From contig OX638371.1 of the NCBI GenBank assembly GCA_951812925.1, positions 82,903,697-82,967,696 on the forward strand: 64,000 bases of DNA, read 5' to 3'. The notes beneath the pieces are model-generated. The model was not told the origin of the DNA. It worked only from the letters and a program-made list of their open reading frames with translations, and made no database searches. The stretch's first letter is position 1. Each line of letters starts with the position of its first letter. This stretch comes from Calliopum simillimum (Eukaryota; Arthropoda; Insecta; Diptera; Lauxaniidae). Of the stretch, positions 1 to 64,000 are shown piece after piece. The position numbers and the translations under genes were made by a program.

Positions 1-239
1 CTTTCACCAAATGGGATACACTTTCTATGCATATCCGATATCATCATAAGTTCCTTTTGTTTCTTATGTTCGGTTTAACTGACCACCACGGCCACGCAAG
101 AATATAGAGTAACTTCGGGTATTGTGATAGTCGGTTAATATGATATACCATCTTATTTTCTTAAGAAAATACTTCTCTACAAAAATTGATATACCTACTT
201 ATTACATTACCCGTAACGGTTTATACGTCCTCAAATAAA

Positions 240-676
240 ATGGCTTTGGAAGAGAACATTCAAAATATTGAAAAAAACTCAATGAAGAAGAAACCTGAGT
301 CGAGACCTGAGAAGAGACTTGAAAAAAGGCCAGCGAAGAGATTTTCAGTACGTATAAAAATCTAAAAAGGAAAAGTTTTCGAAAGACAGTAGGTACCTCG
401 AGTGAAACGGAGGAAAGTTTGTCGAGCTCCGTCAATGATCAATGCACCAAGCCTCTATCTAGAAAGGATACAACGTGTCCATTTTACAACAAGTACTTCC
501 AGATGGACACAAAAGCTCATACCTGGGTACAATATTTGCAATGCGAAATAATTTGGGCATACAGTGAGTGTCTTGAATTTAATTTTCATTGGAAAATGTA
601 TTATTTTTGTTCTTTTGTTTCTAGCTGTTTCAGAATATATATAATTAATCAATCCTTAAGACTGATTTTAAAATAA
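240..676 (+). pseudogene. pogo/Tigger-like transposase C-terminal relic
   Basis: Two overlapping frames broken by a frameshift. The second (from about 323) has a degenerate zinc-finger-like pattern: T-C-P-F-Y, then W-V-Q-Y-L-Q-C, then W-A-Y-S-E-C. It resembles the Cys-rich tail (W-x-x-C-x2-C-x2-W-x-H-x2-C) seen after the DDE domain in many insect pogo-type transposases; that assignment is from memory of the family. Confidence 0.4.
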
Positions 677-1010
677 TATTTCTATTGCTTTTAACTTATA
701 TATACTTTTCGGGTAGTGTGATATGATATTTCGTCTCTTTTAGATATAGCGAAAAAGGAAAAATATTTCCGTATATAGTTACCCGTTGTGTCCTTTGACT
801 CGAATGTTGAACCTTAAAATTTAATTAAATGAAATAATTATCGGATGGATTACGCAGAACTTTAACTTTTTGCAAGCAAAAGCACTTTTTAAACTTTTCA
901 GCCAGAGCTTAGAAGTTAAAAGTTAAAATCAATCTTAAACTTTTTAAGTTGATGGTTAAAATTGAATAATAACTTTGTAGATAAAAGTTAAAAGATATAT
1001 TTTGAAATAC

Positions 1011-1046
1011 CTGCGATACCCATTCTGCATATTTTTCTGCAGCATT
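1011..1046 (-). CDS. Gene A microexon NAAEKYAEWVSQ (36 nt)
   Basis: Acceptor TTTACTACAG, donor GTATTT, 12 codons in phase 0, reached over a 59-nt intron. It is the last gene A exon I can find before the left edge. Confidence 0.6.
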
Positions 1047-4000
1047 CTGTAGTAAAAGAAACACTATATATAATTTATTTTTTGGTTGAAAACATTCTTG
1101 ATTACCATAAGAGCTTCACCAACTGGAATTTTATTAACAGTTCGTCGAGGATATGGTGTACTAACAGATTTCTATAAAATAAATTCTGGTTATTGTATTT
1201 GGCATGCTTCAATACATTTAGGCAAAATAATTGAGGTAAAATTAAGTTAGCAAATAAATTCATATTGAAAGTAACGTTTCAATTTAACATTAATAAATAA
1301 TAATTAATTAATTGCCTTATTCAGTATCTCAAAATGATTAAATGACTGAAAATCACTTCTTCTTCCTTAAAAATCACTTGAACTTATAATGGAGTCAGCG
1401 AAGGCATAACAGGCAAAATTAAAAAGTCGTCAAGAACAGCTCCGATTTTGATAATTTTTTTTTTTTTGGAATTTTTTTAAAGTTGAAATTCAGTCACATA
1501 TGGGTGATTCTCAGATAACTGTACTTTTTGTGTCCTCTGGCGATTTCACCCATACAGTAGGCTTTTTTTTCACAAAAAATTACGCTATAAGTTAGAAACT
1601 ATGCTTTTCTAATAGAGCGTATCAATTTTACCACCAAATATTGATTGGTCTACTTTGAAAGTTTGCAAATATACCCCAAATGTCACAAACGTGGCATGTC
1701 CTACCCCTACTTTTTATACACAAAACGATGAAAAACGACCAAAAAACGGAAATGGAACAGAAAACAAGTTACTACACATATTAAGTAAATACTTAAGGCT
1801 ACAATATTCTGAGCTCATCTGCAGTTTTAAATAATTTTTAGAGGGCACAATTTCGAATTGAAAAGTGTCCCCTAGTTTTGGAAAAAAAAAATTTCTTGAA
1901 AGCATTATGCTACTACTGCATGGTACTACTGTTTCAGTCAATAGATTGCAACACATATGCATTAATTCTGATCACTATCCATCACCCAAAGGTCAGCATG
2001 TCCAGACGCGTCCAGAAAGAAATCTGTTTGCGTTTTATAGGGCAGTTTATAAACAAAAACAGTTTTTTTTTAAAATTATGGTCACAAACGTGGCACTTGG
2101 CACTCGCAGGTAGAACATTTTATTTTATGCATGAAACAATTTTTTTGTAGGATTTGCATACATGACCCCAAATTCTTTCGGAAAAATCTTGAACTCAAAC
2201 GCGTGCTTTGCAATGAGCACAAACGTGGCACTTTTTATCAGTTTGCAAAAAACATATTTTGATATAAAGTTTGAGTATACAGATGTTAAGTTGAAGGCTA
2301 TTAGTTATGTTTTTAATACAAAAATTTTTCTACACCATCAGAATCCTGAGTTATCCTTGCTCAAAAGTGAAAAAATCACTGTTTTGACATCTACTTAAAG
2401 CTATAGAACAAAAACAACAACAAGTAAAATTAATTTTTGTCAATGGATTCAGACAGCCAAATTTATTGTCAACAAGACATAATTTACCGTTTTTCAATTG
2501 GATTCCCAGCTTCCGAGTTATACGCGTTTAAAGTAAGGATATCTTTCGATAACACACAAAGTATTTTTCGAGACCGAAAAGTTGCAAAAAGTCAAGTTTT
2601 ATCATTTTTATCAATAACAAATATAATTAGAAAAATTTCGAGACCTTGCAGACCATAATCGCATGAAAAATGACAGTTCTATGCTAGATTTGGTGAATGA
2701 CCCTACTAAACTATTGCTTTGCAAATTATCAGAATCAAAATTTCATCTGTGCATTCACTAAATCTACAACAGAGCTTTATTTTTTCATCCGATTTTAGTC
2801 TGCAAGAGCTTAAAATTTTCGTGATAAAATATATTTTTGATACAGATAATAAAACTTACCATTTTTGTTAATTTTTCGGTCCAGAAAATCCTTTGTGTGT
2901 TATTGAGAGATATCCTTTTTTTAAAGGCTAATAACTCGGAAACTAGGAATCCAATTGAAAAACGGTAAATTATGTCTTGTTGTTAATAAATTTGGCTGTC
3001 TGAATCCATTGACAAAAATTAATTTTACTTGTTGCTGTTTTTGTTAAGTAGATGTCAAAACTGTGATTTTTTCACTTTTGAGCAAGGATAACTAAGGATA
3101 CTGATGTAATAGAAAAAAATCAAGATCAGGTTCGTAATTAGGAGATCCTAATCCACCATAAACGACTATAAAAACAGTGGAAAGAAAACCATAGTTGATA
3201 TTTAGGGCGGTAGGGGATACAAAAAATGGACCTCCGGAGACATGACACTGTTGCAAAATTAGTCTTGAAGTGTAAATTTGCCATTATATGCAATATATCT
3301 CTCATCAAAACGCTTCAAAACCATCATTTTTCCATACTGTGGCTAAAATGTCACAAACGTGGCAATTTGGTCACAAACGTGGCAGAAAAATTTCTTAGTT
3401 TCGACCTCAAAGCCGTAAATTCACACTTGTTGTTGATCTACTTAAGAGGTGAGTTTTAAGAGAGTGTTTACACAAGATAGCATGAAGAAACTTGCAAAAA
3501 TCCAAAAAAATTATCTGCCAATTTTACAACTCGAAAAAGCACAGTTATCTAAGAATCACCCATATACTTATTTCGAGTTACTGATTAGGGCTAAAAGTTG
3601 ATTTTTTATAAATACCCGATCTTCACGTAGTTTGTTCAGCTCCTCTCTCTGAAAAATAAATTTGATCTTTTGTATTTTTCATAATCATATTTTTAAAATT
3701 TCTTAAAGACTAGATTGCTCTTGAAAAAGCAAACTATTTAATCGAGAAATCTGAACTATGAACAAACATTTTTTTAATCAATTCTTAACGTAACCACACA
3801 TACCAGTCCCTTCCAATATTGCCTCTTTCCTCTTGTTAGTTTCGGCACGTTGTCTGGACTATTATCCGGCTCATATTTTTTCTATAATAATCAGTAGTAT
3901 TAAAACTTTAAGATTGAAATCAAACTGAGCATTGTGCGTAAATACCTTTTGATCTCCACAAGAAGCTGTTGATGATCGTCCCACGTCCGTACGCTAAAAA

Positions 4001-7000
4001 GTAATATAATTTTTACTTATAATCGCTTCTTTTGGCGATTGTAAAAAAAGTTTCAAGTGTTTTCTTATTCTGAATCCGGGATCAGAATTGATCTATCGCT
4101 TATTGTTTTTGAGATATAATGACCTTGACATTAAAAAAACACAGAATTTTCGCTATTTTTGAGTTATATAACCCTTTCGACCCGGAAAAAAACTGTGGGG
4201 TACACAATATTTGTGATAGGTTAATCTTAGAAACTAAATTTAAGTAAAATGTTTGACCGTCTTTAAAATCAAATTTTCACCGCCAGAGGCGCTTCCGGTC
4301 TATACTCCCAACAGATGTTTTTGATTTGAATTTTCGGGATACAATGTCCTTGGAGTGGTTATAAGAAAAAACAGTGGTTTCTAAAAATTGCATTAATTTT
4401 ATTAATTCATTCAATTTAAGTGACGTTAATAACCGAGTTATATTATTCAAAAGTATTTATATAAAAATTTTTGGGATATATTGTCCCAGCCGGTTCGAAA
4501 GGGTTAACGAGGCAAAGTAAATTCTAACCGTAAAACCGGCAGCTAAAAGAAAGCTTTTTTCTTCAAATTCCAATCAGAATAATTATTATATCTGTAACTT
4601 TTTTTGTCTCTCAAATATCCTAACCTCAAATTAGGAAGTTGAAAAACATTGTTTTTTATAATTTTTGAGGTTATGTACAGAACGTACAAAATTTGTTTGC
4701 CCTTATCTTTAAACCGCATTATAGTAGGGGAGATGTGTGTACCTTGGTCCGAGTGTACCTCGGTTCGAGTGTCGGTTGAGACTCTACAGTTACACGTGTA
4801 CGATAATGTTCTTCTATGGAATTTACCACTCATACCGCTGACTGATATTAGTAGACTTCAGACCATCAAGCTGTATGCGTGTATAAAAAGTGACGGAAAA
4901 AGTGTTTTTTGTGTGTAAAAATTTGTTTTTGGAGTAAACTACGTAACGTTTTGTGAGAAACTTACTTGAAATATTTCAGTTTAGCAATATCAAGAAGGAA
5001 GTTTAGTTATTGTTTTAAGCTTTTAGTGTATTTTAGATGTATTTTCATTAATATATGTTATGGGTGTTGACAGTTTTTAAAACATATACGTACTGTCTGT
5101 GTACCTTGGACCTATGCTTATTGACCAGCGATTCTTTTTCGACGGGCAACCAGGAAGCCATAATCTCCTCTCAATAAAATATTATTATTATTATTTACGT
5201 GATTAACGTATTTATTTGCAACCATTTTTGTTTAATTAATTGTTTGCTTCTTAATGCACTTTTTTGTGTTATAATTTTTGTTTATGATTATTTTTTTTTT
5301 CTTTTATTGAAAGAAATGTTACTTTTGATTACATAATAAATGTATCTTTCATAATTTATTACCTACATATAATGTATTCTTTTTTATTTTTAATAGTCCA
5401 AGGTACACTTGCATAGTGTACCTTGGACCGTTTGAGATTGCAACAGAAAAAGTAATATTTCTACTGAATGGTAAGACATAGAAATATCATTGTCACGTCA
5501 TTTGATGCTGCAAGCATTATAGAAATATAACTTAATCAAAAAACTAAAGAATCTTTTAAGGAAAATCGGTTACCGGACATAATCCCAACGGACATAGTCC
5601 CCATTTCGTAAATTGGGATTATGTCCGAAAATTTTTCGGTCATAATCCCCATTTTAGCCATGGGGGTTATGTCCGCAAATTTTTCGGACATAATCCCAAT
5701 GGGGGTTATGTCCGAAAAATGTAATTAAGATTGAACAAAATTTTTGCAATAATCCATTTAAAAAATTTATGTAGTGTTGGATGTTATATACTGATCCGCC
5801 ACCGAAGGCCGCCGCGAAGCCGGTGTTGGATTTTTGGGAGTTTTAAACCCTGAGCTGCGGCCGCAGGCCGCCCACTTACCCCTCCTCTTATGAAAAATTA
5901 CTGTGGCTAGCAAACGAGGTGTTGGATATATTATAGACTGATTCGCGAAGCCGGTGTTGGATTTTTGGGAGTTTTAAATCCTGAGCTGCGGCCGCAGGCC
6001 GCCCACTTACCCCTACCCTTATGTAAAGTTACTGTGGCTAGCAAACTAGGTGTTGGATATATTATAGACTGATCAGCGGCTGAAGGCCGCCGCGGAAACG
6101 GTATTGGAATTTTTGGGAGTTGCAAATCCTGAGCTGCTTCTGTTGTCAATAATAAAATATCGTTATGGGGACTATGTCCGTTTTTTCCTGGGGATTATGT
6201 CCGAAACACTTGCGGACATAATCCCCATTGAAAAAATGGGGGTTATGTCCGAATAACTTGCGGACATAATCCCCATATAGTAAATGGGGATTATGTCCGT
6301 GGGGATTATGTCACGGCACCAGGAAAATCCAGCACATTAAAAAAACTGAAAAGCGGACCAAGGTACACACATCTCCCCTACATAATACTCTTCCTTGTCT
6401 CCAATATTAGCTATTAAGTGGTCATTTACTATTTTTTCTTACAAAGTTATGACAGATCTTCTAAAAAAATGGATAAAAAGTCGAGTACAAAACGAAGTAC
6501 ATTTAGGATTTTGAAATTTTTTGTTGAAAACATCGTAAAAAATTTTGGGGTACTCGAAACTTTTTTTTAACTCGCCAAAAGACTGGCGGGTTTATCCTAT
6601 AGTGTGTATCGACAAACAAACGCCCAATGCCGGACCCAAATTATAAAAGAAGAAGAAAAGACAATTCAGAATATATATTTTGTTTTTGATTTAAGCCCGT
6701 TTTCGACCGCTTTTCGATTAATCGAACAGAAAAATAGTCCATTTTCAATAATTTTTTAAACTCTGATATCAGAAAGATAGTAAGTGCCTTATATTACAAT
6801 ACTTTGATCTTTTAGCTATTAGAAAATATTATTTACCACTCCTCTTCCCCCTTCCTGTAGTTAAAAGTGTGTGGTTGAAATATACCTTGTTGATTGAACT
6901 TTTTTTTAAAAAAAAAAAAAAAATATGGGTCAAAGTCAGGTGTTCGATAAATCGAACGTTGGCCGTTAGCCAATATTACAAGATCATATACAAATACGAC

Positions 7001-10000
7001 CAAACGGGGCGGGTAAACACCTCATAGTCCGTCAGTCGATTCCAGTTGAAAGGTGCCTTCTCATAAGCCTGATGACGGATTTGAAATCAGAGGGTGTCAA
7101 TTACTCTAAAAATATGCTTTATATCAAAAAATAAAATAATTTTAGGGTTAAAATTAATTCTTTGGCTTTTATTTATAAAACCGGTTGATTTTGCTCTAGA
7201 GCGTATCTGACGAATCAAACGAATATTTATTGTACTAAAGCCCATTTGATGGTAAATTTTTTTCAAAAAATCATTATAGTACTCGATTTGTAGTACTGGA
7301 TTTATCATCAACAATAAATTATGCATCCAAATTTAGAGAGGGATCGAATGTTCAAAAATACGATTTTGAGGTTGTACCTATGCTTTGTGCAATTCAAAAT
7401 CAAATGAAATTTGCTTATTGTCCTTAAAGAAACAAAACTATTGTTCTATAAAACTTACCTGTTGTGATAGAACCCGAATTGCGGCTACGCTATTTGATCT
7501 TCTGGGTGTTAGCTTTGGTATCTGTTAAAGATTTTGTATATATGTAAGTATATATGTGTATTTTATTATATTAAATGTATTAAATTATTTCTAATCCATG
7601 TATGAAATGAACAATAAATATACCAACCTTTTGTGGTAAATTTTGAGCTGATGATGTTCTAATAACTGCTACCGAATTAATGTTTTGCTATTAAATGAAT
7701 TAAAGTTTTCATATAAGCCTTGTTGATATAGGAGAATATATAAATACTTACTCGTCGAGTTCTTCTCCAAATTTTTGCACTTTTGACTGCTCTCGAAATC
7801 AATTTTTTCTATTAAATAAGTTTTCGTTATTTTGGTTTCGATATTTGAATATACATATATGAAGCAAAACACGCCAAGTGTACCAGCTGAAAATTTTGCT
7901 GTCTCCGATTTCGCTCAACTTTGACAATATCGTAGTACTCCTGTGCAAATTTAATAATGCGGAAGGATTTAATTTTAGTACTATTTGTTGTTAAAGTACA
8001 GGGTGCTTGAGTTGGCGATTTTTATGATTTTCATAAAAAGGGTGTATTTTCAAAAATTTATAGCTTACATAAAATTTTGTAAATTGATAATTGCAAGAAA
8101 CTTATCCTATTTAATTTTAAATTTTCTTTTTATAAAAAAAACACTTTTAAAAGAAACAAATTTTTCACCAAAATTTTTTAAATTTAAAAACTCTTTTGCA
8201 TTATTAATCTTGCACATGGGTACTATGTACCATATTTCCAAATTTGATTGAAATCGGAGACAAACAAATTTTCAACTGGTAAACTTGCCGTGTTTTTCTT
8301 CATATAAATATAAATGCATATCGTTGGGTTAAAACTACAGCTAGTCATCTACATTTTTATTGTTTTAAAAAGAACGCTTTTGAAGTTTTGAAGAATTTTG
8401 CTTGGTAGTAAATATGTTAGGTAGAGTAGAACGGGGTTATGTCGTGCAGGGGGTAATATCGTGCACTGGCTGTTTTAGTCCAAGGAATTGAATGATTTAC
8501 CAACTGTTCGTAAGGTAGGGACATGCTGACCTACTGAGTTTATGCATATAATACTAGCAATTTTCACCAGTTCGTCTCTACAGAGTAACCTTTTTTTCAT
8601 AAAGTACGCTTTCGGGACGATAAAAGTGTTTTTTCATCGGGTCAGAAAAAAAATTTTCCTTGCGGGAAAATATACCAGGTAAGTGTTTTCTGAAACGAAA
8701 TATCCTGCCAAAGAAAATAAGTATTTGATTTCCAAAAAAATTTTGGGCTTCACCGAGACCATTGGGGTAATGTCGTGTACATTCACTTACACAAACACAA
8801 TTTCTCGCTACACAAATGTTGTTACACATGGATGTAACCAATGAAATTATCTTTCGATCGGATGCTTACTCGTTGCATTCGCTTGAGATGTACGGCTTTA
8901 CGAGCATGTCAAAGTTGAGTGCACGACATTGCCCCGTTCTACTCTACACAACATATTATTTTATTTACATTTTATTGAAAAATTCACAGAAAACTATAAC
9001 AAATTCCTTAATAAAAAATAAAACGTCTTTGTAAATGATGTTCTTTAATTCAAGCGCATCCTGCCGGAATATTCCAGTACCTCGAAATGACATCCCTAGT
9101 TCGGACAAAGGATAAAGCTAAGACATGAACCAATAAAGTAAATTTTGTCAAGCTCAAAGTTCATTTTTTTCTTCAAATTTCTCAAAATTCTGACAAGTTC
9201 AGTGCAACTACTCATATGTTAAATACCTTTATCAGTCTTGATCTCGGTGGTGAAATGCTTCTTATTATTATTGACGGCTGTTAAATAAGTTTACATTTTA
9301 GTTTCTTCTAAATGCAATTAAATACTAATAGAACTGGAATAGTCATATGTATAAAGTTTAATAAGGCCAAATTAAGCAATAAATTTTGACTACTTGTCTC
9401 ACAATTTAAATTAAGTATGTATGTCCTAAAGGTTCGGCAGTGCCCAACGGATTTCCGCGAATTGGCTTGAGTTTTCACAGATTCGATGCTTGTTGACAGA
9501 AGAATAAATCTCGTGAATTTAAAAATATGCACAAAACTTGCACCCGTAATTTGAGTTTATGCCCAGCAGTCTTCAAGGAGACAATTGGCACAATATCACT
9601 AGTTATTTTTGAGCGATAAAAACGTTTAAATTTCAAATTTAGCTTATGGAAACTTTTTAGATAAATGGTTTGTAAATAGTTTATTTGTTTTACTAAGAAA
9701 ACGCCTTATAGCTTATTTTCACTAGTGAAGTAGATAGTGAGTGGTAATGCAAAGGGTGACAATTGACCCCTGCCTATGACATGCTTACGTAAAGTTCGTC
9801 AATTGAGAACGAATAAAGTAGTTTTGGGAGGAACTAATGTTGCTTGCCGATGGCTAGCTATTTCGCTAGTTCGGTAATAGTTCCGTGAACTGAAGGATAA
9901 GCATAATTAGTTTTATATTTTCAACTGTGTATTTTCGCAAGTGCAGAATTTCAAACAGATTTCTGCAAACTTTTTTAAAATGTTTTAATTAATCATATCA

Positions 10001-13000
10001 TAATACCTGAGGGTGTTCACTAAGCTTTGGTGTCTGTTGAACACATGATATTTGTTGAACTGGTGATGCAGCTGTCTAAAAAATTCATTTGTATTGCGGT
10101 TAATTTTTTAAATATGAAAATTTATACAAAAAAAAAAAAAAAGGTAGCGTTTTTAAGCTCACATCTTTCATCTCGAGCAAATTTCTTCAGAAGAAATTCT
10201 ATTTTTAATTTTAGGGAACAGGGGGTCGATTCTGGTTCAGTGAAAAGTCGAAGTGAAAAGATTTTTTATCACTTCACCGTAAAAGCGATTCTTGTTGTTC
10301 AAAATTTTAAAAAATGTGAAAAGTTTTTTTACACCTCAAGCAAAAGTTTTCACTGACAAATTCGACAGTGATAAAAATATTTTCACTTCGACTTTTCACT
10401 GAACCAGAATCGACCCCCAGGTAACAGTCACACGAAGCTGATTCAGGACTGTAGTGTAGGTGATTCAAAATACCAAAGCTCACATCGTGCGAGGTATTTT
10501 TTTTTTACCTGTAGAATTTCGAGATATCCTTGCTTGAAGTTGGAGAAAACGCTGTTTCGGTCTCATCATGGCCTAGCTATAAAAAAAGGTGAAATTCTTT
10601 TTTTTTTTAAGGGCTAGCTACTACCTAAGGGAGGTCTCCCTCGCCATATTGTGAACTTAAAAACGCACCATCGTTGGAGTTCAGAAAATGTTTCAACTTG
10701 TTTTAAAAATTGAAGCTAACATTAATTTGCTTAGAGTAACTTAGGGTAATGTGGTTACCTTTTTCTTTTTTTGCCAATTTCTTTCAAAGTAATGGTAGAA
10801 GGTTAGTTTAGTCAATTAGATTGTATTACTTATTCTATTATTTTTAACTTTGATTCTAATTCATATACCAAAATATCATTTTCAGACATAAGGCCAGTTA
10901 AATTGAAACTACCTAAAAATAGCTGGAAAAAAAAGTGTCGGGTAATGTGGCTCACCCTGTCCATTTCCTAAAGCAGTAACATTTTTCGAAAATTTTGTTG
11001 ACCAAAAGTCGGGTAGTATTTTTATACCCTACACCCAGGGTATATTCACTTTGTCCTTCCGTTTGTAACGCAGAGAAGGAGGCGTGGCAGATATAGAAAA
11101 GTATATACATTAGAGTGGTCCAAAATCCGAAAGTGTTAAAAAGTCAAGGTGCGTGCGACTTTTCTGAATCCTTGGATCCTGCTGATTACAAAAAGTGCTT
11201 TGGAACCAAAAAAAAAATTGCGTTTAGATATTCCGCAACGAGCTTGAAGGTACTTTTTTAGGAATTTTTGAGTTTTTGAGTACTTTTTTTAATTAAAACG
11301 CTATATCTTTTGAACCAGATAAGGTATTTGCAAAAATTAAATTGCATTTTTGTTAAAATATTTTGAGTCAAATTCTGCATCAATAATAATAAATCTAGTC
11401 TTTCCCAATTTTTTTTAGCAGCACTTTAAACTTCAAAATTTGTTAATTTTTTGAGATGTTTGCACATTCAAGAACCGATTTTTTTCTTATTTTGCTCTAG
11501 CAAATTTTTTTTTTAAATTTTTATATTTTTAAACATTAATTTATCTTTAAAATAATTTCAACAACTAAGCTTTAAGTAACACTTTTACTCACTAAAAACA
11601 ATTAAGTATAATTAAATTGGGCTTGAAAAAAAAATTTATTTTCATGTTTTCAAGGCATTGAAATAAGATATCTTAATGGGATGACGTAAGGTACCATTTT
11701 TTTCTCATAAATTCATTAGTTCCTAAACTTCTGAGTAAAACAACATTCTTCGCTATATCGAAACCTTGGCACTTCATGTTATTTTTGGGAAAATAGGTTA
11801 ACAGATAGTTTTCATAGATTTTCTAAGGAAACTAAAAAAATAAATAAATCAAAAAGAAACTAAAATAGCCATTTTGGATGTATTTGTTGATGTTGATTCC
11901 GAATTCGGTCTTAAAATTGCTGTATCTTGTACGGTTAAGGAGATATTTTTACATAAAAGTATAAGAAACACCGTTTTTGCTCTTTTTTTAAAGTGATATT
12001 ACAAGTCAAGGTTACTTTCAGCCACAAAAAGTGGTATAGTGGTTAAAAGTGCCAGTCTGATTCTTTAAAATTCAATTTAATTCAAACCGATATCTTTTTT
12101 ATCCTCTGAGTTATCCTAAGCTAAAAAGTTGAAAAAGTGCAAAAAACATGTTTTTTTGTTATTTCTGCTTACGATATTTCGGAGGAACAAAGAAATATCG
12201 ATATAATTTGAATTGGGTTTTGAAGAAAAAGGCTGTCACTTTTAACTTCCAAACCAGGCTGAAAGTTGCCATGTTGTGATATAACAGCTTCAAAAATAGC
12301 AAAAACGGTGTTTTTTGCATTTTTAGGTTAAGATATCTCTAAAACCGTGTGAGATAGAGCAATTCTGAGACCGGATTTAGAATTTTCATGAACACATACA
12401 TCACAACTGACTATTGTTGTTTCTGTTTCACCACGAAAATTTTAAACTCAAAGTTTTTTTTTGGCCAAATTTGATTATATGATACTGTTTTTAGTAAGTA
12501 AACTGAAGCTTATAGCTTAGTTGTTGGAGTCATTTGATAGATGATAAATGAATGCATAAAAAAATAATAATATAAAAAAAAATTTGCTAGAGCAAAATAA
12601 GAAAAAAATCGGTTCTTGAATGTGCAAACATCTCAAAAAATTAACAAATTTTTAAGTTTAAAGTGCTGCTAAAAAAAATTGGGAAAGACTAGATTTATTA
12701 TTATTAATGCAGAATTTGCCTCAAGGTATTCTTACAAAAATGCAATTTAATTTTTGCAAATACCTTATCTGGTTAAAAAGATATAGCGTTTAAATTAAAA
12801 AAGGTACTCAAAAACTCAAAAATTCCTAAAAAAGTACCTTTACGCTCGTTGCAGAATATCTAAACGCAATTTTTTTTTTGGTTCCAAAGCACTTTTTGTA
12901 ACCAGTAGGATCCAAGGATTCAGAAAAGTCGCGCGCAGCTTGACTTTTTAACACTTTTGGTTTTTCCATACAAAATTTGGACCACTCTAATATATATTCT

Positions 13001-16000
13001 TGATCAGCGTCACCTCCTGAGTCGATATAGCCATGTCCGTCTGTCTGGCTGGCTGGCTGGGTGGCTGGCTGTGTGTTGAAATACACTTTTTGGGAAAACT
13101 GAGCAAGATAATTCAATGAAATTTGGTACACTGCCTCCGTCGTCAAAGTTAGCTCGGGGGATTAAAAATGAGCAAAATCGGTCAACAGACACGCCCATAC
13201 AAAAATTATATTCAAAATGCAATTTTAGGAGTATTTTTCACGACAATGCAACCACAATACACATAAGTACTACAAATTGTAAGCGCAAGCTCTGATAAAA
13301 AACTGAACGAATTCGGACAAGAGGGCGTGGCACCTCCCATACAAGCAAAAGCTTCAAAACGCTATACTGAAAGCGGTTTTTGAGATATTCGAACCAACTT
13401 CGACTCAGACACTAAAAATTTTAAATGAAAGCTCTCAGCAAAAATTGGTTGAAATCGTACAAGAGGGCGTGGCACCTCCCATATAAGCAAAAGTTTCAAA
13501 ATGCTATACTGAAAAAGTTTTTTGAGATAATCCAACTAAATTTCACTCTGACACTAATACTATAAATGCAAGCTCTGAACAAAAACTGGGTGTACTCGGA
13601 CAAGAGGGCGTGGCACCTCTCATATAAGCAAAATTTTCAAAATACTGCAGTGTAGGGTATTTATTTTTTGGCCAGGCCAAAATTTACACCCTTACTAGTT
13701 TTAGATTATATTTGCTATGAAATGGCTTTATAGGCTTATTAAATAATATTTTTTTGGCAAGATAAGCCAAATTCATACTAACAAGTAAATAAGTAATAAG
13801 GGTTCCCGAACAATACGTCAAATATTACTCCACATTACTCAAACTCGAGTGTCCCACACATGCAATTAGCTTTTTAAGGTGTTATAGTAATAAAAGTTGA
13901 TATACGGTGTACAATATGGGGTAGTCCACATTACCCGAAAATATCACTTTTTTGAAATAATCATTGATTTTGTGAAAGAAATGCAGAATCAGACTTGCTT
14001 ATACATTTTTTCGGTGCCGTGACATAATCCCCACGGACATAATCCCCATTCACGATATGGGGATTATGTCCGCATAACGATATTTTGTTATTGACAACAG
14101 AAGCAGCTCAGGATTTACAACTCCCAAAAATTCCAATACCGTTTCCGCGGCGGCCTTCAGCCGCTGATCAGTCTATAATATATCCAACACCTAGTTTGCT
14201 AGCCACAGTAATTTTACATAAGGGTAGGGGTAAGTGGGCGGCCTGCGGCCGCAGCTCAGGATTTAAAACTCCCAAAAATCCAACACCGGCTTCGCGGCGG
14301 CCTTCGGCCTCGGATCAGTCTATAACATTCAACACTATATAAATTTTTTAAATGGATTATTGCAAACATTTTGTTCAATCTTAATTAAATTTTTCGGACA
14401 TAACCCCCATTGGGATTATGTCCGAAAAATTTGCGGACATAACCCCCATGGCCAAAATAGGGATTATGACCGAAAAATTTTCAGACATAATCCCCATTTA
14501 CGAAATGGGGATTATGTCCGTTGGGATTATGTCCGGTAACCCATTTTTTCATTGAATAATAGTTCCAGAGTTGCATAAGAGTTATTTGAATTTTGGAAAA
14601 CAGAGTTCTGAGGAAATTATTTAGTTACTCAGAGCGTACTATAAAAAAGTCAAAAGTCAAGACCTCACAGCATATGTTTAGAAATTGCAGACGTTTAAGG
14701 AGCATAATAGGAAAGCCGAGGAGCGTAAAAAATATGTTTTTCGCGTTTGAATGTGCACAAATAATCAGAATTGTTATACAGTCTTTAATATGGGAAATAA
14801 AAAGGTACATCACATTACCCGCATAGTCCACATTACCCTAAATTACTATGCATACGCTAAAATTTTTATTTTAAAATTTTATTACACGCACCTGCATAGA
14901 TGGATAGATTTGTATTACTGGAGGTGAAGGCGATCTTTTTCTAGCTTTTGTTGATGTCTAAAGATAAAAAATAAGCTCAAATTGTACATTTCTGTTTCTT
15001 TTATGTAATTAATATTTAGTGATTTCCAAACATCCATGAAGGTTAGAAGCACTATGGCAAATAGTGATGAGCAAACCAAGACCAAGCTTGCAAGACAATA
15101 GTAGTCTTGGTCTTGTTCTTGCACATTGAGTCTTGGTCTTGGTCTTGGTTTTGATATTTAGTCTTGGTCTTGGTCTTGATATTGCTCATTAAGTCTTGGT
15201 CTCGGTCTTGGTCTTGAAAAAATTTCTAGAGATATTGAGTATTCAAAGTTTTAAAACCATATTTTTCCAATGCAGTTGCGTTTTTAAGATGCCAAAATTT
15301 AAATTGGGAGATGATTTTATCTTCGAAACGGGCGTGAAACACCTTTTAACTATAAATTACCAAGACGCTTTTCAGTCCTGGTCTTGACGATTATCGTGAG
15401 CAAGACCAAGACCATAGCAGTCTTGGTCTTGGTATTGCAAAAATATCAGCGTCTTGGTCTCGTAAAATTACCAAGACCAAGAACAAGACGCAAGACCAAG
15501 ACTAATTTTGCACATCACTAATGGAAAAGAACAGGTGCTTGGAGGATTGAAAACATTGGATTTAAAAAAATATCTGGATGTCCGAAAAGCCATGAGAAAT
15601 TTAAAAAGAAACGTGAAAGTGTTGAGACTAAAAAAAGAGAACATGAAAATTTCGTTCAATTCAAAATTATAAGAAAAATTAAGACACGGAACTTAGGTAC
15701 TAAGCCTTGCTTTTTCAAAAACTTTCGGTGGAAACACAAGTATATATACATACATATGTAAAGGGTGTTTTTTTTTAGAGGTTTGTTTTTCGAATAGAGA
15801 TAAAACTGGCATTTTGTGGTCAAATCTATCAATTCTAATGTCATTTATGTTCAGTTTGGTTTGCCATTTCATCATGAACAGGTTGACAAAAGAACAACGC
15901 TTGCAAATCGTGCAAATTTATTTCGAAAATAATGGTTCAGTTCGCGAAGTTTACCGCAAGCTCCGTCCATTTTATGGTCGACATAATCGTCCATCAGAGC

Positions 16001-17883
16001 AATTAATTCGGTTAACCATGGATCGTTTTCGCACTACGTTTACTCTTTTTGATAATACGCATCCGCAGAGACGTCTAACAGTGCGCACCGGAGAAACAAT
16101 TGCCGCTGTAGAGCAAAATGTTGAAGAGGACCCGAATGAATCGATTCGCCACCGTGCACAGCAATTGGAGCTTTGTCCATCAACTTTATGGAAGATTTTG
16201 CGCAAAGATCTTGGCTTGCGACCTTACAAGATCCAGCTTGTGCAAGAATTAAAGCCGCGAGACCATGCAATGCGTCGTGATTTTGGTGTATGGGCCGAAA
16301 ATGAGATTGATCTCGATGCTGATTTTCATCGCAAAATTTTGTTCAGTGATGAGGCTCATTTTTGGTTGAATGGCTACGTCAACAAGCAAAATTGCCGCAT
16401 TTGGAGTGAAGAGAATCCACATGAGACCCTTGAGACGCCATTACATCCACAAAAACTGACTGTTTGGTGTGCTCTATAGGCTGGTAAAGTCATTGGGCCA
16501 TACTTCTTCCGAAATAATGCTGGAGAGTCAGTTACCGTTAATGGAGACCGGTATAGAGCCATGATAACCGACTATTTTGTTCCCGAATTGGATGGCATGA
16601 ATGTGGATGAGTTGTGGTTCCAACAAGACGGCGCTACATGCCACACAGCGCCCGTCACAATCGATTTATTGAAGGAAACATTCGATGAGCGCATAATTTC
16701 GCGGAATGGACCTGTCAATTAGCCACCAAGATCGTGTGATTTGACACCATTGGATTATTTTCTTTGGGGATATGTGAAGTCGCTCGTCTACGCCAACAAA
16801 CCAGAAACGTTAGGGGACTTGGAAGCCAACATTCGTGGCGTTATTGCCGACATACGGCCCCATATGCTCGAAAAAGTGGTTGAAAATTGGACCTGTAGAA
16901 TTGGCTTTATTCGAGCCAGCCGCGGCGGCCACATGCCCGAAATCATATTTAAACATTAATGGCATAAAATTATCCTTCCAATAAAGCCAAATTGATGGAC
17001 ATTAAAACGATTTTCTTGTGTTTTATTTCAATTTGAAGTTCTATGCCTCTAAAAAAACACCCTTTATGTTTCTAAATAAAACTTTGACATATTTATCATA
17101 GCTCATATACCTGTGAGGCTGCACAAATTTTTGTAACTCGCTCGGCACGTGATGATGTCTATTAAATAAATTTAAAATTTTATTGATTGTATTTACCAGA
17201 TATATTTTATGAATCTACTTACTTTCTTATCTTTTCTTTCTTTTTCTGCTGTCGTCTATTAAAATAATGGTAGGAATTAATTGCTTAGGTACAAATTATA
17301 TATATTTACCGGTAGAATGGCTCGCTCTTGCCATGATGAGTTTCGAAGTACTGATGAACTTTCCTGAAAACAATAATAATAACAAAGAATAATATTAATT
17401 TTAGAATTCATATCGGTACTGGAAGTATCATCACGATGATGATAATTGCTGTTCGCGATACATTTTCTTTAACGTTTCAAAAATTTTAAATTGAAAACGT
17501 TTATTTAATTCGTATACAATTATATCACTTCAATTTTCTGAAAATAAACCAAAAATTTCTGTGTAACAAAAATTTTATTCATACCTTTTGTGGTGTTGGA
17601 ATGGATAATCTTTTCATTGCCTGCAATTCAAAAGTTTGTAATACATATTAGATATGATAATTTTTTGAATAAGTACTTGGATTTCATAACAAAGAATATC
17701 AGTGCAAGAATGACAAAACATAATATGTCCGATTTTATCCGTAACTCGCTCATAAATCATATTTTGACTCACGAAACACTTAATTAATTATAAAATGATA
17801 TGGATAAAAATATTCTTTTTAATTACCCTTCAAGAAAATTTTACGGTTCGTTTATTGCGTGCCCAAAGCGAATCGCTTACGAA
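1011..17883 (-). CDS. Gene A: basic microexon gene, many phase-0 exons
   Basis: Unrecognised gene read on the minus strand. From 5' to 3' the exons are 17883-17827, 17620-17585, 17363-17310, 17255-17223, 17158-17111, 14957-14892, 10033-10007, 9277-9227, 7808-7752, 7687-7628, 7521-7459, possibly 6854-6837, 3993-3946, 3881-3804, 3648-3616, 1171-1106 and 1046-1011. Each is bounded by AG and GT, is a multiple of three, and is open in phase 0. Several introns are 54-64 nt, a usual fly length, while others hold kilobases of transposons. The peptide is rich in Lys, Arg, Ser, Thr and Pro (pieces such as RTDVGRSSTASCGDQK), suggesting a basic, possibly nucleic-acid-binding or disordered protein; that is inference. 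No domain is recognised. Neither the true start nor the stop is identified; the 3' end may lie left of the window. It could also be more than one gene. A leftmost candidate exon at 18807-18842 would extend it upstream. Confidence 0.65.
1106..1171 (-). CDS. Gene A exon (66 nt, KSVSTPYPRRTVNKIP...)
   Basis: Acceptor TTATTTTATAG, donor GTAATC, 22 codons in phase 0 ending in ...GEALM. If the donor is skipped the frame stays open for 13 more codons to a TAG, so this could also be a terminal exon. Confidence 0.6.
1501..3562. mobile_element. TA-flanked giant hairpin MITE with CACAAACGTGGCA motifs
   Basis: Ends TGGGTGATTCTCAGATAA and its near-reverse complement at 3545-3562, flanked by TA. The two halves are inverted copies; the best match is 2336-2640 with 2860-3106. 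The motif CACAAACGTGGCA occurs about six times inside. No coding capacity. Lies in an intron of gene A. Confidence 0.7.
3616..3648 (-). CDS. Gene A microexon REELNKLREDR (33 nt)
   Basis: Acceptor TTATTTTTCAG, donor GTATTT, 11 codons in phase 0. Charged and possibly helical. Its downstream intron holds the 2-kb hairpin element 1501-3562. Confidence 0.65.
3804..3881 (-). CDS. Gene A exon (78 nt, begins KKYEPDNSPDNVPKL)
   Basis: Acceptor GATTATTATAG, donor GTATGT, 26 codons in phase 0 ending in ...RQYWKGL. One of the longest gene A exons. Confidence 0.65.
3946..3993 (-). CDS. Gene A microexon RTDVGRSSTASCGDQK (48 nt)
   Basis: Acceptor TACTTTTTAG, donor GTATTT, 16 codons in phase 0. A 64-nt intron follows. 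Confidence 0.65.
4172..4503. mobile_element. piggyBac-type MITE
   Basis: Ends CCCTTTCGACCCGG and CCGGTTCGAAAGGG. The right flank is TTAA and the left ATAA, so the TTAA duplication looks slightly mutated. About 330 bp, non-coding. Confidence 0.5.
4727..6378. mobile_element. TA-flanked MITE, GTACCTTGGTCC family, with nested foldback
   Basis: Terminal inverted repeats GGGGAGATGTGTGTACC with TA on both sides. The core GTACCTTGG(A/T)CC recurs inside at about 5101 and 5396-5425. The foldback element 5568-6320 is inserted in it. No protein. Confidence 0.7.
5568..6320. mobile_element. Foldback/Mutator-like element, 9-bp target duplication
   Basis: Ends GGTTACCGGACATAATCC and ...CATAATCCCC-type repeats closing in CACGGCACC. 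Flanked by a perfect 9-bp duplication AGGAAAATC (5559-5567, 6321-6329). The termini are arrays of CGGACATAATCCCCA units in both orientations; the middle holds about 2.5 tandem ~122-bp GC-rich units. Second copy, inverted, at 14013-14541. Confidence 0.75.
6379..7458. other. Intronic DNA, mostly unassigned
   Basis: Apart from the candidate 18-nt exon at 6837 I see only AT-rich, low-complexity sequence. A GC-richer patch at about 6990-7080 looks transposon-like but matches nothing I can name. Confidence 0.4.
6837..6854 (-). CDS. Candidate gene A microexon EGGRGV (18 nt)
   Basis: Acceptor TTTTAACTACAG, donor GTAAAT, 6 codons in phase 0. The same length as the 18-nt exons of gene C, but with no paralogue to confirm it. 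Confidence 0.4.
7459..7521 (-). CDS. Gene A microexon (63 nt, IPKLTPRRSNSVAAIR...)
   Basis: Acceptor CTTTAACAG, donor GTAAGT, 21 codons in phase 0. It shares NSVA-IR with the exon at 7628-7687. Confidence 0.65.
7628..7687 (-). CDS. Gene A microexon QNINSVAVIRTSSAQNLPQK (60 nt)
   Basis: Acceptor CATTTAATAG, donor GTTGGT, 20 codons in phase 0. NSVAVIR here and NSVAAIR in the neighbouring exon 7459-7521 indicate an internal exon duplication. Confidence 0.65.
7752..7808 (-). CDS. Gene A microexon KKLISRAVKSAKIWRRTRR (57 nt)
   Basis: Acceptor ATTTAATAG, donor GTAAGT, 19 codons in phase 0. Strongly basic, with a 64-nt intron after it. Confidence 0.65.
7857..8305. mobile_element. Hairpin MITE, GAAGCAAAACACGCC family
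   Basis: TATATGAAGCAAAACACG at the left and its near-complement at the right. A truncated relative is at about 58408-58460. Confidence 0.55.
8424..8944. mobile_element. TA-flanked MITE, ATGTCGTGCA family
   Basis: Ends GAGTAGAACGGGG with TA duplication. The core (A/T)TGTCGTGCA recurs at about 8438, 8456, 8769 and 8921. Non-coding, 521 bp, gene A intron. Confidence 0.7.
9227..9277 (-). CDS. Gene A microexon PSIIIRSISPPRSRLIK (51 nt)
   Basis: Acceptor ATTTAACAG, donor GTATTT, 17 codons in phase 0. Basic and Ser/Pro-rich. Confidence 0.65.
10007..10033 (-). CDS. Gene A microexon TPKLSEHPQ (27 nt)
   Basis: Acceptor GTTCAACAG, donor GTATTA, 9 codons in phase 0. Its start resembles the exon at 7459-7521 (IPKLTP), suggesting exon duplication. 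Confidence 0.6.
10221..10418. mobile_element. 198-bp hairpin MITE
   Basis: GGGGGTCGATTCTGGTTCAG and its reverse complement at the right end enclose two ~50-bp inverted arms. Confidence 0.6.
11021..13660. mobile_element. mini-me/DINE-like (Helentron) repeat, interrupted
   Basis: Bounded by TATACCCTACACCC and GTGTAGGGTAT. Contains GATATAGCCATGTCCGTCTG followed by a CTGG/GGCT microsatellite, and repeated GAGGGCGTGGC phrases at ~13328, 13464 and 13607. Uninterrupted relatives lie at 59448-59712 and, partially, at 45465-45543. Confidence 0.6.
11113..12987. mobile_element. 1.9-kb giant hairpin element, TA duplication
   Basis: Ends GAGTGGTCC and GGACCACTC with TA at 11111-11112 and 12988-12989. 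The left half (to about 12130) and the right half are diverged inverted copies over most of their length. The related repeat at 59448-59712 runs straight through the insertion point. A single-arm relative is at 56195-56480. Confidence 0.75.
14013..14541. mobile_element. Foldback/Mutator-like element, second copy, inverted
   Basis: Starts GGTGCCGTGACATAATCC and ends GTCCGGTAACC, flanked by a perfect 9-bp duplication CATTTTTTC (14004-14012, 14542-14550). It has fewer internal ~122-bp units than the copy at 5568. Confidence 0.75.
14892..14957 (-). CDS. Gene A microexon (66 nt, begins TSTKARKRSPSPP)
   Basis: Acceptor TATCTTTAG, donor GTGCGT, 22 codons in phase 0 ending in ...IYPSMQ. Arg/Lys/Ser/Pro-rich. 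It starts just right of the composite MITE at 10744-14838. Confidence 0.65.
15062..15520. mobile_element. hAT-type MITE built on a GTCTTG hexamer
   Basis: Ends TAGTGATGAGCAAA and TTTTGCACATCACTA. The 8-bp flanks ATGGCAAA / ATGGAAAA match at 7 of 8. The interior is largely GTCTTG or its complement CAAGAC repeated. Confidence 0.65.
15529..15758. other. Unassigned intronic stretch
   Basis: Contains a Lys-rich open frame on + (about 15530-15670, LKKYLDVRKAMRNLKRN) that could be a transposon coiled-coil relic. No splice or start support. Confidence 0.25.
15761..17064 (+). mobile_element. DD41D (rosa-type) mariner, near complete
   Basis: About 1.3 kb with inverted ends AAGGGTGTTTTTTT...AGAGG and CCTCTAAAAAAACACCCTT, flanked by TA at 15759-15760 and 17065-17066. 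Sits in a gene A intron on the opposite strand to the gene. Confidence 0.85.
15874..16959 (+). pseudogene. mariner transposase, two in-frame stops
   Basis: A single frame of 361 codons starting MNRLTKEQRLQIVQIYFENN. HTH N-terminus; first Asp in ILFSDEAHF, second in WFQQDGATCH, third in LTPLDYFLWG. Forty-one residues separate the last two, matching the DD41D rosa group described from fruit flies. Broken only by TAG at 16477 and TAG at 16720, both where Trp (TGG) is expected. No frameshift, so inactivation looks recent. Confidence 0.85.
17111..17158 (-). CDS. Gene A microexon TSSRAERVTKICAASQ (48 nt)
   Basis: Acceptor ATTTAATAG, donor GTATAT, 16 codons in phase 0. Its downstream intron (14958-17110) contains the mariner at 15761-17064 and the hAT-type MITE at 15062-15520. 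Confidence 0.65.
17223..17255 (-). CDS. Gene A microexon TTAEKERKDKK (33 nt)
   Basis: Acceptor ATTTTAATAG, donor GTAAGT, 11 codons in phase 0. Highly charged. A 64-nt intron separates it from the next exon. Confidence 0.65.
17310..17363 (-). CDS. Gene A microexon (54 nt, ESSSVLRNSSWQERAILP)
   Basis: Acceptor TTGTTTTCAG and donor GTAAAT bracket 18 open codons in phase 0. It is followed by a 54-nt intron. Confidence 0.65.
17585..17620 (-). CDS. Gene A microexon AMKRLSIPTPQK (36 nt)
   Basis: Acceptor GAATTGCAG, donor GTATGA, 12 codons in phase 0. It contains an ATG at codon 2, so translation could begin here if the exon upstream is untranslated. Confidence 0.65.
17827..17883 (-). CDS. Gene A microexon with two in-frame donors (57 or 39 nt)
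   Basis: Acceptor GAAATTGCAG. The exon reads FVSDSLWARNKRT and can end at a donor GTAAAA (39 nt, exon 17845-17883, open), or run on to a second donor GTAATT (57 nt), which brings in a TGA one codon before the end. Both lengths are multiples of three. The choice would decide between a continuing and a truncated product. Confidence 0.5.
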
Positions 17884-17982
17884 CTGCAATTTCACTAACA
17901 TTAAATAAATTATTTTTAAAAATTTTTCTGGCTCTGTTATTAGTAATTTCTAGAATGTAGACATTTCATTACTTATCGTGAT

Positions 17983-18069
17983 AAGTCCGATGGCGTTCAT
18001 AGTGGACTTTTCGGTAAGATTATCAAACGCATCGAAGAGAAAGGCTTCAAGCTGGTAGCCTTGAATTTC
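17983..18069 (+). pseudogene. Nucleoside diphosphate kinase fragment (29 codons)
   Basis: Reads KSDGVHSGLFGKIIKRIEEK and then GFKLVALNF, which is the conserved N-terminal KPDG...RGLVGKII...KGFKLVA region of NDP kinase (awd in Drosophila). Identity is lost on both sides. A captured or retroposed exon piece, not a gene. Confidence 0.75.
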
Positions 18070-18579
18070 ATCTATGGGACATTCAGGCCTATCATTGAAT
18101 CCATCGTAGATGCGAATTTCGTGAGATCTACGACAATGCTATTATTGATTTCAAGAAATTGCGAACGTAACTTCGTAATTCGTGGAGGTTGAAGTACTTC
18201 TTTAATAAAATTATGATATTTCTTCGGTAGTCATATCTATTCATCAGAGATTAAAAAAAAATTTGAGTTTCCGATGGAGTATGTGATCCCAATCTTCGAA
18301 TTTTAAATTTGTATCTAAGATGGATTCAGTAATAGGCCTGATTGTTTTACAAACCGAACAGTTTTTTGGATTTCACATTAATTCATATTAATATTTCATG
18401 CTGTTCCCCCAACCTTATTTAATCACAAAAAACATCGTCATATCCGCTATGCTTAAACCTTTAAATCCCTATTTACAAAAACGTCGTACCTATGTTGAGT
18501 CAAAAGATATCAAGATATTTAAATGATAAATCTCTAGACCCATAGCAGCTTTCGTTCAAACCGAACTCATCGCCCCAAC

Positions 18580-18619
18580 TACAGAAAAAGGGCAGAACAA
18601 CGTTTGCCGGGACCGCTAG
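18580..18619 (+). mobile_element. Helitron 3' end
   Basis: ACAACGTTTGCCGGGACCG followed by CTAG and T, the typical Helitron 3' end pattern. The matching 5' TC end is not found; the NDP kinase fragment may lie inside this element. Confidence 0.5.
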
Positions 18620-18806
18620 TATTTTATATAAATACACCACTGAGCTGCATGAAAAAGTTAATCAGTATCACACGTACAACCTTTAAGTGACTGAGTCATT
18701 TCTTCAAAGCAAAAATATGACTTTTAAGAAAAAGTATTGGTGTCACCTTCTTAGTACATCATTACAATTTTGAAATTTACCGCTGTGTGTTTCTCGAACC
18801 ATTTAC

Positions 18807-18842
18807 TAACGCTGTGATACCGTGTTTCTGAGCGCGTAAAAG
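18807..18842 (-). CDS. Candidate upstream microexon of gene A (36 nt)
   Basis: Minus-strand acceptor ...ATTGACAG, 36 open nt in phase 0 (LLRAQKHGITAL), donor GTAAAT. It fits the pattern of gene A but lies beyond the Helitron/NDPK region and has no paralogue to support it. Alternative acceptors nearby are possible. Confidence 0.3.
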
Positions 18843-18843
18843 C

Positions 18844-19720
18844 TGTCAATATCTGAATAATATGTAAATAAAGTAACCAACAGATATAGTCCAACCTTAT
18901 TTTTACCACATATAAAAATAATGATGAAATACGAAACTAGACTTAATTTTGCATGTTCTCTCTATGAACGCGTCAAAGTATTTCTTATAGCTTGTGCAAA
19001 CTTGTGAGGTAAAGTCTGTTCGAGTGGATGGATGTATTCAGCAATAAAATTCTAATCCATTGCCAAAACGTATTAATCTGCATTGTTGTATTTTGGTTAA
19101 GTAAGTAAGTAGTTGGAGATCGATCCCTGCTCGGTCAACAATCTGATCTAATTATTTAAGTCGATGTTTTTATTCATAGCTATTTTTTGTTATGAAACTG
19201 TTACCTTTTCACTCTAATGGTCATTCTTTCAAAATGATAAATTAACCGATGAGAGTAATAATAAGAAAAAACTCGGAAAATATCGAATCGTATAGAAAAA
19301 TATCAAAAACTCAAAATTTTTTTGGTGAAATAAAATGCCCTAACATAAATAAATGGGATATTTCGCCTTTTGTATGGGGGCTGAAATGTCTTATTTTCAA
19401 AGGATTATAACTCGGAAAATAAGAGTCCTATTGGAAAAATCCGAAAAGATATTTTGATAAGGAAGAGTGTGGCTATTAGATGTTATTAATAAAAAAGAAT
19501 TCAACTTTTCTTGTAGCTACGCTGTAAGACTGAACACAGCGTTTTCTTCAACTTTAAGCAAGGATATTTCAAAATCCTGCAGATATAATGACAGTTCTGC
19601 TGATGAAGACGTATTCAGCGTCAAAGAGTACATAAGACTGCATAGAAGAAATAAAAAGTTCATTCCATTTTTTTTTTGTGCCTGAGTTATTAACCAAAAT
19701 TTTTATTTTGATATAAATAG
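18844..19720. other. Unassigned stretch with MITE fragments
   Basis: 19380-19700 contains TATAACTCGGAAA and AGCAAGGATATTTC phrases also found in the hairpins at 2336-3106 and near 10510. I see no gene here. Confidence 0.35.
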
Positions 19721-19721
19721 T

Positions 19722-20760
19722 AGGCGTGGCAATTATTGAACAAAGCCTACTTTTCGTTATGCTCTAGATACTCATGATCCAGATCCGCATACCAAATTTC
19801 ATCAAAATATGTTGCACCATTTGCGAGAAATAGCATTTAATGTGTTTTACTTATATGGGAGGTTCCACGTCCACCGGCAATACTTTGCCCACTTTCAGGT
19901 CGTAGGTGCCTAATAGCAAGTAGACTCCCTACAGTTAAATTCAAAAAGATTGCTATGGTGATTCTCTTTATATAGTATATTATACTTTTGTGGGCGGTGT
20001 CACACCCTTCAACGAGTTTTCCCAATATAACGGTGTATTAAATATTAATTTTTGCAGAGGTTACATCTCCTGAATTTTCATTAAAATTCTTGGAGTCGTT
20101 TTCGAGTAATATTGAATCAAAATTTTCAAAGGCTAAAAAGTGGGCGTGTTACTTCTTCGATACCGCCCACTTTTCTTTTGTTACAAGGCATTGATAAGCA
20201 GTACCTGAATACTAAATTTCATCAAAATATCTTCTAACGTTTGCGAGAAATAGCATTTAACGTATTTTGCTTGTATGGGAGATTCCACGCGCAACGACGA
20301 TACTTCGCCCACTTTCAGATCAGAGATGCCCTATAGTTATTAGGCTCCTCACAGTTAATTTCAGAATGTTTGCTTTATTAATTTCCTTTTTATACCGTTT
20401 TATATTTTTGTGGGCGGTGCCACGCCCTTCAACGAATTTTCCCCATAAAACGGCGTATTACGTAATAATTCCTGTTTGCAGAGGTAATACCTTCGAAATT
20501 TTCATTAAAATTGTTGGAGTCGTTTTCGAGTAATATTGAATCAAATTTTTCAAGGGCTTACAAGTAGGCGTGGCACTTCTTCGATTCCGCCCACTTTTTG
20601 TTTGTTTCAAGGTATTATTAAGTTGTACCTGCTCACCAATTTTCATCCAAATATCTTGTATGGTTTGCGACTTATGACCGAATCAAATTTAAAATCTAGG
20701 GTAGTGCCACGCCCCTTGGCGAGCATTTACAAAGCTCAAACCTAGCTCATTCTTCATTGT
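19722..20760. repeat. ~421-bp tandem repeat, about 2.4 units
   Basis: Units begin near 19745, 20165 and 20587. Each has GCGTGGC..., then CGCCCACTTTT, then CAAATTTCATCAAAATAT. Resembles the subrepeats of mini-me/DINE-type elements. Confidence 0.6.
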
Positions 20761-21547
20761 ATGCTAATATCTAACTCTATTCCAAGTTTCGGGAACAAAA
20801 CATTGAGTACAAAAAAACAAACAAGCATACAATTTTAGCTCGTATAAGAAGAGAAGATATACATACGTACATAGCTTTACACGATTTAAAAATTGTTCGT
20901 AATATTTATTCACTGAAATTTAGATTCACTGGCTTATTTTTAAAATGTTTTATTTATTTTAATTATATTTGAAGAAGTGAAATAATTTTAAAATTTTAAC
21001 TTGAGATAAATAAACTAAAAATTTTGGATGGAACTTGAAACATCCAAGTACACAAGCTGATTCCAAAAAAAAAAAAATTTTAAATTAAGAGTTATGTTCG
21101 TAAATTTGATTAATCTATTAATATTCGTTAAAATAGAGGGTGTTTGAGAAAAAGTGACTTTGATACCCAAAATAATATAACAAAATTTAGGTACCAAAAA
21201 ATAAAATATTAAATAATTTCTCTCAAACATACACTCCTTAAGGAGCCTTCCATACAAAATTGATATTTCTATCTAAATTTCGAATGGGTGCTCCATTAAG
21301 GTGTGAAAAAAGAGAATAGTATCATGGACTTAAGAAGTGTGTCGAGAAAAACTTATGTACGCTTAAAGTTAAATAAAAATTAAACCCTTCAATTTAAAAA
21401 TTCTTAAAAATATGTGAATTTGTTAATATCTTATAAAAATTCATTAAACATTAAAATATTGGAATGTTAATCGGAATTTATAGATTTATCCACCTTTTCC
21501 GGGAATCCTGTCATTAACGATTTTATAGTTTTTTCCGTTACTTTTTA
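20761..21547. other. Unassigned AT-rich intergenic DNA
   Basis: No gene or clear repeat is recognised; short inverted patches lie at about 21140-21290. Confidence 0.3.
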
Positions 21548-22632
21548 TTAGCAGCCGGTCCATTTACGCTTGAAGTCAGACAAGCCCTGAGATAACTTTC
21601 CTGCGTTCTTCAATTCCTTTTTCACGAGCGCCCAATATCTCTCCACATGCTGGAGTTCTGGACAGTTGGGTGGGTTTGCATCCCGTGGTACAAAATTTAT
21701 ATTACTATTTGCATACCACTCAAGGGCCTTTCTTCCATAGTGGCATGATGCTAAATCGGGCTAGAAATATCTGGGCCCTCTGTGCTGTTTTAGGAAAGGC
21801 AAAAGCCGTTTTTGAAGACACTCCTTAATATACATTTCTATATTTATCGTTCCTGATGTAACAAATGCTTGGCTTCTTTTGCCACAACTGCAAATTGCTT
21901 GCCACACAAGTAACTTTTTTTGTTTGCTTTTTTGTCCGGTATTGTTCCTCGTCCATCAGCCACATAAATATCTTGACCCGGAAGTTGTGAAAAATCTGTC
22001 ACAACATAGGTTTCATCGTGCATTACACAGCACTTACATTTTTTTTATCAAATTAGACCTACATTTTTTAGCTCGTTTTTTTGCTTCTATATTCTTTACC
22101 GCATTGCGATCTAAAACCTTCTGGACTTTATACGACTTCAGCCCAGCATAAGCATTGATTTTTCACACAAAAGAATCAGAGCATTTAACTACACGAGCTG
22201 CTTTTCTGACAGAAGTGTTCGGAGCTTTCGAAAGAGTTGTTCGACATCTTTTGCCTTACCAATATATGTTGGACCTTTTTTTCTTCCTGGTCCAGGTTTT
22301 CGTGCAATGTTTTAGTCTTCTTTATACTGTTTAATGGCTTTTGAAACAGTGTGCCGATGAACCTTGAGATCTGTGGCTATTTTTTTGAAAGTCCACTATG
22401 GATGGAAGCATTTTTAGCAAAAAATCATTACCATTAAACGATGTTGAAGGCAGATATGAAAAAAATTTTACGTACTGAAAGTCAACAATCGCACCTCTGC
22501 CACATTTCACCAGCTCAATGGTTGCAGAAGCACCAATATTGCATACAAACGCGGACAAGCTTACGTCTATAGTTTTCTAAATAAAGCCACTGTACGTAGG
22601 TGCGTCGTGTACGAATCCACCCCATCTTCCCC
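21548..22632 (-). pseudogene. ITmD37E-like Tc1/mariner transposase relic
   Basis: Minus-strand frame pieces: start near MSAFVCNIG (22558), HTH plus KPGPGRKKG linker, first Asp in MHDETYV, second in PDLASCHYG, Glu in ELQHVERYW. Thirty-seven residues between the second Asp and the Glu give DD37E. A TAG at 21761-21763 replaces the Trp before PDLASC, and frames are shifted elsewhere. The right end GGGGAAGATGGGGTGG with TA is at 22632; the left end is missing. Confidence 0.75.
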
Positions 22633-22649
22633 TAATAAGTATTGTTAAT

Positions 22650-23066
22650 CGAACCTTTGCCTAACAGAACTTTCATATTAATAAAACATTTATTTTTAGT
22701 GAATATATTCAAATATATTTTTCAAATAAATTTACAAATGTTTTTGCACTATATACAATTTGCTTAGACCTAAGGACTAGAACTGGAATTTAAAATATCT
22801 TGTTCGTTTTCTTCTTTCAAACTGGAATTGGAATTTAGTAAAATTTAAAAATAAAAATCATTATACAAATACATCATAATACGTAAGATTGTTATCGAAC
22901 GCAAGCTTTTGCTGAAGAGTACACCCAGTTTGGAATCTTTTTTATAGGTCCCATGCTGCAACCATCTTAACTTCTGCACTGCATAAAATGTGATTAGTTC
23001 TGGATAAATCAAAATTAGTAAAACTCAAACTTACACTTCTTAATCACTTTAATTTGCGTGTCATAA
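22650..23066 (-). other. Gene B 3' UTR, duplicated with gene C
   Basis: About 400 bp following the stop match 41400-41810 almost base for base, including AATAAA-containing stretches near 22690 (minus strand). The close match points to a recent duplication or to gene conversion. Confidence 0.7.
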
Positions 23067-23471
23067 CTAACAATAATCAGCGTCATTTGTATCATTGAGC
23101 GCAAGTCTTCTCGGTGGAGGAGCATGAGGGTGAGCTACTCGTCGGTAAAAGGTTTGTGGTGGACAATAATTATCGTGTGGATCCCGTGCCTGCATATATT
23201 TCGGTGGTGTAGTGTGTTGACTGAAAATCGCTGCCAATTGGCTAACTCTTGGTCCTAATGATCTTCCCATAGGCACAGCAGGAATAACCAAATTTTGACT
23301 TGGTTGAGCTAATTGCTGATAAACTGGTGCTTGTGGATAATTGCCAAGATCCATTCCCCTTGGTCCCCTGTCTGCGTATTGACCAAATCTTTGCTGGAGA
23401 CATGGTTCACGCAAAACAGCTATATCCATTAATCTTCTTCTAGACTGTGGTGTCGCAGGATGACCTTCTGG
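23067..23471 (-). CDS. Gene B terminal exon (405 nt, 134 codons plus stop)
   Basis: Acceptor ATCACTATAG, then PEGHPATPQSRRR in phase 0, continuing open to a TAG. It contains GPRGMDLGNYPQAPVYQQ, then PPKYMQARDPHDNY, then HPHAPPPRRLALNDTND, all conserved in the equally long gene C exon 41811-42215. Pro/Arg/Gln-rich, no recognised domain. A GTAAGT just after the stop suggests a 3' UTR intron. Confidence 0.82.
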   Translation of the reverse strand, partial: PEGHPATPQSRRRLMDIAVLREPCLQQRFGQYADRGPRGMDLGNYPQAPVYQQLAQPSQNLVIPAVPMGRSLGPRVSQLAAIFSQHTTPPKYMQARDPHDNYCPPQTFYRRVAHPHAPPPRRLALNDTNDADYC

Positions 23472-26400
23472 CTATAGTGATAGAAAAAAAGAATTCTGTT
23501 AATTGACAAATCATAAAGAAAATACTTCATATGACAAAACTTCATTAAATAGTCCCAAACATATACTAGTGAAGTTTCCAGGGCAGAAAAAATTTTGAAA
23601 TTTTACAAGTTTTTGGAATTTTGTTCAATGAAAAATTTTATTGCAAATATTTTTAGCCTATGCTAAGCAAAATCGAATGAAATTTCGTGAAGATGTTAAG
23701 AATTCAGTGCAATAAGAATGACTAGAAGTTGTTCAGAGCATTTTTAAAATGTTCGGCCTAAGTCAACAGATCCAATTTTTCAGCCTCCAGATCAGCCACT
23801 CTATATTCATTGAACATTTTGAAGATGCTCTAGATAACTTCTTATCATCCTCCGTAGAAGTGCATTGCGGATCGGGCTCCTTGAGCCACCTCCTGGTTAC
23901 GGCCCTGCAGTGAAATGAATCGAGGTAAAGAAAAAAATGTTTATAAAGCCATGAAAATCATCGCGTTAGAAAATCTTTGCGGAAAATTTATTAATTAGAC
24001 AGTCCTGCTATGAAAAAAGTATGAGATCAGAGTAGATGATTTTTACAGATTTTTGCTCGCTGAATCCGAATATGATCTCCAATTTGCTCCATCACGTCTG
24101 AAATCAGAGTTATCCTTGATTTAAAGCGCAGAAAACGCTATTTTTAAACATATGGCGTACATCCTGAAAGTTCACTTTTAACAAAGGTATTGAATAGCCC
24201 TGAGCTTCTTCTTTAAGGCGTAATTTTACATTTTTCAATTGGATTATTAATTTTCGAGATATCATCCATTGAATTAAAGGTATACAAATTGAATATAGTC
24301 CTTTACAGGAATTAGCGATATCTTTACTTCAATCGATGATATCTCGGAAACTAATGATTCAATTAAATTGAACTAGACTAATTGCAGGATGTACGCCATA
24401 TGTCTGAAAATTATGTTTCTTGCACTTTAAATCAAGGATAAGTCAAATTTCAGACGTGATGGAGCAAATCGGAGATCATATTCGGATTCAGCGATCAAAA
24501 ATCTATAAAAATCACCTACTCTCATTTCATACTTTTTTAACTTTTTCAAAAACGCAGGACTGTGTTCTGAATACAGCCACACAACAAAAAATAAAAAAAA
24601 TTTTGTGAAATTTTTTTCTTTTATGTGCAGTCTTAAGTTCTTTCGACACTGAATCTGACTGCATCCAATGTCAATATATTTGCAGGATATCGTGGTAACC
24701 TTGAATGAAGTAAAAAAAAACGCTATTTATATGCGCATAGGATGTAATGTAATGCAAGGGTGTCAGCGTTTTCAAATCACTGAGACAAGCGCATGCAGCG
24801 CAGTCAGCACAAAATTTTCGCTTTTACAACAACTTCAAATTCGAATTACAACAATCACAAAAACAATTTTTTGTTGTTTTTTCTTGCCTCGTTTACAACA
24901 ACAATAATATTTCAACAATTTTCAAAATTTCTAAGGACTGGGACGCACACAAAAAGTAGGGGCATTCACGCGTTGATGCGCAATGCTCTTGCGTCGTTGC
25001 GGAAGTGAGGTTTGCGAAAGTTTGACATTTGTAAAACATCAAACACATTGCCGAAAATTTCTCACTACTTCTGAAATTTCTCAAGATGGAAATATTCACA
25101 TTGATCGTTCAGGCGTTAGTGCGTAAAAGACTTACATTTTCGCAACTGCGTATCAACTCATTAATACCCATATTGTTTTTTGTTCTTGTTTTTAATGTAC
25201 GCAAAAAAAGCAATAAAAACGCGAAATTTTGAGGAGCGTGAAAAAAAAACAACAAAAATTATTTCTGTGAATGTTGTACAGAAATATTGATGTTGTTGAT
25301 CGAGCCAAAATTTACTCATTTTTGTTCTACGCTGACACCCTTGATGTAATGTACTTTTCATGCTTTATTTACCAAGCTTAAGTTATGACTATTCCGATTA
25401 AAAAGTTCTTTTGAAATTATTTTTTAGACAAATGAGTTATGTTCACTTCTATACTATAGGTATAAAAGTTCCCTTACCCCATATTCTTCTGGCTCATAGC
25501 CATAATCATCGTACTCTTCTCCATCTGCTGCTTCATCGCACTCTTCTTGATCACCTTCCTCATAATAGCTCTCGTCCTGATATTCTGGCTCATCGCACTC
25601 TTCTTCCTCTGCAGGCTCATCACATACTTGTTGCTATTAATAAAAAATTGTTTTGAGCTTTATATCGGCCTAAGTTTTGGCCATATGCCTAAGTCTCTCT
25701 GAGAGAGAGACTTAGCCAGTTTTGATATACAACAACACAATTGTAAACTATCCTATCTTCTTTTTTGTAATTTTTATGAGAGTTAAAAAAACAGATCCGA
25801 ACTCCGTAATTATTGAAGTCTGGAAAAATGTTTTTTTTCTATTTTATAGGTTGTCACTTTACCTATTCAAAAGAAGACAAAAGCTGTTTTTCAGCTTTCC
25901 TTAAAATTAAAAAAAAATAAATAAATAAAAGATAGGATAGTTGAAATGCAAAAAGCATCATTTGGAGTTGTTTCAAAGGTTTCACAAAAAACTTCTTCAA
26001 CCTATAAATATTCTAGATTTTAGTGCCAGTTTTGGCATGAGTGCCTAAAAAAAAACGGTAATAAGAGCCACTAGCCACAATTGGCTTTAAGTCTAAAATA
26101 TTTGTTTTTTGCAACGCCTTTGAAAAAATTAAAAATTATGTTGCGGCTTTTTGCCTTTCAGGTGACGATATATACATAAAACTGACACAAAAAACCGAAG
26201 ATATTGGAATGTTCAAGGTATGTATTCTCCTATAAATTCTAGAAAGAGCAGAGGGCCAAAATGAAACGACCTCCATTTTCACTTTTAACATTAGGTTATC
26301 TCCTAAGCTACAAGTCATGTGAAAACATTTCTTACCTGTTTTTTTAGGCAATTTCATGAGCTAAAAACTTTTCCAGTAAGAGTTAACGTGAGCAAAATAT

Positions 26401-29400
26401 TTGCAAAAAACTATTTTCAGCGACCTTTAGATCTAAATAACTTTTTATGCAAACAATTGTGCGTATGGCACAGCTTAAATTTATACCTAACCATACTTTG
26501 AATTTGGCGTAAGAACTCAAGTGCTTGTTGTAAAATAAATGACACCATCAGATTTCCCGGGTAAAATAACTTGAAATAGGAAAGGTCATGACAAAAAATA
26601 TTCATTGACAAAACTGAGATTGTAGTTGGCCAAAACGGTGTTTTTGGATTTTTCTTTAAAAAGAAAGTCGCTGCCTCTAAATTTGAATTTTATGTTCTGA
26701 AACTTTTTATATCTTATGATTTATAAGATGCCAAAGAATCATTTTATTAGTAAAGCGCGCCGGACATTCCAACATATTAGATTTTTTTTGTGTTCCACTT
26801 ATGTATATGCATATATATCTGGTATACATTGGTTGCATTTCAAAGCATATTAATTTAAAGTTTACTCACATTTCGCGCAGGATTCATACAATCCATACAC
26901 CTGTGAGCTCTTGACGCCTATAAAAATTATAAGAAAAAATTCAATATAAATAGTTTGTCAGTATCATTGTTAAAAGCAACTTCAGACTATATGAGAAGTC
27001 AGATAGAACTCATTTATCAGTCGTCAGATTTGGCAACTCTGAAAGTGCGAATTCAAATGTGTTGTTAAATATCACAACCGCCTGAATCCCTCTCTGATAT
27101 GTAGGACAAATAAAATAAATTAAAAACAATTTAATGAAATTTATTTTATTTTGCAAACATATCTGAGAGGGGGCCTTAGACAGTTTTGATATTTAACGAC
27201 ACAAATATATTACACAAATTATTTGTAATAGAATGACTTATTTTGGCATACGATTTAAATCAACTTGAAAAACGAAGTCACAAGAGTTTTCAAATTTGTT
27301 TATTTTATGTAAAAAATTAAAAAAAAACCAAGAAAACATGTTAACAAGTCATAGGAAAAGTCATACAAAAAACATTAGAAAACGTATACGATTTCTCATA
27401 TGAACTGAAGTGCTTTAAGTAGGTATTATTTTGAATACTTAGAAAGAGTTTGAAAAAAATTTAATTAAATTACCCTTATATCATCTATTTCTCTATCCGG
27501 AATGTCAGCGTGTCTTGGACAGTAGTGCTGATTCAAAGGCTTGGGAGGACAAGCAAATTATGTATTAAATTTTTTTTTTTTAATTATTGCCTAGTCTGTA
27601 GGGAATTGTATATCCAATGACTGAATAATAAATAATAATAAATAATAATAAATAATAATAAATAATAATAAATAATAATAAATAATAATAAATAATAATA
27701 AATAATAATAAATAATAATAAATAATAATAAATAATAATAAATAATAATAAATAATGATAAATAATAATAAATAAAAATAAATAGTAAATCATAAATAAT
27801 AATAAATAAATAATATAATAATATATATTAGCCTGTTCTGTAATCCGTGTGGTTTCAATTACTTTTCATTGAAGAGACTTTTTGATGAAAATGGTGAGTC
27901 ACACGATAAAAAGTATCGGAATCTTTTTTGCGGAGAATTACAGGCTCTACAAATAATGTTGATTTGCATTAACAAAAAAGTAACCGTTTTTGGAAATATT
28001 CCTAAAAAACCGCAAAAAGTTTAAAAATTCCACTTTATCGAATATTTCCGAAACAGTTATTTTTTCGTTAATACTAATCAATATGCGACTCACCATTTTC
28101 ATCAAAAATCCTTATAAACGAAAAGTAATTGAAACCACACGGATTACGGAATAGGGCTGATAATAATATAATGATAAATAATAAGAAATATTAATAAATA
28201 ATAATACTTAAGCTCAATTTCAATAATTTGTGCTTTCGTGAATAAAGTATTTTCAATAAGATAAAAATTTTTAGCTGAGGTGGTTTCAGTAAACCATCAA
28301 AGTAAATTGTACTTAGTTTTCAGAATTAAACATTTAAAAAAAAGAGCCGTTGTAGGCGTTTACAGAATCCATTTAAAAAAACAAATATTTTCGATCTATA
28401 ACATTTTTTGAGAGAATCTATATGCAGTAGCTCAAAGTTAAATTCTGAAAAATAATCCTTTGATATGGGTGCGATGAATATCGAGACGGCAAAAATAAAT
28501 TGATAATATATACTACTTACCGGAAATCCCAGCCTATTTGGATCGTACTAATGGTAATGAAGAATAAATAGAATAAAAAACATTTTATCATTAATGAATC
28601 AGAAATATATAAATGACCTAAGTACTTTTGCACACATATGTATGTACATATGAATCGTTTATTTTGATAGTGGGGCAAGTCCAAAACGCAAAAATTATGT
28701 CATATACAATATGTGTAATAATAATCGATAATTTGACGTTAACTTATTGGTATCAATTTTACACCAACATGTAAACTTTCAGTGAAAACAGAGATCAATT
28801 TTATTTATTTTTAACAAAATGTCGTTTTGGACTTGCCCCATTTTCGAAATAAATATATAAAGGTAGTCGAATTTTTTTTGGTTTCTTGGAATGGAAGAGT
28901 TGCGAGAAAGTGCTCCAAGGGAATATTATAACTTTATATTGAAACGTTTTGAAATATAGTGAAAGTGCTGCCCAAAAGTAGCGTAATATTCAATAACAAT
29001 TTTTCATGTGATCGGTTGTGTCTAAAGTTGGTGTAAAAAAGTATAACTTTGAGTTAGTGCAGTTTTCACCAGAAAAAAAAGTAAGTTTTAATACATGAAT
29101 TATTAAGTATAGACGCTGATTTGGTTTATTTCTTTGGTAAAAACTTTTGGTTTGACCGGGTGTAATATGAAGATTTCACCAAGTTGAACACTTATGACTG
29201 ACGTAAAACGCCAGAAAAAGGAAGTTGCGTCCAAACGTTAGGAGCCATGACGTGACTCAAGGCTATAATTCCAGCATGGATTCAGAAGTGGTTGGGTAGG
29301 TTCCAACGTCGCAACTGGGTTTTAGTGTATGTTATCTGGTAGTAATGAGCAAGTGTTTGCGATTTTTGTGTGGCTGTGGCATTAGTTGATTGAGTATAGG

Positions 29401-32400
29401 GCGATTTTTGTGAGCAAAGAGTGAAACATTTGTAAGGTTTCACTAATGGGTTATTGTATGCTATGATGTTAGTGTTTCAAATTTTGGTTTCATGTAGTAA
29501 TGCATGAGTGTTTGCAGTTTTAGGTAATTTTGGCATCATTTGATTGAGTGTAGGGTGTTTTTCTGGGGTTTTCGGTTGAATCATTTGTAGGGATTCATCG
29601 ATGAGCTTTTGCTATGCTATGGGACTGTAGGTTGAGCGGTAATATGATGTGAGGGTGATTGTGTTTAGATGTGGAGGAATAAGTGAATTACCTCTAAGTA
29701 ATAAGACGACTCATCATTATCTTCAAAGACCTCATCATCTTCACACGTCGTCTGAAAATAATAAAAAAAAAAATTATTAAAATTATTGGTCGGGTTAAAA
29801 CTACAACTAGACATCTACATTTTTGATGGTTTGAGTTATTTATAAAGAAACATGACGAAAAACAGCTCTAAGTCCCTATATAGTTTGTTTTTTGAAATAT
29901 TGTCTCAATCCGATTTTATGCAAAAGTTGAAAACTTCAAAATCCCATACAAAAATTCAATTTTGAAAAACTCAAAACATCAAAAATGTACTTAGCTGTCT
30001 ATTTGTAGTTTCAAAAGTTGTCAGATTACTCTTGAGCATTAATTAAATTAAAAAAGACTTTGATTTCAAAATGCATTGATTAAAAAAATAACCAAACAAA
30101 CAAGTATAAGAACAATAAATATGTAGGTCCTGTGGGCAAACATATAATTCGAATCAAAACAGAACTGGCAATAAAACCTCTTAAAAATTATTAGGAATAA
30201 CAGTTGTTTTCAATAAATTTATAGATAGTTACTAAATCATTTCTCAGAATTAGATAGAAATATCAATTTTGTACTTACATCTCCACCATGTATTGAACTC
30301 ACATCCCAATCAAGGCCATCAGAACCTGCTGTATCCTTTTGACAGAGACAATAAATAGCCAATTAATTCACATAAAAATAAAACTTTTCTGCAAAAATTT
30401 CAAAACTTACGTCAAGTTCACATGTGTCATAACAACCAGACTGAAAAATAAATTTACAATTTAATTTTTTACTTTAAAGAATTTCAGAAGAATTGCAAAA
30501 GGAAGAAATCTTCATGTGCAAATCGTCACCTCAATACTACAACTAGGTAACTCCAATTTTCTAGCATTGAGATAATTCAATTTTAAGATTTTTGAAAATT
30601 TTAATGTAAATCGAAGTTTGATTTTCCTTCTTTTGGTTTTTCTTATAACCTTAAGAAAACTCTGGTTAAACAGGATTGTGCACCAAACCATGAATATTAT
30701 CATAGGCCACTTAAATATGAGACAGTCTACAAAAAATACTAGTTCACGGTTAGTAATAGCCCGAAACTAGTAAAAAAGGGATGCAGTGGGGGCTAGTTTG
30801 ATATCAGTTCGTAGTTTATAGGCGGAAATAAGTTTGAAAAGTGATGAAAACAAATTTCAATTTCGTTTTTTGCTTTTGAAATGATTTGTGTTTTGTGTCA
30901 CTTGAATTGTGTGTCAAAATAAATTGTGGAAACGAATCAAATAAACAAATTCATTTTTGTTAATGCTGTTGTGAATGTAATTAAACTTTATTTAATTTAT
31001 TTTAAGAGAATAAAAACTCTTATCAAGAAAAAAAAAAAATATTACTTTAGGTTGACTACACACGAAAACACTGGGTAAGAACTATATGCTACAAGACTAC
31101 TTCACACCGCAACTAGCCCCAGACTGGTTGAAACGTATTGCAGAAGGGGTCAATTGAAATTTCGTAGGACATCAACATACGAAAAAGAACAGTTGCTTGT
31201 ATGCAAAAAGGATTAAAGTTGGACTAGTACTGGTTGGCAGTGGACTAAGTAGTTAATGAACTACACTTGAACTAGTCCGTTTGCGTAAACTGTTTTAATT
31301 TTTTTTTTTTCTATATTTAATACAAAAATTATGTCTACCAAAACATGTACAGTGATAAAAAAATGAAAGAAATGACAGGCATGTTCCGAAGAAGATGAAA
31401 TGCTCCATAAATAAATAAGAAAATGAAGACGATGCGCTTCCTGTTCACTTCTGAATTGAAGTGAAGAAAATGCGCTTATTTTTTCTCTCTTTTTTCCCCC
31501 CAATTACATATGAGCCAAATGAATAATATTTTAAAAGTGGTATGGAACCAATCGCATAGGGGCAAGGCCACCAATTCGCTGAAAGGGCAAACATCATCGT
31601 CGATTTCTAAACATTACCATTACTTTTAGGTAGCGCTGGCAGTTTTCCCCGCTGCACAGTGCGAAATTTGGGAGGTTTAGCGGAGCTTTATGCAATTTTT
31701 GAAATACATAAAACGCATAAGATTATTCGTTATTTCGGCAGCTTAATATCCCACCTCAAAAACCTCATACTCAGTTTGGTGAATAACCCTGCGAAACAAC
31801 TGCAAAATGCTCTTGAAACTTGCATTACTTATTCATTCATACTTTTTGACTATAGAAAGCTTTTCGATTTGTTTTAGTCTATAGATTGGTACATAAAAAC
31901 GGTAAGTCGGTAGACCGCGAAAATTTTGTCGTTTATTTTTTAATAAAATTGTCACTTATTGGCATTCAAATAATAGCAAAATCTTTTCTTACTCGTTTGT
32001 GATATTTCTGTGAAAATTGTGCATTTTAAGAAGTTCATAAGATTTACATTTTCAACTTCATTGGATACTTTAAAAGGTGTTACCACAAATTGCCATTTTA
32101 AAACGTAAAAAATTTGAAAGGTAGGTTTATCCTCTACTGGAAACACAAAACATCTTCCGCGATGTTTTGCGATCCTCTTTTAAACTAAACCTTTTCCAGA
32201 ATGTCTTTGGAAATTTCATATAACACCGAAATTTCATGAAAAACTGACATCGGACGCTATCGTTGATTTTGTTTTGGAAAAAATGAGCTCACCCGCACTA
32301 ACATCTGACACTCTCCATAGTTTAAAGGTAACTATTCGTACGCTAGTTTATAATATACCAAAAAGGTAGAGGGAATCCTCTCGAAATTTAGAAGCATTTC

Positions 32401-35400
32401 TGAATAAAAATGCAAGAAACAGCAAACACCCCTTGTCTTACCCCATTAATTGTTTATGGTGTTTTGATAAGAAAATGGTTATATCTATCAAGTTTCATAG
32501 CGATATCTGATTCGGAAGCAGAAATACAACAATTTAAGCATTTCCATATATGGGGGGTATAATAACCCCTTGTTTGAATCCCCTTATTTTTTGCATAGTG
32601 TTTTGCCAATTATATATATATCCAAGTATTAAGTTTCATAACTATAACTGCTATATGTGCTGAGATATGAATTAAGTTCCTCTAGACTCTGAAAATTTCG
32701 CACTGTGCGCTGGGAAACAATTTTTTATTTTTTAATATTACTTACATCGAATGTTGAATACTCCTCGAAATCAGATTCATCAGCTGTTGTATCCTTTTGA
32801 CAAAGACAATATAAAGCAAATTAATACACATAAAATTATTTCTATTTTGCAAATTTCAAAACTTAAGATAATGCGAGACAAAACAAAAGCAACCTGACTA
32901 AATTATTAATTTACAATTAAATTTTTGATTTATTTAATTTTATAGAATTTTACAAGAATTGGGAAAGGAAGAAATCCCCATGTATATAATTAGGTCCGTT
33001 TGTTCAAAAAAACTAAAAGTAAAGTTTTACCACAAAAAGTGTTCTTTGAAGCAAAAATTTTATACTTGCGTCACAAAAAATGAGAATAAAAAACAGCTGA
33101 TCATTTCCCATCCAAATATGATAGCCTTCTATGATAGCTTCTCATATGAAAGAACAGAAGCAGGCCTTTCTTAATTTTTTTTACACATGATGCCATTGGG
33201 CTCCAAGAGCTAACAGGAATGCTTCTACAAAGAAAACAGTAATAAAGGCCTTCTATGATCGCTTCTATTGTGAAAGAACAACAGCATGTTTAGAAGATCT
33301 GTAGTAAAGCAAGTGCAAGATCTTCTAATAGGACTGTTTTAGGAAGTCATCGGAGCAAGTTTAAAGGATCTTAAAAAAGGCAAAAAAAAAAACATTGTTA
33401 TCAGCAGCCATTGACCATTCTCGGAATGGGTTGGGTTCATTCTTCTTTTTGGTTATTTAATTAGAACGGACATAGCAGTATTTTGCAGAAAACAGAAAAC
33501 ATGTTGACAGTTTTGCCTCTCACTATATAAAAAAGTTACTTTCTTCAAAAATTTCAGATAATTTTATACGTTTCGCTCAAGTTTTGCAAAGTTTTAAACA
33601 ATTTTTTTTTAGTTTTACTTACGAATGTTGCATCCATCACATCCATTTGAGATCTATGAGGTGTTGAATGCTTAAGACAAAGACAAAATAAAGCAAGTTA
33701 CTACACATAAAATTATATGTGTCTTTCATTTAAATAGTGGTGCAAGTCCATTTTGGGGCAAAATTAATGTCACACACATTATGTGCCGTAATAATCGGTT
33801 TCTTGAACAATCAGATCTGTTCTGTAATCCGCGTGGTTTCAATTACTTTTCACTTAGGAGGCTTTTTGATGAAAATGGTGAGTCAGACGATAAAAAGTAA
33901 GAGAATCTTTTTGGTAAAGAATTACAACTGCTATAAATAATATTCATTTGTATTAACGAAAAAGTAACTGTTTTGGAAATATTCGATATAGTCGAATTTT
34001 TTGACTGTTTGCAGTATTTTAACAATATTTGCTAAATGGTTACTTTTTCGTTAATGCCAATCAAAGTTATTTGTGGAACCTGTAATTCTCCACAATAAAG
34101 GTTCTGGTACTTTTTGTCGTATGACTCACCATTTTCATGAAGAAGCCTCCGACATGAAAAGTAATTGAAACCACACGGATTATGGAACAGGCCTGAATAT
34201 AATTTTTTTAACTTAATGGCATCAAATCTATAGCATTATGTAAATTTTTCTTGAAAACAGAGCCCAATTCTATTTATGTGTAACAAAATGTGAGGCATAT
34301 TATGGCATGAGTTTTGCTTCTAAATGAACTTACACCACTATTTAAATTAACGACAATCTATTCTGCATAGTTTCAAAACTTAAGCCGGAGAGCCAGAAAT
34401 GCATAGTCATTTTTAAGCGGTGGCTCTGTGACTATTACTCAGGCTTCTACTTAGAATCTAATGGAAATCATTATATATGAATATTTTTCTAATTACCTCA
34501 TACTCGCATATGGATGATGGCTGAAAATGATAAATAAGTTTAATATTAAATAATTTATTTAAACATATGGGCTAATCCTGGGTTGTCGACGTTACATTCG
34601 TACGCATATTTTTTGATCCTGTAGGTGCTCTGAATGCTAAATTCTAAAATTTACCAGTGGTAAGTTACTCTTTGAGAGCACTTTCAATTGGTATTAAAAA
34701 CATATCCTGTTGTGTATCAGTTACAATATAATCAGGCTAGTGCCGTTGCAGACGTTAAAAAATACAGCATTTAAGAACAAAATGAACAAGAAAATAAATC
34801 CTACAATACATAGAAAGAGTAATATTTGACAATATCGAAGCAGCTTTCGATGGAACTAAATAGTCTTCCGTTCATACAAGAATTTGACTTCCTTGTGCTA
34901 TGGACGTTACATTGTAGACGATTTTTATGAAATTTGGAATGCAACGTTATTGAAAACTTTTATTTATGTAGCGTTCGGAGTTTTTTGTCAATCATACCTA
35001 GGTTAGGTTAGATTAGGTTAGGGTGGCGGCAATATTGCCACACATAGACCGCAACGGTCCGTAGTGGTACCACAAACTTTCCTATTAACGTCTATTCATA
35101 AGCTCTGGTCTTTTCAATATGGTGTTTGTCCAAACTGAAGGATCCTGTCAGCACAGCGAATCTTTTATGTCACTTAGGTGCATTTTTGTGAGTTCCTTTA
35201 AGGAATTGAAGAATGGCTGGGGGCAACTTGTTCTAAATATTTCAGTTAGAGATAAGCACAATGGCATAACTAAGGGGTGCGAAATGGGCTATAGCCCCGA
35301 ACGGTAAAATTAATTCTTAAAATCAATATTGTACTTAATATTTAGAGTACCACATTGGGGACATTTCTTTGGTCATAGTATGCCCAGGACAGCAAACATG

Positions 35401-38137
35401 TTCACTGAATAAGCAAGAATTTGATGATGTAGAATGTTTATTATATCGTCTGGCATTACAACAACCCGAATAGTATTTAGCTACACCATTCAGTGGTATA
35501 AGTTTTACTCAAATGGAATCATTGAATCGGCTGGAAAAGGGAGTCAAAGTTTTCTGCTTGCGTATTCATATTATATATGTAGATGTGTTTTTTCAATTAC
35601 CTCATAGCCTTCATCTGACCTCTCCTGAAAATGATAAAAAAAAATTTTCTTGTAGTTGTCAAGCAAGTTTTGCGAATTCAATGTGTTTCTACCCTATATG
35701 TATATCTAAATGGTGTTTTTATTGTTTTTTAGACCAGAAATTGATTTACCACGGCTAGGTGGAGCAGATTTTGCTTTTAGGGATATCACCGGCGCAATTT
35801 CTTCTGAATAGGTATCTGGGTTGTTTTTAGTTTTTCTGGTTTTTTAATTTATATTGGAAGATGGTGTATTGAATCTGAAGATCTCCAGATACCAATTCAG
35901 AAGAAAACGCGAGGGTGATACAGCAATACATTTTTTTTTGTAATTTTGTTGGTGTTTTACATAAACATAATGAGCAGAAAGCTTAAATCAACAATGTCAT
36001 CTGATCCATGCTTGTTGTTAGTAAATGATATCTTCACTTAAATACTAAAACTAGGTAATTCCAATTTTCTAGTTTGGAAATAATTCGATTTCAAGATTTT
36101 TACAATTTGAATTTGCACTAAATTTTCGTATGACTTTGTAATGGTGGCAAAGCCATGAAGAATATCATGGACCACTTATCACGAGCATGATAATTAGAGA
36201 GTTACCTAATTGTAGTACTAAGTTGAAGATAACTAAATAGTTATACTGCATGTCATGTGTGCTTTGTCAAAGCGCTTTGTTGGTTTATGTTTGGTAAGGC
36301 GGAAACTGATTCGTTTGCCATTCAAAAGAAAGATTTAACGTAGTTTTAAATAAAATGGTGTATTGTACTTTGTGTAAAATTCTTTGTAATCTAGGAAATG
36401 TGTCATGATTTTGAATTTACCATGGTATCGTCAAAAAAGGAATCGTCCTGAAAATAAATAAATAAATTAAAATTTTTTTGATAATTTTATATTGAACTAA
36501 TTAAACAGTCATTTTTGCAATTTTTCAACAACAGACGAAAGCAAGTGTTAACATGGAAATTGATTACATATGTTTCGGCTACTTCCACATACATATTTAT
36601 ATATTTTCATATATAAACATGTATATAGCCTCATCAGATCAGTTTTAGTTAAATCTTGCCAGAAACCGTACTCGAACCCGTGACTCCGGTTTTCTAATGA
36701 AAGAGAACGCGGTGCTTAAGCGATTGTGCTATAGGCCACGAGTAAACTCTCTGAGCAGGATCGCCATTATGCATAACTCATAAGGCTCACTAGCGCCGTC
36801 TGTTGTGAAAAATTGCCAAATTGTTAGTTGGTAACACACTCTGGTTTTGAGACATGCTACGCTAGCTACAATTAAAACCTACAAGGGCGGATTTGTTTTC
36901 CACATACAATGCAGGCTCTCGAAATTACGAGAATTTTAATGATAGATAGGCAGGTTCCCCTAGATAAATTATGAAGTTAGTTTATTGACTGTTTTTTATT
37001 GCTTGTATAGTACTAATGAAAGTACCAACGCGCTTTTTCTAAATTGAAGTATGATAATTTTATATTGAACTAATTAAACAGCCATTTTTGCAATTTTTCA
37101 ACAACAGACGAAAGCAAGTGTTAACATGGAAATTGATTACATATGTTTCGGCTACTTCCACATACATATTTATATATTTTCATATATAAACATGTATATA
37201 GCCTCATCAGATCAGTTTTAGTTAAATCTTGCCAGAAACCGTACTCGAACCCGTGACTCCGGTTTTCTAATGAAAGAGAACGCGGTGCTTAAGCGATTGT
37301 GCTATAGGCCACGAGTAAACTCTCTGAGCAGGATCGCCATTATGCATAACTCATAAGGCTCACTAGCGCCGTCTGTTGTGAAAAATTGCCAAATTGTTAG
37401 TTGGTAACACACTCTGGTTTTGAGACATGCTACGCTAGCTACAATTAAAACCTACAAGGGCGGATTTGTTTTCATTAAAATTCTCGTAATTTCGAGAGCC
37501 TGCATTGTATGTGGAAAACAAATCCGCCCTTGTAGGTTTTAATTGTAGCTAGCGTAGCATGTCTCAAAACCAGAGTGTGTTACCAACTAACAATTTGGCA
37601 ATTTTTCACAACAGACGGCGCTAGTGAGCCTTATGAGTTATGCATAATGGCGATCCTGCTCAGAGAGTTTACTCGTGGCCTATAGCACAATCGCTTAAGC
37701 ACCGCGTTCTCTTTCATTAGAAAACCGGAGTCACGGGATCGAGTACGGTTTCTGGCAAGATTTAACTAAAACTGATCTGATGAGGCTATATACATGTTTA
37801 TATATGAAAATATATAAATATGTATGTGGAAGTAGCCGAAACATATGTAATCAATTTCCATGTTAACACTTGCTTTCGTCTGTTGTTGAAAAATTGCAAA
37901 AATGACTGTTTAATTAGTTCAATATAAAATTATCATACTTCAATTTAGAAAAAGCGCGTTGGTACTTTCATTAGTTACTATACAAGCAATAAAAAACAGT
38001 CAATAAACTAACTTCTTAAAATTTTTTTTTTAAGAACATACTTAAAATAAATTTGTTAATAAAAAAATCTGACAAAAATCATTTTACTTACCATAGTTTA
38101 GTAATTCGGTTTTGTCCTCGGTTTATGTCCAATTATC
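23067..38137 (-). CDS. Gene B: acidic microexon gene, paralogue of gene C
   Basis: Unrecognised minus-strand gene. From 5' to 3': leader exon 38137-38092 (ends in ATG), then coding exons 36447-36421, 35624-35601, 34520-34497, 33670-33623, 32793-32746, 30440-30411, 30335-30279, 29751-29692, 28547-28521, 27527-27474, 26917-26870, 25633-25478 and terminal exon 23471-23067. All coding exons are phase 0 and multiples of three; the exons listed sum to about 335 codons. The N-terminal two-thirds is rich in Asp, Glu, Tyr, Ser and scattered Cys; the C-terminal 134 residues are Pro/Arg/Gln-rich. Gene C has the same terminal exon, the same type of preceding 52/54-codon acidic exon and related microexons, so the two are tandem duplicates. 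No signal peptide is seen; the start codon choice (ATG at the end of the leader exon) is tentative. Function unknown; an extracellular or effector-like role is only an analogy to other microexon families. Confidence 0.72.
23757..23930. other. Unidentified GC-richer fragment with open frames
   Basis: Both strands read open for about 50 codons (minus: VTRRWLKEPDPQC...; plus: FIEHFEDALDNF...). Not present in the gene C counterpart intron, so probably an inserted retroelement or gene piece. I cannot name it. Confidence 0.3.
23999..24563. mobile_element. 565-bp hairpin element
   Basis: ACAGTCCTGC and GCAGGACTGT at the ends; arms match over about 250 bp (GACGTGATGGAGCAAAT and complement), centre near 24290. 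Confidence 0.7.
25478..25633 (-). CDS. Gene B acidic exon (156 nt, 52 codons)
   Basis: Acceptor TATTAATAG, donor GTAAGG, open in phase 0. The composition is almost only Glu, Asp, Tyr, Cys, Gln and Pro, with repeats such as EECDEPEYQDE. The counterpart is 42879-43040 in gene C. The flanking introns of the two are also alike (both carry ...AAGTTTTGGCCAT... on the plus strand just right of the exon). Confidence 0.78.
26870..26917 (-). CDS. Gene B microexon ASRAHRCMDCMNPARN (48 nt)
   Basis: Acceptor ATTTTTATAG, donor GTGAGT, 16 codons in phase 0. It has a C-x2-C pair and is unusually basic for gene B. Confidence 0.65.
27059..27203. mobile_element. Short hairpin MITE, GTTAAATATCAAAAC family
   Basis: Ends TGTGTTGTTAAATATCA and TGATATTTAACGACACA. 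Relatives at 43181-43300 and a fragment near 25690-25745. Confidence 0.6.
27474..27527 (-). CDS. Gene B microexon HYCPRHADIPDREIDDIR (54 nt)
   Basis: Acceptor GCCTTTGAATCAG, donor GTAATT, 18 codons in phase 0. The decamer minisatellite 27623-27815 lies in the preceding intron. Confidence 0.62.
27623..27815. repeat. Minisatellite, 10-bp unit AATAATAATA
   Basis: About 19 units, almost perfect, with a few substitutions at the right end. Confidence 0.9.
27831..28157. mobile_element. Hairpin MITE, TGTAATCCGTGTGG family, copy 1
   Basis: CCTGTTCTGTAATCCGTG and reverse complement at the right. The interior pairs AAAAAGTAAC... with its complement. Copy 2 is at 33812-34193. Confidence 0.7.
28521..28547 (-). 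CDS. Gene B microexon YDPNRLGFP (27 nt)
   Basis: Acceptor TTACCATTAG, donor GTAAGT, 9 codons in phase 0. No counterpart was seen in gene C. Confidence 0.6.
28671..28840. mobile_element. 170-bp MITE, GCAAGTCC family
   Basis: TGGGGCAAGTCCAAAACG and its reverse complement. Related interiors at 33732-34343 and 38694-38964. Confidence 0.65.
29320..29690. repeat. Degenerate ~170-bp tandem intron repeat
   Basis: Units share AGTAATG-A--AGTGTTTGC, TTGATTGAGT and GCTATGCTATG. Another copy at 44425-44530 in gene C. Confidence 0.5.
29692..29751 (-). CDS. Gene B microexon TTCEDDEVFEDNDESSYYLE (60 nt)
   Basis: Acceptor TTATTTTCAG/ACGACG, donor GAG/GTAATT, 20 codons in phase 0. Counterpart of gene C exon 44937-44978 (TTYDDDD...). 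The intron downstream (29530-29690) also matches sequence near 44425-44530. Confidence 0.72.
30279..30335 (-). CDS. Gene B DT-type microexon DTAGSDGLDWDVSSIHGGD (57 nt)
   Basis: Acceptor TCTGTCAAAAG/GATACA, donor GTAAGT, 19 codons in phase 0. It lies 75 nt after the SGC-type exon. Confidence 0.7.
30411..30440 (-). CDS. Gene B SGC-type microexon SGCYDTCELD (30 nt)
   Basis: Acceptor TTATTTTTCAG, donor GTAAGT, 10 codons in phase 0 with two Cys. It is the only intact member of a type that has two dead copies in the window. Confidence 0.7.
30441..31640. other. Gene B intron: repeat fragments
   Basis: 30525-30720 is a repeat shared with 36040-36200. 31345-31410 is a Tc1-like fragment (TACAGTGATAAAAAAATG and ATGAAATGCTCCATAAATA). 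Nothing else is assignable. Confidence 0.4.
31643..32717. mobile_element. ~1.1-kb element with CACAGTGCGAAATTT ends
   Basis: Inverted ends TTTTCCCCGCTGCACAGTG and CACTGTGCGCTGGGAAA. No protein and no clear target duplication. The class is uncertain. Confidence 0.5.
32746..32793 (-). CDS. Gene B DT-type microexon DTTADESDFEEYSTFD (48 nt)
   Basis: Unusual acceptor TTTGTCAAAAG/GATACA, donor GTAAGT, 16 acidic codons in phase 0. DT-type copies also occur at 30279, 50267 and 53196. Confidence 0.7.
32867..32897 (-). pseudogene. Dead SGC-type microexon, donor lost
   Basis: Resembles the intact exon 30411-30440 (starts TCAGGTTG after a TAG acceptor), but the donor GTAAGT has become TTAAGT and the frame has drifted. 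The copy at 50398-50422 in gene C shares the same TTAAGT change. Confidence 0.6.
33623..33670 (-). CDS. Gene B DT-type microexon HSTPHRSQMDVMDATF (48 nt)
   Basis: Acceptor GTCTTTGTCTTAAG, donor GTAAGT, 16 codons in phase 0. A diverged member of the DT-type family: same length, same intron flank (a run like GACAAAGACAA on the plus strand), and SQMD matching SQLD of exon 50267-50314. Confidence 0.65.
33732..34343. mobile_element. MITE, GCAAGTCC family, with nested hairpin MITE
   Basis: AAATAGTGGTGCAAGTCC and its near-complement at 34326-34343. The hairpin 33812-34193 is inserted within it. Confidence 0.65.
33812..34193. mobile_element. Hairpin MITE, TGTAATCCGTGTGG family, copy 2
   Basis: CTGTTCTGTAATCCGCGTGG and complement at the right; alignable to copy 1 throughout. 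Confidence 0.7.
34497..34520 (-). CDS. Gene B YE-type microexon PSSICEYE (24 nt)
   Basis: Acceptor TATCATTTTCAG and donor TATGAG/GTAATT, identical in type to exon 35601-35624. Eight codons in phase 0. Confidence 0.65.
34997..35300. repeat. Dispersed dipteran repeat with TTAGG run
   Basis: Starts TAGGTTAGGTTAGATTAGG followed by GGTGGCGGCAATATTGCC and GACCGCAACGGTCC. This phrase is familiar as a widespread fly repeat, but the family name is not certain. Confidence 0.45.
35601..35624 (-). CDS. Gene B YE-type microexon ERSDEGYE (24 nt)
   Basis: Acceptor TATCATTTTCAG, donor sequence TATGAG/GTAATT. The same acceptor context and final TATGAG occur at 34497-34520 and 44937-44978, marking a duplicated exon type. 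Confidence 0.65.
36421..36447 (-). CDS. Gene B microexon DDSFFDDTM (27 nt)
   Basis: Acceptor TTATTTTCAG, donor GTAAAT, 9 codons in phase 0. Acidic. Confidence 0.6.
36480..36941 (-). repeat. tRNA-like repeat, copy 1 (full)
   Basis: About 462 bp. On the minus strand GTGGCCTATAGCACAATC (A-box-like) is followed some 45 bp later by GGGTTCGAGTACGG (B-box-like, GGTTCGA). This suggests a tRNA-derived SINE-like unit. Copies 2 and 3 lie at 37053 and 37473. Confidence 0.6.
37053..37473 (-). repeat. tRNA-like repeat, copy 2 (end truncated)
   Basis: Same orientation as copy 1, with B-box GGGTTCGAG intact, but lacks the terminal ~40 bp present in copies 1 and 3. Confidence 0.6.
37473..37934 (+). repeat. 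tRNA-like repeat, copy 3 (inverted, full)
   Basis: Reads forward. Its B-box is GGGATCGAG where copies 1 and 2 have GGGTTCGAG, a change expected to weaken Pol III promoter function. Confidence 0.6.
38092..38137 (-). CDS. Gene B putative leader exon ending in ATG (46 nt)
   Basis: Acceptor AAATTTTAG, donor GTAAGT with the exon ending ...AACTATG. All three frames contain a stop except for the final ATG, which would sit directly before the phase-0 exon at 36421-36447. That makes it a plausible 5' UTR exon supplying the start codon. An additional non-coding exon ending at a GTAAGT donor near 39304 could lie upstream. Confidence 0.4.
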
Positions 38138-38693
38138 CTAAAATTTGTATAAAAAACCAATAAATAACGCTATCTTCTTTGGGTGTTTTCTTCTAGGGGA
38201 GGGAAGTAGCCGTCCAGTTGAGCGGCCAACGCATGGTTTCGGTATTGATAAACAGTGTATTGTCGGTTTTTGTAGAGTGGACAATCAGTTTTCTAGGGTG
38301 GTTAGTGACAATTCTTGCCCTCCTTATATTTAGCTATTTATTTAGTTATCTAGAGTTATTCTAGTCTTATTAATGGCGAAATTCATATAAAAGGGTTCTC
38401 AGCACCAAATTTTTATACTCTGGACTTTCAAAAATGACATGCATCGCGAGGAGATGCGTATGTGATCTCAGTTAACGGATGTTCAAATCATTAATAAACT
38501 GTCAAAGGAACACTTAGCTGAATCTAAAGCCACTTTTATAATCAGCTGTTCGGTATGGCTAACGAGATCCATAATATTATATCTATGTATTGTAACGGAC
38601 GAAGTGGTTAGGGACACCAATGCAAATCTGCTGTTAAATATAGGAGAAGTGCGATCTACTACTAAGTAGGAAAAATTTTCAATAAAGCGTGTT

Positions 38694-38964
38694 AACAATT
38701 GAGAAGTGGCCGTACCAAAGGGCCTAAGTACCATTTAGAGGCAAAAGTAATGTCATACTTTTTATGTGCCCAATTGTCTGTTATTTGACTGTTATACTTT
38801 TTTCAACATAATGACATCAATTTCACAATATCAAGAAAATTTTTTGTGAAAACAGAAAACAATTTTATTAATTTCTAACAAAATGCCACCCGTTTCATCT
38901 TATGACACTACTTTTGCCTCGAAATGGTACTTAGGCCCTTTGGTACGGCCACTCCTCAATTGTT
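38694..38964. mobile_element. 271-bp hairpin MITE
   Basis: AACAATTGAGAAGTGGCCG and complement at the right; AAGGGCCTAAGTACC arms. The interior resembles the GCAAGTCC family. Confidence 0.65.
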
Positions 38965-40109
38965 GAAATAAGAACTACAACAAACGGAGAAGTATTCGAG
39001 AGATTGAAAGTCGCCATGTACTTAAAATGGATCAGTTGTATGTAATATGAAACTCGTTGGTTCCTTTCGTGGAGATTGTGCCGCGTATTACCCTTGTCAA
39101 ATCAGGTCCTTCGTGAAGTTTAAATATTTCAATTCGTAGATTAACTTACTAGAGTAGTCAGTGAAACTTTTTTTTTTTTGGTTATACTACTTTCAGTTAA
39201 AAACTCCTTTGTCAAAAAATCATTGCTTTTATAAAGTCTCAATAAAGAATTCAATTCAATTCAATCAAAAGACTTTAGAGACTTGAAAATAGAATTAACT
39301 TACCAGTTATTCAGTTTCGTGATAGTCACTTGCTCCTGCTCCTAAGTACTTATGTATGCTACAATTCAGCAAATCATTCCATAAAACAATTTAAAGTTAT
39401 GCTGTAACTATACGATTCCGATCTAGATAATATTGCAAAATTATTTAGTTAACTGTAATTTAGAAAAATAAGCTTTCTTTTTAAAACATTTATGAATTTA
39501 GAGTATTTTTTTTTTTGGAAAAAATTTAGTGAAAAAATTTTGAAAAGTTTGAATTAAACAATTTATAAAAAAAAATGTAATGACATTTCTAAAAATATCA
39601 AAGTAATGTTCGAAAAAGTAAAAAATCAACTATAAAATTGTGACAATTTAAATAAACAAAGGGTGATTAAGAATAACTCAAAAGATGTTTTTCCTTTTTT
39701 GTTCAGAGTAGAGCTCCGTTCCAAAACAAAGTTACCTTTTGTTACCTAAAGTTGACTAAGATGAGCCTTAACCACGAAAAAGACTTATCCGACACGATTT
39801 CAGATTTCCACCTTTTGATAGAAATCAGAAGCTTGCATCCAAACGCATCTTCCCTTCAAATTTTATAATACTGTTGAATGTACCATTACGAAGTTATAGC
39901 GAAAGCATACCACAGTTTTATTTTTCACGTTTTGGAGCCAAAAGCAAGAAAACATCACCGTACGGGGATGGAAATCGAAACACGGGTGTTTTTTTAAGTT
40001 GCTGATTACAAATCTGTGGTCAACCCAATATGACGGCATCTATTTTCAAATATTATCTGAATGACAAGAAATTCGATATTCGAGTGTTTTAACAGATCAT
40101 CATATGGGC
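38965..40109. other. Intergenic DNA between genes B and C
   Basis: A GTAAGT donor on the minus strand at about 39298-39303 could end a non-coding first exon of gene B (39304 to about 39350). The rest is unassigned, retroelement-like around 39700-40000. Confidence 0.35.
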
Positions 40110-40283
40110 ATAAAAAAGATGCGAGCGTACCTGGAGAGATACTCGTTTAATGTAGTTACCGATCACGTCTCCCTCAAGTAGAAAATTCGATAGTGGGTCC
40201 ATCGGGCCGCATCGCATGCTGGACACTAGAGTCATAGCAATATACGTTCGGTCTACAATACAGCAGATGTTCTTTCGCGCTAG
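40110..40283 (+). pseudogene. Ty3/gypsy pol fragment (RNase H region)
   Basis: Reads KKMRAYLERYSF, then VVTDHVSLK, a stop, then NTADVLSR in another frame. These match the RT/RNase H junction (TDH-SL, ADxLSR) of gypsy-type elements. Broken by several stops; no other gypsy domain was recognised. Confidence 0.6.
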
Positions 40284-40365
40284 GCACTAGAGAGACTATA
40301 AATCACGGATGTCCAGTAAATAATCCGGAAGCATCCAGACTACGTTATAGATAAAAGTAATCTCT

Positions 40366-41005
40366 ACACAGAGCGAAGAAAAAAAGCATAACTGGCGTTG
40401 TTAAATGAGTTTCTACCACGTTCGTGATTATTTTAACTACGTTTCGTTGCTGATTTGGATTTAACAACGCTTGGAGCTCACATTTGTATGATGCGTTGTT
40501 AAATCACTTACGAACGTGTTGTTTAATCAAAATCAGTCACGAAACGTAGATAAAACACTAACGAAGCGTTGTTAAACTCAAATCAGCAACGAAACGTAGT
40601 TAAAAAAACCACGAAACTTGGTTAAATCCAAATCAGCCAACTTCACAATAATGATGGCCCTGGCTGAGTTGCTAACATCCACATCTATAACATGACAGGT
40701 TTCAGGTTGAAATCTCCCCAATATCAATACAAAAAATTTTTGTTTAAAGAAAAAATTTAAATTTAAAAAAGAAAATAATGTCAGTTTCATTGGCGTTGAC
40801 AGGAAAAAATTAAAATTAAAAATTAATTCAAAAATTGTTTTTTTTTTTTTGGATTTTATTTAGCAACGCGTGTTGTTAAATCACTCACAAACGTAGTTGA
40901 AACCCATTTAGCAACGCGCGTTGTTAAAACTGCCGCAAACGAGGCATGTTCAAAACTTGGATCGCCACGTTTCTGTCATTTTTGACAATATTGTTTTCTC
41001 TGTGT
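40366..41005. mobile_element. Element with reiterated GTTGTTAAA / ACGTAGTTAAA motifs
   Basis: Ends ACACAGAGCGAAGAA and TTTTCTCTGTGT. The motif family (C)AACGAAACGTAGTTAAA and GCGTTGTTAAA repeats about ten times in both orientations. It splits another repeat whose pieces match 36230-36340 in inverted order. Confidence 0.5.
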
Positions 41006-41399
41006 AAGTTAAATCTTTCATTTGAATGGCAAACCGAATCGGTTTGTTCCTTACCAAACATAAATCAACAAAACGCTGTGACCAAGCGTACATGGCATGC
41101 AGTAAAACCATTTAGATATCATTAGCTTAATACTTTAATAAGGTAACTCATTACAACACTTATCATCCTTGGGCTATGTGGCCTATGATATTCTCTAGGT
41201 CAATATTTTTTGAGATCAGGTCAAAATTTAAAAAATTCTGCATCTTGAGAAGGCAGAATTTTTAGTCGAGAAACGAAAACGCTATAAGCCTTCTTGAGGA
41301 ACAGGATTTGTAATAATTTCAAATTGGTGATGGTGATTTGTTTTTCAACTACACAAGTACAAAAGAAATTTTATGAGAACTATTCCATTCTGATGAATC

Positions 41400-41810
41400 A
41401 TTGCCTAACAGAATGTTCGTATTAATAAAATATTTATTTTTAGTGAATATATTCAAATTATTTTTCAAATAAATTTACAAATGTTTGTGCACTAAATACA
41501 ATTTGCTTAGACCTAAGGACTAGAACTGGAATTTAAAATATCTTGTTCGTTTTCTTCTTTCAAACTGGAATTGCAATTTAGTAAAACTTAAAAATAAAAA
41601 TCATTTTACAAATACATCATAATACGTAAGATTGTTATCGAAAGCAAGCTTTTGCTGAAGAGTACACCCAGTTTGGAATATTTTTTGTGGGTTCCATGCT
41701 GCCAACCATCTTAACTTCTGCACTGCATAAAATGTGATTAGTTCTGGATAAGTCAAAATTAGTAAAATTCAAACTAACACTTTTTAGTTACTTTAATTTG
41801 CGTGTCATAA
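41400..41810 (-). other. Gene C 3' UTR, duplicated with gene B
   Basis: Near-identical to 22650-23066, with the same possible UTR intron (donor GTTAGT here against GTAAGT in gene B). Confidence 0.7.
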
Positions 41811-42215
41811 CTAACAATACTCAGGGTCATTTGTATCATTGAGCGCAAGTCTTCTCGGTGGAGGAGCATGAGGGTGAGCTACTCGTCTGTAACCGGATAT
41901 TATTGGATAATAATTATCGTGTGGATCCCGTGCCTGCATATACTTTGGTGGTGTAGTGTATTGACTGAATTTCGCTGCCAATTGGCTTATTCTTGGTGCT
42001 ATTGGTCTTCCCAGAGGCACAGCAGGAATAATTAAATTTTGATTTGATGGAGCTGCTTGCTGATAAACTGGTGCTTGTGGATAATTGCCAAGATCCATTC
42101 CCCTTGGTCCTCTGTCTGCGTATGGACGATAGCTTTCCTTGAGACATGGTTCACGTAAAACATTCATTTCACATACTCTTCTTCTGGACTGTGGTGTAAG
42201 ATGGTAAGCTTCTGG
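41811..42215 (-). CDS. Gene C terminal exon (405 nt, 134 codons plus stop)
   Basis: Acceptor TCTCTACAG, then PEAYHLTPQSRRR in phase 0 and open to the stop. Same length as the gene B terminal exon. Shared blocks: ADRGPRGMDLGNYPQAPVYQ, PPKYMQARDPHDNY, AHPHAPPPRRLALNDTND. The differences are mostly substitutions, so the frame is under constraint. Confidence 0.82.
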   Translation of the reverse strand, partial: PEAYHLTPQSRRRVCEMNVLREPCLKESYRPYADRGPRGMDLGNYPQAPVYQQAAPSNQNLIIPAVPLGRPIAPRISQLAAKFSQYTTPPKYMQARDPHDNYYPIISGYRRVAHPHAPPPRRLALNDTNDPEYC

Positions 42216-45200
42216 CTGTAGAGAAAGAAAAAAGGGGGTAGTATGTTTGAGAGAAATATTGGAGAGGTAAACTTAGTGGGGGTCGGTGAACATTTTTTTT
42301 TCCTCTCCCGGCAACGAAGAATATTAAAGTGCTTGCTCACTCATTTTTTGTTAATTAAAATGATATTTTTTGTCCGACTAGTGTTATGCCCCAATATTTT
42401 TGTCCGACAATGTTACCACTTGATTTTGAATATTTTTATTGACTGATTCTGCAAAAATTGGCTCTGTGGTAATAAATTTTTTTATTTCGTAACTTTGGCA
42501 TACTCGGCATGTTCGACTCGTCAGACGCCCCAAAAGTTTTGTCAGACAGCATTTTTTATACTTTTAACATATTTAAAACTTTTGATTCGAATAAAAACCA
42601 AGGTTGTGTTCATACATTTTTTTCTAACCTGAAATCTATGATTTTGTTATAGCTTGAATGGTAAACGCCCCACCACCATACTTCCCCACTCTCAAAATTT
42701 TGTCCGACTCGACCTGTACATTAAATACGCGAAGTCTCAGAAGTGTGTTTATGAATCTTATGTTTGAACGCGGGCCCACGAACTATTAGTTATGATTATT
42801 TCGGTGAAAATGTTCTCTTGGAATTATTTTGAAGACAAATGAGTTTTGCTCACTTCTATGCTATAAAAGTTCCCTTACCTCATTACCACAAGAGACTTGT
42901 TCTGGCTCATAGCATTCTTCTTGCTCATCGTACTCTTCTCGCTCTGGTGTTTGATCACACTCTTCTTGATCTATTGGCTCATAGCAGCTCCCTTCTTGAT
43001 CTTCTGGCTCATAACATTGCCCTCTTGGATATTCTAGTTCCTGTTAATAAAAAAATTTTGTTTTTATTGAAGTCAATGAGCAATTACATCAACCTAAGTT
43101 TTGGCCATTAGATAAGAATAATTTTTACACTGAGGAATATAAAGTTTTAACATTTATCTACTTAATATCGTGGCGTCAATTGTGTCGTTAAATATCAAAA
43201 CTGCCTAAGTCCCACTGATTTCATTCAATTAATTTTAATTTATTTTATTTTCCCTACATATGAGAGAGGGGCCTAACCAGTTTTGATATTTAATGACACA
43301 ATTTTAAACTATCCTATCTTTTTTAATAATTTTTAGGAGAGCTAAAAAACAGCTCAGAACTCCGTTAACATTGAAGTCTGGAAAAATTTTTTTCTTCTAT
43401 TTTATAGGTCGTCATTTTGATTATACAAAAAATTTCTGCAAGCCTAAATAGTTGTGAAGTTTTGAGCTGTTTTTCACCCTTAGGCCAGATTTACGAAAGT
43501 ACAAATTTTCCAGTTTTACACTAATGTGATTATCTGTGGTGCTTAAAAATTTTTATTTTTTTTTTTTTTTTTGGGCTTAGATACGGTTCCAAAAATCGAC
43601 TTTTTTACGTTTTTCAATAACGAGGTCGGAAAAAAGATTTTTCACTCAGAAGCAAGGCATCTAACGAAAAAAATGTATACGGCAAAAAATGCTTAGAATT
43701 GTCAAAAAAACAGAATTTTTTGAGATTTTTATAATTTTTCAAAACTTGGTAAAAAAAATAAAAAAAAATTCGCAGAATTCTGAAAAAATTCACACCAAAC
43801 CTTTGAACAATTCTAAGCACTTTATGTTATATGAAATTTTTTCGTAGATGCCTTGCTTTTAAGTAGGCCTAGCATTTTGCTGACAAACGTGAGCTAAAAA
43901 CAGAAGCCCAGAACACAATTTGATAAATTTTTTGAAAAAATACAAAAAACAATTCCAAAAATTCTGAAAAATTCACACATACCTATTCCTTGCACAATTC
44001 TAAGCATTTTTTCCTTATACATTTTTTTCGTTAGCTGCCTTGCTTTTGAGTAAAAATTTGTGTTTTTTTTTTAGACCGCAAAATTGAAAAGCGTAAAAAA
44101 TTCGATTTTGGGATGCGAATATTATCTATATACGTATCCCAAAAAAAAATTTATAATATTTAAGCGCCAAAATTTTTGTAAGAACATCTTTATTTCTGAA
44201 GCACCCTTGGGCATCCATTTTGTAATGAAAAAAGTGACGACCAAAAAACCTGTTTTTTTAGCTAAAATGGGCCTTCAGTAGAATCGAACGTGCTCCATTA
44301 CGTGCAGGTATTGTTTTTAAGAGTCCCTCTAACTTTTGAGTCGGTTTCGGGATGGTTTTATTTTGCTTCATACAAAATCGAACCGGTCTAGCATACATGC
44401 TCTTCAAAATTAAAATTTGCGGTGTGTTTTCGGTTCAACCATTCGTAGGGTTTCATTGATGAGTTTTTGCTATGCTATGGGATGGTAGATTGAGCGGTGA
44501 TATGAGGTGAGGACGATTGTGCTTAGGTGTGGTGAAGTATGATAGGTATGGCGTGATATTGTAGGCATGATAAGTAAAGAGAGTGCATGGGTTTAAGATT
44601 TGAATGTGTGTATTTGAAGTGATATCATGTATATGAGATGCATTGTATTAGAGTGACCGGATATGTGCTTTCATAGTTTGTCCTTCTGTGTCATCATTAA
44701 TGAATTCAAAACGGCATGATTCATTCATGCTGATATTAATTCTTTTAAGTATATGATAGACAAAAATATAATTCTTAATATTTCAGATACAGATAAGCAA
44801 AAATTAGATGAAGGCGTTTAACCCGAATAGGAACGAATTTCAAAATATCAAATTTTTTTTTATTTTCCGCTTAAATGCACGTGTTAATTGCAAATTTTAA
44901 AGAAAACTTAGAGTTCCATATTGTTTTTTAAATTACCTCATAGTAATCTTCACAGGAATCATCGTCATCATACGTCGTCTGAAAATGATAAAAAAAATTA
45001 GTCACATTTAATTATTCAAATTGAAGTCGAAATTCGAAAAATCAAATTGTTGTTTTTGCACATTTGAAGGCCAAGTAATCCTCTCTGCCCCAATTCGACT
45101 TAAAAAAAGGTATTTGGACAATCCTAAAAGCTACTGGTGAGGGGTGGGAAGCGGTTATTAATATTTCGATTAGCCAAAAGATCAAAGTAATATAAAACAT

Positions 45201-48200
45201 TAACTATTTTTTTGATATCATTTTCTTCCATAGTTTAAAACATGATTAAAAATGGACTTTTTTACTGTTCAATCATTCAAACAGCTGCCGAAAATAGGTT
45301 AATAAAGTTAAGAATGAGTACTAATGATTTTTTGAGCACGTTGTAATACACCAAAATTATTTCTCATTTTGGTGTTCGTTGATTTTTGGGGTGTTTTCAG
45401 TTACTCAGAAAAATGTCAGTTCTTACACAGGGGATGATGCTGATCAAATATATATATGCATATGCTTTTCTATACCTGCCACGCCTCCTTCTCTGCGTTA
45501 CAAACGGAAGGACAAGGTGAATATACCCTGAGTGTAGGGTATAATAAAAGACCACAGGAGGATACGAACCTACGACCGCTCGTGTGATAGAATTGCAAAC
45601 TCGTAAGACCATGGACCGATATGGTGAAGAGGTAAAAAATTAGTGTATTTAGCAAACGTTGTTGAAACAGAATTTGATATTAGAATTATATAATTTTGGT
45701 GTGAAATTTATAAAATTTAAACTTTATAACTTTATAAAAAAAAAAAATGTATAAATTATATCAAAAAATTGGAATAGATAAGTTTATAAAAACAAATAGT
45801 AAGGGAATGTATCCGGGTATGAGACGGGTTTTGTTTTTTAAACCATAACTTTTTATTGGTCAAACCGTTTCAGGTGTTTTATATATCGTTCGAAAGAAAT
45901 GCACACAACTTTCCCTTAAAAGGAGTAGAAAGTTATTTCATCACATGCAAAAGTTATGGCCAATTTTCTAAGTAAAAGTTTTTCGCAATTTAAAAAGTTG
46001 TATCCGGGTATGAGATACCTAGAAAAATGCAATGAAAATCTATCTATATATATAAAAATGACTGTGTGTCTGAAGTATTATCACTCAGAAACCATTCGTC
46101 CAATTGAGCTGAAAATTTAGAAATGAGTATATATTAGGTATGGGAATGTTTTTATGCTATACACGAAGTTTTCCGAAGACCACCCGAAGGCTTAATAGTC
46201 AAAACGAAGAATATCTAGGTACACTAGAGGAAAAATATCTATGGCAAGCTTTCAACAAGTTTTAATTGATAGTTTTTTGGAATACCCGAAGTTTGCCGAA
46301 GGTCTCCCGAGGGCTTCATAGTCAAAACGAAGAATATCTAGATAGACGAGAGGGAAAAAATCTATGGCGAACTGTCAACAAGCTTTAAGCGATAGTTTTT
46401 TGTGACACCCGAAGGTTTCCGAAGGTCACCCGAAGGTTTCCGAAGACCACCCGAAGGCTTAGTAGTCAAAACGAAGAATATCTAGGTACACTAGAGGAAA
46501 AACATCTATGGCAAGCTTTCAACAAGTTTTAACTGATAGTTTTTTGTAACACCGAAAGTTTGCCGAAGGTTACCCGAGGGCTTCATAGTCAAAACGAAGA
46601 ATATCTAGGTATACGAAAGGAAAAAAATCTATGGTGAACCATCATTAAACTTTAATTGATAGTTTTTTGGAACACCCGATGGTTCCCGAAGGTCACCCGA
46701 AGGCTTCATAATCAAAACGAAGAATATCTTGGTACACGAGAGGGAAAAAATCTACGGTGAACTATCAACAAACTTTAACTGATAGTTTTTTGGAATACCC
46801 GATGCTTCCCGAAGGTCACCCGATGGCTTCATAGTTAAAACGAAGAATATCTAGATGTACTACAGGAAAAACACCTAAGGCAAACTATCAACAAGCCTTA
46901 ATTGAAGGCTTTTGGGACACTCCAGCTATGCCATTGCCAATTTTTAAGATGGTTTGAAATGAAATTAACTTTCTCAAAATACCTCAATTTTTATTGGTGA
47001 CGTTGCAGTGGCGTAAATCAAAATTTTATCCCTGTGCACTTTCTAAGCTATTGGAAAAAAAATAAAACAAACATGCCTAGCGAAGCGGGCAAAGAAGGCT
47101 AGTATGAAATAAAAACCCAATGACTGTGTAGTAGCACAAGCTTTTATTCATTTTTCGTTGCATTAATATTAATAGGGGAAGGTGGGGAATCGTGGGCCAC
47201 GTTTTTATTTTGTTAAATATCTTCAAAAAAAAAAAAAAATTTTGCAAATCGTAATATGGTATGTTATTCTACATGAAGTTAGGTAACTTTTGACTATTAC
47301 ACTTTCTAACAATTCTTTTGTTTTTTCCGACTTTTCGTGGTTTGAAAAAAATTAGTGTTTTTGCGATTTTCAGTAATGGTGGGGGATCCTGGGCCACCGC
47401 CGTAATTAAGTAAAAATCAAACAATTATGATGCAAAACTTTATTGAATTAGTTGAAATGACAAGTAAAGTTATTTTAATCGACAAAATGAAGAAGAAGGG
47501 TTATGCACGATCAATCAGAATAGCGTGTCATGATAGCTGAAAATTAACAAAGAAATAGGAAAATTTGATACAAAATATGTATTTATTGTTTTATTTATTG
47601 ATTCACAACCTCCATTTTGCACAAAACATCATAAACACAACATGCAAATGTGTATTGATACGAATACTGCCAAAACACAGGTGGCCCACGAAGTGGCTCA
47701 CGATTCCCCTAAAGCTACTTTTTGCAAAGCAACAGCGTGTAATTGACTTGTTGAAGTGTCATGCAAAATTACTTTTGTATTTTGAAAGGCAAAGGTCTAA
47801 CGATAATAAAAAACATATTTACCTGTGTTTTGTCGTAGCAATTCGTCCAAGAATGATGGAAATCAAACACGCAAAAAAAGTTTTGCAGATACTTTTTTTT
47901 GGGCTAGTATTGTACAAAGCAAAAAAACGCGTACGTTTGTCAACAACCAATGTAAAAATAAGTTGAGGCTAAGAGAAAACGATTACAGTTGCATTTAACT
48001 ATTTATCTCGACATACTGCCAAAAGGTGGCGGTGTTTCACGATTCCCCATGTCCCACGATTCCCCACTTTCCCCTATTTGAAAGTTGCACTAGATTTTGG
48101 TTCGAAAGAAAAAATATCCTTATTGTTACAAATTGAGATATGAGACACCTTCAAAAATGCAATTAAAATTAGAAAATATGAAATAACTTTACGTAAATAC

Positions 48201-51200
48201 AAACCTTGATTCATGTATCATTACATACATGTCGATATTTGACAGTTGCACACGATTTGGGTTCGAAAAAAAAGTGTCTCACACCCGGATACATGATGTG
48301 TCTCATATCAGAATACATGACACTTTTTAAGAAAAGCCAAAAAAGAATGCTTTAACCATTTATATTTGCACAAACCCAAATCGTATCACAAAGTAGATAT
48401 AAGTAAAACACTAAACGCTAACGCATGACACTTCCCAATTCCAGTTGATTAAATCCAAAATATAACACTTTGAAACAGATCATAAAAATCTTTTTACAGT
48501 CGAGTTGCGACCAGAGGTGTATAACTTAAATAAGCAATAGATCTTTTCACTTCGGTGTTGGATTAAAAACTTGGACATAGTAAGAGGATAGTTCGACAGT
48601 AGTCAGATTGGCAATATTAATTTTGCATCATAGAAAAAATCGATTGTCACATACCCGGATACATTCCCCTAAAAATAAGTTTATACTTTATCCTCAAATT
48701 TTTTGCTGTGTACTTTAACCAAGTATTACAAAATTCTATATAATAAGTAAATATAGTGATATTGCATTGAAAACTTACATCACAGTCTGATGACAAATTT
48801 AGACCTTGCACAAAATCATTTAGCTAGAAATATATATACAGATTTTGATTATTTTTTTTTTTCAGAAAAAGTAAGTACTCTGGTTATTGAATATTTTTCA
48901 TGACTGCAACGTCGTACAAATAACAGCTATCTCAAAAAGAAGTTTATCAGGAATGTTCTGAATCCCGATTTTGATCGGAATGAAATTAATCTTAAGGTGC
49001 TCTGCTTTTCGATTTTGTCGGTATTATTTTTCACTAAGTCGAATTGAAACCAGAAACCAATTCTGATTCCATTTTATTTTCGAGATTTAGGGCACCTTAA
49101 TATTGATTCCGAATCCGACCGAAATCGGAATTGAGAATATGGATGTAAGTATATGAAAGTATATTAGGGTGACAGTTAAAAACACACTCTCTGGAATTTC
49201 TGACATGCCGCTTCCTCAAAAGACTCGATATTGATTAAAAAAAAAAAATCTGAAAACTTCAGCTCACTATCTCAACTCTAAGACGCGCTTCAAGAGCCTT
49301 CTTTTTTCCAATAAATTTAAAATTTTAAGTGATAGGGATGAAAAAATTTGATTGAAATTTTTTTATGAAAATTTCGTAGTAATTCATATGAGCAAAAATA
49401 AGGCTCTTGGGGCGCTGCTTAGAATCAGCGGACTTTTTTTTATTGATATAGTCTTTTAAGGGGAATAAAAACGGATATTTAAACTATCACCCTAATGTCC
49501 ATATGTATATAGAAATACTTTAAATTCCTGCTATATCAGATAGTAACTTTAGCTAAAAGTTATCTACGATTTTGAAACATTTTCTTCAAGCTAAAATAAA
49601 ACGTTCTTTAATTTGCGTTGCGTTTTACTTACATAGTAATATGGAATATCATTAAATCAAATATAGCAAAAATTAACTTACATTTGTGCTTCGCGGGACC
49701 TGGTTTTAAAAAGAATAAATTAAAATGCATTTCAATTCAAACAACCAAATCTTATATGTACTTATATACAAAAGTCAATTAAAAAAAAAAAAATAAATTT
49801 TACAAAATTTCACGATTACTCTTAAAAGTCTGAAAGTCTGTTTTTATTTTATTACGGTCTAATAAATGTTCAGAATGAGTCGTGTCATATCTCCAATTTT
49901 TCGTCTATATTCAATGTGAATACGATAGAAAGATATAGAACAACGTTCACTAAAGTAAATCCATAAAGTCACGGAATAAATTTATTTTTGTGCCTAATTT
50001 ACTGTATTTTTATAACATTTCTTGTGCATTATCCTTGAGTTTTAAGCACTTTTTGTCTCTTGTGACCCCTCGCGAAATTTTTCATTGAAAGTTTTTCCAA
50101 CATACTTAAACCAATTTTAGTGCAGTTTTTTAAAAAGTGATCAAAAAACACTTAAATATAAAGAAGCCTTAAGATGTTCTAGGAAAATTATCCTTGTATA
50201 ATTTTATTATGATCTTCGGGTTCCTAGATTAATAAAAAATTTTATTTTTTTTTTTATAGTACTTACATTGCATCCTGCATTCTCATCCAGTTGAGATCCA
50301 CCACCTGTTGTATCCTTTTGACAAATACAATATTAATCGAATAAATACACATAAAGTTATATTTATTACAACTATTTTGAAAAATTTCGAAACTTAAGAT
50401 AACGTGAGGCAAAACAACCTGACTGAAAAATGAATTTACAATTTCATCTTTTATATTTTTTTTTAATTTAATAGAATTTAACGAAAATTGGGAAAGGAAA
50501 TGTGTTTCTTGTATTTTGAGTTTTAGCAAAAAAACTGTTTTTTGTTTCAAAAAATTTTAACTACTTCAGGGACTTCTATAGGGCAAACTTTACTGTAGAG
50601 CAATGAGAAAAGTAATATAAATTTAGAAAATTAGTCCCTTTCAAAGGTTCGGGTTGATGATTTACCACCAACAATTTCGTGGTCTTGGAGGTTAGTTCGA
50701 AAAACTGGGAAAAAAACGCTGATTTTTGTCGTATAGATCATCATTCGACCTGCGAGCGGGCCATATTTTCGGGGGTTTTGATCCAAGCCAAGTATGCAGC
50801 CTTTGCTACAAGACCTACCTGGCAATTTTTGATGGACTCGCGGTTTTATTTTGCTTTTTTTTTAAGTGTAGACTATCAAATAGTTTAATTCAGATACCAC
50901 TTGGAAACAGTTAGGAACGTATTTAGAAAGAAAGTAACAATTTTTCTGTTGTTTTAGTACTGCTATTGTATTCAGAATGATTCGTGGAGTGAAAAATTGT
51001 GATATTGGTCTCTGCTCATGCTGGAACTAAAGAATGAAGGCAAAACAATTCGTAAAATTGCAAAAGAGATGAAATGCTCCATAAATAAAGTACATTATTC
51101 TACAGGATCCGCCAAATAACTTTTTTTGTTTCGAAAATTCTACAAAAAAAACCACTGGATATTTTCTCAAATTTCTTTTTCTATTTGAAAACAGGGCGCA

Positions 51201-54200
51201 AAACATCGGCTGTGTGGTACGTAGCTCCGTCCTGTTGAAAGCAAATGTTGCCAATATCCTCTTCTTCAAAATTTGTTCAACATGGCCCGATAACGATCGC
51301 CATTGACAGTAACGGCCACTCCTTGCTCATTTTCGAAGAAAAATGGCCCAATTATGCCTATGGACCGAAATCCGCACCAAACAGTGACTCGTTTTGGGTG
51401 CAGCGGCTTTTCAATGTATGGGTGCAGGTTTTCTGTGCCCCAAATGCGACAATTTTGCTTGTTTACATACCCGCCAAGATCAAAATGAGCTTCATCTGAA
51501 AAGATGATTTTTTTGGCAAAATCGGTACCATGATTTTCAAAGTAATATCGCAATATTTCCCAGCGTTGTTCAAGCGTATACGCAACCATATTCGTTCAGC
51601 GGATGGATAAAACTAATTATCTGTCAAATCAGACATGAGCTAGGTGTTACCATTCACGAAATAAACACTAGTTGAAAAAAAAAAGAAACGTTAGATGGCG
51701 GACCCTGTATTTATTTCGAACGATGGAAAAAAAACTTATTTATCTCATCAAAATACCATAAAATTTTATATCGTAAGTAAATATAGTGATATTGCATTGA
51801 AAACTTACATCCTCACATTCTGATGACAAATCTAGACCTTGCACAAAATTATTAAGCTGAAAATATACATACAGATTTTGATTATTTTTTATTTTTGTTG
51901 CAGAAAAAGTAAATATTTGGGTTATTGAATAATGCAACGTCGTAAAAATAATTAGTACATAACAGGTGTCTGAAAAAGTTTATTTCAATTCCTAATTCGA
52001 TTGGAATCGGAATCAATCCTAAGGTGCACTGCGTTTCGATTTGAACACCATATCGAAATTACGTTTCAGCAAGTTGGATTAAAACCAGAAGCCAATTTTA
52101 TTTTCGAAATGTAGAGCACCTTGAGATGTCTATGTAATATGTATGAATGTATATGAATTCGGAACTTTTAGTGGAGACTATATTTGGCAGAAAACCAATT
52201 TTTCGAAAATAAGTTATTTTACGAAAATGGGCAATCTAAAATACATAAATATATAAAACGTTGCTTTTAGTACAATCATTTGGGAGAATAAAATGATGTT
52301 ACCTGGAAAGTTTTGCGGGATTTTTGCAAATGAGTTATTTTATAGATTTCGATGTGCAATGTTCAGAATTTCAACTTTGCTACCTCGAGTCGTGTTCGCT
52401 CGCGCCGCCGTATTGGAAAAATAGCGTCCAACATTTTTTTTGAATACAAATTACAAATGTATACTGCGCACGGTACAATGCTCAATTTTGAATGATTTTC
52501 AAGACGCGATATCTCATGAACGGTAAGTCGAACGGAAAAACAGTTCGAAGAGACTCTTATAGGGAGTAGAACGTTCTAGAGCTAACCGTTTTGGAGATTT
52601 TTTGAAAAAACTGTTTTTTCCCACATATCAGGTTTGTTATAAAAATATCTCCTAAACTATACATCATCTGAAAAAATATTATGTGTAGATTATAGTGCAA
52701 GTAGTTAGTTCCATATAAACAAATATTATTACTTTAAACGTGTGACTCACCGTTCATGAGTTATCGTAATTTTAAGCGCAACACATCACTGTGCCTACTT
52801 ACAAGCGGCTTTCACAATTTACTAATTTTTTCAAATTTTGAAACAAAACAATTAGAGAGACAATTTTATAGAAAATTTCATAAGCTACAATATTGCGCCA
52901 CAATATTTTTCTACAAATGTAACCGTTAAAGAGATATTTGTAAAAAAATGATTTTGAACGCCATTTTTCCAATATGGCGGCGCGAGCGAACACGATTCGA
53001 GGTAGCAAAGTTGAAATTCTGAACATTGCACATCGAAATCTATAAAATAACTCATTTGCAAAAATCCCGCAAAACTTTCCAGGTAAAACTACCAAATGAC
53101 TGAACTATTTCTGCAAAAAATTTCGGATAATTTTACACGTTTTATTCAAGTAGTGTTTGCAGTCTTAATTTTTTTTTTTTTTTAATATTACTTACATCGC
53201 CTGTTAAGTCTTCGCCCAGCTGAGATCCATCACCTGTTGTATCCTTTTGACAAGGACAATATAAAGCAAATTAATTTACAATTTATTCTCTTATTTTTTA
53301 GATTTTGTAGAATTTCACAAAAAATGGGTAAGGAAGAAATCCCCGTGTATTATAATTGTCAACGAATATATATGTTTTTTTTCTGTAGCTAATACCAAAA
53401 TTATGTTATGGTACCCATGTATAGTGATGGAAAAAATAATAGAAACGCCAGCCGCTTCAAAATATCGAAGGAATTTAAATATTGTTAAAGCAAATAATAT
53501 AAACGCAGCCCACTGTTGAAGTTAGCTTTTTGGTGCATCTGATTTTCCGAAAATTTTGGAAAAAATATCCGCCGCGTATACTAATTCGTCAAGTAAACAA
53601 GGCTTTGTGTTGGAAAAATAATAGAAACGCAATTTAATGTTGCTTTTTATTTTAAATGTAGACCATCAAATAGTTTTATTCAGACACCACTTAGAAACAG
53701 TTATGAAGGTTTTAAGAAAGAAAGGAACAATTTTTCTGTTGTTGTTTTAGTATTGCTATTGTATTCAGAATGAAATATATTGGACCTAAAGTATGAAGGC
53801 AAAACAAGGCGTTAAATCGCGAAAAAGATAAAATGCTCCATAAATAAAGTGCCATATTCCATTTATTTCGAACGATGGTCAAAAAAAAACTAATTTTTCT
53901 CATCAAAATATTGCAAAATTCTATATATGTAGTATGTAAATATAGTGACATTGCATTGAAAACTTACATCTTCACAATCTGATAACAGTCCTTGACGTCG
54001 CGCAAAATCCTCTAACTAGAAATATAAAAACAGATAATTTTAAAACATTTTCTTCAAGTCAAAAAAATTAAAACGGCTAGAGGTGTAAAATTTATTACAA
54101 TAAATTCCTTTAAATGCGTTGCATTTTTCTTAAATAATATAGAATATGATTAATTCAAATAAAATAAGATTTAACTTACATTTGTGCATGGCGAAACCTG

Positions 54201-57200
54201 GGTTGAAAAGGAATAAATTAAAATCCATTTCATATCAAACAATCAACACATATACATACTTATATGTTATAAGTAGAAGATTGAATAAAAAAAAAAAAAA
54301 CAATTTAACTAAAATTCACGAATTCCACTTAGATTCTAATATATGGTGTCAATTGAGAATTTTTTAAAATTTTTCGAACGTATTTAGAGGTTGTCTGCAA
54401 AATCAAGGCCCCTCAGGGTAAGGTAAGGTCATGATATGCCCGAACAAAGCATGCCTGTTGTAAGAGACGACTAAATAGCGTGTGACCAGTCTGAGTGCGA
54501 AAGGGCGTAGCTATCGACAGCGTTGCGCATCGAAAGAAAAACCCACAATGCCCGCAACTAGCACTGACAAGGCGAGTCGATGCCGCCTTAAAATAAACAT
54601 CTTGTCGTAATCCTGAGGCGTCTGATCCAGAGTACAAGAAGAGTTTTCAATATAATAGGGACGCCCTGAAGAACTTTGCAAGAAGGCTAAAGCTGGCTCC
54701 GAACTAAGTATTTCAGGACCTTTGCGGATTATTAATATACATAAGTGCAAATATCTTGGAATCTTTAACCGCAGCTGAATTGCAATACTATATTCTTTCG
54801 GTTAACAAATGCAATATTTTTGCTTAATATATACTTACACAAGAAGGTGGCGGAGATTGACGCAACTGGTTGACTCTGTTAACTAATTGACTGAAACTAG
54901 TGTCATAATGTGTAGGTTTCTATAATAAAAAGAATTCACATATATTTACAAATGTATACATGAAATGCTACACAATAACTGGATCACCAAAATTTTGGTT
55001 GATCGATTATGAATTACTTACGTAGTTTGTTTTTAATGTATATATAACAATATTTATTAAAAAGTTAATTTAAATGAAATTGAAAGTAAAAGTAAAATAG
55101 GTTCATAGTTGATTTTATGTTAATTAATTTTTATTCACTTCTTTTATTCCGTCTTGCTGTTTCGAGTGTATGTCGCCAACTACTGGCTTACGTTCGTTAT
55201 TTTTAAATCGTCGCTTTCTTTCATTTCGTCCATTCAGTGCTGTCTGCTTTATTTATTTTTAGTGTGTTGTCCTGTGTTTCTGTCTTACCCAAATCGTAAG
55301 GATTTGACAAATGGGAACTTTCGAATGATTTCGACTATCGATAGATAGTAACTGAATGAATTTGACTATCGAATGATTTTTTTCGTTCATGAACGATTTT
55401 ACTGAATGATGTTTTCTGGCAAATTCCCTCATTTAGAATTCATATCATTCACTAAAATGAGGTACTAAGGATTTATTTTTTTAGTATAAAATGTATAGCC
55501 GAAAACTTAAGAAAATATGAATTATTTTATTTAAAATTTACTAAATTCACTTAGCTAAGAGATCATTTATTAAGTATATATAATACACGGAGAGAAAAAA
55601 ATGTTCTAAAATCTATCTCAAATCGTTCTTAAATTAAATATTCAGAATTAAGCCCAATATAGCATAAAATCATCCCAAAATACGCACAACTTGTTCGCAA
55701 TTCAAGCTCAAATTTGGGCATAATATAAATTTTGATAATTAAGACCAATTGTACTCAATGCATGCCAGTCAGGAGTATTTACTCTGTTATAAATACCCAA
55801 TTCGACTGTCGAGCAGGAATTATTTAAGCAGTAGATGACATAGTCATATTGAGAATCATAAACACACAGAATAAACACAAATGAAAATTTATTTTTTGAT
55901 AAACAATCACAAAAGGGCTTGAATTAAGCAAAAAATGGGCTTATTTATTTTTTTTGATAAACAAGTACAAAATGGCATGCATTGAGTACAATTGGTCTTA
56001 ATTATCAAAATTTATATTATGCCCAAATTTGAGCTTGAATTGCGACCAAGTTGGGCGTATTTTGGGATGATTTTATGCTATATTGGGCTTAATTCTGAAT
56101 ATTTAATTTAAGAACGATTTGAGCTAGATTTTAGAACATTTTTTTCTCTCCGTGTAAATCAATTAATGTTGCCAATGGCGTCTTCTGTGCATTTTTTGAA
56201 CTTTTTTTAGGTTACGATATTTCGGAGAAAAATAAAGATATCGATATAGATCAGAGTGAGTTTTAAAGAAAAAGAATAGAAATTTTAAAAACTTTACCGA
56301 GTTTTATGATGAACAATTACCTGGTCCTGTCATATAACTTCAAAAGTGGTGAAAAAACCATACATGCCAAAATTTCAGGTTAAAATATCTAAAAATTCAG
56401 AAGCGACAAAGCAATTTCAAAACCAGATTCGGATTTAGCATCAAAAAATACATTAGAACTGACTATTTTTGTTTCTATATATTGATCATTATTTTTTTTG
56501 TACGCAAAAATTAAATTTTTCAATAGAAAGTCAAAAATTTAAGTAAAAATGCAATATATCGTAAACGATATTAGTTAGAATTTTCGAACTTACAGTTTTT
56601 TAATTTACAATTAAGCAGAAAATTTTTTGCATACTAATTTTTTGTATCCAATTTAGTCAAACTTTTTTTTTGGTTTTAGTACAGAGTACCGGGCTTAAAA
56701 AATGTTTTTTTCGGCCCTGGTTTGAAAAAGAGCCGTTCACTTCGATAAAAGAGCTATTTATGTTTCATCTTAAAGTCATTATACACATTTTCCCGAAAAA
56801 ACATTTTGGGTGCAAGCACTTTTTATTTAAAACACATGGGGAGGGGTGTGTATAATTATATACATAATTACGTAAAATTTACAAAATGTTTCTTTTAGGT
56901 TGACAATGAAGTTATAAGCCGGGTATACAATGGGCCCAACTGCGGACTAAATTATGATGGCACGTGTCATCTCCCGTGCTAACCAAACATATAACACTTA
57001 AAAAAGGGGACAGGTTAGCTCTTGATGTAAAAAATACAGCGAAAGTGCGCTCACAATTTTTGTTAGAAATATCGTGAATACAAGGTAGAACAATTTCGAA
57101 GTGGAATTTCGGCATTTGTGATACTTTCGGTAAGACATAGTTTATTTTCTGAATAAAAACTTTGCTAAAAATATCTCACTCCTCTTCAAAACATAGAAAT

Positions 57201-60200
57201 AAAGCACATGCAAATGCCTCAGCTTCTGCATCCTGTGGCAGATTTCTCATTGTGGACGAAAATTGTGAAAGATGCTTCTGCCATAGAATCATGTCTACTT
57301 GTGTACGTACGTAGATGGAGATTTCCCTTAACATTTAATGCTAAAATTTTGGTTTTTGTGTAGGAATTGCAGGCTTTCTTTCTTCTTTTTAATAAAAACA
57401 CACAACACACTGTACTTTTTAGTTTCTCAACTATTCATTTACAGACTTATTTTATTTTATTTTATAATATTATTTATATATTTGTTCTTCTTTCTATATC
57501 AGCTTTTCTTTAACATCTTTTATACTATTCTGTTCTTTTCATTGTCTTCTTACTTCTTACATGTCCGCAGACAACAGTCTTCTTCAAGTTCTGAAATCAA
57601 CTACTACTCAGTTCAACTGTCGTTTGTTCGTTTATTCAAAATCTATACGTCATGTTTGTTTCGTTAAAGTCTCGTTCGTTTTGTCAGTGCTGCCAAGTCG
57701 TCCGTTGGGCTCCGTTCCCATTTTTGTTTTATTGAAAGTTTGATTTTGAATGAACATTGTAATTTTTAGCATACCGGAATAAAATTTTTTGGTCATTAAA
57801 CATACTCGTAGTATGCCTTGACATTTCCAAATTGACACTTAGGCATCGAATTGCAAACAAAACTTTTTTTAAAGTATAATTGTAAAGAAATTCGTTGATT
57901 AATCTACTAGCAAATATTGTCAATTAAGTTTGTGATTTTTTTGTTAAATTTTATATGTACACCAAATTTGCAACTCCACAAGAGAGACATCCCTTAACAA
58001 ATGCAGTAAAAACCAGCATAATTAAATTATAATGTCAAGCTCTGTTAATTTTTGGTTTGGCTCCTCGTGAACCAAATTCATTTCAATGTTGAGTTCTTGG
58101 ACTTAGATATTTTCGAAAAAATGGATCCATTCATTTCATTTTCAATGGAAATTGATATTAATAAGAAATATATTGATTATACTTACAATCGCTTCTGGGG
58201 TCGGACACACAAGTTCATTTGGTGATAGTTCTATAGACATGTTTCTCCTAGAAGGTGAAGTCTACAAAAAAAAAAAAAAACACAATTATTCTTAGCAACT
58301 AAGTATGAACTTATGTGTATTATCAAGGATTGGAAGGATAACTGACTATATATTTTGGTAAAAATAGACAAATAGACAAAGCCAGACGTATTTCTTAGTA
58401 AAATATAAGAAGCAAAACACGCCAAGTATACCAGCTGAAAATTTTTTTGTCATCAATTTCGAATGCTTTGGAAATATCCTGAGCAACAATCTTACTTTCA
58501 CAAAAAATACCATCAGGTCACCGGTACTACAAGATCTATGAAAACCATATTGGCGATCACTAAGAAATTCGTTGTGCTCCAAATAGTTCAAAAGGTGAAA
58601 GTTAATTATCTTTCCATTACTTTGGATAACGCAGAGCATATTGCAATGGGGCGGTAGTTGCTTATCATATGTGGTATTTCCTTCAAAAGTATGAAGCAAA
58701 AAACCATATGTGGCATCTCCCTAGTAGGGATGTGCCCTTTTCGAAGTTGATTTCAAACTGACATGGCTTTTTCTCCCAATTAAAAACCCTATATGAGTAC
58801 CATTCTTACACATCACATGTGTCTATATGCGTAGGTAGAAAAAACATGAAAAGTTCAATATGGAAAAAATTCGGACATGTTACCTTTTCGAAATTGGTGA
58901 TTCAATTGAAGATACGGTAAAAAATATTTATCGCATTCCAATTTGTTTTCTCATACAATCCGTTTCGGGACTTTAGAAGAAGCAGCGCGTGAACTAGAAT
59001 AAGGAAAAAAGGCGGAAATGGACCAGTGGCCCGAGTTTAGAAGAGGTGCAGAAGACCGGGTCGATTTTGTATGAAGAAAAATAAAATCATGCCGAAATTG
59101 ACTCAAAAGTTGGAAAGACTTTTAAGAACGATATCTGGATATTTTTTTTTTTGTTCATTTTAAGAAAAACCAATGGAGCACTTTTATTTCTGCTGAATGC
59201 CTATTTTGGCTAAAAAACATATTTTTTTATCTTTTTATTTCATTAGAATATGGATACCTACCCAATCGATTTTTTTACGTTTTTCAATAACGAGGTCGTA
59301 AAAACGATTTTTTACTCAAAAGCAAAGGAACTCACAAGAAAAGTGTATAAGGCAATAAATGCTTAGAATTGTTCAAAGAATACGTGTGAACTTTTTCAGA
59401 ATTTTGGAATTTTTTTGTTTAAATATAGAATTTAAGTGGGTTTTTTGGATAGGCGGTAGGTGTGTTCGTTGGCCGATTTTGTTAATTTTCAATCTCGGAG
59501 ACTAAATTCAATCGAATTACCTTGCTTAGTTTTCCTGTGAAAAATATTTCAACGGAGAGACATACAGTTTGCCAGTCAGACGGACATGGCTATATCGACT
59601 CAGGAGGTTACATTGATGAAGGCATTCAACATACTTTCGCATACCTGACACTCCTACTTCTCTGTGTTACATACGCAAGGACAAAATGAGTATATATCTG
59701 GGTGTAGGGTACACAAAACTTTTTAACTAAAACAAATAAAATAAACTATGAAAATAACTGAAAGGAAAACTTACTCCATATGTCGCCAATTCATCTTGAG
59801 TCAGTGTCATACTCAGTCTTCTTGGATCCTAAATCATAAGAATGATTATTATAAAATTAAATTGTCATTAATTCAAATATAACAAGATTTAACTTACATT
59901 TGTGCTTGGCGAAACCTGGGTTGAAAAAGAATAAATTAAAATGCATTTCATATCAAACAATCAAAACATACAATAATTATCATATAACATATTATATTAT
60001 ATATATTATATTATAAGTAGTAGATTAATTAAAAAAAAAAAAAAAAATACAATTTTTTTGAAAATTCTCGATTTCCCTTTAAATTCTGATATACATATGG
60101 TGTCATAAAAGTTAGTTGAGAATTTTTTCAAATTTTTCGAACGTATTTAGAGGCTGACAAGACAAGTCAATGCCGTCTTAAAATAAGCATCTTATCGATA

Positions 60201-63200
60201 TCCTGATATCCAGGTCTTAATAATTAAATTTACTTAACCATTTTTTTAATTTTACTTACACATTGCGCATATGAGCTATCTGCAGAATCATCGAACGCTG
60301 CAGATCTATCGCATGTTGTATTGGAACTCTGTTGATGAAAATATAGAGCCATTTAAAACACATAGGCGCATAATCATAGTCAAAATAAAGCACACTTTAA
60401 GATCAGTAAAATATGTTTTTAAATAGAGTATGTTTTAAGTCAATCATAGTCGATTTAAAGCACACTCTATCGCTAAAAGTATACTTCAACTTTAAAATGG
60501 GAAAAAGCTGTTGCTAAAACAGTTAGCAATCTCCAAAAACAGAAAAATGTCACTTCATGAAAATTTTCAGTGTTTTGAATTTATGATTTTGTGTAAAAAA
60601 ATATCAAAACCTTAAATTTTTGAGAAACTGCAAGAGATTTCGATTTTGTTGTATATTATTTCATATTTCATATTGGGTAAAGATTTGGAAAAACCACAGC
60701 GCATTGTTTAATTGATGCTTAATATAATATTAAAGGTATTCCTGTCCCGATAGTCCTACAAGCCCTCTCTACTTTGGGATTTTTTGGAAGCAACCCTTTT
60801 CTGCACCGCTCGGGTTCTGCTTACATTTATTTTCTTTAGTAAATAATTGTATAGTTATATTATTAATTTGCTTTCTTTTATTTTATCTATCATTGCCAAA
60901 CAGCCATTCCATGCCTAGCGTAACAAGATCTGCCAAACCCTTTCCGATTTCGCTGAAATTTGGTACATGGTTTCGTTTCATGTCCAAACTTTGGGAAATG
61001 GCAAAAAAAAAATTTGCGATTTTTTTTTTTTTGTCTTGAGAAGGGGTGCAAAAAGTGGAAAAATCGGTAAAATGTGACAAACTCTCCTCAAATAATTGCC
61101 AATAACTTGGCCATTACTCAACCGATTTTCATGTTTAAAACTGTTTTGGAAAGGTATTAAATCAGGCTATAAGCCTGTAGTTGATAAAAAGTAATAAATT
61201 TACTACTATTTTAGTACTAAACTGCAAAAAACGTGCCCAGGTACACATTTTTTACCTTCCAAAATATATTTCTTGGAAAGAAAACAAATAATCTTTCAAA
61301 TGAAAAAGAGGGAAAATTGGTATGTATCAAGGCTTAGAAGTTATGATTTTTTGAAAATTTGAAAAAGAGGCCCATAACTGGAACATTTGTTGACCTATTT
61401 TCATGTTTGGACCATTTTTAGAATGGTATGCGCACAAAGTAAATTTTTAGTGTATGGTAAAAAGTACAAAATTTACTACTATAGCACCTGTTTTCGACCT
61501 TCCAAAATATTTTTCTGGAATAGAAGACAAAACCAATTTTCACATGAATTTTATGGTATACGAGTAATGTTTTTTTGAACATTTCAGTATATGCAATAAT
61601 TCGTATTATGTAAGTTTTTTTGTAATTTACATCATTTTAAATTCCTGAAAAGATTTTTAAAAGGAAATACGTCGTGCTGCAATACGGTTACGTCCTAAGG
61701 GACTTAAAAAAAAATTGGTATCGACGCGGCATGACAGTTTCTCACCGAAAAGGGCCTTGCATTCGTATTTGCGGTTCCTTTAAGCAAAATGCTTGAAGAG
61801 CAAGAAAGCAGAGACCTTACCAAAGCCAAATATTTGATGCTAAGTTACTTTTTGAATGAAAAATAGTAAAAAGTCCGATACAGTTTACCGATATTGTACA
61901 ATTGATGCATATTAAGGAACTGCATCACAACTAATGTAACGCTTTTTTACCAGGGACCCAAAAATTTCATAATTTTGTTCCCTTACGACGTAACCGTATA
62001 GCAGCACCGCGTATTTCGTTTTAAAAATCTTTCGAGGAATTTAAAATGATGTAAATTACAAAAAAACTTACATAATACGAATTATTGCATATACTGAAAT
62101 GTTCAAAAAACAAAAGAAATTTGTATTTTTTCAAATTCAGTAATTTTTTTTTTTTTTTAATTTGACATGAAAATACAAAAAAACTCTCTCAGTTGATTTT
62201 TTTCTCTCTATTTTTGCAAAGAGTTACCATATTGGATTGTTTTCTGCTCAACATAGTCGCATCTTCGTAGAACATGCTCTAAGCTGACTATGGTAGTTGC
62301 AGAACTAAAGTATACTCTATCTTTTTAGTATTTTGCTAACAGAAGCCGGCTTTTATGAGGGACTATGATTATGCGCCATACAATTTTATCAATTCATTAA
62401 TATTCGAGGTGATATCACCTCTTAAAAAATGTATATTTCTATTATATCAGTTTCAGAGCTTTTTTTCAAATGAATATGCATGGTTGCTTAAAATTTCATT
62501 AAAATATTTAAATACGTTTTTGAGAAAAAGCTTAGGAACTGATATAGAAACATGCATTTTTAAGAGCTGATATTTCCGAAACTATAATTTGAATGAAACT
62601 AGATTTTATACAGATTTAAAGGACATTGAAAGATGAAACTGTTATTTAAAATATAACTGTGAAAGTAACCGTTATCGAGTTATTTAAAAAAAACTGATTT
62701 TTGTGACCTTTGACCATAAATTTGGGCATGCTCCGCCACATTAATTTGTAGTCATTTTTGACAGGAGTCTTCTCTTATGATGTAGTTTTGATTGATCTTT
62801 GTTTGAAAGAGTAAGTTTTTAGATGCCGTTAACTCCTTTATTTGTCGACTTCTTCAGCTACAGTTGCAAGCACTAGTGAAAAAGGGGTTATCTCAAGAAC
62901 CTTAAACCGGGTTGAATAACCGAATCTCATATCAAAAGTTCGTACTTATTTTTAACCCCAACCATACGTTTTTTCGTGCGGAAAGTTAATCTTTTCCAAA
63001 AACGGCCCATTTTTGCCACTCTAATAGTCACACTGTTAATTTATTTAATTTTTATTATTTTTTTTTTTTTTTTTAAGGCAGAACTTGGGAAATTATAAAT
63101 TTGATTTCATAATCGAATTTTCTCTAAACTTTACAAAAAATTTAATAACTATAACTACACCGTTTTTTTTAAATATTTCTGTGCAAAGTTGGCAAAACTA

Positions 63201-63569
63201 AGTATTGAGCAATTTTTCTGAAAATGAGTTATGTAGTGCAGGGTATTGCTCACGGTGAGGTCTACAAGCTACCAAATCTAGATTTGCTCTATGGCTTGTT
63301 GTTCTTTAGAAAAACAACTTGAAAAACCAGATAGTTTAATTTTTTCATATCATCTAAAAATTTAAATTTGCTCTCCTGAAAAAAATACGAAAACATGCGA
63401 TACCTAGTTTTGCCATCTTTGTGCTGATTTAATGTAATAATTTTAAATTACGAAGATCACACATTTGCAAAATATTGAGATCTCCAATATTAAATATGCT
63501 GATATTGAACTGAAAACTTACATCTTCACTATCCCACTGCATTCGTAGTTGTCTCACATATTCCATTAG
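41811..63569 (-). CDS. Gene C: acidic microexon gene, 5' end beyond window
   Basis: Unrecognised minus-strand paralogue of gene B. From 5' to 3' the exons seen are 63569-63522, 60328-60260, 59915-59898, 59828-59775, 58261-58187, 54919-54839, 54197-54180, 54015-53968, 53243-53196, 51856-51809, 50314-50267, 49699-49682, 48823-48779, 44978-44937, 43040-42879 and terminal 42215-41811. Each is a multiple of three and open in phase 0. Three exon types recur: L-type (LxxF...SxxED, 45-48 nt), V-type (18 nt, V-P/S-x-x-TN) and DT-type (48 nt). The window ends at AAAACTCAC on the plus strand, which reads as another donor, so at least one more exon follows to the right. The product is acidic up to the conserved Pro-rich C-terminus. 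The start, and any signal peptide, are outside the window. Confidence 0.72.
42230..42740. repeat. Possible MITE with TGTCCGAC motifs
   Basis: TGTCCGAC(T/A) occurs at about 42370, 42403 and 42707, with relatives at 42510 and 42540. Ends are not defined. Confidence 0.35.
42879..43040 (-). CDS. Gene C acidic exon (162 nt, 54 codons)
   Basis: Acceptor TATTAACAG, donor GTAAGG, open in phase 0. Reiterates units like CYEPEDQE and CYEPIDQEECD. The Cys/Tyr/Glu/Pro repeat may be prone to unequal exchange. Counterpart of 25478-25633. Confidence 0.78.
43181..43300. mobile_element. Short hairpin MITE, GTTAAATATCAAAAC family
   Basis: TGTGTCGTTAAATATCAAAA and its complement 120 bp apart. Confidence 0.6.
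43560..44410. repeat. Imperfect hairpin repeat, shared with 59000-59440
   Basis: TTTTTCAATAACGAGGTCG and ATGCTTAGAATTGT are paired with complements at 43990-44110. The same block occurs near 59270-59420. Confidence 0.5.
44937..44978 (-). CDS. Gene C YE-type microexon TTYDDDDSCEDYYE (42 nt)
   Basis: Acceptor TATCATTTTCAG/ACGACG, donor TATGAG/GTAATT, 14 codons in phase 0. Its start matches gene B exon 29692-29751 and its end matches the 24-nt YE exons. Confidence 0.72.
45465..45543 (-). mobile_element. mini-me/DINE-like terminal fragment
   Basis: GCCACGCCTCCTTCTCTGCG to ACCCTGAGTGTAGGGTAT, matching the left end of the 11021 element in reverse. Confidence 0.5.
46039..47102 (+). mobile_element. 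Non-autonomous Helitron with ~122-bp tandem repeats
   Basis: 5' TCTATCTATATATATAAAA and 3' hairpin GCCTAGCGAAGCGGGC...CTAG, inserted between A and T. Six units of about 122 bp, each with AAAACGAAGAATATCT (46201, 46324, 46468, 46591, 46713, 46837). Confidence 0.7.
47175..48074. mobile_element. TA-flanked MITE, GGGGAATCGTGGG family
   Basis: Ends GGGGAAGGTGGGGAATCG and complement with TA. The motif recurs as GGGGGATCCTGGGCCACC, GTGGCTCACGATTCCCC and similar. Its first 14 bases resemble the end of the DD37E relic at 22632. Confidence 0.7.
48779..48823 (-). CDS. Gene C L-type microexon LNDFVQGLNLSSDCD (45 nt)
   Basis: Acceptor ATATTTCTAG, donor GTAAGT, phase 0. One codon shorter than the other L-type exons. 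Confidence 0.7.
49167..49492. mobile_element. 326-bp TA-flanked MITE
   Basis: GGGTGACAGTTAAA and TTTAAACTATCACCC with TA on both sides. Confidence 0.65.
49682..49699 (-). CDS. Gene C V-type microexon VPRSTN (18 nt)
   Basis: Acceptor TTTTTAAAACCAG, donor GTAAGT. The most diverged of three V-type copies. Confidence 0.6.
50267..50314 (-). CDS. Gene C DT-type microexon DTTGGGSQLDENAGCN (48 nt)
   Basis: Acceptor TTTGTCAAAAG/GATACA, donor GTAAGT, phase 0, 16 codons. Confidence 0.7.
50398..50422 (-). pseudogene. Dead SGC-type microexon, donor lost
   Basis: Good acceptor CATTTTTCAG and exon-like TCAGGTTG start, but TTAAGT stands where GTAAGT should be. The same lesion is present at 32867-32897. 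Confidence 0.6.
50880..51730 (+). pseudogene. Tc1-like relic, split by a mariner
   Basis: The plus strand reads LELKNEGKTIRKIAKEMKCS, a Tc1-type N-terminal HTH. The sequence breaks at 51101 and resumes at 51710. A related copy lies at 53417-53880. Confidence 0.6.
51103..51707 (-). mobile_element. Internally deleted mariner, 605 bp
   Basis: Ends CAGGGTCCGCCATCTAAC and CAGGATCCGCCAAATAAC with TA at 51101-51102 and 51708-51709. The minus frame joins the first ~20 transposase residues directly to the catalytic part (KIIFSDEAHF, then frameshift, then CFQQDGATYH); the C-terminus is missing. Confidence 0.8.
51809..51856 (-). CDS. Gene C L-type microexon LNNFVQGLDLSSECED (48 nt)
   Basis: Acceptor ATATTTTCAG, donor GTAAGT, phase 0. 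Nearly identical to exon 48779-48823, including several hundred bases of the flanking intron. Confidence 0.72.
52273..53102. mobile_element. 830-bp hairpin element
   Basis: Arms of about 400 bp around a centre near 52690. The outer ~130 bp (GGTAGCAAAGTTGAAATTC and complement) are nearly perfect and spell CGGCGCGAGCGAACACG at their inner edge. Confidence 0.8.
53196..53243 (-). CDS. Gene C DT-type microexon DTTGDGSQLGEDLTGD (48 nt)
   Basis: Acceptor CTTGTCAAAAG/GATACA, donor GTAAGT, phase 0. Closest to exon 50267-50314. Confidence 0.7.
53417..53880 (+). pseudogene. Tc1-like relic, uninterrupted copy
   Basis: Starts TATAGTGATGGAAAAAATA; the HTH remnant LDLKYEGKTRR is followed by a stop. It runs through CCATATTCCATTTATTTCG where the 50880-51730 copy carries the mariner. 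Confidence 0.55.
53968..54015 (-). CDS. Gene C L-type microexon LEDFARRQGLLSDCED (48 nt)
   Basis: Acceptor ATATTTCTAG, donor GTAAGT, phase 0. Ends SDCED like its siblings. Confidence 0.7.
54180..54197 (-). CDS. Gene C V-type microexon VSPCTN (18 nt)
   Basis: Acceptor CTTTTCAACCCAG, donor GTAAGT. Second copy of the V-type. Confidence 0.65.
54390..54780. repeat. Non-LTR-like fragment
   Basis: GCATGCCTGTTGTAAGAG with CGACTAA, then a GC-richer stretch with open frames on both strands. The phrase is one I associate with fly non-LTR retrotransposons; the family is not certain. Confidence 0.35.
54839..54919 (-). CDS. Gene C exon (81 nt, KPTHYDTSFSQLVNRVNQ...)
   Basis: Acceptor TTTATTATAG, donor GTAAGT, 27 codons in phase 0 ending in ...SPPPSC. 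The middle reads like a short amphipathic helix. Confidence 0.65.
55130..55560. other. Unassigned gene C intron
   Basis: Pyrimidine-rich sequence possibly from a retroelement leader; ACTATCGAATGATTT is repeated at 55320-55400. No gene seen. Confidence 0.3.
55585..56155. mobile_element. 571-bp near-perfect hairpin
   Basis: ACACGGAGAGAAAAAAATG and complement; arms of about 185 bp with only a few mismatches and a loop of about 200 bp. Confidence 0.8.
56156..58186. other. Gene C intron, mostly unassigned
   Basis: 56195-56480 is one arm of the giant hairpin type seen at 11113-12987. 57440-57740 is T-rich and could be a retroelement leader. No exon found. Confidence 0.35.
58187..58261 (-). CDS. 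Gene C exon (75 nt, TSPSRRNMSIELSPNELV...)
   Basis: Acceptor TTTTTTTGTAG, donor GTAAGT, 25 codons in phase 0 ending in ...CPTPEAI. Confidence 0.65.
58440..58690 (-). pseudogene. Non-LTR reverse transcriptase fragment
   Basis: Minus strand reads NYRPIAICSALSKVMERII, then LLNYLEHNEFLSDRQYGF, then after a frameshift VAQDISKAFE. These are consecutive RT blocks of non-LTR elements. The fragment is abutted by a piece of the GAAGCAAAACACGCC MITE. Confidence 0.75.
59448..59712 (-). mobile_element. mini-me/DINE-like repeat fragment, uninterrupted
   Basis: The minus strand runs from the ACCCTACACCCAGATAT end through CACCTCCTGAGT-like sequence to GATATAGCCATGTCCGTCTG without the hairpin found at 11113-12987. 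Confidence 0.6.
59775..59828 (-). CDS. Gene C microexon DPRRLSMTLTQDELATYG (54 nt)
   Basis: Acceptor TTATGATTTAG, donor GTAAGT, 18 codons in phase 0. A 69-nt intron separates it from the V-type exon. Confidence 0.65.
59898..59915 (-). CDS. Gene C V-type microexon VSPSTN (18 nt)
   Basis: Acceptor TTTTTCAACCCAG/GTTTCG, donor GTAAGT. Near-identical copies, with their flanks, at 54180-54197 and 49682-49699. Confidence 0.65.
60260..60328 (-). CDS. Gene C exon (69 nt, SSNTTCDRSAAFDDSAD...)
   Basis: Acceptor TTTTCATCAACAG, donor GTAAGT, 23 codons in phase 0 ending in ...SSYAQC. Ser/Asp-rich with two Cys. Confidence 0.65.
60363..62378. mobile_element. ~2-kb hairpin element with nested hairpin
   Basis: GGCGCATAATCATAGTC at the left and its complement at the right, with ATA on both sides. 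Inside, 61570-62105 is a second palindrome (TACGGTTACGTCCTAAGGG and related complement). Confidence 0.65.
62383..63521. other. Gene C intron, unassigned
   Basis: Contains GAGGTGATATCACCTC, a small palindrome at 62406, and further AT-rich repeat-like sequence. No exon recognised. Confidence 0.3.
63522..63569 (-). CDS. Gene C L-type microexon LMEYVRQLRMQWDSED (48 nt)
   Basis: Acceptor ATATTTCTAG, donor GTAAGT, 16 codons in phase 0. Flanking intron sequence (ACAGATTTTGATTATT on the plus strand) is shared with the L-type exons at 48779 and 51809. Confidence 0.7.
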
Positions 63570-64000
63570 CTAGAAATATATACACAGATTTTGATTATTA
63601 TTTTATTTTTTTTTTGCAGAAAATGTAAGTATTCTGATTATTAAATAGTTTTCATGAGTGCAACGTCCTAAAAATGGTATATAAATATTGGATATTGAGA
63701 TATTTGTAATTAAGTAGAACAATCTTTGCAACGAAGAGGTATTGCCGCAAAGGCCATAAACTTAGTACGTGCACAATATGAAGGCTTTAAATGCAGTGTG
63801 TTACACAACGGGTTGTTGTCACCGACATTCACCACTAATTCAGGCGTACGGCATAATGTGATTTTCGGAATCAGCAGCCGATTTTACATATAATATGAAT
63901 TCAATTATGATTTTAGCTGTAAACTAATATAGTCGAAGTTTTTCTAAACTGTACGTAAATTTTTTTAACTATAACTACGGTTAAGAAGTAAAACTCACTA

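Follow-up and report, generated by a model that had tools for sequence, protein, structure and literature searches.

To our knowledge, the families of microexon genes known so far encode secreted effectors of parasites or gall formers. Series of homologous symmetric exons generated by tandem exon duplication are found in Dscam and in the PEVK region of titin, and the Drosophila microexons under the control of Srrm234/eMIC are isolated exons in neuronal genes. The bicycle genes, which are reported from aphids, phylloxerans and scale insects, are described as a large, lineage-specific and fast-evolving family whose internal exons are numerous, unusually small and of one phase (PMC9168663, PMC13041983); almost all of these exons are given as phase 2, so that phase 0 counts against membership (PMC9168663), and the proteins are reported to carry an N-terminal secretion signal (PMC13041983). 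In the account of the schistosome micro-exon genes (MEGs), symmetric exons of 6–36 bp make up about 80% of the coding sequence, and the products, which have signal peptides, are secreted or membrane-anchored (PMC5825161). In the Drosophila neural microexons, the 3′ splice sites are reported to be extremely weak and the 5′ splice sites weak (PMC8797185).

The window analysed here is a stretch of 64,000 nucleotides (C4:82903697-82967696) from the genome assembly (690 Mb, 334 contigs) of the lauxaniid fly Calliopum simillimum. Coordinates follow the numbering of the window, values above 64000 and negative values lying outside it, and a region of 264 kb (the window and 100 kb of each flank) was surveyed. 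From the letters alone, the initial annotation had proposed three microexon genes of a fly, and the host is indeed a dipteran: COX1 from a 16.2-kb contig of this assembly was 98% identical to that of Pachycerina decemlineata and of Homoneura picta, both Lauxaniidae, and the flies listed next reached 97% or less. The sequence quite probably represents an array of fly genes at a single locus and on one strand, predicted to be built from symmetric phase-0 microexons. This array is larger than three genes, as at least the predicted genes B, C and D and the regions A and E lie on one strand. It also exceeds the limits 1011..64000 first given to it: gene C reaches about 107.6k, and the extent of the array is some 670 kb or more, on the minus strand only, with modules between 82.656 and 83.324 Mb on C4.

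The layout principle is already known from the bicycle genes and MEGs, and what would be new is a phase-0 version in a fly with no evident signal peptide. A literature search, in which subscription journals were thinly covered, showed no fly locus of this kind among the matches listed. Short exons of a single phase, with lengths divisible by three, were found in runs, as were neighbouring homologous exons with aligned splice sites (families of 16, 13, 11 and 9 members). As far as the bicycle genes are described in the accounts above, the resemblance lies in many small internal exons of one phase, a lineage-specific family and fast change; unlike those genes, which are in phase 2 and secreted, the fly exons are in phase 0, no secretion signal was found, and the host order is different, namely Diptera. 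In the same measure, the short symmetric exons, whose skipping would not disturb the frame, recall the MEGs. In contrast to the 6–36 bp exons over some 80% of MEG coding sequence, exons of 36 nt or less make up 12 of the 41 internal exons in C (median 48 nt) and 5 of 12 in B, and the fly product is predicted to be intracellular rather than secreted or membrane-anchored. Phase 0 and the apparently missing signal set the predicted B and C apart from the bicycle genes, and the missing signal also from the MEGs. The likeness to these systems drawn at the outset was thus retained for the symmetric short-exon layout, while phase 2 (bicycle genes), exon size (MEGs) and signal peptides, as reported for them, were not matched. 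As in Dscam and titin PEVK, homologous symmetric exons form series derived from tandem duplication, but here multi-exon cassettes and whole genes were duplicated, and the exons are acidic or basic, of low complexity and contain no known domain. Very short exons in a fly are shared with the Drosophila neural microexons; in contrast to the splice sites reported for the latter, the donors here are near-consensus (a selection-biased observation), and nearly the whole gene consists of short exons.

The phase-0 exon grammar of the minus strand, on which the initial annotation was based, was found to be real. Of three score settings, the loosest gave 31 distinct phase-0 AG..GT[A/G]A segments on the minus strand of the window and 8 on its plus strand, as compared with 7.2 ± 2.7 (maximum 14) in 60 dinucleotide-preserving shuffles; the two stricter settings gave 18/5 and 9/1 (minus/plus). 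A frame-free census of AG..GT pairs of 15–120 nt (acceptor ≥ 2, donor ≥ 3, no frame requirement) agreed with this result: at one of four settings, lengths modulo 3 were distributed 18/2/5 on the minus and 6/1/12 on the plus strand of the window, and 72/15/18 and 18/17/27, respectively, over 264 kb. The minus-strand excess over 264 kb had a chi-square p of 1.7e-13, in which duplicated exons are non-independent, and the remaining three score settings likewise gave a minus excess. The plus strand of the window was also uneven modulo 3 (p 0.008), with remainder 2 in excess. Four held-out copies at 82.656-82.673 Mb, which lie 131-147 kb beyond the surveyed 264 kb, were found by DNA similarity and were used for no model; 4/4 were in frame and their cassette order was the same.

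The 264 kb yielded 430 exon candidates, 302 of them on the minus strand, donors other than GTAA/GTGA having been dropped before counting (GTAT was kept in family building). When alignment of the AG and GT positions between two copies was taken as the criterion, 34 families were obtained: 28 minus-only, 2 plus-only and 4 mixed-strand (118 and 9 members). The four largest (16, 13, 11 and 9 members) were all minus-only. Among the small families, some appear to be spurious. When profiles of nine minus families were run without regard to frame, the minus-strand matches were 22/22, 14/14, 14/15, 9/9, 14/14, 15/15, 6/6, 4/4 and 13/13, in which some copies are counted by two profiles and the single plus match had an E of 0.15. 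In seven family groups, 75/75 copies were open, a multiple of three in length and bounded by AG and GT; much of this figure is built in, because the exon lists were first filtered for frame. Nine of the copies were added by the frame-blind profiles, and seven of these nine had never passed the frame filter. The fair part of the frame evidence consists of the frame-free census, these seven copies and the four held-out ones. Weak profile hits, pairs below 65% identity, family 9 and the mixed-strand and smaller families were kept outside the 75. The original count of more than 40 segments is roughly right only when weak candidates are included: in the window, a copy matching at the acceptor, the donor or both was found for 10 exons of B and 13 of C (at the acceptor alone for 29751 and the terminal exons), and seven exons (30440, 28547, 27539, 26917, 59828, 58261 and 54919) were recognised by grammar or weak matches.

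Both 5′ ends emerged when the regions of B and C were compared, and paralogy supports these predicted genes from end to end, including a UTR exon, an ATG exon, microexons, a terminal exon and a poly(A) signal. The noncoding exon 1 ends in CTGAATAACTG|GTAAGT at 39304 in B and 107517 in C; in B (39304..39360, minus strand) the 3′ end is exact and the 5′ limit guessed. Exon 2 (46 nt; 38137-38092 in B, 106294-106249 in C), conserved as AG|GATAATTGG..ACTAAACTATG|GTAAGT, consists in B of 43 nt of 5′ UTR and the ATG (38094-38092), which in both genes is the last codon before GTAAGT; that of C (106251-106249) is outside the window. A 5′ probe matched two places genome-wide. At the other end, a B/C block of 90% identity starts 18 nt upstream of the terminal exon and ends about 40 nt beyond AATAAA, which follows the stop by 372 nt in both genes. 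The terminal exons (23471-23067 in B, 42215-41811 in C, minus strand) are both 405 nt, that is 134 codons and the stop, and are entered in phase 0, as first described; the exon was matched at two places of the 690-Mb genome. Gene B spans about 39.4k to 22.65k and gene C about 107.6k to 41.4k, so that the 5′ half of C lies outside the window. The model of B has 14 coding exons (12 internal), all in the window, and 340 residues; that of C has 43 (41 internal), 16 of them in the window, and 791 residues. Internal coding exons are mostly 18–75 nt, introns have a median of about 1 kb (shortest 68 nt in C, 75 nt in B), and the coding share of the gene span is 6.8% in B and 3.7% in C. The pI of the models is about 4.1 overall and 9.4–9.5 for the 134-residue tail; together with the end-to-end paralogy, this upholds B and C as two acidic paralogues.

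The internal exons of B, all on the minus strand, begin with three of the 11-member family, DDSFFDDTM (36421..36447; aligned at its splice sites with copies in C and D), ERSDEGYE (35601..35624) and PSSICEYE (34497..34520). The 16-member family follows with HSTPHRSQMDVMDATF (33623..33670), DTTADESDFEEYSTFD (32746..32793), whose module has all its genome matches within the locus, and DTAGSDGLDWDVSSIHGGD (30279..30335). Between the last two lies SGCYDTCELD (30411..30440), a more weakly supported exon with the grammar and a donor-side profile match (E 0.035); it is separated from the next exon by a 75-nt intron, and its place is where lost-donor relics occur upstream of six sister exons. The exon TTCEDDEVFEDNDESSYYLE (29692..29751) is aligned at its acceptor side with 44978-44937 of C (profile hit E 1.9e-7). 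Weaker candidates are YDPNRLGFP (28521..28547), matched at the acceptor side by a gene D family (E 0.0017), PLNQHYCPRHADIPDREIDDIR (27474..27539), which shows the grammar and for which no copy was found, and ASRAHRCMDCMNPARN (26870..26917; 16-member family profile, E 0.017). The acidic exon QQVCDEPAEEEEC..EPEEYG (25478..25633), which aligns with 43040-42879 of C, precedes the terminal exon (23067..23471).

In C, also on the minus strand, the exons in the window include four of the 13-member family, LMEYVRQLRMQWDSED (63522..63569), LEDFARRQGLLSDCED (53968..54015; 18 genome matches, all in the locus), LNNFVQGLDLSSECED (51809..51856) and LNDFVQGLNLSSDCD (48779..48823); two of the 16-member family, SSNTTCDRSAAFDDSADSSYAQC (60260..60328) and DTTGDGSQLGEDLTGD (53196..53243); and three 18-nt exons of the 9-member family, VSPSTN (59898..59915), VSPCTN (54180..54197) and VPRSTN (49682..49699). 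Three candidates show the grammar only: DPRRLSMTLTQDELATYG (59775..59828), preceded by a 69-nt intron, TSPSRRNMSIELSPNELVCPTPEAI (58187..58261) and KPTHYDTSFSQLVNRVNQLRQSPPPSC (54839..54919). The exon DTTGGGSQLDENAGCN (50267..50314), absent from the frame-filtered candidates, was found by a frame-blind profile (E 5.4e-21). Closest to the 3′ end are TTYDDDDSCEDYYE (44937..44978), of the 11-member family and with its B counterpart at 29751, the acidic exon ELEYPRGQCYEPEDQ.. (42879..43040), with its B counterpart at 25633-25478, and the terminal exon (41811..42215). A five-exon cassette (an 18-nt VSPGAM type, PNNVQQRIDQVSNAQD, LLEYVKGLRMQWDSED, an exon ending in SYAQC, and DATADGSQLDDNSPCD types) recurs in this order in C, with incomplete repeats. 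The intron block 29568-29681 of B and 44426-44539 of C was considered as a further exon and rejected by eye, since the reading frame that is open in C is interrupted by a stop in B.

The basic gene A of the initial annotation is likely real, and its start and end were not found in the 264 kb surveyed. Eight candidates in the window were picked from a longer list. Family support is confined to the 33-nt exon REELNKLREDR (3616..3648, minus strand), one of a 4-member family with copies at -18379, -24372 and -37075; the others (17620-17585, 17363-17310, 17255-17223, 14957-14892, 7521-7459, 1171-1106 and 1046-1011, minus strand) show the grammar only. Basic minus-strand exons recur to the left of the window, where three pairs of 30–33-nt exons (KTARQLQQEEE and ARQNAMKAQE types) are separated by introns of 68–80 nt, and the 264 kb contain 12 exons of this composition on the minus strand, one of which lies in D, and none on the plus strand. 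Further left, the E region has exon pairs of its own, and one E module was found at two genome places, both there (a lower bound). In region D, to the right of the window, VHATF, TLYDD and similar exons are followed first by basic ones and finally by a candidate terminal exon (111336-111085, minus strand), which has TPSPRN repeats and consists of 83 codons plus the stop. At its end this exon reads SRAKQLASAFCKYNNP, a sequence similar to the tail of C, PRISQLAAKFSQYTTP (E 2e-4 against C and 0.017 against B by BLASTP, single comparisons), which suggests a modest similarity of the two terminal exons. This motif was first noticed by eye and the search patterns were written afterwards. A genome-wide search with pieces of the D and C tails matched D, B and C and nothing elsewhere; it cannot show kinship of D and C, because the query was made from them.

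Whole-genome searches placed 18/18 matches of the 13-member-family module and 14/14 of the 16-member-family module on the minus strand of C4 between 82.656 and 83.324 Mb; these are lower bounds, very common words being skipped. One transposase-like ORF in the A region had a Pfam match and a second, inside a C intron, a weak one; Rfam and tRNA scans of the window gave no match.

The one strand and the shared phase 0 make any of these exons joinable, the acidic and basic sets alternate along the locus, and the start of A was not found; one giant, alternatively spliced unit, with the exons of B, C, D and A as choices, several promoters and terminal exons and somewhat Dscam-like isoforms, would account for these features. 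It is nonetheless unlikely, since 5′ exons and a poly(A) signal occur in the proper order in B and again in C, an arrangement that is most simply explained by separate genes.

The predicted products of B and C start with MDDSFFDDTM and MDSSGYEDYA. In both genes the exon after the ATG exon is acidic, with no other conserved block between them, and hydrophobic first exons with an ATG (13 minus, 8 plus over 264 kb) were not seen to recur. From these model starts and the scan, B and C appear to lack a signal peptide, and the simplest location is therefore inside the cell. The product is predicted to be acidic, to contain Tyr, Ser and Cys and to have a basic C-terminus, and is probably disordered and intracellular or nuclear, where a scaffold- or regulator-like role may be envisaged. 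In a protein database search that requires shared 5-residue words and annotated proteins, the B tail without its first residue gave seven candidates and the full C model its best 7992 candidates by shared words, none at E 0.001. Fly entries are present in this database, because a COX1 control query returned many named flies (120 of 7998 listed). The C model had four Pfam matches, all below the cutoff, and the B and C tails none; the PDB had no match for the tail or the first 399 residues of C. The mean pLDDT of an AlphaFold model of the tail was 49, with an alignment of two sequences, which say little.

Symmetric microexons, fast change, an array of paralogues and the cysteines and tyrosines of the acidic part would also suit secreted effectors or salivary proteins like those of schistosome MEGs or aphid bicycle genes. 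In view of the absence of a signal-peptide exon, the direct passage from the ATG exon to an acidic one in B and C and the absence of a recurring hydrophobic first exon, this is quite improbable; lauxaniid larvae are, moreover, largely saprophagous.

Duplication and loss have both left traces in the array. Exon-bearing DNA is duplicated in tandem at 91290-92475 with 97530-98699 (94%) and at 144037-146877 with 146872-149712 (99.97%; an assembly artefact is possible). Upstream of 10 family-0 exons of B and C inspected by eye, two keep a partner exon with its donor, six have a relic with a lost donor GT and two have none. B and C differ at 53/402 sites of the terminal exon and at 20/406 of its 3′ flank (p 4e-5), thus the exon changed faster than the adjoining untranslated sequence, with its frame kept. 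Its dN is 0.151 and its dS 0.125. Pooled dN/dS was 1.25 in the 13-member family, 1.21 in the GSQ subset, 4.7 in the 18-nt family (few sites) and 0.20 and 0.25 in two small families; non-independent pairs were pooled with no formal test, and identical exons were left out. These values suggest that some exons are diversifying and others constrained. Values near 1 in several families are equally expected of unconstrained sequence and, with the donor-dead relics at 6/10 inspected exons, would suit a decaying array of former genes, now neutral, whose exons are still visible. Decay is rendered very improbable by the absence of stops and frameshifts in the 75 copies (partly built in) and in the four held-out copies, by a terminal exon that outpaced its 3′ flank yet kept its frame, and by the low dN/dS of the two small families.

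A long noncoding RNA, or another transcript built from repeats, with exons open by accident, would explain why the exons are very short and the intron flanks conserved, but is hardly credible in view of the modulo-3 excess of 72/15/18 obtained with no frame filter, the held-out copies in frame and the 134-codon terminal ORFs of B and C. Exonised copies of a transposable element, to which the repeated modules, the repeat-rich region and the transposase-like ORFs might point, are nearly refuted, as the four DNA modules tested were not dispersed as expected of a transposon-derived repeat but confined to one interval on one strand of 690 Mb (lower bounds).

In the preferred reading, an array of separate microexon genes, transcripts of B and C would start with the short 5′ UTR exon and the exon with ATG as its last three bases, and would then be spliced to 12 (B) or 41 (C) internal exons and one terminal exon, to be translated into an acidic N-terminal stretch and a conserved basic tail. 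The genes are enlarged when exon-bearing DNA is duplicated in tandem. Since all exons are 0-0, the frame survives the duplication, loss or skipping of any one of them, and alternative inclusion may follow. In alignments of the four largest families the flanks are conserved and the exons variable. A point against this reading is that exon gaps are multiples of three in only 18/33 cases, as compared with 29/154 in flanks. Donors are GTAAGT in 44/55 model exons, a figure biased by the choice of donors and candidates by score. The splicing instructions would be mostly intronic, in near-perfect GTAAGT donors and conserved flanks, and the exon interior would therefore be free to change. A bolder proposal is that of a diversity-generating locus of at least 670 kb, in which at least 100 interchangeable, frame-neutral exons with an intronic splicing code would be combined across neighbouring genes into many acidic and basic disordered proteins, the stock being renewed by cassette duplication and loss under diversifying selection; in this full form it is tentative and rather doubtful.

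The locus may mark a class of genes missed by standard annotation, as no relative was found in a protein database holding many fly entries. If the predictions hold, a fly case with phase 0, no evident signal peptide, intronic splicing signals and gain and loss of cassettes would represent an independent origin of a fast-changing protein design, and microexon architecture would perhaps have arisen outside host manipulation.

Inspection by eye of the sequence upstream of ten family 0 exons in genes B and C showed relics of a partner microexon upstream of the exons at 97418, 90317, 76651, 66499, 50314 and 32793, the first four lying outside the window (all coordinates in window numbering). At each of these six sites the donor GT was replaced, with CTTAAG or ATTAAG in its place; living copies of the partner microexon were found at 30440 and 103408. 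The relics are attributed to exon death via donor loss.

Among the repeats of the window, an element of 454–464 bp occurs in three copies (36479–37935; one inverted, identity 97–99.8%) upstream of the first acidic microexon of gene B. A tandem array whose repeat unit measures about 123–144 bp occupies 46150–46932, and an element at 5562–6328 is paired in inverted relative orientation with 14005–14547 (main blocks 90–94% identical), with 48- and 131-bp repeats inside. Transposase-like ORFs were located at 15697–16479 on the plus strand (Pfam DUF4817 helix-turn-helix match, E 5.9e-12) and at 51266–51595 on the minus strand (weak Pfam match, 0.069). In the surveyed locus around the window, a 2841-bp tandem duplication with 99.97% identity was found at 144037–149712 in window numbering, which is either very recent or an assembly artefact.

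Of the COX1-family matches elsewhere in the 690-Mb assembly, those on contigs C211, C219 and C326, perhaps bacterial, lack TGA codons, those on C50 and C58 contain them, and the two on C2 look like nuclear copies.

Sequence comparison of the paralogues B and C revealed two conserved intron blocks, B 29568–29681 with C 44426–44539 (84%) and B 25700–25872 with C 43261–43430 (83%), possible splicing or regulatory elements. An exon in the first block was rejected, no frame being open in both genes at the candidate exon of C. A further conserved block (B 38140–38700, C 106300–106904), located 5′ of the ATG exon, contains a TATA-like stretch and may be a second promoter.
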